Source: Mesostigma viride (Eukaryota; Streptophyta; Mesostigmatophyceae; Mesostigmatales; Mesostigmataceae). From it: a DNA stretch of 64,000 nt. How positions within the stretch are numbered: the first letter of the stretch is position 1; the number at the start of each line of letters is the position of its first letter. The notes beneath the pieces are model-generated. The model was not told the origin of the DNA, did no database searches, and saw only the letters and a program-made list of their open reading frames with translations. Where the stretch lies: NCBI GenBank assembly GCA_009746045.1, contig RPFO01001880.1, forward strand, positions 1-64,000, read 5' to 3'. The position numbers and the translations under genes are program-made. This document shows positions 1 through 64,000 of the stretch, one piece after another.

Positions 1-3000
1 GTGTTCAGTCAGCTGATGCCACATGAACACACGGCTGGCTAGGTGTTCATGTGCAGCTGATGCCACATGAACACACGGCTGGCTAGGTGTTCATGTGCAG
101 CTGATGCCACATGAACACACGGCTGGCTAGGTGTTCATGTGCAGCTGATGCCACATGAACACACGGCTGGCTAGGTGTTCATGTGCAGCTGATGCCACAT
201 GAACACACGGCTGGCTAGGTGTTCATGTGTAGCTGATGCCACATGAACACACGGCTGGCTAGGTGTATGATGTGCAGCTGATGCCACATGAACACACGGC
301 TGGCTAGGTGTTCATGTGTAGCTGATGCCACATGAACACACGGCTGGCTAGGTATTCATGTGTAGCTGATGCCACATGAACACACGGCTGGCTAGGTGTT
401 CATGTGTGCAGCTGATGCCACATGAACACACGGCTGGCTAGGTGTTCATGTGTAGCTGATGCCACATGAACACACGGCTGGCTAGGTGTTCATGTGCAGC
501 TGATGCCACATGAACACACGGCTGGCTAGGTGTTCATGTGCAGCTGATGCCACATGAACACACGGCTGGCTAGGTGTTCATGTGCAGCTGATGCCACATG
601 AACACACGGCTGGCTAGGTGTTCATGTGTAGCTGATGCCACATGAACACACGGCTGGCTAGGTGTTCATGTGTAGCTGATGCCACATGAACACACGGCTG
701 GCTAGGTGTTCATGTGTGCAGCTGATGCCACATGAACACACGGCTGGCTAGGTGTTCATGTGTAGCTGATGCCACATGAACACACGGCTGGCTAGGTGTT
801 CATGTGTAGCTGATGCCACATGAACACACGGCTGGCTAGGTGTTCATGTGTAGCTGATGCCACATGAACACACGGCTGGCTAGGTGTTCATGTGTAGCTG
901 ATGCCACATGAACACACGGCTGGCTAGGTGTTCATGTGTAGCTGATGCCACATGAACACACGGCTGGCTAGGTGTTCATGTGTAGCTGATGCCACATGAA
1001 CACACGGCTGGCTAGGTGTTCATGTGTAGCTGATGCCACATGAACACACGGCTGGCTAGGTGTTCATGTGTAGCTGATGCCACATGAACACACGGCTGGC
1101 TAGGTGTTCATGTGTAGCTGATGCCACATGAACACACGGCTGGCTAGGTGTTCATGTGTAGCTGATGCCACATGAACACACGGCTGGCTAGGTGTTCATG
1201 TGTAGCTGATGCCACATGAACACACGGCTGGCTAGGTGTTCATGTGTAGCTGATGCCACATGAACACACGGCTGGCTAGGTGTTCATGTGTAGCTGATGC
1301 CACATGAACACACGGCTGGCTAGGTGTTCATGTGCAGCTGATGCCACATGAACACACGGCTGGCTAGGTGTTCATGTGTAGCTGATGCCACATGAACACA
1401 CGGCTGGCTAGGTGTTCATGTGTAGCTGATGCCACATGAACACACGGCTGGCTAGGTGTTCATGTGTAGCTGATGCCACATGAACACACGGCTGGCTAGG
1501 TGTTCATGTGTAGCTGATGCCACATGAACACACGGCTGGCTAGGTGTTCATGTGTAGCTGATGCCACATGAACACACGGCTGGCTAGGTGTTCATGTGCA
1601 GCTGATGCCACATGAACACACGGCTGGCTAGGTGTTCATGTGTAGCTGATGCCACATGAACACACGGCTGGCTAGGTGTTCATGTGCAGCTGATGCCACA
1701 TGAACACACGGCTGGCTAGGTGTTCATGTGTAGCTGATGCCACATGAACACACGGCTGGCTAGGTGTTCATGTGCAGCTGATGCCACATGAACACACGGC
1801 TGGCTAGGTGTTCATGTGTAGCTGATGCCACATGAACACACGGCTGGCTAGGTGTTCATGTGCAGCTGATGCCACATGAACACACGGCTGGCTAGGTGTT
1901 CATGTGTAGCTGATGCCACATGAACACACGGCTGGCTAGGTGTTCATGTGCAGCTGATGCCACATGAACACACGGCTGGCTAGGTGTTCATGTGTAGCTG
2001 ATGCCACATGAACACACGGCTGGCTAGGTGTTCATGTGCAGCTGATGCCACATGAACACACGGCTGGCTAGGTGTTCATGTGTAGCTGATGCCACATGAA
2101 CACACGGCTGGCTAGGTGTTCATGTGCAGCTGATGCCACATGAACACACGGCTGGCTAGGTGTTCATGTGCAGCTGATGCCACATGAACACACGGCTGGC
2201 TAGGTGTTCATGTGCAGCTGATGCCACATGAACACACGGCTGGCTAGGTGTTCATGTGCAGCTGATGCCACATGAACACACGGCTGGCTAGGTGTTCATG
2301 TGTAGCTGATGCCACATGAACACACGGCTGGCTAGGTGTTCATGTGTAGCTGATGCCACATGAACACACGGCTGGCTAGGTGTTCATGTGTAGCTGATGC
2401 CACATGAACACACGGCTGGCTAGGTGTTCATGTGTAGCTGATGCCACATGAACACACGGCTGGCTAGGTGTTCATGTGTAGCTGATGCCACATGAACACA
2501 CGGCTGGCTAGGTGTTCATGTGTAGCTGATGCCACATGAACACACGGCTGGCTAGGTGTTCATGTGTAGCTGATGCCACATGAACACACGGCTGGCTAGG
2601 TGTTCATGTGTAGCTGATGCCACATGAACACACGGCTGGCTAGGTGTTCATGTGTAGCTGATGCCACATGAACACACGGCTGGCTAGGTGTTCATGTGTA
2701 GCTGATGCCACATGAACACACGGCTGGCTAGGTGTTCATGTGCAGCTGATGCCACATGAACACACGGCTGGCTAGGTGTTCATGTGCAGCTGATGCCACA
2801 TGAACACACGGCTGGCTAGGTGTTCATGTGTAGCTGATGCCACATGAACACACGGCTGGCTAGGTGTTCATGTGCAGCTGATGCCACATGAACACACGGC
2901 TGGCTAGGTGTTCATGTGTAGCTGATGCCACATGAACACACGGCTGGCTAGGTGTTCATGTGTAGCTGATGCCACATGAACACACGGCTGGCTAGGTGTT

Positions 3001-6000
3001 CATGTGCAGCTGATGCCACATGAACACACGGCTGGCTAGGTGTTCATGTGTAGCTGATGCCACATGAACACACGGCTGGCTAGGTGTTCATGTGCAGCTG
3101 ATGCCACATGAACACACGGCTGGCTAGGTGTTCATGTGTAGCTGATGCCACATGAACACACGGCTGGCTAGGTGTTCATGTGTAGCTGATGCCACATGAA
3201 CACACGGCTGGCTAGGTGTTCATGTGTAGCTGATGCCACATGAACACACGGCTGGCTAGGTGTTCATGTGTAGCTGATGCCACATGAACACACGGCTGGC
3301 TAGGTGTTCATGTGTAGCTGATGCCACATGAACACACGGCTGGCTAGGTGTTCATGTGCAGCTGATGCCACATGAACACACGGCTGGCTAGGTGTTCATG
3401 TGTAGCTGATGCCACATGAACACACGGCTGGCTAGGTGTTCATGTGTAGCTGATGCCACATGAACACACGGCTGGCTAGGTGTTCATGTGTAGCTGATGC
3501 CACATGAACACACGGCTGGCTAGGTGTTCATGTGTAGCTGATGCCACATGAACACACGGCTGGCTAGGTGTTCATGTGCAGCTGATGCCACATGAACACA
3601 CGGCTGGCTAGGTGTTCATGTGTAGCTGATGCCACATGAACACACGGCTGGCTAGGTGTTCATGTGTAGCTGATGCCACATGAACACACGGCTGGCTAGG
3701 TGTTCATGTGCAGCTGATGCCACATGAACACACGGCTGGCTAGGTGTTCATGTGCAGCTGATGCCACATGAACACACGGCTGGCTAGGTGTTCATGTGTA
3801 GCTGATGCCACATGAACACACGGCTGGCTAGGTGTTCATGTGTAGCTGATGCCACATGAACACACGGCTGGCTAGGTGTTCATGTGTAGCTGATGCCACA
3901 TGAACACACGGCTGGCTAGGTGTTCATGTGCAGCTGATGCCACATGAACACACGGCTGGCTAGGTGTTCATGTGTAGCTGATGCCACATGAACACACGGC
4001 TGGCTAGGTGTTCATGTGTAGCTGATGCCACATGAACACACGGCTGGCTAGGTGTTCATGTGTAGCTGATGCCACATGAACACACGGCTGGCTAGGTGTT
4101 CATGTGTAGCTGATGCCACATGAACACACGGCTGGCTAGGTGTTCATGTGTAGCTGATGCCACATGAACACACGGCTGGCTAGGTGTTCATGTGCAGCTG
4201 ATGCCACATGAACACACGGCTGGCTAGGTGTTCATGTGTAGCTGATGCCACATGAACACACGGCTGGCTAGGTGTTCATGTGTAGCTGATGCCACATGAA
4301 CACACGGCTGGCTAGGTGTTCATGTGTAGCTGATGCCACATGAACACACGGCTGGCTAGGTGTTCATGTGCAGCTGATGCCACATGAACACACGGCTGGC
4401 TAGGTGTTCATGTGTAGCTGATGCCACATGAACACACGGCTGGCTAGGTGTTCATGTGTAGCTGATGCCACATGAACACACGGCTGGCTAGGTGTTCATG
4501 TGCAGCTGATGCCACATGAACACACGGCTGGCTAGGTGTTCATGTGTAGCTGATGCCACATGAACACACGGCTGGCTAGGTGTTCATGTGTAGCTGATGC
4601 CACATGAACACACGGCTGGCTAGGTGTTCATGTGTAGCTGATGCCACATGAACACACGGCTGGCTAGGTGTTCATGTGCAGCTGATGCCACATGAACACA
4701 CGGCTGGCTAGGTGTTCATGTGTAGCTGATGCCACATGAACACACGGCTGGCTAGGTGTTCATGTGTAGCTGATGCCACATGAACACACGGCTGGCTAGG
4801 TGTTCATGTGCAGCTGATGCCACATGAACACACGGCTGGCTAGGTGTTCATGTGTAGCTGATGCCACATGAACACACGGCTGGCTAGGTGTTCATGTGTA
4901 GCTGATGCCACATGAACACACGGCTGGCTAGGTGTTCATGTGCAGCTGATGCCACATGAACACACGGCTGGCTAGGTGTTCATGTGCAGCTGATGCCACA
5001 TGAACACACGGCTGGCTAGGTGTTCATGTGCAGCTGATGCCACATGAACACACGGCTGGCTAGGTGTTCATGTGCAGCTGATGCCACATGAACACACGGC
5101 TGGCTAGGTGTTCATGTGTAGCTGATGCCACATGAACACACGGCTGGCTAGGTGTTCATGTGTAGCTGATGCCACATGAACACACGGCTGGCTAGGTGTT
5201 CATGTGTAGCTGATGCCACATGAACACACGGCTGGCTAGGTGTTCATGTGTAGCTGATGCCACATGAACACACGGCTGGCTAGGTGTTCATGTGCAGCTG
5301 ATGCCACATGAACACACGGCTGGCTAGGTGTTCATGTGCAGCTGATGCCACATGAACACACGGCTGGCTAGGTGTTCATGTGTAGCTGATGCCACATGAA
5401 CACACGGCTGGCTAGGTGTTCATGTGTAGCTGATGCCACATGAACACACGGCTGGCTAGGTGTTCATGTGTAGCTGATGCCACATGAACACACGGCTGGC
5501 TAGGTGTTCATGTGCAGCTGATGCCACATGAACACACGGCTGGCTAGGTGTTCATGTGTAGCTGATGCCACATGAACACACGGCTGGCTAGGTGTTCATG
5601 TGTAGCTGATGCCACATGAACACACGGCTGGCTAGGTGTTCATGTGTAGCTGATGCCACATGAACACACGGCTGGCTAGGTGTTCATGTGCAGCTGATGC
5701 CACATGAACACACGGCTGGCTAGGTGTTCATGTGCAGCTGATGCCACATGAACACACGGCTGGCTAGGTGTTCATGTGTAGCTGATGCCACATGAACACA
5801 CGGCTGGCTAGGTGTTCATGTGCAGCTGATGCCACATGAACACACGGCTGGCTAGGTGTTCATGTGCAGCTGATGCCACATGAACACACGGCTGGCTAGG
5901 TGTTCATGTGTAGCTGATGCCACATGAACACACGGCTGGCTAGGTATTCATGTGTAGCTGATGCCACATGAACACACGGCTGGCTAGGTGTTCATGTGTA

Positions 6001-6302
6001 GCTGATGCCACATGAACACACGGCTGGCTAGGTGTTCATGTGCAGCTGATGCCACATGAACACACGGCTGGCTAGGTTCATGTGTAGCTGATGCCACATG
6101 AACACACGGCTGGCTAGGTATTCATGTGTAGCTGATGCCACATGAACACACGGCTGGCTAGGTGTTGATGTGTAGCTGATGCCACATGAACACACGGCTG
6201 GCTAGGTGTTCATGTGTAGCTGATGCCACATGAACACACGGCTGGCTAGGTGTTCATGTGTAGCTGATGCCACATGAACACACGGCTGGCTAGGTGTTCA
6301 TG
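1..6302. repeat. 44-bp satellite array, about 143 units
   Basis: The unit is 44 bp and is repeated head to tail with almost no divergence. Each unit carries a perfect 11-bp inverted repeat, CACATGAACAC and GTGTTCATGTG, around a 12-nt spacer, so each strand can form a hairpin in every unit. The remaining 10 nt start with either T or C (TAGCTGATGC or CAGCTGATGC), and this is nearly the only variable site. The 44-bp register is unbroken from about 1334 to 5118. Small indels and substitutions cluster near both edges, for example at 263, 351, 397, 5944, 6076 and 6164. The array runs off the left edge of the window. It probably sits in an intron of the UBP3-like gene, because the exons for that gene's C-terminal third are not found to its right. 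Confidence 0.97.
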
Positions 6303-7004
6303 TGAAGCTTATTCTACATGGATACACGGCTAGCTTGCTGGTGTGTAGTGGGGTGTGGTAGACATGGCAATCAACGAGTACGTCAAGTACACCACAGCGC
6401 ACAGTAGCCACTATGGAAACATATACAACATGTGCTGGGTGGCTGTGACCGCGGAGCTGGGGCAAGCGAGCACTTAAACAACAGGCCGTTACACAGGCAC
6501 GTCGGCCTATCAATCGGTCTATCAATCGGTTTATCAATCGGACCTATTCACTTGGTCTATCAACCGGACCTTTCAATCTACCTATCGCCCGAACCTAACA
6601 ATCGATCTATCTATCAAGCACACCTTTCAAAGTACCCATGAACCAGACCTATCAATCAGACCTATCCATTGGTCTATCAATCTACCTATCAATCGGTCTA
6701 CCAGTCGGACCAAGTCACTAGCTATATCAATCGGACCGCCTCGTATCAATCTACCTATCATTTGGACCTATCAACCGGTCTACCAATCGAGCCCATCAAT
6801 CGGACCTATCAATCGATCTATCACTCGGACCGACGGTGGTCGCCAGGAGACGGTACGCTGCATCCCTGGAGACAGTAGCGAGCTGCATGACAGTACAGAG
6901 GGTACAGGACGACCGACCCTTCCCCTTCGCTAGGCGACCGCTTTAAAGTGGAACGGTCCATTTGCATTACATGGCGCAGGGCGTGGGCATGTGCGTGCAT
7001 GCAC
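6303..7004. other. Intron remnant with degenerate 12-13 bp repeat
   Basis: The first 60 bases are a strongly decayed final satellite unit. From about 6480 to 6830 there is a diverged tandem repeat built on CTATCAATCGGAC. Short reading frames here follow the repeat and have no family signature. I looked on the minus strand for the next UBP3 exon (the RMKIK...HLKRF segment) and did not find it. Confidence 0.6.
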
Positions 7005-10000
7005 CTGCAGATTGCCGCAGGTGTCGCAGAAGAACTTGTCGTTGTTGTTGAGCGTTTCCGTGGAACTGTGGTGACAAGGGGTGCAAAGGAAGGGATGGGG
7101 GCAGAAGGCACGGCAACACCATGGAACAGTGTCTACGTTAGAAGGTGGTTGCTGAGCGTCTGTGTGCAGCTGCTGCAGGAGACGGGTCGATGATAGGGGA
7201 GGCCTTTCTTGCTGCCCTTTTGCTTAAGACTTTTCTTTTTTCCGGAAGATCTGACCGATGGGGCCACGGAGCAGAGGGAGCACCCAAAGCATGTCATCGA
7301 CAGCTGCATATCGTCAACGTTCATGGGATGTGGAGCGCCTCTGTAGAGCTACATCGATCAGGCAGATACGTCGATGACAAGGCAGATACGTACTGCGGAT
7401 GATAGGGGACCCAGGCATCCCAGGCGAGGGTCACCCGGGGCATGCCACAGAGGCAGCATGGTGGAGGGTTGGGAAGCATCGTTGGAAGCTGCTCTATATC
7501 CACCGCCCCAGGTGAGCGATCTAGGACAGAAGAATTCAAGAGGCATTTTCCCACTGTGGGTACAGCCCTTGCTCCTGCGCCACCACCAGACGGAGGCACA
7601 ATTCCACAAAGCAGGGCAAGCCCCTGTACGTGTTGTGGATAGGGGTGGCCCGTCCCCACTGCTACCACCACCGACCCCATGGCAACGACAGTCCCCACTA
7701 GCAACTAGCCATACCATCCGCCTGGTGTAGGGAGCACGGGCGGAATGTCTTTCATGCAAGACAAGTGGTTGCAAGTCTCTGGCATATACATATGTATGCA
7801 TATTAATTAATTAATCAATTAAACTCGTGCATATACATATGTATGCATATTAATTAATTAATCAATTAAACTCGTGCATTTACATATGTATGCATATTAA
7901 TTAATCCATGAAACTCGTGCTCCTGTTGGGGAGGTACGGAGCACCGGAGTGCTTTTAATCCCTGTATATGCACAACAGGAAGAAAGGGCAGAGACCCCCT
8001 CTCTCCTTCATGCCAGAGGCATGCCACAGCAGCAATCGGACACGATAGACGATCCGGCAAGTTCTGTGGGTGCAATAAGACCCGTGTGAGCATATCATAA
8101 CAAGGAGCATACAAGTCATGTATGCATATGGTCAGGATTCTCCAGATTTCTTGCCTGCACTGGTTGTCTCTTTGATATGACTATGCCCCCGCCCCCCCCC
8201 CCCTCACAACGGAAGTCCTTGAGGCAGCTGGTAAGGAACCCTCGTCGATGGACAGGTCAGTATACGCTGTACAGGCTACACATAGAAGCCACATGTCCAG
8301 ATGCTCCTGCGGTGCATCCCACCTGAAGTTCTTGAGGCAGCTGGTAATCGACATGTTGGGGCCGACGTCGATGGAAAGATCAAGGAAGGTCTCGTCGCGC
8401 GCCGTGACGCTCTCGCAGCACAGGCAGCGCGTCTCGTTGGTGAGCACGCCCTGTAGGCAAGCAAGGAATGGGTTGGTTGAGCAAGCAAATACCAGTATAT
8501 GTGCATGAATGTATATACATATTTTAAACCCAACTTTCTCGATAAATACATACTACATATTTATACCTCCACAAGAAATGTGTTTCTAAACAGAAGCAGC
8601 GCGTCGCGTTGGTCAGCACGCCTGGCCAATCACATACAGAGAGCATGTGATGATGAATGTAGGAACGTATTGGTTGACTCATTGATGTAAATACGACCGT
8701 CTTGCAGCCTCAGACAAGTACACCTACAAATATTTGGGGAAGAAAACTTCAGTAGCCTCAAGCAAGTGCACCCGCCATACGTGGCTTAAACAACCTAGGG
8801 TCATGCAGCCACCGTAGTGGGAACAACACAGACATACAGTTCACGAGTAGCGTTGTAAAAAGCTGGACCACAACAGACGCACCTTGACTATGCCATGCCC
8901 CATGGCTTAGTACGAGTAGCAGTGGCATTTACATAGCACTGAATAGTAGATACTAAGAGAATGAAAGGGGTCTGCCTTGCAAAGCCGTGGCGAGAATTAC
9001 AACAACCAACGACTAGAGCCGCCGCACGTCACATATTTTGTGCATCCATGACTTGTTACACTTACTGATAAAGATTATCACAAGATCAATGATAAGATAA
9101 ACATAGCAAGTATCAAAAGTAACGTTGGCTAAAAAGTAACATTCATCAAACACAATCATGTCAGATCACATACCTTGCCTCGCTTGCATCGATGACATAC
9201 ACAACAAAATCCTTTAACGGATAGAATCCATCAAAACAGCCATGCCCACCATCGCCGCACCTTGACTGTCTCAAATAACTAACAAAGACATTCAACCAGA
9301 AGCACGGCCTCACCTCGAATATCTCGTGCACCCACGTCCTCACTTCCATCACGTCCCCATTACAAGCCTCCACGCCCCCCCCCCGTCCGCCCGCACGCTC
9401 CCGTTGAACCCATCGCTGTTCACCGATCCCCCCGATCGATGTGACGAGTGCAAGTGGCTGCCGTTGCCGTTGCCGTTGCTGTTCCCGTTGGCCAGCTGGG
9501 TGTCCTCGCCATCGGAGCCCAGGGAGGTGATCCCGTTAGCCCCGTGGCTGCTGTCGCCGCTGGCATACGCACCGCTGGAGAAGGCGCCGCCGCTATCCAG
9601 CGCCCTCTGCTGTTGTCGCTGTTGCTGCTTGGCCTTGGCCTTGGCCTCCTTTTGGAGGATTTCGACGAGGTTGTTCAGGAGGAAGTACAGGAACTCCTGA
9701 GCGTCCTGCGGGGGAGCAGGTAGGGGGCGGACAAGGTGGGAAGGAAAGGAGCCGCGGAGAGAAAGGTAAGATGGTTGTGATGGGGGGGGGGCCAACCGGG
9801 GTATGCCAAGGGAAAAGGAAGAGACAAGAGGACGGGAAAAGAAGGAAGAAAAGGAGGGGGCAGGTTGAATAGGAGGGGGGAGGTTGAAAAGTCTTGTGAA
9901 CCGATTATTCACCGTCCCCTTAGCTCATGCTCGCACGAGGCTACCAGCATGACTTATGACTACCTACCTGTGGATGCTCCCATTGATGCAGGTAGCTGAA

Positions 10001-11192
10001 GAACTGACAGGGCTGCATCACCAGCCCAGTGAGATCCCCCCCCCCCCCCACACGGCACGACTAGTGGCGAGCGCCCACCTGATGCATGTAGCTGCGGAAC
10101 AGCTCGTTCTCCTTCTTGAGGCAGCTGATGAAGCGGCGGGGGGCGATCACGCCCGTCTTCTTCTTGTGGTTGGAGATCTGCGGGAGGGGGGTATGAAACA
10201 GATGGGGAACATAAAGCAGGTGGGGGTATTACACAGCGGGGGGAATATAAAGAGAGGGGGGAACATAAAGCAGGTGGGGGTATTACACAGCGGGGGGAAT
10301 ATAAAGAGAGGGGGGGGCATAAAGCAGGTGGGGGTATTACACAGCGGGGGGAATATAAAGAGAGGGGGGAACATAAAGCAGGTGGGGGTATTACACAGCG
10401 GGGGGAATATAAAGCAGAGGGGGTATATAATGCAGAGGGGGGGTATGAAACAGAGGGGGGTTATAAAGCAGAGGGGGTATATAATGCAGAAGGGGTACAT
10501 AATGCAGAGGGGGGGTATGAAACAGAGGGGGATTATAAAGCAGAGGGGGTATATGAAGCAGAGAGGGAATACAGCATGGAATCGCCACCCCTGGCTGTTA
10601 AGAATGGCCATTGCAGAGCATTGGGTGACATGGCACCCCGTTTTCGCCTGGTGCTAGAAGACCTGCATGATCCCAGATGGACCTCCGTTCTGCGAAACTG
10701 CCAGCCCTGGCGGCTGAAGACAGCGACCACTGACCAGTAACGCTCTGTGCGAGCACTAGGAAGCCTTCTTCTTGGGACTCCGAAGTTGCAAATAGAATCG
10801 TTGAGCTGCTAAGGAGACGCCTGACCAGTGCAGGGAAGCCTATGCCATGCGGCAACGTCGATTATGGATTGATGAATTGATTGAAAGCATGTGACTGACA
10901 CATGCACGACCAAATGCAGTACGGCACTGGAGTGGGAACTGTGTTTACTTCAGCAGGACAGCTCTCAAAATAGGCGCCCTTCCCTCAGCAAATCAAGAGG
11001 CAGAGGCAAGTCGACATATGCCCAATCCACCCCCCGAAGCCGTCGACATGCGTACCTCTGGGGACAGCATGAAACATGCCACCCCGCTTCCCTAAATAAA
11101 TAAAGTGAAGCACACCAAAACAAAAGAAATCATAACAGAGGAGCCGATCAAGCTAACGTTTTCAGCTAACTAAATTACTCACCCCTGCCAGA

Positions 11193-11230
<38 letters not shown>

Positions 11231-12750
11231 AACAAACAAACAAACAAACAAACAAACAAACAAACAAACAAACAAACAAACAAACAAACAAACAAACAAA
11301 CAAACAAACAAACAAACAAACAAACAAACAAACAAACAAACAAACAAACAAACAAACAAACAAACAAACAAACAAACAAACAAACAAACAAACACTCCTC
11401 ACCTCTGCAAACAGCTCCCCCAAGCACACCAGCAGGTTCTCCCCATCCTCTCCGGCCGTTGTGCCCCCCCCTTGCTCCAGCCCCTGCGTGTACTGTGCGT
11501 ACTGCTCCATGAGCCGCGTACGGAAGGGCGCGCAAAAGTAGAGTGACTGCGAGGGCCATGTTTTGGCGGTGGCACACCAGACGAGGGGGATGTGTTTGGG
11601 GTGGAGGCATGGGGTATGTTCGGGTGGAAGCAGGTATGGGGTGGGATGGCATGTTGGGTGGCGGTGAGATCGAATGTGGTGGACGGGCGATGAAAGGACG
11701 GGAGGCATCACACAGAGGAAATAAATTTAGCAAATGTGTAAAGAAAAAAATTAAAACTAAAAATAATGCCAAGCACAGCAAGACCATTCACACGATAAAG
11801 AAGCAAGCAGGGGGAAAATAGCCACCACCACACCAAGGGCCAGGGTCTGCCAGATAATCCTCCACGCCCGTTCGTTACATACAGGAGCATGACAACGCAT
11901 GACAACGCTGGGTAACTGCAACGACAAAAAGACTATTCTAGGTAGATGCCCTTATCCTCATGCACGTGTCATAGACAGGGTGTGCATTGAGGCTCGTCGG
12001 CAGGTGTCATGGCGTGGACAGGGTCCCTGTGCAACCACTTCCGAACCATAATGTCCTGTGGCCGTGCGAATGGGACCGTGTTCATCACCCGGTCGGGGTT
12101 GTCAGGGTGTTGACTGCGAAATTTCTGGTCTGGGTGTTGGGGAGGCTTGAGAGCAGCGCACAGAGTGGCACTTAAAAGGGGCATCGACAGACACTGCGGC
12201 TAAACTCCACGCAATAGGCAGCGAAGGCTGCAAACCACATGCCAATGCAGAACGTAGCCCATGATGCAATCGGCAATGATTCTGGCATGTGAAAGAAAAT
12301 TCACCATGAGCACTGTGGCTTTATAAACGTGCAAATTAGTTAGCTTAGGCTAGTTAGGCCTTATCAAACATGACTGCAAAAGCTAGCATTGCGCTACAGT
12401 TGCATTGATTTAGCAGACAATTGGAAAGAAACAGGTTGCTAGTGCTTAGCCCACATAGCCCAGCATGGAAATTCCCCATCTCAAATAAAAACGATACCCA
12501 GTCGAACATCAAGCTGGCAGGGTACGTGCCGGGTGCACAATACTGCACAAAAAGTGGCATAAAACGAATATCCAAAACGAAAGCATAGAATTCCACTGAA
12601 CTCTGATATCAGCAGAATAACTCATAATCTCACCTGCAGGACGCTGTTGCAGTAACATGTGTTCCCAAAATTTTCCAATCCGAAGTATCGCTCGCTCTCA
12701 GGAAAACTGTCTCCGAGAACTTTCTCGAGCTTCGAGGATGACGTTCCCAT
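7005..12750 (-). CDS. UBP3: UBP3/UBP4-type ubiquitin-specific protease, N-terminal seven exons (partial)
   Basis: Cysteine protease that removes ubiquitin from proteins; family is plant UBP3/UBP4 and animal USP12/USP46. Coding exons on the minus strand: 12634-12750, 11403-11546, 10079-10177, 9314-9705 (see separate entry), 8323-8450 and 7005-7065, all with GT-AG borders and matching phases. Counting the region 9314-9705 as two segments gives seven. Exon 1 begins [10 protein letters not shown], a possible N-myristoylation signal that plant UBP3 also shows, and contains the Cys box [13 protein letters not shown] with catalytic Cys32. Next come LYFCAPFR, the [12 protein letters not shown] block, [11 protein letters not shown] and [10 protein letters not shown]. 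The exon at 8323 gives [19 protein letters not shown], with the first CxxC of the zinc ribbon, and the exon at 7005 gives the second ([10 protein letters not shown]). The HLKRF motif and His box are missing and must lie left of position 1. Family assignment is very secure; the symbol follows plant usage. Confidence 0.93.
7782..7910. repeat. 47-bp tandem repeat, about 2.7 copies
   Basis: The unit starts GCATATACATATGTATGCAT and continues with (TTAA)n and AAACTCGT. Copies start at 7782, 7829 and 7876. It lies in the UBP3 intron between the exons at 7005 and 8323. Confidence 0.85.
8211..8262. repeat. Echo of the 3' end of UBP3 exon 8323-8450
   Basis: The block GAAGTCCTTGAGGCAGCTGG plus TAA repeats the exon end (GAAGTTCTTGAGGCAGCTGG plus TAA) with one difference in 23 bases. 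It is followed by a second matching stretch, CGTCGATGGAC. Read on the minus strand it still shows the DLSID peptide. It lies about 111 bp downstream of its source in the direction of transcription. A separate copy of the exon's 5' end lies at about 8596-8628, in the upstream intron. Confidence 0.8.
9314..9705 (-). CDS. UBP3: UBP3 middle exon with an apparent frameshift at a C10 tract
   Basis: The exon opens after CCCGCAG with [20 protein letters not shown], then a Lys/Gln-rich and Ser/Gly/Asn-rich linker of about 90 residues. Plant UBP3 has a shorter low-complexity linker at the same place. It ends TWVHEIFE before GTGAGG, joining in phase to GVLTNET in the next exon. The 392-nt length is one base short of keeping frame. 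The two frames meet at a run of ten C on the plus strand (9375-9384), so one extra base there would give a continuous exon. A small intron is the alternative, but no good acceptor with a pyrimidine tract precedes TWVHEIFE. A homopolymer sequencing error is the simplest explanation. Confidence 0.75.
9983..10012. repeat. Echo of the 3' end of UBP3 exon 10079-10177
   Basis: GATGCAGGTAGCTGAAGAAC at 9985 matches the exon end GATGCATGTAGCTGCGGAAC at 10081 with three differences. The offset is 96 bp. It lies in the downstream intron. Confidence 0.65.
10190..10590. repeat. Intronic 54-bp tandem repeat passing into shorter G-rich units
   Basis: Four units of 54 bp, with CAGGTGGGGGTATTACACAG starting at 10217, 10271, 10325 and 10379, are followed by degenerate units of roughly 30 bp with GAGGGGG and TATAAAGCAGA. 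The array abuts the acceptor of the UBP3 exon 10079-10177. The open frames through it are repeat artefacts. Confidence 0.85.
11197..11394. repeat. (CA)n then (CAAA)n microsatellite
   Basis: About 28 bp of (CA)n runs directly into about 170 bp of perfect (CAAA)n. It ends 8 bp from the splice donor of the UBP3 exon 11403-11546, so it lies at the very start of that intron. Confidence 0.97.
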
Positions 12751-13713
12751 TATGCAGACAGGTTTCTACGTCGCAAGAAAACGCCGGTCTCTAAAAAATG
12801 TAACCGTCGAGGTCATCCTGGCCTTAACGCCAGAAGCGGCAAGCCAGCCACCATAAGATAATGCAGCGAATACAAAGGCCACGTTACTGGGCACTCCCAG
12901 GGACAGTGGCGATTGTGATATGCCGATAACGGTGACGACAAGCCGACTTTGTCACACGACGTTCCCTAGCGCTCAAGTATTCAGCAGCATTGTGTCCTTC
13001 TAATTTAAGCGTTTCCATCGCCATTCGAATTGACTCCACATTTACTCCCTCCGCTGATCTATTATCCTATCCCTGCATCATAATTGCGGATGAATGACGT
13101 GGTGTCGCAGTGAGATTTCAATTGTTTAGTCCAAGCTGCCTTCAGCAGATACTTGTTGAGAATACGAAGAATGAATTCATATTAGATTGAGAGCAATTTT
13201 AATTTTGCGGTGTCCGGATTCTCGACTCGACTGACCAGTGACCACCTTGGAGATGAGGGCACGAAAGAAGTTGTCGTGTGGGTGGAACGTTGTCCGTTCA
13301 AGCCCTGCGACAATCGACCGGGGCCACGAGTCGTCGTGCTTTATCGTATTCTGGACGTTGTAACCATCCGGCTTGTCCGCCTCGTTGCTAGGATCAATAG
13401 GCAGTTGGTACGTAGCTACAACTTAGTGGATACGATCACAAATGTGACAATTGGCACAGATTCTGTCACCCAGGCTTTGACCCGAACTAGCGCGCAACAG
13501 TAACAACTGAACTAGAATCCATTTGTCAAAAGGTGGCTATGGCGGCGTGAAGGATAGAAGGAGCTAGAGTCGGCCATTCGCGACCGGGAGGATACCATTG
13601 GAATCGTCGCGAAAAGGTGCGTCTAACGAGCTCTCTCTTGCCCGCAGTCTTTTAGGCTAGCCGCCATGCGGACCATGTTGGTTGCAAGCTGTCTTACGTA
13701 GGTACGTACAGTA
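12751..13713. other. Upstream region of UBP3, no gene recognised
   Basis: This holds the 5' flank of UBP3 (the gene reads leftward from 12750) and the left flank of the fold-back LINE. A plus-strand open frame at 13210-13503 has no recognisable motif. I see no promoter element I can support. Confidence 0.4.
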
Positions 13714-14095
13714 AGCACTTGCACACCACACTGTTCTCGTGACGGCTAGCCCGGATGGCGGTCGGATTACGGGTAAAGTGCTGGTCGTGGGACGGTACGA
13801 GCTATGGTCAATGTATACCCGGCAGGTGCTGGGTTTCCTGATTATGCAAATACCCCCCTACCGCAGGTGCGGACAACACACTTTCACCCCTGGTTACGGA
13901 AATACCTTGCACATGCGGTCTAGTGGAGGAACCACTAATGCCATCCCCGGCGATTCGACATCGCCTAGAAATCCCCCCTTTGCCGTCATTGCTAGACACG
14001 GCAAGGCAATGAGGCTTTACCCCATGGTCATCACCCAACAGCTCAGTCAGTTCCGGCACCCCACCAACACTCGACACTGACACTCTTCCTCGCTT

Positions 14096-14515
14096 GTGGT
14101 TTCTCTGCACTTTTCCATGGTTGACCCGCAGGCCCAGTACAATATGAGCCACAACGACATGGTTCAGGGCAAGGTTCCCCCGTCGCCCGAACTGGAAGCT
14201 GCGTTACAAGCGTCCACAGCGAAGATATTGGTCATCATCCTCCATGGCATGCAGGATGCTTCGGTGTCAGATCGGAATGAACTGAAGAAACTGATGGCGG
14301 AACGGGGAGGTATCATTGTGGGCGGGGTTAAAAACCAACCCAATTTCCATGTGCGATTCTCATTCGTAGCAAAGGCTGAGTCCCCAGTTTTGAAAAACGC
14401 GCCCGGCAGGCAGCCAACCGCGGCAACAACGGGACCACCCACAACACCGGCATGGACATACGTGGCGGCGCCGGACGCAACGGAGGAGGCGGCCGCGCCC
14501 ACCGTGACTAGGTAA
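14096..14515 (+). CDS. LINE ORF1-like protein, left arm
   Basis: 139 residues if the first Met is used. Features are a helical segment LVIILHGMQDASVSDR, then ELKKLMAERGGIIVGGVKNQ and NFHVRFSF, then a Pro/Thr/Ala-rich tail. It lies immediately 5' of an endonuclease frame, the position of ORF1 in non-LTR retrotransposons. I do not recognise a domain with confidence. An identical frame lies on the minus strand at 15475-15894. Confidence 0.55.
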   Translation: MVSLHFSMVDPQAQYNMSHNDMVQGKVPPSPELEAALQASTAKILVIILHGMQDASVSDRNELKKLMAERGGIIVGGVKNQPNFHVRFSFVAKAESPVLKNAPGRQPTAATTGPPTTPAWTYVAAPDATEEAAAPTVTR

Positions 14516-14547
14516 GACCCGCCCGATACGCCACCCCACCTCGTAGC

Positions 14548-14784
14548 ATGAGCCAACTCACCATAGTATCGTGGAATGTGCGCGGTCTTAATAGCTATGG
14601 AGTGCGTACTGCTACTGGCATACCCAATGCAACTCGTATTAAGCAACTGTCCCTCCACCTTGCATCATTATTTCAGGGCTACGGCTGCCCAGCTCATGAG
14701 CTCTGGCTTGGCCTGCAGGAGCATAAAATCCAAGGCCCGGGGGTCACGGCCAACAAAGCAGTCAGAGCACTAGCTCCTGATTAA
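14548..14784 (+). pseudogene. LINE ORF2 endonuclease N-terminus, truncated, left arm
   Basis: Begins MSQLTIVSWNVRGLNSYG, the typical opening of the APE-type endonuclease of LINE ORF2 (SWNVRGLN). It reaches LGLQEHKI, matching the catalytic Glu motif (QE), and then stops after 78 codons. The rest of the endonuclease and the reverse transcriptase are absent, so it is a 3'-truncated fragment. Confidence 0.85.
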
Positions 14785-15217
14785 TAGTGAAAGTCGCTGG
14801 GCCTGGGCGCGAGGAACCCAGGGGGGCACAGCCTTGATTAAATATCCAATAATATCCTAGAAACCGCGGCATGGCCCCAAGAAACCGCGGCAGACTACGG
14901 GCGCGCTGAACCGTTGCGGAGGGGTAGCCAAGAAACCGCGGCAGTTACAAAAGGCGCCATGACGGCACGCACTGGACTTGTCAGCCTGGAACAGGTCAAC
15001 AAGAATATTCTGCCGGCAGCCTACTTCTATGCCCGGGCCTGGACACTTTCTAGATCGGAATCTGTATTGTCTGGCCCACTCTGGTTCCGTGAGACAACCT
15101 CTACTAAAATGGCAGCCTGAAGATTCGTCATGGCTATTGAACTGGATATTGAATCAAGGCTGTGCCCCCCTGGGTTCCTCGCGCCCAGGCCCAGCGACTT
15201 TCACTATTAATCAGGAG

Positions 15218-15442
15218 CTAGTGCTCTGACTGCTTTGTTGGCCGTGACCCCCGGGCCTTGGATTTTATGCTCCTGCAGGCCAGCCAGATCTCATGAGCTG
15301 GGCAGCCGTAGCCCTGAAATAATGATGCAAGGTGGAGGGACAGTTGCTTAATACGAGTTGCATTGGGTATGCCAGTAGCAGTACGCACTCCATAGCTATT
15401 AAGACCGCGCACATTCCACGATACTATGGTGAGTTGGCTCAT
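15218..15442 (-). pseudogene. LINE ORF2 endonuclease N-terminus, truncated, right arm
   Basis: Mirror copy of the frame at 14548-14784. Loss of one T changes LGLQEHKI to ACRSIKS, so the catalytic Glu motif is out of frame here. Confidence 0.85.
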
Positions 15443-15474
15443 GCTACGAGGTGGGGTGGCGTATCGGGCGGGTC

Positions 15475-15894
15475 TTACCTAGTCACGGTGGGCGCGGCCG
15501 CCTCCTCCGTTGCGTCCGGCGCCGCCACGTATGTCCATGCCGGTGTTGTGGGTGGTCCCGTTGTTGCCGCGGTTGGCTGCCTGCCGGGCGCGTTTTTCAA
15601 AACTGGGGACTCAGCCTTTGCTACGAATGAGAATCGCACATGGAAATTGGGTTGGTTTTTAACCCCGCCCACAATGATACCTCCCCGTTCCGCCATCAGT
15701 TTCTTCAGTTCATTCCGATCTGACACCGAAGCATCCTGCATGCCATGGAGGATGATGACCAGTATCTTCGCTGTAGACGCTTGTAACGCAGCTTCCAGTT
15801 CGGGCGACGGGGGAACCTTGCCCTGAACCATGTCGTTGTGGCTCATATTGTACTGGGCCTGCGGGTCAACCATGGAAAAGTGCAGAGAAACCAC
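15475..15894 (-). CDS. LINE ORF1-like protein, right arm
   Basis: Mirror copy of the frame at 14096-14515 with an apparently identical protein. It is embedded in the inverted arm and reads toward the centre of the fold-back. Confidence 0.55.
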   Translation of the reverse strand: MVSLHFSMVDPQAQYNMSHNDMVQGKVPPSPELEAALQASTAKILVIILHGMQDASVSDRNELKKLMAERGGIIVGGVKNQPNFHVRFSFVAKAESPVLKNAPGRQPTAATTGPPTTPAWTYVAAPDATEEAAAPTVTR

Positions 15895-16282
15895 AAGCGA
15901 GGAAGAGTGTCAGTGTCGAGTGTTGGTGGGGTGCCGGAACTGACTGAGCTGTTGGGTGATGACCATGGGGTAAAGCCTCATTGCCTTGCCGTGTCTAGCA
16001 ATGACGGCAGATCTAAAGGGGGGATTTCTAGGCGATGTCGAATCGCCGGGGATGGCATTAGTGGTTCCTCCACTAGACCGCATGTGCAAGGTATTTCCGT
16101 AACCAGGGGTGAAAGTGTGTTGTCCGCACCTGCGGTAGGGGGGTATTTACATAATCAGGAAACCCAGCACCTGCCGGGTATACACTGACCATAGCTCGTA
16201 CCGTCCCACGAGCAGCACTTTACCCGTAATCCGACCGCCATCCGGGCTAGCCGTCACGAGAACAATGTGGTGTGCAAGTGCT

Positions 16283-16600
16283 GTCGATTGGAGCCTGAAC
16301 CTAGCGGGGGGAATCATGCGGGGGAATCTTGCGGGGAAAAATTCCGAATGTGACTTTAGCAATGTCCTACCACATTTTTGTTGGTTACACGGTACTACAG
16401 TTTCGTCACTGAAAATTTTCTCTAGTTGCGTTTGTGGATCGTACGTTCCGCTGAAATTTTTGTGTTCATTGACCAGATCACAATTTCATCGGGGCGCAAA
16501 ATGATTGGTTGTACGGTACTAACCAAAAACAAAATTTTAGTATCTAAGTTCCGCAGCGCTTGCTGAATTTGCCCCGGAAGCCCGGGGGCACTTTCCCCGC
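16283..16600. other. Spacer between fold-back and LINE 3' end
   Basis: No gene seen. It contains two related short blocks, GGTTACACGGTACT and GGTTGTACGGTACT, about 120 bp apart. Confidence 0.4.
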
Positions 16601-17552
16601 TGAAAAAGGTGTCCGCGGAAGCGTATTGTTGTAGTGGAGTTTGGGTGGGTCCTCACAACTGGCGGCACCCCAATGACGAAGTGCTTTTTCGAGTACACGG
16701 CAGATTGGGGATACCGGCTTCTTCTACATAAACATCACATGATGCACCCGGGTCGCCTGCGCTGGCACCCCGAGTGGCCGGGCTACACCTGGATCAAGAA
16801 CATTACCTTGGCAGTGGATCACCCATTGGTTGACAAACGGGCCACCGATCGACGTCCAACACCTGCTAATGCATCGGGCCATCGGGGGCAACTCCCAACT
16901 GCACCATCGGTACTCCCACGTGGCGGCGTGCTTATGCAGCTTTCCAGATGAAACAACTACTAAGCACAGATTCCTGGACTGCCAACTCGCTGCCCAGGGT
17001 TTGGCAATGGCTGCTGGGTATATGGGCAAAGTGGATGGCTATTACATCACAAACCACCGTCACACTATCTACTGTTATTTTCGGCATCACGGGATTACGG
17101 GACGCGAGCCTCACAGCCAACTAGATGGCATGGATATGGCTACGCACGACGATGCTGCACACCATATGGCAAGTACGCAACGAGACCGTCTTCACGTTAC
17201 GTGCCGAGTACACTCTAGAGGTGCCGTGGTCCGCCGGTTTATATCCTCTTGGAACCTGGCCATGCGTCGCTACTGGCTTCTAGCGACGGAACAACACAAA
17301 GTATGGGACCCGGGCCCGAACAATAATGCCCCCAGCCCACTGGAAGTCTTCCATGCACTCATGGGGATGAATAAGGTCTTTACACTCATGCCGGACGCCG
17401 ATATATCTTCAGTACAATGGCTACCATGGTCGCAGGGCGCGCCTTATTAATGCGCGCACCCCAATTTAGGCACAACTAGGTAACTTTTGTTGGCTATTTG
17501 TGGCATACCTGGGTTAACTTAACTGGTATATGGAAATTAAAAAAAAAAAAAA
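16601..17552 (+). mobile_element. LINE 3' end with poly(A) tail
   Basis: A decayed ORF2 C-terminus is followed by about 90 bp of 3' UTR and a run of 14 A ending at 17552. It has the same strand as the left arm of the fold-back. The order (inverted 5' segment, then sense 3' segment, then poly(A)) resembles a twin-priming 5' inversion, though the extra left arm is not explained by that. Confidence 0.75.
16634..17450 (+). pseudogene. LINE ORF2 C-terminal region with zf-RVT-like motif
   Basis: Two overlapping frames join by a frameshift near 16830. The first has FFEYTADWGYRLLL and WPGYTWIKNI. The second has CLCSFPDETTTKHRFLDC, the Cys-His cluster with the Glu-Thr...His pattern found at the C-terminus of plant-type LINE reverse transcriptases (zf-RVT). 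The start shown is only where the open frame begins. Confidence 0.7.
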
Positions 17553-17723
17553 CACCCACTTCACCGGAATGAATGACTACTTGGACCATGGCGGTATCAA
17601 GTATCAAGTATGGCCGTCTGCCCCCGCAAATTCCTTTTCGGGCACTGGCATGATCAGGCCATACGTATCTATTATCAGCAAATGGGTCAGACTAAGTCTT
17701 CACCGTAGCTAGTAGGCTGAGCC

Positions 17724-18512
17724 ATACACCGTCCGCATTGGAAGTTTGTTATTATGGGTCAATTTTTGCCGTATTTGCATTACGAATAACCCTGGATTGT
17801 TTGTTGGGGAGCCAGTTAGAGTCCCGGGTTTTTATTATTTAATTAAAACCTTTTGTTTGTTTGTTTGTCCTGCAGCCGTTCAAGGCACGTGGGTACTTAT
17901 TTAATTAAATTTCTTTTGTTTGTTTGGTAGATATGGTACACGCCGTCCCCAACCCGGCCCGGCGGCCCCCCTTTCGGCGGCCACAGGCTATAGTCACTAG
18001 TCAGTGGAGGTCTCAGGTCAGTGATACCCTATTTAATTGCTCAAGGCCCATAAGTATCGCACATGAGTAGTACATCTTACATGTACATCTGTAGACACGC
18101 TCAGGCCTCAGCCTCTACAGAGTACCGACCGACGTGCCCTGCCGAGGCAGTAGAGCGTGGATTGCTGGATGCAAAAGCGGTTCACTTGGTTCGCGCCTCA
18201 CCCCGCGCTCGGCCTGAGTCTCGCGGTTTTTTTTCGATTTTCACGATATTTCATGTTCCCCGCCTGTCCAAGGTATTTTCGAAGGTTTTATGTACTTTTA
18301 TATAATATAAAGTGTTTGTTTGTTTTCTCACAGGGCGACGACCCCGTGCCCACATGAGTTAATTAATTAATTTTGTTTGTTTGTTTGTTGAGTCCAGTCC
18401 TCAGCCCCCGGAGTTAATTAATTAATTTTCTTTTGTTTTTTTTATGGTTTTCAGCCAGAACATTTTCCAGAAGCTAATTATTTAGTTAGAACTTCCAATG
18501 CGGACGGTGTAT
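17724..18512. mobile_element. Candidate non-autonomous TIR transposon, about 0.8 kb
   Basis: A perfect 23-bp inverted repeat bounds the segment: 17724-17746 and 18490-18512, with core CACCGTCCGCATTGGAAGTT. Taking that core as the terminus leaves a TA dinucleotide on each side, as for a TA target duplication. There is no transposase frame. Inside are four blocks of (TTAA)n running into (TTTG)n. Family is uncertain: Tc1/mariner-like by the TA, or CACTA-like by the CAC start. Confidence 0.6.
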
Positions 18513-19447
18513 TATTAGCGGTGACCATCTAGAGTCATGCGGCCAGATGGGCCCAACATGGATAGAGAGACGTCACATTAGCCCATGGGCATTCACATGG
18601 CCGGGTCTCCAAGGTAATTGGCCTTGACTGTGCTTGTTCACGGGAGGGGCGGGGATGCCCACAGCTTGTTGTTGTTGTACAAGTCCCCACCCTCCCAGTG
18701 GACCATCGGCTTTCTGATCGAAGATTTTTGGTGGTGAAGGAGTTGGTGGGGCCACAGCACGCGATGCTGCTGCCCCACGATTCTGCACAACACGGGCCTT
18801 AGTCGCCAGACATGCCATTGGGCCAAGTCTGGATGTGTGCACCATCTTGGCATGATCCTCGATAAAAGCTAGTGGACATCTCAGCTAGTGTCTCAGTGAC
18901 ATCCGCTTAGATAAGGTCGCGGCCCGCCTAACCCCTGTGGGGCAAGTTCTGGCTAGCTAGGTAGGCGTTACGTGGGTGCCGGGGGGGGCTTAAGATGAAG
19001 CCGTATACGTAGATTAGCAGTTGGTTCCTTGAACCACTCGGCTGGCCATCTTCTTGATTAGGACAATTAGTGCATGCATTCAAGATTAGGAGTTGTGGGT
19101 GACCCTGGGTATGCCCTTAAAACCCCTCAGGCTCCGGGAGATCGAGACCTTTACATTCTCCCAACTGGCGCCTCTACATGAGTTCCAACTTCCAAGCCTA
19201 TCTGTGGCCACCGGACCATGGGGCTGCCTTAATACTGCAGCTGCTTTGCTTTCAGCTCGAATGTGTCGAAGTTTTTATGCAACCAATGAGCAATTATACC
19301 TGTGGCCTGCCTTTCATGCAGGCCCAAGGGGAGAAGCGGGGTCCCATGCCCCCTTCTTGCACGTGTGCATCAAACACATGAAAGGCACCTACTCAAAAGT
19401 TAATTTTCATCCCGCGACTCTCACATGCAACGGAGCTATAGGCACGT
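18513..19447. other. Intergenic segment with a dispersed repeat
   Basis: No gene recognised. About 19155-19330 is related to 41325-41500. The plus-strand peptides share FQAYLW and DHGAAL, so the pair probably derives from a coding mobile element I cannot identify. Confidence 0.5.
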
Positions 19448-19741
19448 GAGGGAAGGAAGGAAGGAAGGAAGGAAGGAAGGAAGGAAGGAAGGAAGGAAGG
19501 AAGGAAGGAAGGAAGGAAGGAAGGAAGGGAGGGAGGGAGGGAGGGAGGGAGGGAGGGAGGGAGGGAGGGAGGGAGGGAGGGAGGGAGGGAGGGAGGGAGG
19601 GAGGGAGGGAGGGAGGGAGGGAGGGAGGAGGGAGGGAGGGAGGGAGGGAGGGAGGGAGGGAGGGAGGGAGGGAGGGAGGGAGGGAGGGAGGGAGGGAGGG
19701 AGGGAGGGAGGGAGGGAGGGAGGGAGGGAGGGAAGGAAGGA
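19448..19741. repeat. (GGAA)n then (GGGA)n microsatellite
   Basis: About 80 bp of (GGAA)n changes abruptly to about 210 bp of (GGGA)n with one 3-bp unit near 19627, then ends in (GGAA)2. Purine on the plus strand throughout. Confidence 0.97.
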
Positions 19742-20364
19742 ACAAATGAATGAATTCAAGATAAGGTCGATGGCCGGGTGCCCATAATTAATGCAAATTA
19801 GGTTCAGGAACAAATCCGTGCATAGTTGCATGTGGTATTATAGTAACGATTTAGTGATCAAGTGCTTGACTTGCATTGTTACTGTCTCCACGAACACTCC
19901 TTTATCAAGTGACAACTCCTTCATGTATAGTGACCCCTCCCTCTTTTGCTAGGGTTGTTTCGTGGATCGAAGCGTGACGAGGGAAAAGTGCAGCACGGTC
20001 CACGGGCTTGTACGACGATTTTCCTGCATGCAGGCCAAACCAGCCCTTGCATACATAGGCGTCTAACCCTGTGCTTGCCTGGTGCTCGTCAATGCAAACA
20101 ACATACACGCCAGATATGACCAATGCAATTTGCCTCCGAGGCATAACAAAAAAGTCATACAATGTTCGACTATATGACTGGTTACAGCCCAGAATTTGAA
20201 CTATGGAGCTGATTTGATCTGCTCCATAGTTGCCCCATAGAGCTCCAATTTCGAAAACCTTGGGCGCAGGGAGGGGCAGGGTGCCAACATTCATTCTGGA
20301 TGGTGGTGCGCCGTGTCCACGTCCATGACATAACCAGACAGGCTCAACAACGATTTTGCCTTGC
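19742..20364. other. 3' flank of the second USP gene
   Basis: Sequence just downstream of the stop codon of the minus-strand USP gene. It should hold its 3' UTR. No other gene is seen; a minus-strand open frame at 19905-20381 has no family signature. Confidence 0.45.
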
Positions 20365-23300
20365 CTATGGCTCAGTTGCATCTGAGCGTTTGTAGAAGAG
20401 CAGATACGCCGAGGGTGCCACCACGCTGGTGGCGGAAATGGGCGTCACGGCGTCATCGTTGAAGCAGTACCAGTTCTTGTCGTCCTGGTTCAGGCAATGG
20501 CTGCTTGCGCCATAACCAAAGGCAAGGAGCAAAGGGTTTTCGATTGGAAAATCCACCCAGCAGGCAGAGGGAATGCGAGGGTGGATTGAATAGAAATGGA
20601 TCGGTTTGGTTCGATTCGGTGCGGTTCGGTTAGTTCACTTTAGTGTCGTTTAGTGTCGTTTCGTTTCGTTTCGTTTTGTTTCGTTTCGTTTCGTTGCGTT
20701 GCGTTTCGTTTCGTTTCGTTTCGTTTCGTTGCGTTGCGTTTCGTTTCGTTTCGTTTCGTTTCGTTTCGTTTCGTTTCGTTTCGTTTCGTTTCGTTTCGTT
20801 TCGTTTCGTTTCGTTTCGTTGCGTTGCGTTGCGTTTCGTTTCGTTTCGTCAAGGTCAGGTCAGGTCAGGTCAGGTCAGGTCAGGTCAGGTCAGGTCAGGT
20901 CAGGTCAGGTCAGGTCAGGTCAGGTCAGGTCAGGTCAGGTCAGGTCAGGTCAGGTCAGGTCAGGTCAGGTCAGGTCAGGTCAGGTCAGGTCAGGTCAGGT
21001 CAGGTCAGGTCAGGTCAGGTCAGGTCAGGTCAGGTCAGGTCAGGTCAGGTCAGGTCAGGTCAGGTCAGGTCAGGTCAGGTCAGGTCAGGTCAGGTCAGGT
21101 CAGGTCAGGTCAGGTCAGGTCAGGTCAGGTCAGGCCACCTTAGGTTAGGTTAGGTTAGGCTAGGCTAGGTTAGGCTAGTTTAGTTTAGGTAAGGTAAGGT
21201 AAGGTAAGGTAAGGTAAGGTAAGGTAAGGTAAGGTAAGGTAAGGTCAGGTAAGGTAAGGTAAGGTAAGGTAAGGTAAGGTAAGGTAAGGTAAGGTAAGGT
21301 AAGGTAAGGTAAGGTAAGATAAGGTAAGGTAAGGTAAGGTAAGGTAAGGTAAGGTAAGGTAAGGTAAGGTAAGGTAAGGTAAGGTAAGGTAAGGTAAGGT
21401 AAGGTAAGGTAAGGTAAGGTAAGGTAAGGTAAGGTAAGGTAAGGTAAGGTAAGGTAAGGTAAGGTAAGGTAAGGTAAGGTAAGGTAAGGTAAGGTAAGGT
21501 AAGGTAAGGTAAGGTAAGGTCAGGTAAGGTAAGGTAAGGTCAGGTCAGGTCAGGTCAGGTCAGGTCAGGTCAGGTCAGGTCAGGTCAGGTCAGGTCAGGT
21601 AAGGTAAGGTAAGGTAAGGTAAGGTAAGGTAAGGTAAGGTAAGGTAAGGTAAGGTAAGGTAAGGTAAGGTAAGGTAAGGTAAGGTAAGGTAAGGTAAGGT
21701 AAGGTAAGGTAAGGTAAGGTAAGGTAAGGTAAGGTAAGGTAAGGTAAGGTAAGGTAAGGTAAGGTAAGGTAAGGTAAGGTAAGGTAAGGTAAGGTAAGGT
21801 AAGGTAAGGTAAGGTAAGGTAAGGTAAGGTAAGGTAAGGTAAGGTAAGGTAAGGTAAGGTAAGGTAAGGTAAGGTAAGGTAAGGTAAGGTAAGGTAAGGT
21901 AAGGTAAGGTAAGGTAAGGTAAGGTCAGGTCAGGTCAGGTCAGGTCAGGTCAGGTCAGGTCAGGTCAGGTCAGGTCAGGTAAGGTAAGGTAAGGTAAGGT
22001 AAGGTAAGGTAAGGCAAGGTAAGGCAAGGTAAGGTAAGGTAAGGTAAGGTAAGGTAAGGTAAGGTAAGGTAAGGTAAGGTAAGGTAAGGTAAGGTAAGGT
22101 AAGGTAAGGTAAGGTAAGGTAAGGTAAGGTAAGGTAAGGTAAGGTAAGGTAAGGTAAGGTAAGGTAAGGTAAGGTAAGGTAAGGTAAGGTAAGGTAAGGT
22201 AAGGTAAGGTAAGGTAAGGTAAGGTAAGGTAAGGTAAGGTAACGTAAGGTAAGGTAAGGTAAGGTAAAGTGAGGTGAGGTGAGGTGAGGTGAGGTAAGGT
22301 AAGGTAAGGTGAGGTGAGGTGAGGTGAGGTAAGGTAAGGTAAGGTAAGGCTAGGTAAGGCTAGGTAAGGTAAGGTAAGGTAAGTTTAGTTGAGTTGAGTT
22401 GAGTTGAGTTGAGTTGAGTTGAGTTGAGTTGAGTTGAGTTGAGTTGAGTTGAGTTGAGTTGAGTTGAGTTGAGTTGAGTTGAGTTGAGTTGAGTTGAGTT
22501 GAGTTGAGTTGAGTTGAGTTGAGTTGAGTTGAGTTGAGTTGAGTTGAGTTGAGTTGAGTTGAGTTGAGTTGAGTTGAGTTGAGTTGAGTTGAGTTGAGTT
22601 GAGTTGAGTTGAGTTGAGTTGAGTTGAGTTGAGTTGAGTTGAGTTGAGTTGAGTTGAGTTGAGTTGAGTTGAGTTGAGTTGAGTTGAGTTGAGTTGAGTT
22701 GAGTTGAGTTGAGTTGAGTTGAGTTGAGTTGAGTTGAGTTGAGTTGAGTTGAGTTGAGTTGAGTTGAGTTGAGTTGAGTTGAGTTGAGTTGAGTTGAGTT
22801 GAGTTGAGTTGAGTTGAGTTGAGTTGAGTTGAGTTGAGTTGAGTTGAGTTGAGTTGAGTTGAGTTGAGTTGAGTTGAGTTGAGTTGAGTTGAGTTGAGTT
22901 GAGTTGAGTTGAGTTGAGTTGAGTTGAGTTGAGTTGAGTTGAGTTGAGTTGAGTTGAGTTGAGTTGAGTTGAGTTGAGTTGAGTTGAGTTGAGTTGAGTT
23001 GAGTTGAGTTGAGTTGAGTTGAGTTGAGTTGAGTTGAGTTGAGTTGAGTTGAGTTGAGTTGAGTTGAGTTGAGTTGAGTTGAGTTGAGTTGAGTTGAGTT
23101 GAGTTGAGTTGAGTTGAGTTGAGTTGAGTTGAGTTGAGTTGAGTTGAGTTGAGTTGAGTTGAGTTGAGTTGAGTTGAGTTGAGTTGAGTTGAGTTGAGTT
23201 GAGTTGAGTTGAGTTGAGTTGAGTTGAGTTGAGTTGAGTTGAGTTGAGTTGAGTTGAGTTGAGTTGAGTTGAGTTGAGTTGAGTTGAGTTGAGTTGAGTT

Positions 23301-26300
23301 GAGTTGAGTTGAGTTGAGTTGAGTTGAGTTGAGTTGAGTTGAGTTGAGTTGAGTTGAGTTGAGTTGAGTTGAGTTGAGTTGAGTTGAGTTGAGTTGAGTT
23401 GAGTTGAGTTGAGTTGAGTTGAGTTGAGTTGAGTTGAGTTGAGTTGAGTTGAGTTGAGTTGAGTTGAGTTGAGTTGAGCTGAGCTGAGCTGAGCTGAGCT
23501 GAGGTGAGGTGAGGTGAGGTGAGGTGAGGTGAGGTGAGGTGAGGTGAGGTGAGGTGAGGTGAGGTGAGGTGAGGTGAGGTGAGGTGAGGTGAGGTGAGGT
23601 GAGGTGAGGTGAGGTGAGGTGAGGTGAGGTGAGGTGAGGTGAGGTGAGGTGAGGTGAGGTGAGGTGAGGTGAGGTGAGGTGAGGTGAGGTGAGGTGAGGT
23701 GAGGTGAGGTGAGGTGAGGTGAGGTGAGGTGAGGTGAGGTGAGGTGAGGTGAGGTGAGGTGAGGTGAGTTGAGTTGAGTTGAGTTGAGTTGAGTTGAGTT
23801 GAGTTGAGTTGAGTTGAGTTGAGTTGAGTTGAGTTGAGTTGTGTTGTGTTGTGTTGTGTTGTGTTGTGTTGAGTTGTGTTGAGTTGTGTTGAGTTGAGTT
23901 GTGTTGAGTTGAGTTGAGTTGAGTTGAGTTGAGTTGAGTTGAGTTGAGTTGAGTTGAGTTGAGTTGAGTTGAGTTGAGTTGAGTTGAGTTGAGTTGAGTT
24001 GAGTTGAGTTGAGTTGAGTTGAGTTGAGTTGAGTTGAGTTGAGTTGAGTTGAGTTGAGTTGAGTTGAGTTGAGTTGAGTTGAGTTGAGTTGAGTTGAGTT
24101 GAGTTGAGTTGTGTTGTGTTGTGTTGTGTTGTGTTGTGTTGAGTTGTGTTGAGTTGTGTTGAGTTGTGTTGAGTTGTGTTGAGTTGTGTTGAGTTGTGTT
24201 GAGTTGTGTTGAGTTGTGTTGAGTTGTGTTGAGTTGTGTTGAGTTGTGTTGTGTTGTGTTGTGTTGTGTTGTGTTGTGTTGTGTTGTGTTGTGTTGTGTT
24301 GTGTTGTGTTGTGTTGTGTTGTGTTGTGTTGTGTTGTGTTGTGTTGTGTTGTGTTGTGTTGTGTTGTGTTGTGTTGTGTTGTGTTGTGTTGTGTTGTGTT
24401 GTGTTGTGTTGTGTTGTGTTGTGTTGTGTTGTGTTGTGTTGTGTTGTGTTGTGTTGTGTTGTGTTGTGTTGTGTTGTGTTGTGCTGTGTTGTGTTGTGTT
24501 GTGTTGTGTTGTGTTGTGTTGTGTTATGTCATGTTTTGTGTTGGTTTGGTTCGGTTTGGTTTGATTTGGCTTGATTTGGTTTGGTTAGGGTGGGGTGGGG
24601 TGGGGTGGGGTGGGGCGGAGGGGCCATGGTGGGAAGGGGCAGCAATTGCAATTTGGTGGCATGGCAAGAGGTTTCGCAGGAGTTCACGGTTTCCAGAGCG
24701 AGCCACAGTTAAGGAAGCATAACGTGATGAGACAAGACAATGGAGGCATCACGCGAATCTTATTACAGTATAGTTGATAGTATCAATAATATATTGATAA
24801 TAATATTCTTATTGGATGCCTTGAAACAAGGGGAAGCGAGGGATCGAGTGTCGACGAGGCGGTTGAGCACAGAACCACGGCACTTCATGTCACATGTGTC
24901 CCAGCTTTCTCAGCAGCTACGAGGGACTTGCCGTGCAGTGACTGCCAACTTGGGTGGGGTGTCTGGGCAAGCATGCGTAGGAGGGTCAGGAAGATGCTGT
25001 CCATTTTTGTTTGCCCGCTGCGATGGAAAAGTGTGCCGACCTTTTCAGTCAATTACAAAGTTGGCTGGGAAGGTGTACAGTGAAGCAACATCATCGTCAA
25101 AGTTGGCTGGGAAGGTGTACAGTGAAGCAACATCATGGTGGTGGGTTTCCTAGCTTAATCCTGGGCAACCACGACGAGCCACGACAAGTGACATGGCCAG
25201 TGAGGAAGGGTCGAATGAAAACAAAGGACTGCGCAGCGGGCGCGGCCAATATGATTACTTGATGATGACTTCATCACGGGCGAGGCCGCTATCCTGAGGA
25301 TGACAAGACTAGCACAGGATGCTATGATGAGGATGACAAGACTAGCACAGGATGCTATGATGAGGATGACAAGACTAGCACAGGATGCTATGATGAGGAT
25401 GACAAGACTAGCACAGGATGCTGTGATGAGGATGACAAGACTAGCACAGGATGCTGTGATGAGGATACCGAGACTAGCACAGGATGCTATGAGGATGACA
25501 AGACTAGCACAGGATGCTATGATGAGGATGACAAGACTAGCCCAGGATGCTATGATGAGGATGACAAGACTAGCACAGGATGCTATGATGAGGATGACAA
25601 GACTAGCACAGGATGCTGTGATGAGGATACCGAGACTAGCGCAGGATGCTATCATGCGGATGAGGAATGATGAAGACTAGCACAGGATGCGTATCATGAC
25701 AAGAAGAAGCACGAGTGCTGCGGTGATGGTATCCTATCACGATGGTGATGACTGAGACGCTGGTAGTACTGCCGTCACACAGAAACCATCCCATCATCAT
25801 GAATCACGATAGCATCACCCGGGTCATGACATCCATGGCAACCATCGCATCCTCGCGGGGGGGGGATACGCAAAGTAGTGGCCGGAGGCCATCGAGCCAG
25901 CGTGGTGGCCCACCGCAAACAGGTCGTAGCTCGCAGGGGGGCGGTGCACCCTCCCGCCCGAGGAGCCCTCTTCAGGATGGGCATACGACGTGCCAGAACA
26001 AACGATAGCAAATGTCAAAAGAAATGATGAATCCGCTGCTAAGGATGAATGGTCAACCATGAGTGATTAATGCCGAATCGATAGGGTATGGAACTATGGA
26101 ATGTGGCTTGCTACCGGATCCGCTGCTTTTCACCGCAGAGTCCAAGTCTACTCACTGCAGCATTCAGCCGTGTAACCGGGCACCGGAGGACTGAGCGACG
26201 TGCTGGCCACTCAATACAGCTTACAGACATCTGGGAATAGACTCACACAGCCAATGAAGGATAGAGCTATCTAATGACATCATAGATAGACCCACACAGC

Positions 26301-29300
26301 CAATGAAGGATAGAGCTATCTAATGACATCATAGATAGACCCACACAGCCAATGAAGGATAGAGCTATCTAATGACATCATAGATAGACCCACACAGCCA
26401 ATGAAGGATAGAGCTATCTAATGACATCTGCCACACAGGTACACCGTCCCTCACTACAAGAGCCACACAGGGTTTAGGGTTTAGGGTTGGCAGGCATTTG
26501 ATGACCATAGCCACACAGGGTACTTGGGTATTTAAGACATCGGACACACCCACCCAATTGTCCGGCGTGCCAAACTCGCTGCAGAACCACACGGGGTCCC
26601 CCCACTACTAGCCACACGGGTATGGCGATCTGACGACACATACCCCCGTTGTCCGGCGTGCCAAACTCGCTGGAGAACTCGGACAGGCTCAGGTCCCTGA
26701 GGGGGAAGGAGACGAGCGTCGACAGCTTGTCGCGCGCGACGGTCGAGTAGGTGAACCGCTTGATGTCTGGCATACGTCACCCACCGTCAGTTATGAATGG
26801 AAAGGTCATGATTATCCATATTGATATAAAGCGATAATCGTTGTATTTGAGCACAGATATATCCATATGGTTTTATGACAAGTTGTATATGTGGTCCCGA
26901 TCAAGGGTTCACCGGCCCACGGCGTCGGTAGGGGCGATGACCGACCATGGACGGCGCCAGGTGAGCACAACACCAAGGCAGCACGTGTGGGGGGAAGGGA
27001 CAACAAAAAACAGACCATGGGGCCCCGACCAATCATTGGCTTGGGAGTGCGCCGCAGGCCATAACCAGGGAGCATGGCGGGACGTCCCAGGATGTTCACA
27101 TGGTGGACAAGATGAGGGGAGCAGTGGTTAAGGAAAACCGCTGGATTCCGGCCACATGGCCAGGTAGACTCAAATAGGCTGATGAATCAAACAATTATGA
27201 GTGAATAATGGTAATACTACTAGGCATTAGTAGTAAGTAATATGGTACATCCATGGTGATCATGTCCTATACCAGGAAGCTTGCCCGCACACGCGGTTCA
27301 AGCAGAATCACGACGGAGGGGCAGGCAAAGGGAAATCGACTGGCCCCATCAAGTGCGCACATCAACCACGGTGGGCTTGGGTAGCTCTGTCAGTGCCCTC
27401 GTGCATACAAACGCACACACGGAGCCACTAGCTTTCTACTTCCTAGTGCACGTCAAATAGCAATTAAACATGTAATGGTGACATGGCATGACAATCCTAT
27501 GGTGCCTGCCATTCTCCAAACTGCACCCGTGAGTTATTGGGAGGCGAAGAATGCTACCAGTTTGACAGCGGCTGCCGGGTACGAGGCAATCTTATGCGTG
27601 ATCCTGTGAATCAGGCTACACACGGTGCAGTTTAAGGCCAGCACCAAAACTGCTGCTAGGGGAATAACAGCTAAACCTAGAACATTTTATTTAGAGGTGC
27701 AGGTACCACAATAGTGGGGGGCAAGGATACCGATCACCAGCACACAGAGGGGCATGGGTCACTGCATATCCATTAGAGGGGGGGGCAAGGATACCGATCA
27801 CCAGCACACAGAGGGGCATGGGTCACTGCATATCCATTAGAGGGGGGGGGGAGGATACGGATCACAAGCACGCGTGGCAGCCGGCATAAGGTGAGCCGCT
27901 TGACCGCCCTCTGCCGCCGGTTGCAGGTGGAGCACATATATGCGTTGTCCCCGTCCAGGGGCTCCTCCTCCGTCAGCGCACGCAAGCACGCCTCCAAGGG
28001 GCACGCCCGCAGCGCGCCACCCCCGCCCCCGCTGCTGGCACCCGCACCATAGCCCACGCCGACGCCGCTGATGCTGCCGTCCCTGTCCAGGGTGTCCATG
28101 GCATCGCCGTCCCTGTCCAGGGTCCGCGGTGTCTCATCTCCCGCGTTGGAGTGGGCGGGGGACGTCGCTGATGTCAGGGAGGGCACCGTGTCGTACGAGG
28201 GGTAGCTCGTCGCTGATGTCGCCCCCCAGTCAGCCAGATCGGTCAAGAAGCCGCCGGTGATCCAGTTGCCCTGCGAGCGGCGCGATTAAGGCAGGAGCAA
28301 GGGGAGGCGAATAGCCAATCATGTGAGCCAACTAGCAAGTAAGTGGCTCACACATGTGGATGTCGATGGACCAGATCCATGGGATGGCGAGCTGGTCCCT
28401 GGCACCCCTGGGGATCCCTGCCATCCCTGGCATGCATGCCCTGAGCATCGTGGGGCCACAAAGCCAGCAAGCAATACTGGTCACTGTAGCTGATACTGGT
28501 CACTGTAGCTGATACTGGTCACTGTAGCAGTGGAGTGCAGAAAGACAAGCTGCCCCGCAGATCATCCATAAGCACAGGTGGCCACCAAGGTGGAGTGGCG
28601 GACATGAAAGCTAACTGTCAGTCACTTGTTCTAACAACCAATACAGCTTGTAGACGAAAATACCTCAGACCCAGTAGTCCGATGATCTGCAGAACAAAGG
28701 ACTACCATACAGTGTCGGCATATGTTACAACGAGAGGACAGTAGCAAGAGACAGGGCAAACACCGTTGATACAGGATGGGCCACTTGGCCAAACAGCTGA
28801 CAAGGCGGATACTGACAAGGATGATGGGCCACTTGGCCAAACAGCTGACAAGGCGGATACTGACAAGGATGATGGGCCACTTGGCCAAACAGCTGACAAG
28901 GCGGATACTGACAAGCATGATGGGCCACTTGGCCAAACAGCTGACAAGGCGGATACTGACAAGCATGATGGGCCACTTGGCCAAACAGCTGACAAGGCGG
29001 ATACTGACAAGGGTGTACCTTGGGCATCGCTGCACTTGTATCACAGGCCATACCTTTGAGATGGGCACCAACAGGTCGAGGAAACTGATTTGTACAGGAC
29101 AAACAGTGAATCAAGCGGCAGAGGGCCATACCTTTGGCATGGGCGACGACAGGTATAGAGAAGACTGGCCAGACAGAACAAATAACAAACTGTCGAGGGC
29201 TGTTCCTCAGGGATGGGCTCGGACTGGCATTGAGGGCCATACCTTGGGGATGGGCACCGACAGGTCGAGGAAGCTCTCGTACATGGTGTGGCGCTGCTGG

Positions 29301-32300
29301 CAGACGGTACACTGCACGCAGCTGCACAGCTGTCCGGCAAACAGGTCTGGGGGTGGGAGGGCCAACAGGTTCGGGGGTCGTCGGGGGAAGACACCGCCCG
29401 GCGTAGCAGCAGTCAGTACGGTGTCGGCCCTGGTAGATTACCTTGGCATGGGCATGGCACTGGATGTCAAGATCACAGGTGCAGATCACTAAACGCAGAC
29501 GGCAGATAAGGATTGCTCTCACCCAGCCCACCTGTTTAGGTTTTAGGGTTTAGGGTTCGGGGTTTTGGATTTAGGGTTTAGGGCACGCAGCAACCGGTAG
29601 CCCCCATCCATATGAGTTGACCCCTTTGCTAGCAACCTTATTAGCACAATTTGTACTAGTTGAAAGGGTGTCACTACTGGTACTGTCCCTATTAGTGTCC
29701 ACAAGCGAACCCCTCCGCGTGGCGTCGCGGAGCGCCCCCCCTAGTTCCAGCACCTGTGTGCACTCACCTGTGATGATGCTGTTGCACTCCCCCAGGTAGC
29801 TCTTCCACATGCGCAGCGACTTTCCCTGCTCGTCCTCGCTGCCAGGGGCGGCCAGCGGCAGCTGGGGGGACAGTGCCCGCAGCGACGGTGACGGCGACAG
29901 AAGCGGCGCGCCGTTCTCCAGCTTGAGGCTGGAGCGGATCAACTGAAAGGGAGCACCGATCAACATCATACGATCTTGATAAGGAGTGAGACGACTATTC
30001 CTGGATGGTAGCTTGTTAAGATTGTAGTGTTAGACGCAGGGTAGGAAGAACCATCCAGTATCGACCTTGAGGCTTGAGTGCGTCAGCTGCCCACGAGTGC
30101 ATTGGTATTGAGTGCAGTCCATCGACAGTGAGAACGACAGCAGGTTTATTATACAGTGCTGGTTTATGATACAGTTGCCTGCGCCAGGACACAGCGTGGG
30201 CAATGCCAGCGCTTGTCCAGCGCAAGGCGGGGGCGGTTCAGCTGCTCACGAGCACCGTCCAGCGACGCCAACTTACCAGTGTGCCTTATAATACAGCGAC
30301 CGTTGTGGCAGAGTGGGCTATACTGGCCATTCTACGGCTGGCATAGCCCTTATTGCCTTACGTACAGCCATTATTGCCTTTCGTACAGCCCTTATTGCCT
30401 TTCGTACAGCCTTATTGCCTTACGTACACCCCTTATTGCCTTACGTACAGCCCTTATAGCCTTACGTACAGCCCTTATCGCCTTACGTACAGCCCTTATC
30501 GCCTTACGTATGGCCCTTATTGCCTTACGTACAGCCCTTATTGCCTTACGTACAGCCCTTATCGCCTTACGTACAGCCCTTATCGCCTTACGTACAGCCC
30601 ATATTGCCTGAAGTATAGCCTTTACTGCCTTATGAATAGCCCTTCTGCTTTAGGTATAGCCCTTATTGCCTTAAGTATAGCCCTTATTGCCCTTATTGCT
30701 GGTGTGGATCCGTGAAGGGGGGCACCCTCCGCCAACCCTCACCAGCATGACAGGTTGCTGGTACCGAGCAGCATGCACGCTGACACATCGGTTGTGTCAA
30801 GTTTCCGGCTGAGTGTCAGCAAGGTGGAGAGAGGATGTGCTGCCGCGATGGGGCATGAGAACACCCGCGCTGAAACAAAGGGTGCAGAATGGTGTGATGT
30901 TGTTATCACGAGGCTCCTAATAAGAGGCGGGATCCAGAAGCGATTGATCAAGGGCATTGGTGCAGATTGACTGTGCCTGTGGGAGGGCTAAGACGAGTGG
31001 GAAAAGAAACTAAACGACGACGACTGCGCGTAGCAATGAAGGACAGGCAGCGGATCACATGGTCCCACTCTAGACAGGGGCTTCACACCTGCTAGCGCTC
31101 CGTGACCTCCCAACGAAGGCAACATGAACTTCACTAACCGATTGGTGAATTACTCAAGAGGCCAGGGTCTCACCTTGGCGCGGTTGAGGTCGCCATTCAT
31201 CCGCGCCAATTGCTTAGATAAGAACAACACAAGGGTTAGATAACAAGAGTGGCATGGCCCTTATGCACCCATCAACTGGGGCCTCACCTTGGCGCGGTTG
31301 AGGTCGTCGTTCATCCGCGCCAATTGCTTAGATAAGAACAACTCAAGGGTTAGATAACAAGAGTGGCATGGCCCTTATGCACCCATCAACTGGGGCCTCA
31401 CCTTGGCGCGCTTGAGGTCGCCGTTCATCCGCGCCAATTGCTTAGATAAGAACAACTCAAGGGTTAGATAACAAGAGTGGCATGGCCCTTATGCACCCAT
31501 CAACTGGGGCCTCACCTTGGCGCGCTTGAGGTCGCCGTTCATCCGCGCCTATTGCTTAGATAAGAACAACACAAGGGTTAGATAACAAGAGTGGCATGGC
31601 CCTTATGCACCCATCAACTGGGGTCTCACCTTGGCGCGGTTGAGGTCGTCGTTCATCAGCTCCAGCAACGTGGTCAAGAACTCCTGGCAGTCATGTTCCC
31701 TGGTGGTGGTGGACCGAATAAGGAAAAGGCAAGTTGCACAATAGGCAATAAGCAGAGGCAGTCATGTCCCCGGGTGGTGGGTGACTGAATAAGCATTAGG
31801 CAAGTAGCACAATGGAAGTAAGCAAAGACAGGCATCATGTTCCCTGGCGGTGGGGGACCGAGTAAGGAAAAGGCAAGTTGCACAATAGGCAATAGGCAAA
31901 GGCAGTCGTGTTCCCTGGTGGGGGAGGACAGAATACAGAATAGACGAAAGGAGGTGGCAGTTGGACATGACCTAGAGGCCCATGTAGGGAGCCCATGCAG
32001 GCAATGGTTGGCAGGGGTTGCATGTGGGCCGTTTGTACAAAGGATTAGCGAGGGAAGGAGAACAGGAAAACTCGACGTCGATGTCAAAACAGAAACTCGT
32101 AAGTCCGAGCCGAGCATTGCCAAGAGGATACCCAGGTGCCACCAGGCGGTTCCTGGGTGCCAGAATAGATGGAAGCACTTGCAACCAAGGTGCTGAGGCC
32201 AGCCCAGTATCTGCCAACGGGAAGGGTGGACCAGGGAGGGCTGGCAGACTAGTGCAGACCCCAACCAGAGTCTTCCTTATCGCCAACCCCTTCTCCTCAT

Positions 32301-35300
32301 CTTCCTCTTCACAGGTCTCACCAAACATCAATCTAATGCCAAAGTACTCCAAAGCCGTGGCCAGGACGCCATCCACAGCACAGGGTCGCAAAAATAGGGC
32401 TTACAGTAGATGAGGGGCCTCATCGACTCACAGCCGTTGGAGGGCTGAATAGCAGAAAGGGGACTGATGGTCACGCAGTACGAGAAACAGCAACACTAAT
32501 AGCAGATAGCGGAGCGGTTGTACAGAACAAGAAACAGCGACACAAATAGCAGATAGGGGAGCGGTTGTCAAGCAGAACAGGAAACGGCGACAATAGCAAC
32601 ATTGCATACAAGACATTGGTAAAGTGAACTGGCAACGGCTGCCAGAATGATGGTACGATGAGAGCAAGGTGGCCCCAGGTAGCAGCAAAGTATCATTTTC
32701 AAATACAAAACAAATTTGTGCTAATTAATAAGAATTCATATTGTTGATACCAATGATGTTTGGTATTTTTTATTTTCTAAAAAGTACTTAGGGGACGATT
32801 TCACGGACGATTATAGTATTGGCATGAGTTATCGTCCTTGTAGTATCACCACGCACGAAAAGGTTGCTGACATTACAGTTTCCGGGCTATGGGGCGAGGC
32901 ACACTCACTCGTTGCCCTCAAAGTGGGGCGCCACCGTCACCATCTGCCGCAAAAAATTGGAGGGGGCAACCGAGCTCATCGGCTTGGCGCGGGACAGGTC
33001 CCGGACTAGATCCTCGACGCCTGCCAGGGGAGGGGCCCAGGGGGGTGACGTAAACATGCATATATTGGGTATGTAGATTGAGTATAAATAGATAAGGCAT
33101 GGCCATGTCAGCGATGTACCATGTATGGCATGGCGCAGAAAAAATTAGAAGTTATGTAGCGAGAGAGGAGTGTGTTATGTATGTGACTATGATGTGAGCA
33201 CGTCATGAGTGGAGGGAAAAGGAAGAGGGCTGAGAAACAAGTCAGCAGTCCTTTATGTCTTACTAGTACTGTCAGTACTATGGAAACAAGTCACGGGGTA
33301 GGTTACCTAGTAAACAAGGAAGCTGGCAGGTAACCGCAGGAAGGGGTGAAGAGGGAGGAAGGGAGCAGACACATACGCGAGCAGTTTATAACAGGTCACA
33401 AGTGGCCAGCAGCCCCTCACGGCTCATTACCTTAATGGCTTACAACCTAACATGACTAACAACCTTAATGGACACCGCTAAATATCCCAGAAACCTACGG
33501 TTTCTTTCCCCATTTCGCCAGCGCTAGCAGAGGACCTGACTACCAGCACCCGCAACCCTCATGGCACGCTGTTGATGAACTTCAGCAATCAGCGCCTGCC
33601 TCTCCCTTGTGAGCAGCACTAGCAACGGACCATCACAGCAACCACCCCACTGAGACACATAGCACTCGCTTTTGATAACCTTGAGCCACCCGCATCATGA
33701 GCCACCCGCTTCACTATACGACACCGCCACTAGGATACCGAGATGGCAACTGAGCGCCTGCTTCACCCCCTCCAAAGTGTTAGCATCGGACGATGTTACT
33801 GACATCCTCCACCCACACCACTCACTGTTGATGATCTTGAGCGCCTTCCTCTCCCCATTCACGGCTTCGGCACGCGTCCGGCCGCCTTGCAGGTAGCTCA
33901 GCAACGCGTCCGTGGACAGCAGGCACTGCAGGATCGTGTTCATGAAGCACTGCGGGGGCGTGCGGGGGCAAGGGGGGAAGCGGTAAGGGGGTGGGGAGGT
34001 GACAAGGTGATCACGGAGTGGCAATGTGGTGGCAAGGTGAATATGTCAATCAGATCACCAGTGTGTCCATGTGGTCGGGAGGTCGCGTGTTGTTGGGGCA
34101 GTGCAAAAAACACGGTGAGAGAAGATTGAGGTCAAGCCCACGCGTTGCAGGTATCTGGGAACGGGAAGGGGGGGGAAGGCGGAAGGGGGGGGAAGGCGGA
34201 AGGGCGGGCAAGGCAGAAGGGCGGGGAAGGTGGAAGGGCGGGCAAGGCGGAAGGGCGGGGAAGGCGGAAGGGGGGGGAAGGCGGAAGGGCGCAGAAGAAC
34301 TGGATGTATGGGTCGCGCAAGGGTGCATGTGCTTTAAGTGTGTGCCTTACCTTGAAACAGCGGGGCAGCTTTTATTTCAAATTTCTTTTGAAGTAACATC
34401 TCGTCACATGGCTTCATTACTCATAGAATTGAGTCAGTCCCATCGCAACAGTTGATCAATCCCGGCTTCCCCAGCAGTTCCCATGCATCAGCGGCCGCGG
34501 TCATCCCCACGCGCTCCGCCAGCACACACCAAGGAACTGCACCAGCTTGTGCATACGAGAGGGGTGTGTGCTTTGGCAGACCGTCTGTGTGGGGAGCCGT
34601 GCCATCTGCAAGTGGTCAGGTCGGTGGCGGCATGGCGGGTGGGTTGGGACCGAGGGGACCAAAGGGGGATGCCAGCACGACAGACTCGTACTGTACACCA
34701 ACACGTAGCGCAGCTATCGCGATCGCGCCACACCCAGCCGCTCCCGCCCGAGCGTGGCCAGGAGAAGGGAGGTTGGCTGGGCCATGCGGTGTTGGCAGGT
34801 GTAGGGCGACGGAACGGCCAACATAGTGCTGAAGTGTGGGCAACTCACGAAGGGGGAGAGAGGGAGGCCACATGCAGCAGTAGAAGGGAGGGGGATAGGG
34901 GGGGAAGGCGGGGGGGGGGTGGAGACGCAAGAAAGCGCAAGGGCTGGCCAGAAATGCTACTGCCACTGCTGCTTCTTGAACTTCGACTACAGCACTTCTT
35001 TATATATTCTGCACAAGATTCTGCATTTCATTAATAGCTACTGTTGTTTTTATTGCAATTTGTACTGTTGTTTCTACTAAAAATTGTTTCTACTCTCTTC
35101 TTAATGCTAGCTCCTAATTTGCCTCAACTCACTGTGTTGCCCAGGCGGCAAGTTACTATCATCAAGATTGTGTATTAGAGTTCTCTGTTTACCACAAGCT
35201 AATATGTGCCTCAGCTCACGGTGTTTTTGCCCAGGCTCGCTCATTACTATCATTGTTTATCATTGTACTCTAGCTGATTACATAGTAGTGTTCCTATTTG

Positions 35301-38300
35301 CCTCGGCTCACCGTGTTGCCCAGATTCGCCAGGCCCGCCATCGGCCGCCCCCCCCTGGTCCCGGAACCCAGGGGGCTCCCCTTCTCGCTGTGGCTGTCCG
35401 CCGGCTCCCCTCTCTGGACCAAGATGAGGAAAGGAGAGCATAACACAGGGTAGATAGCAGGTGTAATCGGAAAGGAAACAAGAACAAGAACAACACATGA
35501 GCGCTGTGGCCCTCCGCCGGCTACCCTCGCTGGGGACGAGAACCACACGGATTGCCGCAAGGATACGGAACGTCAAGGCAACAAGAAGAAGTAAGGCTCT
35601 CCGATCAACGCAACAAGAAGAAGTAAGGCTGAGGCGCTTTAGAACCAGACTGTGAACGGTCAGAGGGAGGGATCTGCATCGCTTTGTCGCTTCCTGTTGC
35701 AGGGGCGGAAATGGCGATAGAAGTACCCAACGGGGCCTAAGAATGACAGTCAAAGCTGCTATGAACCGATAACTTAAAACACGGGGCTTTACTATGATTC
35801 TCTATACCAATAGAAGTACCAACAGGGACCTCAAAGAAGAATGACAGTCACAACAGCTACTATCGATTACTGGGAAAACGGGGCTTTACTATGATTCTCT
35901 ATAGCAATAGAAGTACCAACCGGGACCTGACAGATGATTTTCAGTCACAATTCCTAGTAATCTACTACTCAAATCACAGGGCTCTACTAAATTTCTTGAG
36001 GCCCTGCCTTGTGGGTCATAATAATCCATCTGCGATGGTGACGGTGGTGTGTGTGTGTGTATGCGTTTGTGGGTTTGCGTGTCAGTTCCACTGCACCAGC
36101 TCCATCCAATCGTGCGTTTGTGGGTTTGCGTGTCAGTTCCACTGCACCAGCTCCATCCAATCGTCCATGGCCTTCCAGTGGATCCGCAACCACCAATTGT
36201 AACGGTATCTGTGTCTGCCCGAGGGTTGTGGGTGTCATAATCATCGCTCGCTGTCCTCCCCTGACCATGACTCGGCTCATTGGGCGATGGCTGGACAAGA
36301 ATTTCACGAGTTTCAGGGTGTTTGACCATTACTAGCTGCATCACAAGTAGAGGGGTGGGGGGCATTTTTCATCCGCAACCAGAAGGCCAAGCAGGAGGCA
36401 TCCAGGCTTGTGGTAGACGCAAACTTCTATTCTCAGCAAGCTTCTGTAGGATGCAGCGCATATGGAAGGGGCGAAGTACTTTGCTGCTGGGAAGTAGGAA
36501 TAGTTACCTTTTATTCGTAAATAGCGCAGTTGTTGGCCACAATTTTTTCCATAACTGGAAATAAGGTAGGCTCAAATGTACCATCAACATGGTGCACTCA
36601 CACGCCTACTGTCATCACAGTAGAGGCCACCGTTCGTACCTACAACATCAGCATACCAGTAATAATAGGGCACTCCCAGTACCACTGTCAACACAGTAGA
36701 GGCCACCGTTAGTACCTACAACATCAGCATACCAGTAATAATAGGGCACTCCTTGTACCACAGTGCACTCAGGCGCCCACTACCATCCCATCGCCCGAAC
36801 GAGAAGCCAACCGCACTTGTGTGTCTACATATGTGTTATGTGGTTGTGGTCACTGCGCAGGGCAATCTCACGGGCCAACACGCACATATCGGCCACATGA
36901 AAACCCGACTGCACTTTTGTGTGTCCACATATGTGTGTACGTGGTTGTGGTCATGGCCATCTCGCGGGCGAGCACGTACCCATCGTCCAAACGAGAAGGC
37001 GCGCGTGGGCGTCGACGTTGGTCGCGGCGTGAAACCCGACAGGCTGACCTTGGGGGTGGACGTGCCCTTGGGGGTGCTTGATTCCATGCTCACGCGCTGG
37101 ATGCGCCGCTCCACCTAACGCCATATAGGGAGACGATTAGGAAGCAACAGTTCGAATAGGTGAAAAGGGGCCCCGGTCCATGCTCACGCACTGGATGCGC
37201 CGCTCCGCCCAGCATTTATTCATGACTGCGTCACGCGACATTAGTGGCGAATGACACCAAGCGAGATCGGGTACCGCGGATGGGGAGGGGCGCCCACGAG
37301 ACCAGTTGGGGCACTCGCAAGCACGATGGGGTAGCAGAACCAGGTTGGTAGGAAGCAGCTGGGCAGGGTGTGGACTCTGCGCGGGCCACCACCCACCAGT
37401 GTGCGACACGCTGCGTGGTCCACTCGCCACAGAGCCACATGCTGCCTATGCAACCCGTCACCAGAGAGAGACCAATACTAGACGAGTACAACCGCAGCGT
37501 TCAACGCAAGGACTCGGCAGCAGCATTCGACACTGGCTGCTCAACAAGTCACCACAAAGCCACACACTGCCTGTGCACACGCACACGCACACAGCATGGT
37601 CCAGACAGCATGGTCCACACAGCATGGTCCAGACAGCATGGTCCAGACAGCATGGTCCAGACAGCATGGTCCACTCATCCCCCCCCCCCCCGGAGACGGC
37701 CTATCCCCTATCCGCACCCACCGCCGTGTCCAGCTCCGCGACACCATCGTGCGGCGACGCGAGCATGGGTGGGGGGCCCTGCACGCCTGGCCCCAGGGGG
37801 GACAGCCGGGCCAAGTGGTGCTGCAGCGGGCTGGTGGTGGCCGTGAAGGGCGACCGTTGCGACAAGAGCGTCGGCGACTGCGCGATGGCGATGCCTTTTG
37901 GGGAGAAGCCAGCGTCACGCACGTCGACCTGCAGGGGGGGGGACGGATGATAGGGATGAAAGTAAAGGCGGGGGGGCGGATGATAGGGATGCAAGTAAAG
38001 GAGGGGGAGCGGATGACAGGGATGCAAGTGAAGGAGGGGGGGCGGATGACAGGGATGCAAGTGAAGGTGGGCATACCAGTTTTTTAGTAATTAATCTGGT
38101 CGGGCAGGTGCCAGAAATAGGGCGAGCCAAGGCATGCCTGGACGAGTACTCATGACGTAGTGCTACATTACTGTAGGATGCTGCTACTATGAGAAGCTTG
38201 CAAGAGGGCTACGCAAGCCTAAACAAGTAGGTGTCACGAACATCAATCTGGGGGGGGGGCAGACGATAGGTTTACTACCCAGGACGGGCTTATTAACGAA

Positions 38301-39873
38301 TAGGGCTTAACGACAAGGGGTGGGCAAATATAGATGTTAAACAAGGGGTGAGTAGGTACCCTGTCGGTGCAACGCTAGCGTTTCCTTGCCCATCCCCATC
38401 TTGATCACTGCCCCCTTAATCAGACCCACGTAAGCTTCTTGGCAAGAGATGGTATGATGAGATAATGCATGTAATTATATTATATCACATATATTATGCA
38501 GATCCATTCCACCATCCATCAAGGAATATGTGCTACATGATCTCCCAACGGAGGCATGTTATAATTTAATTTAATTTAATTTAATTATGCAGATGAAAAT
38601 GAAACTATATATTTTAATATAATCTCGTTTTACTAAATGATACTATGAAATACTATACCCCCTTATCATATATATTATACTACTAGTACATTACATAACA
38701 TTATAGTAGTATAATACTATATCATATATTGCATTTATTATACTATATCAATGAGACAACCAGCGCATTTATCATACTATATTATTAAACTACACTGCAG
38801 CAGTATTACACATATTTTTTTTACTTGACAGCGTCGTTCCTGTCCACGCCTTCCTCCTGTTGCCACTCTGGCACCGTAACGTCCCATTCTCATTCAAGAC
38901 AGTGTTGCCTTCCGCGTTGTTTCCCCACTCACATCCGGCTTCTGCCTGCTCTTTTCGTTGTCATCTACCTGCACCCCATAAAATTATACATACATAATTA
39001 TATATACCTTTAATTATACATATAAAAACTCTTTGTGCCCCCCATCAAGCAACTACAGCATAGTGATAGTCTTCAAGTACGAGTAGGAGTACGGGTGCTA
39101 CAGTATTTGATACTCCACGTACACTAACTATAAAAGTTTTCCCATTTCACCTCCAGCTTCTGCCGCAGGGTTGCATCCGATATCTGAGAACCCATTAACA
39201 CCAGCTACCGTCTGCGCCCACCACCGCAAGTATGGGCTCACCTCCAGCTTCTGCCGCCGCCGGCCCGCCTCCCCCTCGCGCGCCTGCGTGGGCGACCGCA
39301 TGGCCTCCTCCCCGATCTCCAAACTGGCCAGCGACGTGAGAGCGAGCCCAGCACCCAGGCGGTCCCTGGAAAACATCGAGCGGCCGCTGTTGATGGGGGT
39401 GATGCCACTGGCGCCCCCAACGCTTGCCCCGTTGCCCGACCGCGATGACAACGACGACGGTGACGGCGACGATGATGACGTCATTACTGGACTGGGCAGC
39501 TGGAGAGAGGGCAGGGTGTGCGGGAGGGCAGTTCTCAGCACGGTGGACCCGCTTCCGCCACTTACCGGCCGCCCGGGCCCCTGGGGCAGCTCCCCCAGGG
39601 CCGGGGGCATCATCCGGGGCATCCCAGGGAGCAGCGCTGAGCTGGAGGCGGGGGGTTCGGCGACATGCCTGACACGGTCCAGGGGGATACGTGCGGGTGA
39701 CAGCAACGCCGCTGACATCTCGGAGAGCCGGTTGGTGTCCACGGGGGACAGAAGGGGCGGTCGGGAGGACATCTTGATCTCCGTGCCCAGGGGGGCCAGG
39801 GACGCGGGCGGCTTGCTGCGCTGGCCTATGCCAGGGTGGCTCGCGCCCGCCGTGGGGGTGGAGGGCCGCGCGT
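20365..39873 (-). CDS. Ubiquitin-specific protease, USP2/USP8/USP15-like
   Basis: Cysteine deubiquitinase. Coding segments on the minus strand, 5' to 3': 39242-39873, 37722-37928, 36980-37114, 35312-35413, 33826-33949, 32909-33020, 31630-31699, 29768-29942, 29243-29346, 27859-28270, 26644-26766, 25870-25969, 20365-20500. Every join keeps frame. Motifs in order: GLANLGNT at an exon end with catalytic Cys as the first codon of the next exon (CFMNTILQCL); VAPSNFLRQMVTVAPHFEGN; EEHDCQEFLTTLLELMNDDLNR; WKSYLGECNSIIT then DLFAGQL; two zinc-ribbon pairs (CVQCTVC, CSTCN); VLVIHIKRFTYS; PLRDLSLSEF; His box YDLFAVGHHAGSMASGHYFA; WYCFNDDAVTP; AYLLFYKRS. The first three exons encode a Ser/Pro-rich, probably disordered region. 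The true start codon and any exon right of 39873 were not found. About 810 residues are visible. Confidence 0.92.
20583..24590. repeat. Mosaic pentanucleotide array, about 3.9 kb, inside a USP intron
   Basis: Blocks in order on the plus strand: TCGTT (to 20850), CAGGT (to 21135), AAGGT with interspersed CAGGT and GAGGT blocks (to about 22380), GAGTT (to about 23478), GAGGT (to about 23766), GAGTT, then alternating GTGTT/GAGTT decamers, then GTGTT to about 24530. All blocks keep the same 5-bp register. The array fills most of the last intron of the USP gene (20501-25869). All long frames through it are artefacts. Confidence 0.96.
24591..25296. other. USP intron, non-repetitive part
   Basis: Mostly unique intronic sequence. 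It holds one 38-bp direct duplication (AGTTGGCTGGGAAGGTGTAC at about 25060 and 25098). Confidence 0.5.
25297..25690. repeat. 33-bp tandem repeat, about 11 units
   Basis: The unit begins AGGATGACAAGACTAGCACA and recurs every 33 bp from 25297, with shortened units near 25480. Because 33 is a multiple of three, both strands stay open. It lies in the last USP intron. Confidence 0.92.
26244..26440. repeat. 49-bp tandem repeat, four units
   Basis: CACACAGCCAATGAAGGATA recurs at 26244, 26293, 26342 and 26391 in the USP intron between the exons at 25870 and 26644. Confidence 0.92.
26541..26592. repeat. Echo of the 3' end of USP exon 26644-26766
   Basis: A 24-bp block beginning TTGTCCGGCGTGCCAAACTC is identical to the exon end, 91 bp away (26558 against 26649). 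It lies in the downstream intron. Confidence 0.88.
26766..27720. other. USP intron, no other gene seen
   Basis: Intron between the exons at 26644 and 27859. Short open frames here have no family signature. Confidence 0.5.
27713..27860. repeat. 64-bp tandem echo of the 3' end of USP exon 27859-28270
   Basis: GGATACCGATCACCAGCAC at 27725 and 27789 copies the exon end and donor (GGATACGGATCACAAGCAC at 27853) with an exact 64-bp period. The copies lie in the downstream intron. Confidence 0.88.
28778..29017. repeat. 48-bp tandem repeat, five units
   Basis: GGGCCACTTGGCCAAACAGC starts at 28778, 28826, 28874, 28922 and 28970. The period is a multiple of three, so long frames on both strands are artefacts. 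It lies in the intron downstream of USP exon 29243-29346. Confidence 0.93.
29041..29160. repeat. Echoes of the 3' end of USP exon 29243-29346
   Basis: The exon end and donor read GGCCATACCTTGGGGATGGG on the plus strand from 29235. Two copies lie at about 29047 (GGCCATACCTTTGAGATGGG, followed by the matching CACCAACAGGTCGAGGAA) and about 29127 (GGCCATACCTTTGGCATGGG). A weaker third copy is near 29195. Confidence 0.88.
29536..29583. repeat. Interstitial TTTAGGG-type telomere-like repeat
   Basis: Four to five exact or near-exact TTTAGGG units lie in the USP intron. A shorter run (about 2.5 units) lies at about 26467-26487. TTTAGGG is the plant and green-algal telomere unit. Confidence 0.7.
30340..30700. 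repeat. 21-bp tandem repeat
   Basis: Units of CCTTACGTACAGCCCTTATT plus one base, about 15 copies decaying at both ends, in the USP intron between the exons at 29768 and 31630. Open frames are repeat artefacts. Confidence 0.88.
31171..31630. repeat. 114-bp tandem array copying the 3' end of USP exon 31630-31699
   Basis: Units start at exactly 31171, 31285, 31399 and 31513, and the true exon border is at 31627. Each unit contains the exon end (codons for M-N-D/G-D-L-N/K-R-A-K) followed by an intact GTGAG donor, then about 75 bp of intron. The four copies lie in the downstream intron. Confidence 0.93.
31692..31935. repeat. About 72-bp array copying the 5' end of the same USP exon
   Basis: Four units begin with CATGTTCCCTGG or close variants near 31692, 31764, 31836 and 31909. 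CATGTTCC is the first eight bases of exon 31630-31699 and CTGG is its acceptor. The copies lie in the upstream intron, so this 70-nt exon sits between two arrays made from its own borders. Confidence 0.85.
32430..32610. repeat. About 63-bp intronic direct repeat, three decayed units
   Basis: GAAACAGCGACAC(A/T)AATAGCAGATA followed by GGGAGCGGTTGT recurs in the USP intron between exons 31630 and 32909. Confidence 0.75.
33560..33760. repeat. Decayed echoes of the 3' end of USP exon 33826-33949
   Basis: CTGTTGATGAACTTCAGC followed by AGCGCCTGCCTCTCCC at about 33570 matches the exon end (CTGTTGATGATCTTGAGC, then GCCTTCCTCTCCCC). Weaker fragments lie near 33667 and 33740. Confidence 0.65.
34147..34300. 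repeat. G-rich GGAAGGCGGAAGGGCGGGCA repeat
   Basis: About 150 bp of 10-20 bp units in the USP intron between the exons at 33826 and 35312. Purine-rich on the plus strand. Confidence 0.85.
34301..35110. other. USP intron, unique sequence
   Basis: Long overlapping frames on both strands at 34450-35030 have no conserved motif and lie wholly inside the intron. I do not call a gene here. Confidence 0.45.
35113..35250. repeat. Two echoes of the 3' end of USP exon 35312-35413
   Basis: GCCTCAACTCACTGTGTTGCCC at 35121 and GCCTCAGCTCACGGTG at 35208 repeat the exon end and donor GCCTCGGCTCACCGTG at 35300. They lie in the downstream intron. A copy of the exon's 5' end (CTCCGCCGGCTACCC) lies upstream at about 35515. 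Confidence 0.82.
35700..35970. repeat. Intronic repeat with 92-99 bp period, three units
   Basis: ATAGAAGTACC recurs at about 35717, 35809 and 35908, with long matches between (ACGGGGCTTTACTATGATTC twice). No exon is involved, but the period matches that of the exon echoes nearby. Confidence 0.8.
36780..36975. repeat. Two echoes of the 3' end of USP exon 36980-37114
   Basis: ATCTCACGGGCCAACACGCA at about 36865 copies ATCTCGCGGGCGAGCACGTA at 36958, which spans the exon donor. CCCATCGCCCGAACGAGAAG at about 36786 copies CCCATCGTCCAAACGAGAAG in the exon. Flanking intron (GTGGTTGTGGTCA) is copied too. A 5'-end copy lies upstream at about 37178-37208. Confidence 0.85.
37599..37672. repeat. 14-bp tandem repeat, about six units
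   Basis: ACAGCATGGTCCAG repeats just downstream of USP exon 37722-37928. Confidence 0.9.
37935..38066. repeat. About 31-bp G-rich tandem repeat, four units
   Basis: GCGGATGATAGGGATGCAAG units abut the acceptor of USP exon 37722-37928. Confidence 0.88.
38504..38583 (+). mobile_element. Short 5'-truncated LINE 3' end with 11-bp target duplication
   Basis: Eighty bases matching the 3' terminus of the LINE family at 55662 and 60162 (TATGTGCTACATGATCTCCC, then GGAGGCATGTTATAATTT and an AATTT-type tail). It is flanked by perfect direct repeats ATTATGCAGAT at 38493-38503 and 38584-38594. It sits in a USP intron. Confidence 0.9.
38595..39120. other. AT-rich USP intron segment
   Basis: Strongly AT-rich from about 38595 to 38820 and again near 39000, with no repeats of fixed period and no gene. 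Confidence 0.55.
39144..39168. repeat. Echo of the 3' end of USP exon 39242-39873
   Basis: TCACCTCCAGCTTCTGCCGC at 39147 is identical over 20 bp to the exon end and donor at 39238; the offset is 91 bp, in the downstream intron. Confidence 0.88.
39500..39565 (-). other. Possible 66-nt retained intron inside USP exon
   Basis: Within the Ser/Pro exon, GCCG precedes a strong donor GTAAGT, and CCTGCCCTCTCTCCAG is a strong acceptor 66 nt downstream. The segment is open and a multiple of three, so it can be spliced or kept without changing frame. Confidence 0.5.
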
Positions 39874-39889
39874 CTGGTGGAGAGGAGAT

Positions 39890-40060
39890 TGGGCAGATGG
39901 ACATGGCAACCGGCGGTGGTGTGGTGAGATGGAAATGGTGGAACCGTGGGGTGGTGAGGTGGGCATGGTTGAAGAGCGGAGTGGTGAGGTGGAAATTGCT
40001 AAGTTGCGGGGTGGCAAGATGGACATGGCAATCGGCGGCGGGGCGGCCAGATGTTCGGTT
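39890..40060. repeat. About 37-bp degenerate repeat upstream of the USP exon
   Basis: Four to five units built on GGTGAGATGGAAATGGT lie just upstream of the acceptor of exon 39242-39873. The open minus-strand frame through them probably is not exon, since CTCCTCTCCACCAG is a good acceptor at 39874. Confidence 0.7.
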
Positions 40061-40138
40061 CCCACTGCAGTGCATGATGGGGGGTTGAGGAGATGTCAAT
40101 AACATGATACAATTATGTAAAAACTTATATTATGTACT

Positions 40139-40395
40139 ATGTGGGTGGGTGGGTGGGTGGGTGGGTGGGTGGGTGGGTGGGTGGGTGGGTGGGTGGGTGG
40201 GTGGGTGGGTGGGTGGGTGGGTGGGTGGGTGGGTGGGTGGGTGGGTGGGTGGGTGGGTGGGTGGGTGGGTGGGTGGGTGGGTGGGTGGGTGGGTGGGTGG
40301 GTGGGTGGGTGGGTGGGTGGGTGGGTGGGTGGGTGGGTGGGTGGTGGGTGGGTGGTGGGTGGGTGGGTGGGTGGGTGGGTGGGTGGGTGGTGGGG
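40139..40395. repeat. (GTGG)n microsatellite
   Basis: About 255 bp of nearly perfect GTGG units with a few shortened units near 40345-40395. G-rich plus strand could form quadruplexes. Confidence 0.97.
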
Positions 40396-43049
40396 CGGCA
40401 GGGCAGGGCAGGGCAGGGAAAAAAATTTGGAAATAGTGAGCTGAAAAAGACAGATGAGCAGGGGGAGAGGCCAGGGAAACAATGGCTATAGACAGAATCG
40501 GTCAGCACTGGGGACCTGGCTTGGGGGCGGGAGAGGGACGAGGTGTGTGGGGGGGGGGGGAACTGACGTTTGGCAGCTCATTCCAATAGCTGTGTGGCTG
40601 GTGACTTGACCAACGCTCGTAAGGCTATAAATATGTCGGAGGCCTTGTGACCTTATGTCTGGAAATGCGAATGGGAGGGAACTTGCGCATGAAACTAAAC
40701 TTGGGCATGGAGACTGGAGTGACGCTGGCACGCAGTTCCACCTAGCTTACACTTGCAAGGATGAACACCCTATCTCTTAGCAAGGATGAACACCCTATCT
40801 CTTAGCAAGGATGAACACCCTATCTTGAAGGGCATACAAAATGGATTGGTTGAAATTGGGTCGCAGTAAGGCCAACGGAGTAAGGCCAACCTAAATGGTG
40901 CCTATTTAGGGGTTCCGACAGCAAAATCGCAACCCCTCTGTATAAAGCAGTGGAATGGATGTTTGCTAAATGCAAACGCAGCAAGTACTGAGGAAAAGCG
41001 ATCAATCAACTGACACACCAAACAGAGATAAGAAAACAGCTAGCTTCTTTTGCACTAGGTAGCTTGGGGATGGCCAAAAACATTCCTGCAAACAAGCATC
41101 CCTGCACATCACTGACAATGGACAGGCAACAATGCCATGTATGCATGGGAGGCCGCCCTGGCTGTCCGTGGGAAAATGCCAGTTTTGACCCAGCTCGCAC
41201 CCCTCCATATTTCCTTTCAATTGCTTGAAACGGTTCCACATTGATGTATTCATCTCAACGAACGCAAATTGTAGTGGCAAGGCAGGCCTGAATTATTATT
41301 ATAAGGTAGACATGTCGCCGAGCTTTATGCTCTCCCAATCCGGCGCGCCTCTAAATGTGTTTCAAGCCTATCTGTGGGATCTGGACCATGGGGCAGCCTT
41401 ACTGCATCCGCCACGCTTTTGTTATGCCGAAGCTTTATTGCACCCACAGCTGCGCCCGCACCATGATGCGGAGAGAGCGCTATGTGGCCTGCCCACTGAG
41501 GGCAGTGAGAGAAGCTAGGGCGCCCTCCCTCCTGCTCGTTGTAATGTAGGGGTTTAAGGCTCCTTTATTGGTGCCCACGTGACGCAGTCTACGTGATAGT
41601 TAATTAATTAATTAATGTCGCCGAGGGAACTCCTCGTTTCACGGGAACCAGGGGATTAATAGGAAATTTTGATGTCCTTACCCAATGGAGGATGAGAAGC
41701 GGTTTCCAGCCGACCCATGCGTCCGTTACTCGAGGATGTTCGCCGTATGGTCCTGCCGGACAGTGCTGCCCCTTCAAAACTAGCAGTTTCGACCATCATG
41801 ATTTGCGGATTCTCTGCGTCACATTCTACTATTCCGGCACGCTGTGCTCGCTGCCCTTAATTAGGGACGGCTTATTATCTGACGCATGGCGATGCTGAAA
41901 CGAACTTCAATCGGATAACCGGCAAACTTGGCGATATAATATTCGGCCGCCAGATGCCATTGTCACGCTGGGGTTGACCAAGATGTTAGGCAGTTCATTA
42001 TAATTCCAACGTGTATGCTTTCTACAACCAACCAATTGCACGCCTGGAGTGGTCAATCATGGATTTCACATATAGCTAACCGATTGTGGATTGAAATTCC
42101 TGAATAATTTAGTTCGAGACCAGCTGTCCTTAAGGGACAACAGGGTCACAGCCACATTCAATTTAGGGCTCCGCGGGTCTGCAGAAAACAGATCGAATAA
42201 AAGACATCCATTTCCTACACATGTAAATAAAATGTAATTGTTAAAATATATTTCCATAAAACAAGCATTGCTGCATGCTACGTAACCTTTCATGGCTCCG
42301 CTCGCTGGTATATTTTTACGCCATACATGACTGGCCGGTGCGCACCAGAAACCTCAATTTTGCGACGAGGTCCACCTGGACTGAAAATGCAAGAAATCAG
42401 TACGGCACAAGCTATATGCAAGGCCCAAAGCGCGAGAAGCGAGGCAGAATACATGTACACAGTACAGACTCGAATTAGAAATGCCTCCTGAGTGCGTTCT
42501 CGCGTACGGCGCTGTGCGCAGGATATGACCGTACTCGACACAAGTGCAAGCAAAGCAAGTTTCAGCTCTCTCCTGGCTCTCCACTATGTGGAGTTGTTGT
42601 TGTTGTTGTTGTTGCCCACGCTGCACATGGGCAGCCCTGTCGGTCCACCGGCGCGGGAATAAACTCAACTCAACTCAACATGGGCAGCAGAGATTTGGAA
42701 ACGGCCGAGGGTCCCGAGTTCGATTCCCGCCACGCGAACTCCGCACCAACTGCGTTCAGGAGAATCTACTGTAGAGGAGAATGCCCGACGCCCCCGTATC
42801 AGCCCGGCCCCCGCGGGCCGGGCCCGCCGGCCATCGCCCCACGCTGGCGGCTGTCACAAAGAAACTCTCAAGGCCGAACAGGCAGGCACTCACTACGCAC
42901 TCAGGGGCAGGCAGGCCACCGGTACCGTACGCGGGCCCACTGGCCTGTTTGCTTGGCGTGCTCCCATGAAAGTCGCCGCCTTCGGACTGTACCTCGCGCG
43001 CATTCCCTGTTTCCCGCTCCGTGGCGGACATAGCCCAGCGTCAGAGAAA
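40396..43049. other. Divergent intergenic region between USP and eIF3h
   Basis: It should hold the promoters of both genes and any undetected 5' exon of the USP gene. It includes a 25-bp repeat (TTAGCAAGGATGAACACCCT, three units, about 40755-40825), the dispersed FQAYLW repeat at 41325-41500, a (GTT)n stretch at about 42595 and (AACTC)n at about 42662. A tRNA B-box-like block, GAGTTCGATTCC, is at about 42716. No gene recognised. Confidence 0.5.
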
Positions 43050-46000
43050 ATGGCGGATATTCCGGGTACATAAGCCTGTCACAATGAAGATTATGGTGGT
43101 TATGCGTTAGTGTCGTTTGGCTTTGTAGGCTAGTCTGTGGCTTCGGGCTAGTTTCCGTAGCTAACCGCGGCTTCTTGCCATTTACCCGTGATTGGTATCT
43201 GCATGTGCCCTTGTGTATTGCAGTCCGCTCATTTGCGTCGGCAGCAGCCACCTCTGACGTAGTGAAGCCGTTGTCGGTTGTCCAGATAGATGGGCAGGTG
43301 AGGATCGACGGGCCGGAGGCACTTACTACTTAGCATGTGATTAAGGGTGGCGTATTTATGCGCATGCCATCTTCGTTGTAGGCGCATGTAGGCTGCCTAC
43401 GGCGGTTTACGGGTTTTCCAGTGAGGTTGATGCCAGGGTTTTCCGATCAAGTTTTTTCGTGGGGGCTACACCGATGGAATTTGGAATGCCTTAAACGGAA
43501 AATAGGACTTCAATACTAGCGGCTGCATATATTATCCTTTGTGGGAAGGCTAGACTTTATAGCACGCTTTGCAGGTTATATCCCACCCCGAAGATCGCCA
43601 CCGTGGAAGATAGCTTTCATGTGCCGTGGAATTGCTGGGTCTGTGCGTTTGGTAAGCGATTCTGAGGCCTACCGTGGGACCCGAAAACCGCGTGCTTTTT
43701 CACCCGCAGGCTATCCTGAAGATCATGAAGCATTGCAAGGAGTGCATGCCATCACTAGTCACGGGTCAACTGCTGGGTTTAGACATCGGGGCGACGTTGG
43801 AAGTAACAAACTGCTTCCCTTTCCCTGTAAGTACCTGCCCTTACCTGCTCCGTGGTCTCACATGCACCACTCTGGTGGTCAAGCATGGCAACACCAAGCA
43901 TGCTTCCACCTGCCTCATGCCTAGGTGTGACATAGTACTTTTATCACTATGCGACGGCGGTGTGGCCTTTGCTGTAAATGTGGTCGTTCTTTGTTTCTCC
44001 CCATGGCTCAGTTGTTTAGCTTATCACACCATGAAGGTTCTCCATTCCCAGACGTAGCCTGTCTGCCCTGTACTTGTGTGGGAACCCAAAGTGTACAAGT
44101 AGCCTGTCCATATTTCTTTGTTGGTTGCATTGTCCGCCAGCCCTGTTCATGGAAGGAATGATCCGCTTCTGTATGCCTTCCTGCCTGCCGTAAGCAGATG
44201 AATCGAGAGCAATAACACATTTGGTACAATCAGTGATCGTGAAGTAGATTAAGTTACTATCTGTTTGTCCCTGCGGCCATGTGTTCCTGTTTTCCCTTGT
44301 GGATGCTGCTATTGTCATGTCCGCGGCTTACAGTACGTCCTAGAGCACATGAAGCATGTCGTAACAAGTGTTGAAGCATAAAGAGTTTTTTACTCAGGAA
44401 CGGAACTGCAGAAAATTATCCGACGTTTGGCATTGGAAGTGTGACTTTTTGTGTGTGTGTGATGATCGCCACAGGTACAAATGCCACGTCGCCACAGAAA
44501 TTCGCCACAGAAATACTGTGTCAACAGTTCTGTATTTTTCTATCACCTCATCATTGTGGGCTCTATATACTCTATTACGTTTTACTGATAAGTTTTACTA
44601 TTCATTCGTTCATGTGATTTATTGTTTTATCATGTATTTTATTTATTCTCATGTGGATTATTCCTCTGTTCTTATTTCATGTTTGGCCTCCCCCAGAGCC
44701 AGGGCGAGGACGAGGACGACGCGGGGGAGTCGGACGGCGCCAACTATCAGCTGGAGATGATGCGCTGCCTGCGCGAGGTCAACGTGGACAACAACACGGT
44801 CGGATGGTGTGTGGGGGGAGCCACGTAGACAACACGTTGGTATATTGTGATGGTGAGGGTCATGTGGACAACAACACGGTCGGATGGTGAGAGCTCAGAG
44901 CAGCAAGAAGAATGCCATGCGCCGTCCCCACTAGTTAAACAGTTGGTGGTGATTATGGTCGATGTGGGTGTACTTGGATTCGACATGGTTGACAAGGGCG
45001 GTACTAGGGTTAGAAAGCAGTACTTTTGACACAAGTTCACAAGCAAAGAGGACTCCTAATCCTAAGTTTGCCCAAACGATACCCATGGCCTGCACTGACG
45101 TTACCTCCACTCCTACCTGCTATCTCCACTCCTTCCCAGTACTGCTCCCCCAACATCTTAGGGAGATGGCCAGTGAGGTCTGGAGTCCTTGAAACTGCTC
45201 GCGCATGCATTTTGCGGATGCTTTGCTTGACAAGTTACCCCCCCCCCCCCCCTCGTTTGCTGCCTGCTGGATGCTCCACCTGCCCATCCCTTGACCCCAT
45301 GTGGCCACCCCTGCAGGTACCAATCCACCTACATGGGCTCGTTCCAAACTGTGGAGCTGATCGAAACATTCTTGAATTACCAGGTGCGTGGCACATTCTT
45401 GGATGACAGGCTACGTGACACATTCTTGAATAGCCAGGTGGCTGACCATGGGGGAAGGACTATGAGGGAAGGAGGGATAGAGCAGAATTATAGTGGAGGT
45501 TGATGTGCGTGTGAGCATCATCCGCGTCACTGGTTGCGCGCCCTCTCACAGACCTCTTTACCCACTCCCCATGCCCTACTTGTTGCCCCGCGTCTCCTTC
45601 CTCTTTGAGTAAATCATCGAGGGCTGTGTGTGAGCATCATCTTACCTGCCCGCCCTCACCCTCCGCTGTATCTGCTCTTCTCATTCTATTTATGGACCCG
45701 CTTCTCCCCCCCCCCCGCAGGAGAACATCAAGCGCTGCGTGTGCATCATTTACGACCCCCTGCGCTCCAGCCAGGGTGTACTGGCCATGAAGGCGCTGCG
45801 GCTCACCGACAAGTTTATGGACCTCTACCGGACACAGAACTTTAACTATGAAAAGTAGGTGGGAGAAGACAAGTTTGTGGTCTTCTACTGAAAGTTTGCG
45901 GAATTGTTTTCTACTTAAGTAGGTGCAAGCAGGGGGCAGACGTAGACAGGCGAACAGGGATCATGCTACCTCTTCCTTTCGCAGTAGAGGACAAAAGCAT

Positions 46001-49000
46001 GCATTCCAGACAACATTAGTGTACAGAAACCAGCTGACTGCCCACTGACTTGTACCGGACTCGCTTGCTTTGGCTGGCTTGTGTGTGTGCTTGTGCTTTT
46101 CTTATTGTGTGTGTGCATGTGTGTCTGTCCCTGCGTCTTTCGGACCATGACGTGGGCGTGACCGGGCACGTGCCGCGGCGTGCGGTGTCGCAGCATTAGC
46201 AAATCGGGGATGACGTACCAGAACATCTTTGAGGAAATCCCGGTATGTCCCTTCCCCTGTTCCACGCTCCATTCATCAATCGCCGAGTGCTTTGCATGCG
46301 CAAGATTTCCTTGGGCAAGTCTTCTCCTGGCATGTGTCCCTTGCTTCTTTCTTAGAAGTACCCCTGAAGTGTCTATCGCGGTGTTGCTGCGCGCGCCAGA
46401 TTTCTATTTTAACTAGCGTGAGTGTCTCCTGGTCTTCTGGTGCCCTGGTATCCTGCTGTATCCTGCTGTCTCTCACAAGTTTCCTAACCGCCTACCTGGT
46501 AGTCGTTTCGTGTGTGTGCTTGCCCGATCTCATTAGAGTACATGCCTTTAGAGTACCTATCTCTTCATACATTTTTCCTCACCGTTGTTCCGCTATCGTT
46601 TCGTGCGTTGCGTGCGCCAGATCTCCATCAAGAACTCGGCGCTGCACGCCGCACTGATGGCCGACATGTGCTCCAAGTCGACCGCGACGCGGGTGGGTGG
46701 GCACAGGATTGTTACTCACTTTTAAACAAAATATAGAGCCTCCCTGTGCTGTACCCATGTTATCCAGCTGATGTACTCTGATCCATGGTGGTCGCCATGC
46801 ACTCGTTCATTAGTTATCAGTAATGACAGTTACCTGGTACAAGAAAACAAATTGTGATCACTCTTCTGCCGTAGCTATGATGGTTTGTTAGTGATGGTCT
46901 GTGGATGGATTGTTAGTGAGTGTTTGATGGACAGTGAGCTACTCGAGAAGTGGCTTGAGAACTGGACAACCGTCACCTAGTCCATGACAGTACTTGTCGA
47001 AGCGGTCTGTGATCGCGACCTGTCCTCGTTTGACAAGGTCCGTTGGTAATGACAATTTTTTGTGGCGAACTTATTAACGATTTTTGGTGGCGTTTGACAA
47101 GGTCCGTTGGTAATGACGATTGGTGGCTGCTGGCGCACGGACCACTCCAGTGTGGTATGTAAATGCCTGGGAAGCGTCTTAAGAGGCAGCTAGACAGTTG
47201 AATTGCTTCCCCTTTTCCTTCCCTTATTCTCCCCCCTACCCCCCTCCCTCTTCCCGTCTCCCACACACACACACGCAGTGCGACCTGGACCGGCTGTCGC
47301 TCTCGACCAACCCGTTCCTGGAGAAGAACATTGAGTTTGTGCTCGAGTGTATGGACGACCTGTCGCTGGAGCAGCAGAAGTTCGCCTACTACCAGCGCAA
47401 CCTCGCGCGCCAGGCGCAGCAGCAGCAGCAGTTCCTGCAGAAGAGGAGGTGGGTGGTAGGCAAGCACGGCTTGCTCTGGTGAACAATCTTGGTGCTAATG
47501 TTGTTTAGAGTGCCATTCTTTTGGGGTGATATTGTTTAGAGTCCCATGTTGTGCTGCTTGCATGTCTCAAGAGCGCCTCGAGGGCGGAGATTCCCTGCAG
47601 CCGTATTTTCTCTGGATGGCGTCGCCGTCCTGCAGTCACCATGTTGCGGCCTCTCCACAAACTCTAGGTGTGTTCGTGCCTGCCCACGGCGCTCCCGGAC
47701 GACGGATCACAATGGGCCAGAGCGGAGAGGGATATGGTGCTATCCCTTTTGTACGCAAACGCTGCCATCTCACTACCTCACTTGCTGTTGCAACGGGATT
47801 CCCCCGCGTGCGTTGATCACGAATGGCGCGCTTAGGGCAGAGAAGGCGTAGAAATTTTCCTGTGGTGGAGATCGTTTGGTTGGAACTCTTACACAGGGTT
47901 TGTGTTGTTGTTTTTTCCATGCTTGCGTTGGTGAATATGATTGCTATGGTGCCCACAGGGCGGAGAATGCACAGAAGCGCGCGCACGGCGAGGAGGTGCT
48001 GCCGGAGGAGGACCCAAACAACCCGATCTTCAAGCCCATCCCGGAGCCCAGCCGACTGGACGCGTACCTCATCACCAATCAGATCAGCAGCTACTGCGGC
48101 CAGATCAGCAAGTGAGTGTGGCGCGCCGTGTAGTGGGATGATGAATCGATAGAGGTTAGAGCAGGTTGTGTGGGACATGTACCTCATGACCAAGCCAGAT
48201 CAGGAGCTACTGTGCGTGGCCAGATCAGAAAGTGAGTGCGGCGGCACCGTTTGTAGGGTGGGACGGTGGATGGGGTGGGGGTTATGGAAGCAGTGAGCGT
48301 GGGAAGCGCCCAGTTACCCATGGAGCTAACAACCACTGCCGCCAAGTCGTCAAATGTGACAACACGGGATATAATGAGTGGGGATGTTGTATGGGCACGT
48401 CATGTAGGAAATTTTGCACGTAAAATAGGAAATTCTGGAGTTGTTTCTTTTACTGTGTGCTCACAGTTTACTGTGTTAAGTGGCAGACGAGGAGGGCATT
48501 CGTATATGTGTGCCTTGCTAAGTAGAACAGCGAGCCATGTTGATCATTGGGCAAAATGGCCGCTTGTAAGAATTGGTCGTTGGGCAGGTGCACAGTAATG
48601 TAGTTTTCTTTTTGCTGCTGATGTAATGTACAAAGTGGGATTCAGCATTCTGACGTCACAGTGCATGCTGATCTCTTTGCATCTGTTGCGGGGGAGACTG
48701 GGAAGGGGGGGTTCAGTCGATCTGCATAGGTCTGGTGGCAAGGAATGTGTGTCGAGGAATGCGTGTCATGGTTGGTTGCAGTTAGTCACGGATCGTGCTC
48801 TGGTGTATTTGTTTAACAAAGAGATGCATGTAGACTAATTCATAGTGGTGTAGAACAGGCCAAGTGTCTCAGGGTGATTGGGTTAATGATCCCTGTGTGT
48901 CTAGCCCGGACCTCTGGAGTACATACACTTGTTTGGAGCTGCTATAGTGTTTCCTTAGCTCATTCCTCGGATTTTCTAATCTCGTTCGCCTTGCTTGACA

Positions 49001-49166
49001 GTCAACAGCACGGGCAGCATGTGGGATGGCTGAACTTGCCTGGGTGGAGATTTTTCCTGCTGTGGTGGCTGCTCTCTTTGTGGGTCGTTCTGTTTTGTGC
49101 AGCTTCTCGTCGGAGAGCTTGTCCAAACTGTGCTTGATGCAGAGCGTGCGCGTCAGCGACCACTAG
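43050..49166 (+). CDS. EIF3H: Eukaryotic translation initiation factor 3 subunit H
   Basis: MPN-domain subunit of eIF3; works in translation initiation in the cytosol and lacks the JAMM metalloprotease site. Eleven coding exons: 43050-43065, 43224-43297, 43710-43826, 44697-44806, 45317-45383, 45721-45854, 46194-46242, 46621-46692, 47279-47448, 47959-48111, 49103-49166. All joins keep frame and give 341 residues, close to the 337 of Arabidopsis eIF3h. Diagnostic peptides: SVVQIDGQAILKIMKHCKE, VTGQLLGLDIG and EVTNCFPFP; NYQLEMMRCLREVNVDNNTV; YQSTYMGSFQTVELIETF; NIKRCVCIIYDP; YQNIFEEIP; CMDDLSLEQQKFAYYQRNLA; EEDPNNPIFKPIPEPSRLDA; LITNQISSYCGQI. Exon 1 has only 16 coding bases (MADIP) and is inferred from the ATG, donor and phase; the rest is very secure. 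An AATAAA lies at 49528. Confidence 0.95.
43298..43709. other. eIF3h intron 2
   Basis: Intron bounded by GTGAGG and TTTTTCACCCGCAG. No echo of exon 2 seen. Confidence 0.6.
43827..44696. other. eIF3h intron 3
   Basis: 870-bp intron bounded by GTAAGT and CTCCCCCAG. Open frames on both strands lack motifs. No other gene seen. Confidence 0.6.
44820..44892 (+). repeat. Two echoes of the 3' end of eIF3h exon 4
   Basis: A 26-bp block at 44864-44889 beginning GTGGACAACAACACGGTCGG and ending ATGGTG is identical to the exon 4 end and donor. A weaker copy, GTAGACAACACGTTGG, lies between. Both are in the downstream intron. Confidence 0.9.
45388..45446 (+). repeat. Two echoes of the 3' end of eIF3h exon 5
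   Basis: The exon ends ACATTCTTGAATTACCAG followed by the donor. Copies CACATTCTTGGATGACAGGC and CACATTCTTGAATAGCCAGG (again followed by TG) follow immediately in the intron, about 30 bp apart. Confidence 0.88.
45867..45930 (+). repeat. Echo of the 3' end of eIF3h exon 6
   Basis: GACAAGTTTGTGGTCTTCTAC repeats GACAAGTTTATGGACCTCTAC of the exon, and AAGTAGGTGCAAG repeats the donor AAGTAGGTGGGAG. Confidence 0.82.
46693..47278. other. eIF3h intron 8
   Basis: Intron with a duplicated stretch (TTGACAAGGTCCGTTGGTAA at about 47030 and 47094) and a (CA)n pyrimidine-rich acceptor region. No other gene seen. Confidence 0.55.
47449..47958. other. eIF3h intron 9
   Basis: Intron with one short duplication, ATTGTTTAGAGTCCCAT against GTTGTTTAGAGTGCCAT. 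No other gene seen. Confidence 0.55.
48179..48243 (+). repeat. Echo of the 3' end of eIF3h exon 10
   Basis: About 60 bp copies the exon end and donor: TACCTCATGACCAAGCCAGATCA, GGAGCTACTG, GGCCAGATCAGAAAGTGAGTG against the exon TACCTCATCACCAATCAGATCA, GCAGCTACTG, GGCCAGATCAGCAAGTGAGTG. The donor is intact, so an alternative splice site is possible. Confidence 0.92.
48244..49102. other. eIF3h intron 10, remainder
   Basis: Unique sequence; no gene or repeat of note. Confidence 0.5.
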
Positions 49167-52100
49167 ACCGGGCCCGCCGTGACTTGCGGAATGCCAGGAC
49201 TGGAACTAAACCATGCCCAACACGGCGCAGTTATCTTCAACAGAGATAAATTGAACTGTACACAATGCGCAAGTGCGGCAATATCTTTCGCAGCTACTGC
49301 TGATTTCTGCAGTGGCTAGCATAGTCATGGATGCTTCTGCAGCACAAGTTCGGGCTTATTCCTCTGGCCTTATGGCTGGTGTGCTCTTCCAGATAGCCTC
49401 CACCAGAATAAGAACACGGTTGTTTACAAGGGGCGTCAACTAGGGAGTTATATGCTGGGATCATAAAGCAAGCAATAATGCTCGTATTTTCTAGGTTAGA
49501 ATTTTCATTCATAACATGCAATAAGACAATAAAGCTATTTATCGCTAATTTTTTTCTTACTCTAGCACGGAAGTTGCCATGTTTCATCACGCAGTTCTAA
49601 TCATGCAAATGATGAGGAGGACGATAGGCAGTCCAGGTGCCCGCGGTTTCTGCCCGTCGCGGTGGGACGCCCGGTCCTGGGACGGGGAACCATATTTTCC
49701 AACCAGCACTGTCGTCCATCAGGCATGCGCCAGTCACCCGCGATCGCGTTTGTTCGGTAAGTGTAGCCGCTCGCCAGAACAGACTCCAGCACGCCAGTGC
49801 GGGCGTGCAGCCGCCCATGCTCATCTTCTGGACGGTATATCTCACATACAGTGACATTCGCTTAGCCCAAAGCCGTTATAGCTGCTCACAGCCACGACTG
49901 CTGCTAATTCCTTGCCCGCGTCGTTTTCCCGGTAACTTTCATCTGCGATGTTAGCCAGTGTTTTATTACAACGCGATACATCGCGTCAACTGTAGGGTTA
50001 GAACGCGTTGTATCGCGTTGTAATCTGACACGTGGCAGACACAGTAGATACAAGATTTTCGGTCTGAAACTTGATGGACGGACTACTTACATCCCGTAGA
50101 AGTCAAGAAAAAATCCTGGTATTTTTTGGATTTTTTTTGTGACAGCTGCAAACAAATATGTACCGCTGAAATCAGGCATTTTCACGGGACGAAGGTGCAG
50201 ACGACGGCGATGGCAGCAGGTAGATCTCGCCAGTTTTCGCGCGAATTTCAGTGGCTGTTGGGTGGCACGACCATGATGATGCGTTCAAAGGTTGATGAAA
50301 AGGTTTCTACAAGCTTGTCGAGACACTGGGGCAAATGAAACGTAGATTTTTCTAGTTTCTCACCCAACTTGTATCCGGAAACCCTGGAAACAGGCATTCA
50401 TATTATCACGGCAAGACTCGGGTCGGATGCGGCATCATGCTTGGTATTTCCATGGTGTGTCGACTTCTTAACACATGTTCATTCATTCCGAACGCCCGGA
50501 CTCTCGTCTTCCCGCACCCATTTTTTCGCTCCGAAATCGGTTATATGTTTGGTCGAGGTACCTACTTTCCCGCCATTATACCCGGTACCCGGGTACGGAA
50601 TCCGGGTACCATGTGCCGGTACCACGGGTCGGGTACATCATGCCGGGTACGGTCCACATGGGGTACGGTCCATATAGTGCCCCCCCCCCCCCCCCCGGTA
50701 CCTCGGTTATAGTATATTGGTCCTAAATTTTGGACAAAGTCCTAAATTAAGGACCGTGGGAGCGCTAACAATAGATATGCCCCCCTGGCTGAACCGAACT
50801 CTTTATTGCTTTATAGCATGGCTATAATGCATCATACAGGATAAAAACAAATGCGGTAAAACAGCGAGAATTGCAGCCTCGCCAAGCGAGCATTCTCTGC
50901 TGAAAAAACTGGGCAATCATGAATGTCGCGTTTGCGTGCCATATCATCCTGGACTGGTCATTACCGCTACTTGGAATGCATCCATTATCAGAAGTAATCA
51001 TGTGTGAGATATGCCACCTAAAATGAGAATGTAAGGTGCGGTCCTTTACGGCACCGCCACCTTCATGACAGGCAATCCGGCCCAATCAGCCGATTCTTGA
51101 GATAATGCTTTATCATCAAAGCAACCAAGAGACATTTCAATTCCAATGAGATACATGACGAATTACAAAGACTGTCGAGTTGTAATGTTGTAGTTATAAG
51201 AGCAGCTGTGAGGCCCCTTGGGTTGCGCCACTGCAGGCCCCTTGTGGCGGCAGTGCGTGTGTTCCCGACCTAGTTCCTACTGGCATTCTTGCCAACGATG
51301 ACCAGGGTGCCCGAAGGCCCTGTCCCTTGTCTCGTTCTCAATCTTACACACATTCTTAACAAAACCAATACATTGTCATATCCGTCAGTCCATCCTCATG
51401 GCAACTGACTGCATGCAACCACTCACGGGGGCTGCTCCGGGCTGCTCGAACTATTTCACCCCATGAAGACAACAAACCAGTTGTGAGGGAGAGAAACGGA
51501 CGAACAACGACCACCATGGTTCGTTGCTCATCCTTCTATACTACTCAAAGCTCAAGCCTGGCGGCTGGCGCCACTAGCGCCACTCTAGACATCAGCCAAT
51601 CATAACATTGTCTAATTTCCGACAAGCTAAACTTCAAGCTTTATCTGTCAAGCGAACACAAATATACAAGGGCAATCTATCGGCCATGCCAGGCACCGCC
51701 TGGGGCTTCCTTGCATTTGTGTCTGATGTTCCACGTTGAAATCCTGAAATTGCACAGCTGCTCAGCGCCTCGCCAGCTTGCTGTGTACCAGCATTCGGCA
51801 AACTGCCCTTGTGACGAATGTCAGTGAAATTCAGGTCCGCCCAAAAGTTCCGTCAGCAAATTCAGCGGACTTGGCGCGAAAGTACAACTGAGATCCGCGG
51901 CGTCAGTATACCGGGCCGCGGTATAGCAACCCGCACAAGGCTGCGGACGTCAGAATTACGCTAAAATCTGGTAGCTACTCGTACCATGGTAGCTAAAATC
52001 TGAATTGCGGACGTGATAGATCACGGACGCGACATGAAGAGCACGAGCGCTCCTCCCACCAAGATTTGCTCCAGCCCCGCATCCTCCCCGAAACTCTCGT

Positions 52101-52738
52101 CTGGCCACAGGCCGGCCGAAAGATCGGGTCCGCTGTCAGGCTCCTGGCAGTTATGGGCTACCCTGGCACCCCGCGCTAGCCATCCCCACGTTAAAGGCAG
52201 ATTCGCGCCTCCACCTGTGATTCTTTCCACCGTAGCCGCTGGCCCTGGCCTGTATGGCTCCTTCCCTGACGTTGTCCGACTTAAAACGCAGCTTCCCCAG
52301 TGTCAGGAAGCTGCTTGCCGCACCCAGGGGTAGAGGGGAATCGTCAGTGGGCCCAGCGCCGGAAATCACACCCTTTTACTCAAATCGTAGAGCCCCCCAC
52401 CCAACAACCATTACCGTGGCCTGTAACGGTTGGTGGAGAACATAAAGAAATTTATTCCAGGCCTCTCCACGCCCGGAGAGGCCGATAGCATCGTCTTACA
52501 TTCAGCGCAGCCGCCATAGCGGCCAGCCGACCTTGCCAGAAAATGCTGGGATCAAGTTGCGAAGCTGAAAAGAGGCCTCCCTACGTCCCCTACTGTACAC
52601 CACTCTAAGTACTGACTATCATTCACATTGCGCCACGCAGGCCTGCCGGCTGGCGCAGGTACAAGGTGTACTGACTGCCCATCACAGTTGCGCCACGCCT
52701 GGCGGCTGGCGCAGGTAGCAAGGTCTAGTGACGTGCGT
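49167..52738. other. Intergenic region after eIF3h
   Basis: No gene recognised. A 15-bp perfect inverted repeat (TTACAACGCGATACA at 49966-49980 and its complement at 50009-50023) could form a hairpin. A GGGTACGG-rich stretch with a C17-18 run lies at about 50575-50700. A 9-bp hairpin (GGCCTCTCC/GGAGAGGCC, 6-nt loop) lies at 52460-52483. A roughly 61-bp direct duplication with TTGCGCCACGC and GGCTGGCGCAGGTA lies at about 52610-52735. Confidence 0.45.
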
Positions 52739-53063
52739 TAGAAGCTACCTAGGCCTGCACTCCGGAACCACACTCAGCCTCGGCACAAAAAGGGCCGGCC
52801 AGTGCATGCGCAGTACCCTCGTGACAAGCGCTAGTCTTACGCTACCTACGGCAGGTCGGTCCCCTTTGAGCCCGTCCACGCGTCATATATAACATGAGCG
52901 AAGCTCAGCAAATCCATGATCCATCCATCCATCCATCCATCCATCCATCCATCCATCCATCCATCCATCCATCCATCCATCCATCCATCCATCCATCCAT
53001 CCATCCATCCATCCATCCATCCATCCATCCATCCATCCATCCATCCATCCATCCATCCATTAA
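52739..53063. repeat. Direct repeat A with (CCAT)n, left copy
   Basis: About 180 bp of unique sequence (AGAAGCTACCTAGGCCTGCA and onward) followed by about 145 bp of (CCAT)n and TTAA. It is repeated with essentially no differences in the unique part at 55349-55665, on the far side of the TTAA element. Confidence 0.92.
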
Positions 53064-55348
53064 GGGGAGGGGACACCCCTAAAGGGCACTTTTCTGGAAA
53101 CCATACCTATGCATGTGCTAAAAATCCAATTATGATTGGGGACCATTAATATGATAAAAAAAAAAATTTCCAGCCACTTGGGGGGGGTACTAGCCCCCAC
53201 AGGGCACCGGTAACGCGCTAAAAATAGAAAAAGACGCTATTCTAGTCACATTTTTCCTAGGGCAGTGGGCAAACATATTGGGACCAAATCATATATTCCC
53301 ATATAGTTCCCTGACTTTTGAGAAATGCTACCTAATTTTGAGCACAAAATAATCATGTTTACACACATTGATGGATTTTCCCGCAAAAAGGGTACTTTTT
53401 TAATGAAAAAAAAAATTATCAAATCATAAACACATGGAATAGGGCCAAATCATATATTCCCAAATACTAGAGGTTGGGGGACATGCAGCCCCAAATTTTC
53501 AGGTCATTCTGACAAGCGCAGCCCTATTTGATGGATATTCCTAGATTGCCACCTGTGACGAAGCTAAGGGAGGTTTTAGCTAGTATTTAACCACACTAAC
53601 ACCCCTTTATACATCTAAGCCTCATGAAAACTGGCCAAACCACATACTACCATTCTCTGCACATATGGTACCTCCTATGTTCAAGGTTTGACGCCATTCT
53701 GACAAGAACTGCCCAAGTTACAACCATTCCAAGACGGCCACCCATGTAGACGCTACAAGGAAATTAGAGTAACCATTTAGCCACACTAGCACCTCCTTCT
53801 TCATCAAAGACATCTGCAAACTGACCAAAGCACACATAATCAACTCTTGCACGCTGACGGCAACGCATGCTCAATGTGGGGGGTCATTGCGACAAGAACT
53901 GCTCAAGTTGATGGGTTTCCTATATGACCACATGACAAGGCGCTAAGGACCACTCAGTAAGTTAGTAACCCCACAGTGCCACTTAATATGCCATCCAACA
54001 TGCACCAAAACCATGCAGAGTATGTTTACAAAGTACAAAGGGGTGGCCACGCACCTCATATGTCTTCATCATCCCTCCAGCATGGCCAGCCTTGTAAATA
54101 TGTGCATAGCCTTGACGATGGTAGCCCTAACATGCCTAAGCGGCATTTCCTATGTTTCTCCCAGGTTAGAGTGTAAGGTTGATGCCAACCAAGCTAATCA
54201 ACACAACAACACCTCCTAAACTGTCCTCCCCGGCATGGATGACAAACTGGGACTATGGAGGGCAAGGAACCAAGTAAGAACATGGTATATATAGCTTGCA
54301 TGCAGTCATGCATGTCAACCATGGTTGGCTCAGCACATTGTAGTCTTGTCACATCATCATAACAAAGGAAAGCTCAAACAACCATTGGTGCCAGCTATCT
54401 ACATGCAGTCACACAAATGCAATATCTCCAACATCATCATCACTATAACACTTCCATCCCTGCACGATAAAATGCAAAGAAACCATTGGCGGCCCTTCAC
54501 CGCATGAGCGCTGTGATGCCGCTGCGGCCTGTGAGGAGAGGGTGCGTCACTCTCAAACAACAAGAAGCGTCCATACGCACAACATCCTTGCCAGAACACG
54601 TTTTATGAAATGCCTTATACCTTCCCGAAGAGCTATAGGCTGCGACTGAAGCGGCCCTGATCACGACATCAACGAAAACAATCTAAAGCTGCCAGGTATT
54701 CGACAACACAACGGCAAGCGACGGCGAGCTAGCTGGCGGAAACTGCCCAAAAAGAACGCAAAAAACCTCGAACGATGAGCTCATAGAAGAAAGCACCGAT
54801 AGCAGATAACGTTCGCGACAAATCTGTACCTTGCCCTCGTAAATCCCTCGCCCAGGCGCGCAACAACAGCCGTTCTTCCATGGACAGGTCAGACACGCAC
54901 TGCGCAGGTCTGAACAATTACTTACCGATAATGGCCGAAAATCTGGCAAAAAGCACCAGCTCGGTTTAGAATTCGATGCAACCGATATTAATGCCTGCTT
55001 CAAGGTCAGAACAGCCCCCAAAACCGCTATTTTACAGCCGCTATCATGAATTCTATTTCATTCCGCGCGACCAAAAAATTCAGATTACCCCCCATGCCGA
55101 TGGCATAAAAAAACAACAGCGATATTGTAAACCAGCTGATTTCCGCCACAAACTAACATCATAAACTCATCTCCTTTTAGATTCGAGTAAAATTTTTGCA
55201 TTTCGCCTGCCCTAGTGTGGTAGTTTCGCCTGAACGCAGTCGCCATGGCCACTTCCGCAAGGGGTGCGCGCACCGTGCACGTGAAATTTGTGACCTTCGG
55301 CTCCGGCGCGAATTTTTTGGCGCCAAAAAATTCGGGGGTGTCCCGTCC
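53064..55348. mobile_element. TTAA-flanked transposon, copy 2, about 2.3 kb
   Basis: The left end GGGGAGGGGACAC follows TTAA. The right end reads GTGTCCCGTCC and lacks the last two C and the TTAA. Both ends and the interior match copy 1 at 61748-63653 in opposite orientation (for example CTAAAAATAGAAAAAGACGC). A perfect 24-bp palindrome (half-site GAATTTTTTGGC) lies near the right end at 55310-55333. No transposase motif is recognisable, so it is probably non-autonomous. Confidence 0.8.
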
Positions 55349-55665
55349 AAGAAGCTACCTAGGCCTGCACTCCGGAACCACACTCAGCCTCGGCACAAAA
55401 AGGGCCGGCCAGTGCATGCGCAGTACCCTCGTGACAAGCGCTAGTCTTACGCTACCTACGGCAGGTCGGTCCCCTTTGAGCCCGTCCACGCGTCATATAT
55501 AACATGAGCGAAGCTCAGCAAATCCATGATCCATCCATCCATCCATCCATCCATCCATCCATCCATCCATCCATCCATCCATCCATCCATCCATCCATCC
55601 ATCCATCCATCCATCCATCCATCCATCCATCCATCCATCCATCCATCCATCCATCCATCCATTAA
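55349..55665. repeat. Direct repeat A with (CCAT)n, right copy
   Basis: Second copy of 52739-53063. It begins exactly where the transposon right end is cut and finishes with (CCAT)n and TTAA, which here run into the AATTT-type tail of a LINE. Confidence 0.92.
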
Positions 55666-55942
55666 AATTAAATTAAATTAAATTATAACATGCCTCCGTT
55701 GGGAGATCATGTAGCACATATTCCTTGATGGGTGGGTGGGGTGGAAGGAGCCGCGTAATCGCACTAACCTAACTCTAATCTAGCTAGAAAAAGTCATAAC
55801 TACCCTACTCATCAAAACGCCTCCTCCGCTTGAGGGGGGGTGGTTTGCCCACAGGGTCGGGCGTGTGAGCCTTGACAATCCTCTTCCACCGCGTCTTGTT
55901 CTGCATGCGCATGGCGGTCCAAAGAAGGGAGAGAGAGTGGAT
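55662..55942 (-). mobile_element. LINE 3' end, left half of a split LINE
   Basis: From the 3' tail (AATTT)n, through a short 3' UTR, into the last codons of ORF2 (KTRWKRIVKAHTPDPVGK, ending RRRRFDE and stop at 55805). It breaks at AGAGAGTGGAT and resumes at 57970, so it is the same LINE insertion as 57970-58822, split by the half-LINE between. Confidence 0.9.
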
Positions 55943-57969
55943 TGAATTGAATTGAATTGTAACATAACTCCGTTGGGAGTATATGTAGCACATAGCGGCC
56001 CTTGAGAGGGGGCATATGGCCTATCATACATCCTAAGCTACTTCCTGCAAGGGTGGGGATGTAAAGGACCCTTGCTCTAGGTGCTCCAGGGCACTTGCAT
56101 CCCCATGATCTTTTAAGCTATGCCCAGCGAAGGGGGAGCCTGTCATGGATGGGGGGGAAGATCAGCATAGCTATACAAAGAAGCTACTAAGGGCATGGCG
56201 TCTCAGCAGAGAGTTACTCCCTGCATGGGCACAACATAACTAAATAAAGCTAGGCATCATCGGGAGTGTGGCTCATCATAGGCACACATGTACATGATTA
56301 AATAAAGCGCGTGGCTTAGCTGGGATAGTGCCTCTAGGAGGCGTACATGTACATGGCCACGGTCTATCTATTCTAGACTACTACTGCTGTATTCCCCTAT
56401 AAGCTGGGGCGTCTGGAGTCGCTGGGGCCGCGGGGGGGGGGGGGTCGCCTGCCAGGGCTTGTGGCCGACGTAGATGGCCGCCCCCTTCCAGTACACCGGC
56501 TGCCCCGCCTTGGTCTGCCCGGGAGCTGGAGGTAGGTCGGCCATAGCTCCCGTCGCCGTTGTTGCTGCGCCAGGGTCAAGTCGTCATCAAGGGTGAAGAG
56601 AGTCTTCTCGAGCCGCTTGCGGCGTCTGAGAAAAGAAATCTTGTCCGCCGGGGTCTTAAAGGTGAGAAGGAGCGGGGGCGGCCCTGCCTTACCCCGGGCG
56701 CGGGGAAGGCGGTGGGCGGCCAGCTCGATCTCACCGTTAAGGCCCATGCGACCAAGGATTTCTCTCTCAAACGCACGCATAAGCTTCTCGGAATTCTCAC
56801 CTTCCTCCATGGTGAAGTTCTTGACAATGACGTTGAGGCTGCGCTTGGCGAGCTCGGCCTCCTCGCGGAGGTCAAGCGTCTGCTGTAACTTGGAGCTGGG
56901 CTGCGACGGCGGAGGTGGTGGAGGTGGTATGTTGCTTAAGCATGTCCGCCCAGGTGGTGATGGGAGGAGCATCGCCGGCCGGGGCTGGCTTGGCGGCAAT
57001 GTCCTTCACCGCCTGGGCGGTGAGGCCTGCGGTGTTCTGCAGAACCTCGATAGCGATGGCGTTGTCCTTAAGACGCTGGTCGATGTCGCGGAGCTGGGCG
57101 GTGATGGCGTCGGAGGTGGGGGTGGTGGCGGTGGAGGAGGCGAGGATCGAGGCTGGAAGTGGCGGTGGAGATGGTGGGGAGCTCAGCAGCCAGCGTGCCC
57201 GGCCCATTGCCGCCACATCTGCGGCTAGGGGCGTCACGTGCTGTGAGATGGTTGCTTGGAGGTGGAGGAGGAAGGTGGATTCGGTCAAGGGGGAGGGGGT
57301 CCAGAGGTCCGTGACAGAGCGCTCAAGGATGGAAAAGAGGGCGGCGAGCTGAAGACGGGGGCGAGACCAGCTGGCCAGGTTCTCAGCATGTTGTCGCATA
57401 GTGAACCGGCCATCAGGTCCAGTGCGGAGGCGGCAAAGGCGTTGGAGGCGCTGGCACAGGTCTAGAATGGAGGCGTATGACCCATAAAACACGAACTCCA
57501 CCAGGATCTTGATGGGTGGCATGTCGAAAAAGCTGGGTCTGGCATCGTTGAAGGTGGAAAATAACCCGTCAACGTCAAAGGCGCGCTCAGACCAGCTCGG
57601 TTCGGTTGGGCGGCTGCTTTTTGGCTCAGGCGAGGCTGAAGGCGAGGCAGGAAGCCCGGGAGGGTGCTGGACGACCACCAGTGCGCGACTAGTGTCATCA
57701 CTGCCTTCCGGCCCGGATGGCGAAGCTGCGGCCGGAGCTGCAGACGTATTTTCATTGCCGAGCGCAGCCGTCAGGCTGCGTTGCGTCGATGGGCGTTTGC
57801 TCATCGTATATTGCGTGATAGCGTCGGAAAATTATATCAGCATGTGCGCCTTAGAAAGACGAAGCGATTGTGATATTCACGACTAAATTCGGTGCTCAAA
57901 CGTGAAAGTTATGAGCGCCGCCGTCAGCCATGGCTACCTCGTGCATGGCTCGTGGGACCCGGTATATAC
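55943..57969 (-). mobile_element. ORF1-only half-LINE with target duplication, about 2.03 kb
   Basis: It interrupts another LINE and is flanked by direct repeats of 10-11 bp, AGAGAGTGGA(T), at 55932-55942 and 57970-57980. The intact order is seen in the LINE at about 60415. It has a 165-bp 5' UTR, one ORF1, a 450-bp 3' UTR and no ORF2 at all. Its last about 45 bases match the 3' terminus of the full LINE family (TATGTGCTACAT..., CTCCCAACGGAG, ATGTTA) but its tail unit is AATTC instead of AATTT. This fits an element mobilised in trans, like mammalian HAL1. Confidence 0.85.
56397..57804 (-). pseudogene. LINE ORF1 protein (RNA-binding), one frameshift
   Basis: Starts MSKRPSTQRSLTAALGNENT, then Ser/Pro/Ala-rich sequence, a helical region with FDVDGLFSTFNDARPSFF, and a probable coiled coil (ITAQLRDIDQRLKDNAIAIE). 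The frame then breaks near 56900-56935. It resumes with LAKRSLNVIVKNF, IELAAHRLPRARGK and PPLLLTFKTPADKISFLRRR, which resemble the RRM-like and C-terminal domains of L1-type ORF1 protein (AHR..., LLLTF). Together about 460 residues. RNA chaperone and RNP formation would be its role. Confidence 0.78.
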
Positions 57970-58822
57970 AGAGAGTGGATGCGGTATTCAAACTGGGCTG
58001 GGACCAGTAGGTCATCCAGCAACATCTGTATGTAGTTCGTGACAGGTTTCCCTACCTTTTTGGCAATGCCCTTGGGGCCAGGCCAGGTCAGAATGTGCCG
58101 CCCTGGCTGGCCGGCCAAGCCGCTGGGGACCGGCCAGACCATGTGCACAAGGGCGGTGTGGACCTGGCTGGTGCGAGCAAGGTGTCCTACAAATGCTATC
58201 CTACGCTGTCTTATCTCGTCCGAAATACGAGGCATGCCCTGATACAAAGACTCTGATGACGGGCGCTTGGAAAACCCTACGTTCAGGACCTGTCGGAGCA
58301 TCCTGTAAACTGTGCCGTCTAGCCTAGTAGATGCCAGTGTGGGGGTGAGTGCCGGTACACGCCTCGGCGCCATACGTGAGCACCGTGAGGACGAGGACCT
58401 TGAAGAGCATGCGCTTGCGGTGTTCGCCCAGGCCCTTGGAGCGCCAGTAGGTGTTGAGCGAACGGAGCCTAGCCCAGGCCAGGCCAATGCGGGTGTCCAC
58501 ATCGTCGGCGGTGTCAGGGAGCCAGCTCCCTAACAGTTTGAAGCGGTCGCGGAACGGCCGGGACCGTCGTCCCGTCGAGCAGGCGCGGCAGCGGCGGTGT
58601 ACTGGAGGCCCCAATCACCAGCCATCGCCTCAGTTTTGACACTTATCTCCAACCCCACCGCCCTCGCCTCCAGGCCCAGACAGTCCAGCCAGGTCTGAAT
58701 GTCCTCGGGGCGCGCGATGAGGGTGGTGTCATCCGCATAAATCAGGTCGGCCAGGCGGTAGCCAGGCTCAACCCCGCCGTGCTCTTTCTCGTTAAGGATG
58801 TCCAAGCCTGGCTCGAACCCCT
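57970..58822 (-). mobile_element. LINE ORF2 fragment, right half of a split LINE
   Basis: Contains the reverse transcriptase catalytic motif YADDTTLI, then LTYGAEA, RMLRQVLNVGFSKRPSSES and RIAFVGHLARTSQ, in three frames. It is 5'-truncated at about 58822 just after the FEPG codons. The uninterrupted sequence GATGTCCAAGCCTGGCTCGA at about 58797 is the empty site for the hAT-like insertion at 61233. Confidence 0.9.
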
Positions 58823-60049
58823 AAATGGTCTGGCTGCCGATTTTCCGCCTAAAACTGAGTTACAGCTGACACGTCGGCCCCTTCTCGGGGGACCAAATGC
58901 CGCGAAAACTATTGAGAATTAGGAAACGTTTAGCTGAGAAGATCGAAAGTTTATAATTTTCCTCACAGCATGGTACTAGGGTTTGCATACTTCTGACAAA
59001 GTTATAGAGGTGTTCTGGCCGGTCAAAGTACAAGGGGTCAGGGTACTTTTTCACGTACAACGTGCATTCCGGGAAACGACGACCTGGCCATGGCGGCTTG
59101 CGCCCACGCATGGCATTTACGTTTGCGTTCGAATTTTCTGACAAAACTCAGGAAATTGATTTTATACGTCCTAAAGATGATACAGGCCAATTTTTTGTTC
59201 GCGGGAATGCCATTTGATAGGTGTCGGCAGCGTTCTTGCTGGAAAAAACTGCGATCAGGCCGGACGATAGAAACGTTGACAGCAATACCTTTCCGGCGTA
59301 TTTTAAAGAATATATTGGTTTCTTTGTACTTTTTATGACGATTTGTAGTCGTAAACGTGCAAGGGTGGCCAGAAATCGCCGAATCCAGCGACCATGCTGG
59401 CAGCACAACTTTGGTGTGCCGAAATGCGCCATTTTGCGGCCACCGCCTGGGCCAAGAAGGTAACGCCATCCATGCCTGGTAAAGCTTAATCATCGTTTTC
59501 CTATCGTTGTTTGACGTTTATATATACGTTCTAGCTTGTGTAGCACATTCTTTTTGCATTATTCATGCACTTTCTTGACCCTGGCCTGGCCCCTTTCTAA
59601 AACACCCTTCTTAGATGCTTCCCTCAGTCAGTTGACCTGCCACAGGGTGATGGTGATACGTTTTAGAGGCTGTATGGGTTTGAATACCTCCATATATGTT
59701 TGTTATACATTTCCCACACACATATTGCATGAGTGTGAGGCAGTTGGCTGGTCTCTGTGGCATCATCAAGCATGTAACCGGTGAGCAGAAGCTTCCCATT
59801 GTCAGCATGTGCCACCAGGTGTGCTGGCCATCACCTGGCAAGCTATAGCAGCTTAGGCCTAGTTTATCCTTGCTAGGGCAAGCTGAAATAGGCTTAAAAT
59901 CACTTGTTTGGTGGTGGCTGCCTCCTAGAATGCATGCCTTGCGTAGGGTATCCGTACCACGTTGCCTACGTGCATGGACAAGGTGGCACCTGCACATAGG
60001 TGCCATGTAAGGGCAGTGTGATGATGCAGTTATGTTTCCCCATCATTGT
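58823..60049. other. Transposon-rich flank, no gene recognised
   Basis: Open frames on both strands at 59038-59493 have no family motif. The sequence around 59040-59100 weakly resembles the ends of the TTAA element family. I see no clear borders. Confidence 0.4.
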
Positions 60050-60161
60050 GGTTTTAATCATGTACATGTGTGCCTATGATGTGCCACACTCCAGACGATG
60101 CCTAGCCTTATTTAGTAATGTTGTGCCCATGCAGGGAGTAACTCTCTGCTGAGATGCCATT
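60050..60161 (+). mobile_element. Fragment of half-LINE 3' UTR, opposite strand
   Basis: Matches the reverse complement of about 56205-56310 (CATGTACATGTGTGCCTATG; GCCCATGCAGGGAGTAACTC). It is cut at 60161 by the LINE beginning at 60162. This shows the half-LINE has at least one other copy. Confidence 0.8.
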
Positions 60162-61232
60162 AAAAAATTAAATTAAATTATAACATGCCTCCGTGGGGAG
60201 GTCATGTAGCACATATTCCGTGATGGATGGGGTGGAGGAAGCCGCGTGATCGAACTATACTAACTCTAAGCTATCTAGAAAATCCTAACTACACTACTCA
60301 TCAAAACGCCTCCTCCGCTTGGGGGGAGGTGGCTTGCCCACAGGGTCGGGCGTGTGCGCCTTGACAATCTTCTTCCACCGCGTCTTGTCCTGCATGACAG
60401 TCCAAAGACGGGAGAGAGAGTGGATGCGGTGCTCAAACTGGGCTGGGACCACTAGGTCGTCCAGCAACATCTGAACGTAGTTCGTGACAGGTTTCCCTAC
60501 CCGTTTGGGAATGTCCGCGGGGCCAGGCCAGGTCAGAATGTGCCGCCCTGGCTGGCCAAGCCGCGGGGGGCCGGCCAGACCGAGGGTGGTGTCGACCTGG
60601 CTGGTGCGGGCAAGGTGTCCTACAAATGCTATCCTACGCTGCCTAATCTCGTCCGAAACACGAGGCAAGCCATGATACAAAGATTCTGATGACGGACGCT
60701 CGGAAAAACCTACGTTAAGGACCTGTCGGAGCATCCTGTAAACCGTGCCGTCTAGCCTAGCTGCCAGTTTGGGTGGGAGGGTCCACGCCTCGGCGCCATA
60801 CGTGAGCACCGTGAGGACGAGGACCTTAAAGAGCATGCGCTTGCGGTGCCCGTTAAGGCCCTTCGAGCGCCAGTAGGGTGTGAGCGAACGGAGCTTGGCC
60901 CAGGCAAGGCCGATGCGGGTGTCCACATCGTCGGCGGTGTCAGGAAGCCAGCTCCCCAACAGCTTGAAGCGGTCGCGGAACGGGACCTCCGTCCCGTCGA
61001 GCAGGCGCGGCAGCGGTGGTTTACTGGCTGGAGGCCCCAATCACCATCGCCTCGGTTTTGACACTAATCTCCAACCCCACCGCCCGCGCCTCCAGGCCCA
61101 GGCAGTCCAGCCAGGTCTGAATGTGCTCGGGGCTCTCGATGAGGGTGGTATCATCCGCATAAATCAGGTCGGCAAGGCGGTAACCAGGTCTAACCCCGCC
61201 GTGCTCTTTCACGTTAAGGATGTCCAAGCCTG
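60162..61232 (-). mobile_element. LINE, 3' part, interrupted by a hAT-like element
   Basis: 3' tail of AATTT units, 3' UTR with GGAGGCATGTTATAATTT, and ORF2 up to codons for FEPG-LDILNV. It resumes at 63846 and runs off the window. Same family as 55662/57970. Confidence 0.9.
60294..61227 (-). pseudogene. LINE reverse transcriptase, C-terminal half, frameshifted
   Basis: The upstream frame (61227 to 61021) has RLADLIYADDTTLI, the catalytic Asp pair. A frameshift near 61030 leads into FRDRFKLLGSWLPDTADDVD, VLTYGAEAWTLPPKLAARLD, RMLRQVLNV, IRQRRIAFVGHLARTSQ and the terminal basic RRRRFDE. These are the thumb and connection motifs typical of LINE ORF2. Confidence 0.88.
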
Positions 61233-61309
61233 CACAGGTCGGACAAATATAAATGATATTTGGCCGTATTTGCGCATTTGATTTATAAATGTTGCATATT
61301 TAGTCCACT

Positions 61310-61743
61310 AAATTAATCCAACGGCGAAACAATTTTGACCAAAATATTTAGATTAATCCAACGGTGAAACAGTTTTCACCAAAATATTTAGATTAATCCA
61401 ACGGTAAAACAGTTTTCACCAAAATATTTAGATGTATCCAACGGCGAAAAAGTTTTCACCAAAACATCTAAATTAATCCAACGGCGAAAAAGTTTTCACC
61501 AAAACATCTAAATTAATCCAACGGCGAAACCGGCTTTGAATATTTCAATGAATCTAAATGAATATTTAAATACTCGTGCCGCCAGGGCCTTTAAGATCTG
61601 AAGTTTCAGTCTGAACCGGCCGCGTCTGCGAAACGAATGGCATTTCGGCAAAAAATATTTGGATTAATCCAACGGCGAAACAGTTTTGACCAAAATATTT
61701 AGATTAATCCAACGGCGAAAAAGTTTTCACCAAAATATTTAGA
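61310..61743. repeat. 40-bp subterminal repeat of the hAT-like element
   Basis: TCCAACGGCGAAACAGTTTT units start at exactly 61317, 61357, 61397, 61437, 61477 and 61517, with two more near 61667 and 61707. The same unit in the same orientation occurs at 63657-63785 at the other end. Confidence 0.93.
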
Positions 61744-61747
61744 TTAA

Positions 61748-63653
61748 GGGGACGGGACATCTCGGAATTTTTTGGCGCCAAAAAATTCGCGCCGGTACCC
61801 CCGGACCGTGAAATTGTGGTGCACAATGCGCCCACCTCGTGCGGAGGTGGCCATGGCGACGTGCGTTTCGTAAAAATTTGCCTAATCGGCCTGGCGACAA
61901 GCGAAAAATGTACGCCGGTGGTTTTAAACGATGTACTAGTATGATGTTTCATAGCCAGACATGCACAATTTGAAAAGTCGGTGCCTTTCTTAATCCAGAT
62001 TTGCACGGGGGTCTAATCCGAAAATCTGGCCGCATATATTAATTTAGAATGCGTGCTTGCGGCGGTAAAATTTAAGATTTGTGGGTTATTTTGATGCAGG
62101 AAGAAGCGTTTAGTAATGGAAACCGTGAAAACATCCTAAGCGGCTTCGATCTGCGGCCATTTCCCGTCATTTCTGAAATGATATCGTTCAGGCCTGCGCG
62201 ATCCGCGGTCAAGCCATCTATGGCTGGCTGGCTGTCTCGCGCGCCTGGGTAGGAAATAAAGCCGGCCGTGGTACGTTCATTTGCCGCATGTCACCGCCCA
62301 GTCTGTTTGCGCTCTAAATGTTCCTGGCATGAAGCTTTGGCGCCGATTCCGGGTGTTCTTGCTATTTTGTTCGCAACTTGTTGCAGTTGCGCTATCTGAT
62401 TTTCCGCAGGTTTCAATGTTTTGCCTTATGCTGCGTATGCCATGCTTCTTAAAGCTAGCAAGAGTTGATCGGGCAGTTTTGCGGCTCTGCTACACTTTGT
62501 TTTATGGAGTTTTTCATATGGTTGACATTGTATATTGCGTAGTCAAGGACCCTAGCTGCCTGGGAGCGGCATCAGCGTTGCAAGGAGCTGGCGAGCTCAT
62601 AAACGCTTGTCTTGGCTCTTCAGCCTGCTGGAAAACAAGGTGTGAAGTTGTAGGGAAGGTGAGCATGTGTGATATAGTTATCTCCTTCCTATATGTTTTG
62701 CTTCCATTAAACATGGCTGGGGCTTCCTAGATGATAAGGATCACGTGCTTATTATGACAATATTAAAGGATGGCCCTTTTATCCTTTAGCATCATGACTG
62801 GGTATTAGCTATGAGGTGATTCCCGCAAGTGGTCATGCCTGCTTGCGTAATGATTTAAGAGTCGGTGGATGTCTTCTTCAAGCATCTAGCATCTGCTTTA
62901 CGTGCTTCTGCCCAATTTGCAGGGGGCAAGCTTAGGAATGTGCTTATGGTGTCCCTCATGCCACGGTGTACCAAGCATGCAGGAGTGGCAGCTATAACAT
63001 GATGTACTAAGGGCAAACTAGCTCAGAATGACCTGGGATTTTGTGGCAAGCTTTTTAACATCATAAATGAATTAATTTGACTTGGTTTGGCCCAGCTGGT
63101 GGTGGGCTAGGGTGTAATAGGTCTGTTGTTTGTGCTCATAACCGGGATTTTCTGTCATTTTTTTTTTGCATGTTTACACCCATCAACATGAGTAAACGTG
63201 CTCAGAATGAGCTCAAACTTTGTGACAGTGAAATTCCCACCCTAGGCCTTGTATAAATATCATCACTGACCCAGTTGCATGTGTCTACTATTTGATTAAT
63301 TTTTTTAGGACCAAAAAAATACGTGTTTTGGGCTAAACCCCATCAAATAGTCTAAACGTGCTTATTTTGTGGTCCTGAGTAGCCAGATTTATTTGCAAGG
63401 GTGGGGATTTTAGGAAAATATGTGGTTTGGTCACATTTTGTTTGCCCAGTCTCCTAAGAAAAATCGGCCAAAAATAGCGTCTTTTTCTATTTTTAGCTCA
63501 TAACTGGGTCATGCTAGGGGGTAGTACGTACCACCCCCAAGTGGCTGGAATTTTTTTTTTCCACATATTTATGGTTCCCAAGCATCACTGGATTTTAATC
63601 CCATGCACAGGTCTGTTTTCCAGAAAAGTGCACTTCAGATATGTCCCATCCCC
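61748..63653. mobile_element. TTAA-flanked transposon, copy 1, nested in the hAT-like element
   Basis: Ends GGGGACGGGACAT and ATGTCCCATCCCC are inverted repeats with one mismatch, flanked by TTAA at 61744-61747 and 63654-63657. It lies inside a 40-bp repeat unit whose normal sequence GATTAATCC shows the single TTAA. A perfect 24-bp palindrome lies at 61765-61788. TTAA suggests piggyBac, but TIRs starting with G and a possible TA-only duplication leave the superfamily open. No transposase is recognised. Confidence 0.85.
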
Positions 63654-63845
63654 TTAATCCAACGGCGAAACAGTTTTCACCAAAATATTTAGATGTATCC
63701 AACGGCGAAAAAGTTTTCACCAAAACATCTAAATTAATCCAACGGCGAAAAAGTTTTCACCAAAACATCTAAATTAATCCAACGGCGACCGGTAAGCAGC
63801 CAAAAGTATTTGAATCATATTTTATTTATATTTGTCCGACCTGTG

Positions 63846-64000
63846 CAAGCCTGGCTCGAACCCCTTAAGAGCAGTAAAGCGCGCACGTGCCCGGCGCATG
63901 ACGTGATCCACGACAATAATGAACAGGTATGGGGACAGGACACAACCTTGCCACACCCCGTGGTGAAGGGGGAATGGTGGGGTGGTGCCTTCCGCAGTCC
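63846..64000 (-). pseudogene. LINE reverse transcriptase, continuation beyond the hAT-like element
   Basis: Minus-strand translation gives GVWQGCVLSPYLFIIVVDHV, the conserved reverse transcriptase block with QGCxLSPxLF, then FTALKGFEPG joining LDILNV at 61227. The 5' remainder is outside the window. Confidence 0.9.

Follow-up and report, generated by a model that had tools for sequence, protein, structure and literature searches.

The stretch analysed here (the window) is 64,000 nt of contig RPFO01001880.1 from the green alga Mesostigma viride (assembly GCA_009746045.1), and it contains three genes whose introns hold copies of the ends of adjacent exons. We call these copies echoes: a donor echo repeats the 3' end of an exon, usually with its splice signal, in the following intron, and an acceptor-side echo repeats the 5' end of an exon in the preceding one. 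There are no Rfam matches in the window at gathering score.

A UBP3/4-like gene (minus strand, 7005..10177; exons 10177-10079, 9705-9314, 8450-8323 and 7065-7005) is supported by a spliced model and UBP3/4 homologues. Donor echoes of exons 10177-10079 (9976..10004; 24/30 aligned, p=0.003) and 8450-8323 (8204..8259; 47/66 aligned, p=0.003) are found on the same strand, and so is a copy of the 5' end of exon 8450-8323 on the acceptor side (8590..8632, p=0.003).

The USP-family gene (minus strand, 25869..39499, first intron from 39565) was modelled with 12 internal exons; a homologue search returned 94 proteins, none more than 40% identical, and thus no ready-made gene model. All its echoes are on the minus strand. 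Exon 39499-39242 has two donor echoes, at 39147..39166 (20/20 identical) and 38946-38928 (17/19). Two are likewise found for exon 37114-36980 (36787..36903, comprising 36903-36858 and 36828-36787; exon-only test and alignment), exon 35413-35312 (35112..35240) and exon 29346-29243 (29021..29163; 40/49 and 58/76), and one for exon 26766-26644 (26513..26598; 64/87, with an identical 24-nt core). Three partial echoes of exon 33949-33826 lie at 33547..33774, two with a GC donor and one stopping before the donor. Two donors are covered by tandem arrays: a 114-bp x 4.4 array (31165..31664, 96% match) runs from within exon 31699-31630 across its donor, its final copy retaining just the exon end and 9 intron nt, and a 64-bp x 2.4 array (27716..27871) lies over the donor of exon 28270-27859. 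Acceptor-side echoes precede exons 37114-36980 (37177..37209, p=0.003) and 35413-35312 (35502..35533, p=0.003), and a 71-bp x 3.5 array (31686..31935) lies over the acceptor of exon 31699-31630. A possible acceptor-side echo of exon 37928 (38233..38270), not among the copies named beforehand, has no support in the exon-head test (p=0.973).

The eIF3h gene (plus strand) extends over 43066..49103, from its first intron (43066) to the start of its last exon (49103); from exon 3 onward the model equals the Mesostigma protein P0001, itself a database prediction. Its donor echoes, also on the plus strand, belong to exon 44697-44806 (44858..44911, with an identical 23-nt exon core), exon 45317-45383 (45393..45438, a 27-bp x 3.3 array), exon 45721-45854 (45868..45925, p=0.003, limits judged by eye) and exon 47959-48111 (48173..48263, 73/91). 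A genome search with exon 44697-44806 and its echo stretch found no second copy. Ahead of exon 6 (45721-45854) there is an acceptor-side echo (45576..45664, plus strand, p=0.003) that had not been listed before. The outer borders of the echo-bearing introns give open proteins for both the USP and the eIF3h gene.

Window donors were tested by comparing the last 50 exonic nt with the exon's own intron against 300 dinucleotide shuffles (the exon-only test), using the 24 introns of at least 100 nt and excluding a single 66-nt intron. Twelve of these 24 pass at p<=0.01, each of them named in the original prediction, made from the sequence alone; its 14 donor-side copies were all found again where it had placed them (14/14). 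Two named donors, 35311 (p=0.060) and 27858 (p=0.233), miss the exon-only cut-off because just 12-18 and 13 exonic nt are shared, respectively; alignments through the donor are clear at 35311 (29/33 and 30/38) and at 27858 (39/43), which sits within the 64-bp array. The 5'-end copies it named stand at 8450, 37114 and 35413 (p=0.003) but not at 31699 (p=0.213 in the exon-head test), which is nonetheless the 71-bp x 3.5 array.

Because the echoes contain exon sequence, they might be taken for remnants of whole duplicated exons or of processed copies. That origin is extremely improbable in general and already refuted for the window cases: inner-exon windows (ending at least 50 nt before the donor) were copied in 0/34 cases in the window genes, where duplicated or mutually exclusive exons were thus not found, and the alignments pass from exon into intron at the donor.

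Echo frequency at donors and acceptors

The echoes are real and extend beyond the window. We tested ~150 donors overall, namely the window set (24) and two outside sets (78 and 50), and counted echoes at z>=4. Donor echoes were found in 11/24, 21/78 and 13/50 cases (pooled 45/152) and acceptor-side echoes in 4/24, 4/78 and 5/47 (pooled 13/149; p=4e-6), so the asymmetry originally proposed, with 5'-end copies rarer than 3'-end copies, is real. About one-third of the tested exon ends recur at least once in the following intron, ~100 bases from its start and in most cases together with the splice signal. In the window, exon ends matched other introns in 4/601 comparisons, vs 11/24 for their own donors, and the wrong-side intron in 0/23; the pooled controls gave 12/1174 for other introns and 2/148 for exon tails against the wrong-side intron. 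Among 102 donors (window and outside combined), copies were direct in 33/102, reverse-complemented in 0/102 and reversed in 0/102. A version of the test free of the gene finder gave 18/62 vs 5/62; the window genes served as the training set of the gene finder, whose 12/12 recovery of USP exons is therefore not independent.

The minimum intron or flank was 150-200 nt for both outside sets, the gene-finder-free test and the young-array count, and 250 nt for the intronic-baseline tests, the distance profile and the block-coverage measurement. Exons below 25 nt were excluded, as were L013 and L030 (second copies of L012 and L029), a locus of the second outside set (13/50) that contains masked letters, and masked flanks in the other sets. 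Three donors apparently misplaced by the gene finder (L031 1412, L032 2344 and L012 2626) are excluded from the identity profile, extension counts, codon test, echo lists, block coverage and the counts of alignable intron parts, and are still counted in the 21/78, the intronic baselines and the TRF array counts.

In 82 introns TRF found 12 arrays that cross a splice border (three of them weak or at doubtful donors), including tandem arrays that run from a coding exon through its donor. Among young arrays in the 82 introns (at least 90% match), six cross donors and none an acceptor, with 0.72 expected per side; this count supersedes an initial TRF pass, in which 13 arrays crossed donors where 2.5 were expected. 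Whether echoes exceed random intronic duplication, the point on which the original prediction turned, depends on the baseline. There is an excess over young-array density, and also over the first-copy intronic baseline: 29/95 vs 120/1582 (7.6%), or, after correction for the frozen exon copy, 18.8/95 (19.8%; p=1.6e-4). Against the any-copy intronic baseline (305/1582, 19.3%) the excess is absent, and this match is what uniform random tandem duplication in introns would give, with zero donor preference and better detection through the exon-frozen copy. Such uniform duplication is nevertheless quite unlikely, as the any-copy rate counts each unit of multi-copy arrays, the six young donor crossings occur where decay is negligible, and exon starts are just as frozen yet echoed in 5/95.

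Several surviving acceptor echoes retain AG. L013, which is outside the counts as a second copy, carries a 98% array crossing an acceptor, so acceptors are not immune. We dropped purging of acceptor echoes as the demonstrated sole cause of the asymmetry, as the acceptor rate is no different from the last-copy intronic baseline (5/95 vs ~107/1570, p=0.68); that initial idea relied on any-copy windows, with 6/95 for exon starts and 17/95 for the adjacent intron.

Structure and decay of the echoes

The median distance to the nearest echo is 95 nt, with the middle half at 80-113 nt. Division of the spacing by three leaves 0, 1 and 2 in 10, 12 and 7 of 29 echoes; reading-frame preference is absent, and frame-preserving use of echo donors was rejected on that ground. 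Among 20 donors with alignments at least 12 nt past the donor, identity is ~0.89 in the exonic part and drops in a step to ~0.77 in the intronic part. Exon-echo mismatches amount to 10.4, 10.2 and 17.3% at codon positions 1, 2 and 3 (29 echoes), a pattern in which changes in the echo are free and those in the exon mostly silent. The decay of the echoes is that of unselected DNA, without visible constraint.

The proposal that extra donors are left behind is borne out by donor scores: of 29 nearest echo donors, 22 are no weaker than the 10th percentile of genuine donors, a level attained by 24% of random intronic GT. In alignments that were chosen to pass the donor, the echo agrees at position +1 in 1.00, at +2 in 0.90 and at +5 in 0.95 of cases. 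Strong donors could mean that echoes are functional, selected as alternative donors or as decoys (e.g. for U1 snRNP holding or splicing regulation). We consider this very unlikely: the true donor keeps those three positions as well, so a match of ~0.89 would arise even with the echo unselected; there is no frame preference, codon positions 1 and 2 decay equally, and in the paralogues described below the echo diverges to about the same extent as its intronic neighbour, with one paralogue (L012) lacking the unit.

Echoes had been attributed to tandem duplication units that straddle exon-intron borders. Border-straddling duplication is found throughout the sampled loci and is in part recent (arrays at least 90% identical cross donors, and copy number varies between paralogues), but the intron part of the unit is unalignable in 8/10 nearest echoes with exon identity of at least 0.90 and at least 25 nt of intron in the unit. 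It is also unalignable in 14/17 nearest echoes of lower exon identity. The eight near-identical echoes sit at +68 to +107, and simulated simple tandem duplication with neutral decay gives such short extensions in <=1%. These eight favour donor-directed copying (e.g. nick or break repair with filler), in which a block ending at the donor core would be placed ~90 nt downstream with unrelated sequence between. So do the excess of young arrays at donors, homology reaching <=12 nt past the donor in 6/16 nearest and 6/8 last echoes (exon identity >=0.88, ~58 nt available; single-echo donors enter both sets), a copied block that fills less of the spacing at donors (median 0.52, 26 blocks) than within introns (0.82, 51 blocks), and L029, where a 2-nt filler separates two copies of the exon end + 7 nt. 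However, the right ends of the 26 blocks are spread (10 within 12 nt, eight at 13-30, seven beyond 30 and one before the donor), and for some short-extension echoes a gapped local alignment continues into the intron (e.g. L019_7325, 45/68), therefore the point at which homology is cut off depends on scoring. G-richness after the donor also speaks against such copying, and led us to reject a G-richness or R-loop origin, as G minus C in +6..+66 is 0.125 at donors with echoes (n=31) and 0.136 at the others (n=51), which is no difference (p=0.96).

An arrangement in which older echoes lie farther out, as on a conveyor, was also rejected (nearest younger than last 8 vs 4, one tie, p=0.39).

A paralogous exon family

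In the family formed by L012, L013, L038, L039 and L040 the unit is 104-110 nt long and consists of the exon end and ~63 nt (N). It is present in L038, L039 and L040; L013 has three copies (a 104 bp x 3.4 array), L038 one and L012 zero. L013, L038, L039 and L040 share N as well as an echo placed at +104 to +110, with pairwise z of 5.7-19.9 for N and exon identity of just 0.71-0.79 in five of the six pairs. The L012 intron opens with the sequence that follows the last echo of L013, differing at one position in 60 (z=31). The most plausible reading of the differences in unit number is a single gain and a single loss. Sequence following the first echo of L040 is still N-like (z=4.8), as simple tandem duplication predicts, and this counts against donor-directed copying, though other members look junction-bounded, the flank after the last echo not being N-like in L013 (z -0.3), L038 (1.3) or L039 (0.7). 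Collapse between exon-end copies gives edges of the same kind (L012). On the whole, donor-directed copying appears unlikely.

Echoes in L039 and L040 did not show concerted evolution with their own exons: the L039 echo is closer to the exons of other paralogues (24) than to its own (16), and that of L040 slightly favours its own (29 vs 26). A genome search with the N of L013 gave four matches, three in L013 itself and the fourth in L038 next to the corresponding paralogous exon; for this N, the one compared with the whole genome, there are not many dispersed copies, and a mobile element or introner is unsupported.

Origin of the echoes and comparison with known systems

Recurrent short-range duplication with slippage, tolerated at donors, is probably the best explanation of the echoes. 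Short-range direct duplications of DNA would recur and yield echoes as by-products. Where one crosses a donor, the authentic donor would stay first and a decoy exon end with its donor would land downstream, to be tolerated and to drift as unselected intron DNA. The exon copy would be held by selection and the direct repeat would therefore outlast one that is wholly intronic, a persistence that may be the reason for the donor excess. A surviving repeat could seed slippage or unequal exchange, the presumed route by which units of exon end + N are added or deleted. An event crossing an acceptor would set the decoy ahead of the true acceptor, where it may more often be harmful and purged; such selection may be why acceptor copies are scarce.

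Duplications that cross the 5' border of an intron make introns of this alga gain and lose DNA. The earlier claim that introns grow in this way finds no support, since introns with echoes do not exceed the others in length (median 938 vs 1017 nt, p=0.87) and units are also lost (L012). More tentatively, it is possible that exon ends act as protected seeds and donors as hot spots, with introns turning over from their 5' border in ~100-nt steps through duplications often ending at the donor. Coding selection would freeze one copy, so that the repeat pair would never fully decay and would keep re-seeding unit gain and loss.

Changes in intron length are usually studied via transposons and rare intron gains. 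A coding exon end keeps a fossil record of small duplications that is unreadable inside introns, and duplication rate, unit size and survival can therefore be measured per intron. The donor-acceptor asymmetry, if confirmed genome-wide, would gauge how far splicing tolerates decoys on each side, and the echoes are natural experiments with several strong donors in succession.

Intronic minisatellites and other tandem arrays are arranged head-to-tail and vary in copy number. Several Mesostigma echo sets are such arrays; unlike them, however, the first unit here is anchored in coding sequence and includes the splice donor, and most echoes are not full tandem units. In plants, staggered breaks or paired nicks give tandem duplications of tens of bp, sometimes with filler between the copies, and the Mesostigma blocks are likewise tens of bp long, at times with filler. 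We know of no link between such duplications and splice donors.

The original statement that no named class matches needs qualifying, as a single tandem duplication across a splice border is known from the potato RdRp gene (excerpt of PMC4974935). The Mesostigma echoes resemble that case in crossing an intron-exon boundary, and they resemble the intron-creating tandem duplications of the same excerpt in that a short direct duplication within a gene supplies extra splice signals (PMC4974935). In intron creation, as the excerpt describes it, a new intron arises from a unit that contains AGGT or spans an acceptor (PMC4974935), whereas in Mesostigma the unit lies across the donor of an intron already in place, no intron is seen to be gained, and the surplus donor stays intron DNA. 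Novel intron positions in Drosophila (tandem duplication or intron sliding) also duplicate exon-end and splice-site sequence at the borders, according to the excerpt of PMC2891723; there intron positions shift, whereas in Mesostigma the positions stay and the content of the intron alone changes.

Gene models and repeats of the window

We modelled three genes in the window (a UBP3/4-like and a USP-family gene on the minus strand, eIF3h on the plus strand), which gave 25 introns, 24 of them at least 100 nt long and tested. Over 91% of its length, the spliced eIF3h protein model is 100% identical to a database-predicted Mesostigma eIF3h protein (P0001), with which all modelled exons from the third onward agree exactly; the window, which lies on contig C1537 (440-Mb assembly), therefore belongs to the nuclear genome of Mesostigma, a streptophyte alga. 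The published genome, in the part of the paper available to us, has long introns (mean 1142 nt), with repeats making up 30% of intron space (PMC6947507).

The reading frame of the UBP3 exon at 9314–9705 (minus strand) is broken close to a stretch of about ten Gs: either a homopolymer error of the assembly or a real lesion. A 44-bp satellite at 11–6335 (143.7 copies, 98%) begins past the UBP3 exon at 7065–7005; it recurs at 8768–10000 of L028 (contig C1645), where the exons that come after it match the C-terminal part of UBP3. The satellite thus probably lies within an intron of UBP3 and caused the assembly to break there. Pentanucleotide arrays (TCGTT, AAGGT, AGTTG) fill nearly 4 kb between the UBP3 and USP genes (20646–24525), and repeats at about 56.0–61.3 kb, in common with L011, L023 and L028 (80–97% identity), contain reverse-transcriptase-like reading frames, as judged by eye.

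Donor echoes and their baselines

We call a copy of an exon end (donor side) or exon start (acceptor side) inside the adjoining intron an echo. When 50 exonic bases were compared with the intron (300 dinucleotide shuffles, cut-off p ≤ 0.01), 12 of 24 introns contained an echo of the preceding exon's last 50 bases, and 4 of 24 one of the following exon's first 50. Copies with z ≥ 4 were found at donors in 11/24 own, 4/601 other and 0/23 wrong-side introns, and at acceptors in 4/24, 6/577 and 0/23, respectively. All 14 donor cases of the original prediction were re-found in alignments, arrays or sequence.

The outside sample, about 300 kb of the same genome, comprises 29 longer loci (L009–L037) and smaller pieces, chosen around USP-family and CCT-chaperonin genes; exons were marked by homology in 27 of the longer loci, two second copies being excluded. 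Among 88 homology-supported exons, z ≥ 4 copies were observed in 21/78 cases on the donor side vs 4/78 on the acceptor side (p = 3e-4; controls: wrong side 1/78 and 0/73, other loci 8/573), and homology-match edges alone, without a gene finder, gave 18/62 vs 5/62. A further 58 ab initio exons gave 13/50 vs 5/47 (wrong side 1/47 and 0/50). The difference is not significant in the window (p = 0.06) or the ab initio set (p = 0.07) taken singly; pooling all three sets gives 45/152 donor vs 13/149 acceptor copies (p = 4e-6), and copies of 5′ ends are rarer, as had been predicted. A re-run of 102 donors found 33 direct copies and no reverse-complement copy. Across the loci sampled, the pattern of donor echoes is well supported.

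Whether they exceed random intronic duplication depends on the baseline. A downstream copy was found for 305 of 1582 interior windows (19.3%) and for 29 of 95 donors, or 18.8 of 95 once decay of the exon copy is simulated; after this correction donors show no excess over the any-copy baseline. Counting only the first unit of each set, the position that a donor occupies, lowers the baseline to 120/1582 (7.6%), and the donor excess is then significant after correction (p = 1.6e-4). Windows adjoining the border have copies in 16/95 (donor side) and 17/95 (acceptor side) cases, and the acceptor copy rate does not differ from its own last-copy baseline (p = 0.68). Among all TRF arrays in 82 introns of the window and loci, 12 cross donors (three weak or at doubtful donors) and four cross acceptors, with 1.87 expected per side; of the arrays with at least 90% match, six cross donors and none an acceptor (0.72 expected per side; P = 1e-4). 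We give the first-copy and array baselines more weight, since the any-copy baseline counts every unit of a multi-copy array; the predicted excess holds against these two but, once the donor rate is corrected, not against the any-copy rate.

Probable gain and loss in the RNLYELH paralogues

The USP-family exon ending RNLYELH has 12 genomic matches, ten of which were read. In six (L013, L038, L039, L040, L043 and L014) the exon's own end is echoed downstream, L041 has a weak echo (looser search only), and none was found in the 300–400 nt read for L012, L042 and L044. L013 has three 104-nt units, each made up of 63 nt and a repeat of the exon's final 41 nt; L038 (exon 96% identical to L013) has one, as do L039 and L040 (71–79% exon identity), at +108 and +110, where the units contain a homologous 63-nt stretch (z 5.7–10.2). 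A further echo lies at +201 in L040. The unit, present in L013, L038 and the diverged L039 and L040, is therefore old and was expanded in L013.

L012, with an exon 95% identical to that of L013, is without the unit, and the start of its intron matches the sequence past the last echo of L013 with a single mismatch in 60 (z = 31), as would be expected of a deletion between two exon-end copies. The other five paralogues have no clear relative of the 63-nt stretch past the donor (z ≤ 3.9). DNA past the first L040 echo still resembles this stretch (z = 4.8), which is what simple tandem duplication would leave; DNA past the echo in L038, L039 and L013 (last echo) does not. Across the acceptor of the same L013 exon lies a 94-bp × 6.2 array (98% identical), so acceptors are not exempt.

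Echo structure, intron turnover and known cases

The median distance to the nearest echo is 95 nt (interquartile 80–113; 29 donors), and no preference for multiples of three was found in echo spacing. For 20 donors whose alignments continue ≥12 nt beyond the donor, exon–echo identity averages about 0.89 before the border and falls to about 0.77 after it, a step that would be expected if the exon copy is frozen while all else drifts. Mismatches are equally frequent at codon positions 1 (10.4%) and 2 (10.2%) and more frequent at position 3 (17.3%). Of 50 echo copies whose alignment runs across the donor, 42 retain GT. Among the nearest echo donors, 22 of 29 have scores typical of real ones, in line with the prediction that extra donors are left behind.

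Several results do not fit simple tandem duplication. Among nearest echoes whose exon identity is ≥0.90 and whose unit includes ≥25 intronic nt, the intron parts align in only 2/10, and at lower exon identity in 3/17; the duplicated block covers a median of 0.52 of the spacing at donors vs 0.82 inside introns. Echoes with identity ≥0.88 extend at most 12 nt past the donor in 6/16 nearest and 6/8 last cases, vs at most 1% in simulated simple duplication with neutral decay. Looser gapped alignments run on past the donor in some echoes, and where exactly the homology stops therefore varies with the scoring used. These echoes may have been renewed through repeated gain and collapse of units, or the duplication itself may often stop close to the donor, with filler between the copies. 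For the eIF3h exon-4 and L019 examples, no second copy was found in a genome search.

Introns with echoes (n = 29, median 938 nt) are not longer than the others (n = 53, median 1017 nt; p = 0.87), against the proposal that introns grow by such border-straddling duplications. Taken with the unit loss in L012, the lack of a length difference points to turnover and not to steady growth. Of the mechanism first proposed, border-spanning duplication stands at the sampled loci; intron lengthening does not, and the intron parts are mostly unaligned.

In the same 82 introns, G prevails next to the donor (0.35, against 0.22 for C, at +6..30) and C next to the acceptor (0.42, against 0.20 for G, at −30..−3), with a gradient extending over hundreds of bases. 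They contain 115 G runs of at least six (23 within 100 nt of a donor, one near an acceptor) and 143 C runs (two near donors, 47 near acceptors). L029 (C887) and L030 (C1641) are 96% identical CCT gene copies, possibly haplotigs, with about 3.1–3.2 kb extra in one L030 intron.

The original prediction knew of no named class for such echoes. Our literature search was limited and we make no claim to novelty in print; single cases of border-spanning tandem duplication are already known, from what is available of PMC4974935 and PMC2891723, and what we think is new here is how common they are, their bias toward donors, and a gain and loss of units anchored in the exon.
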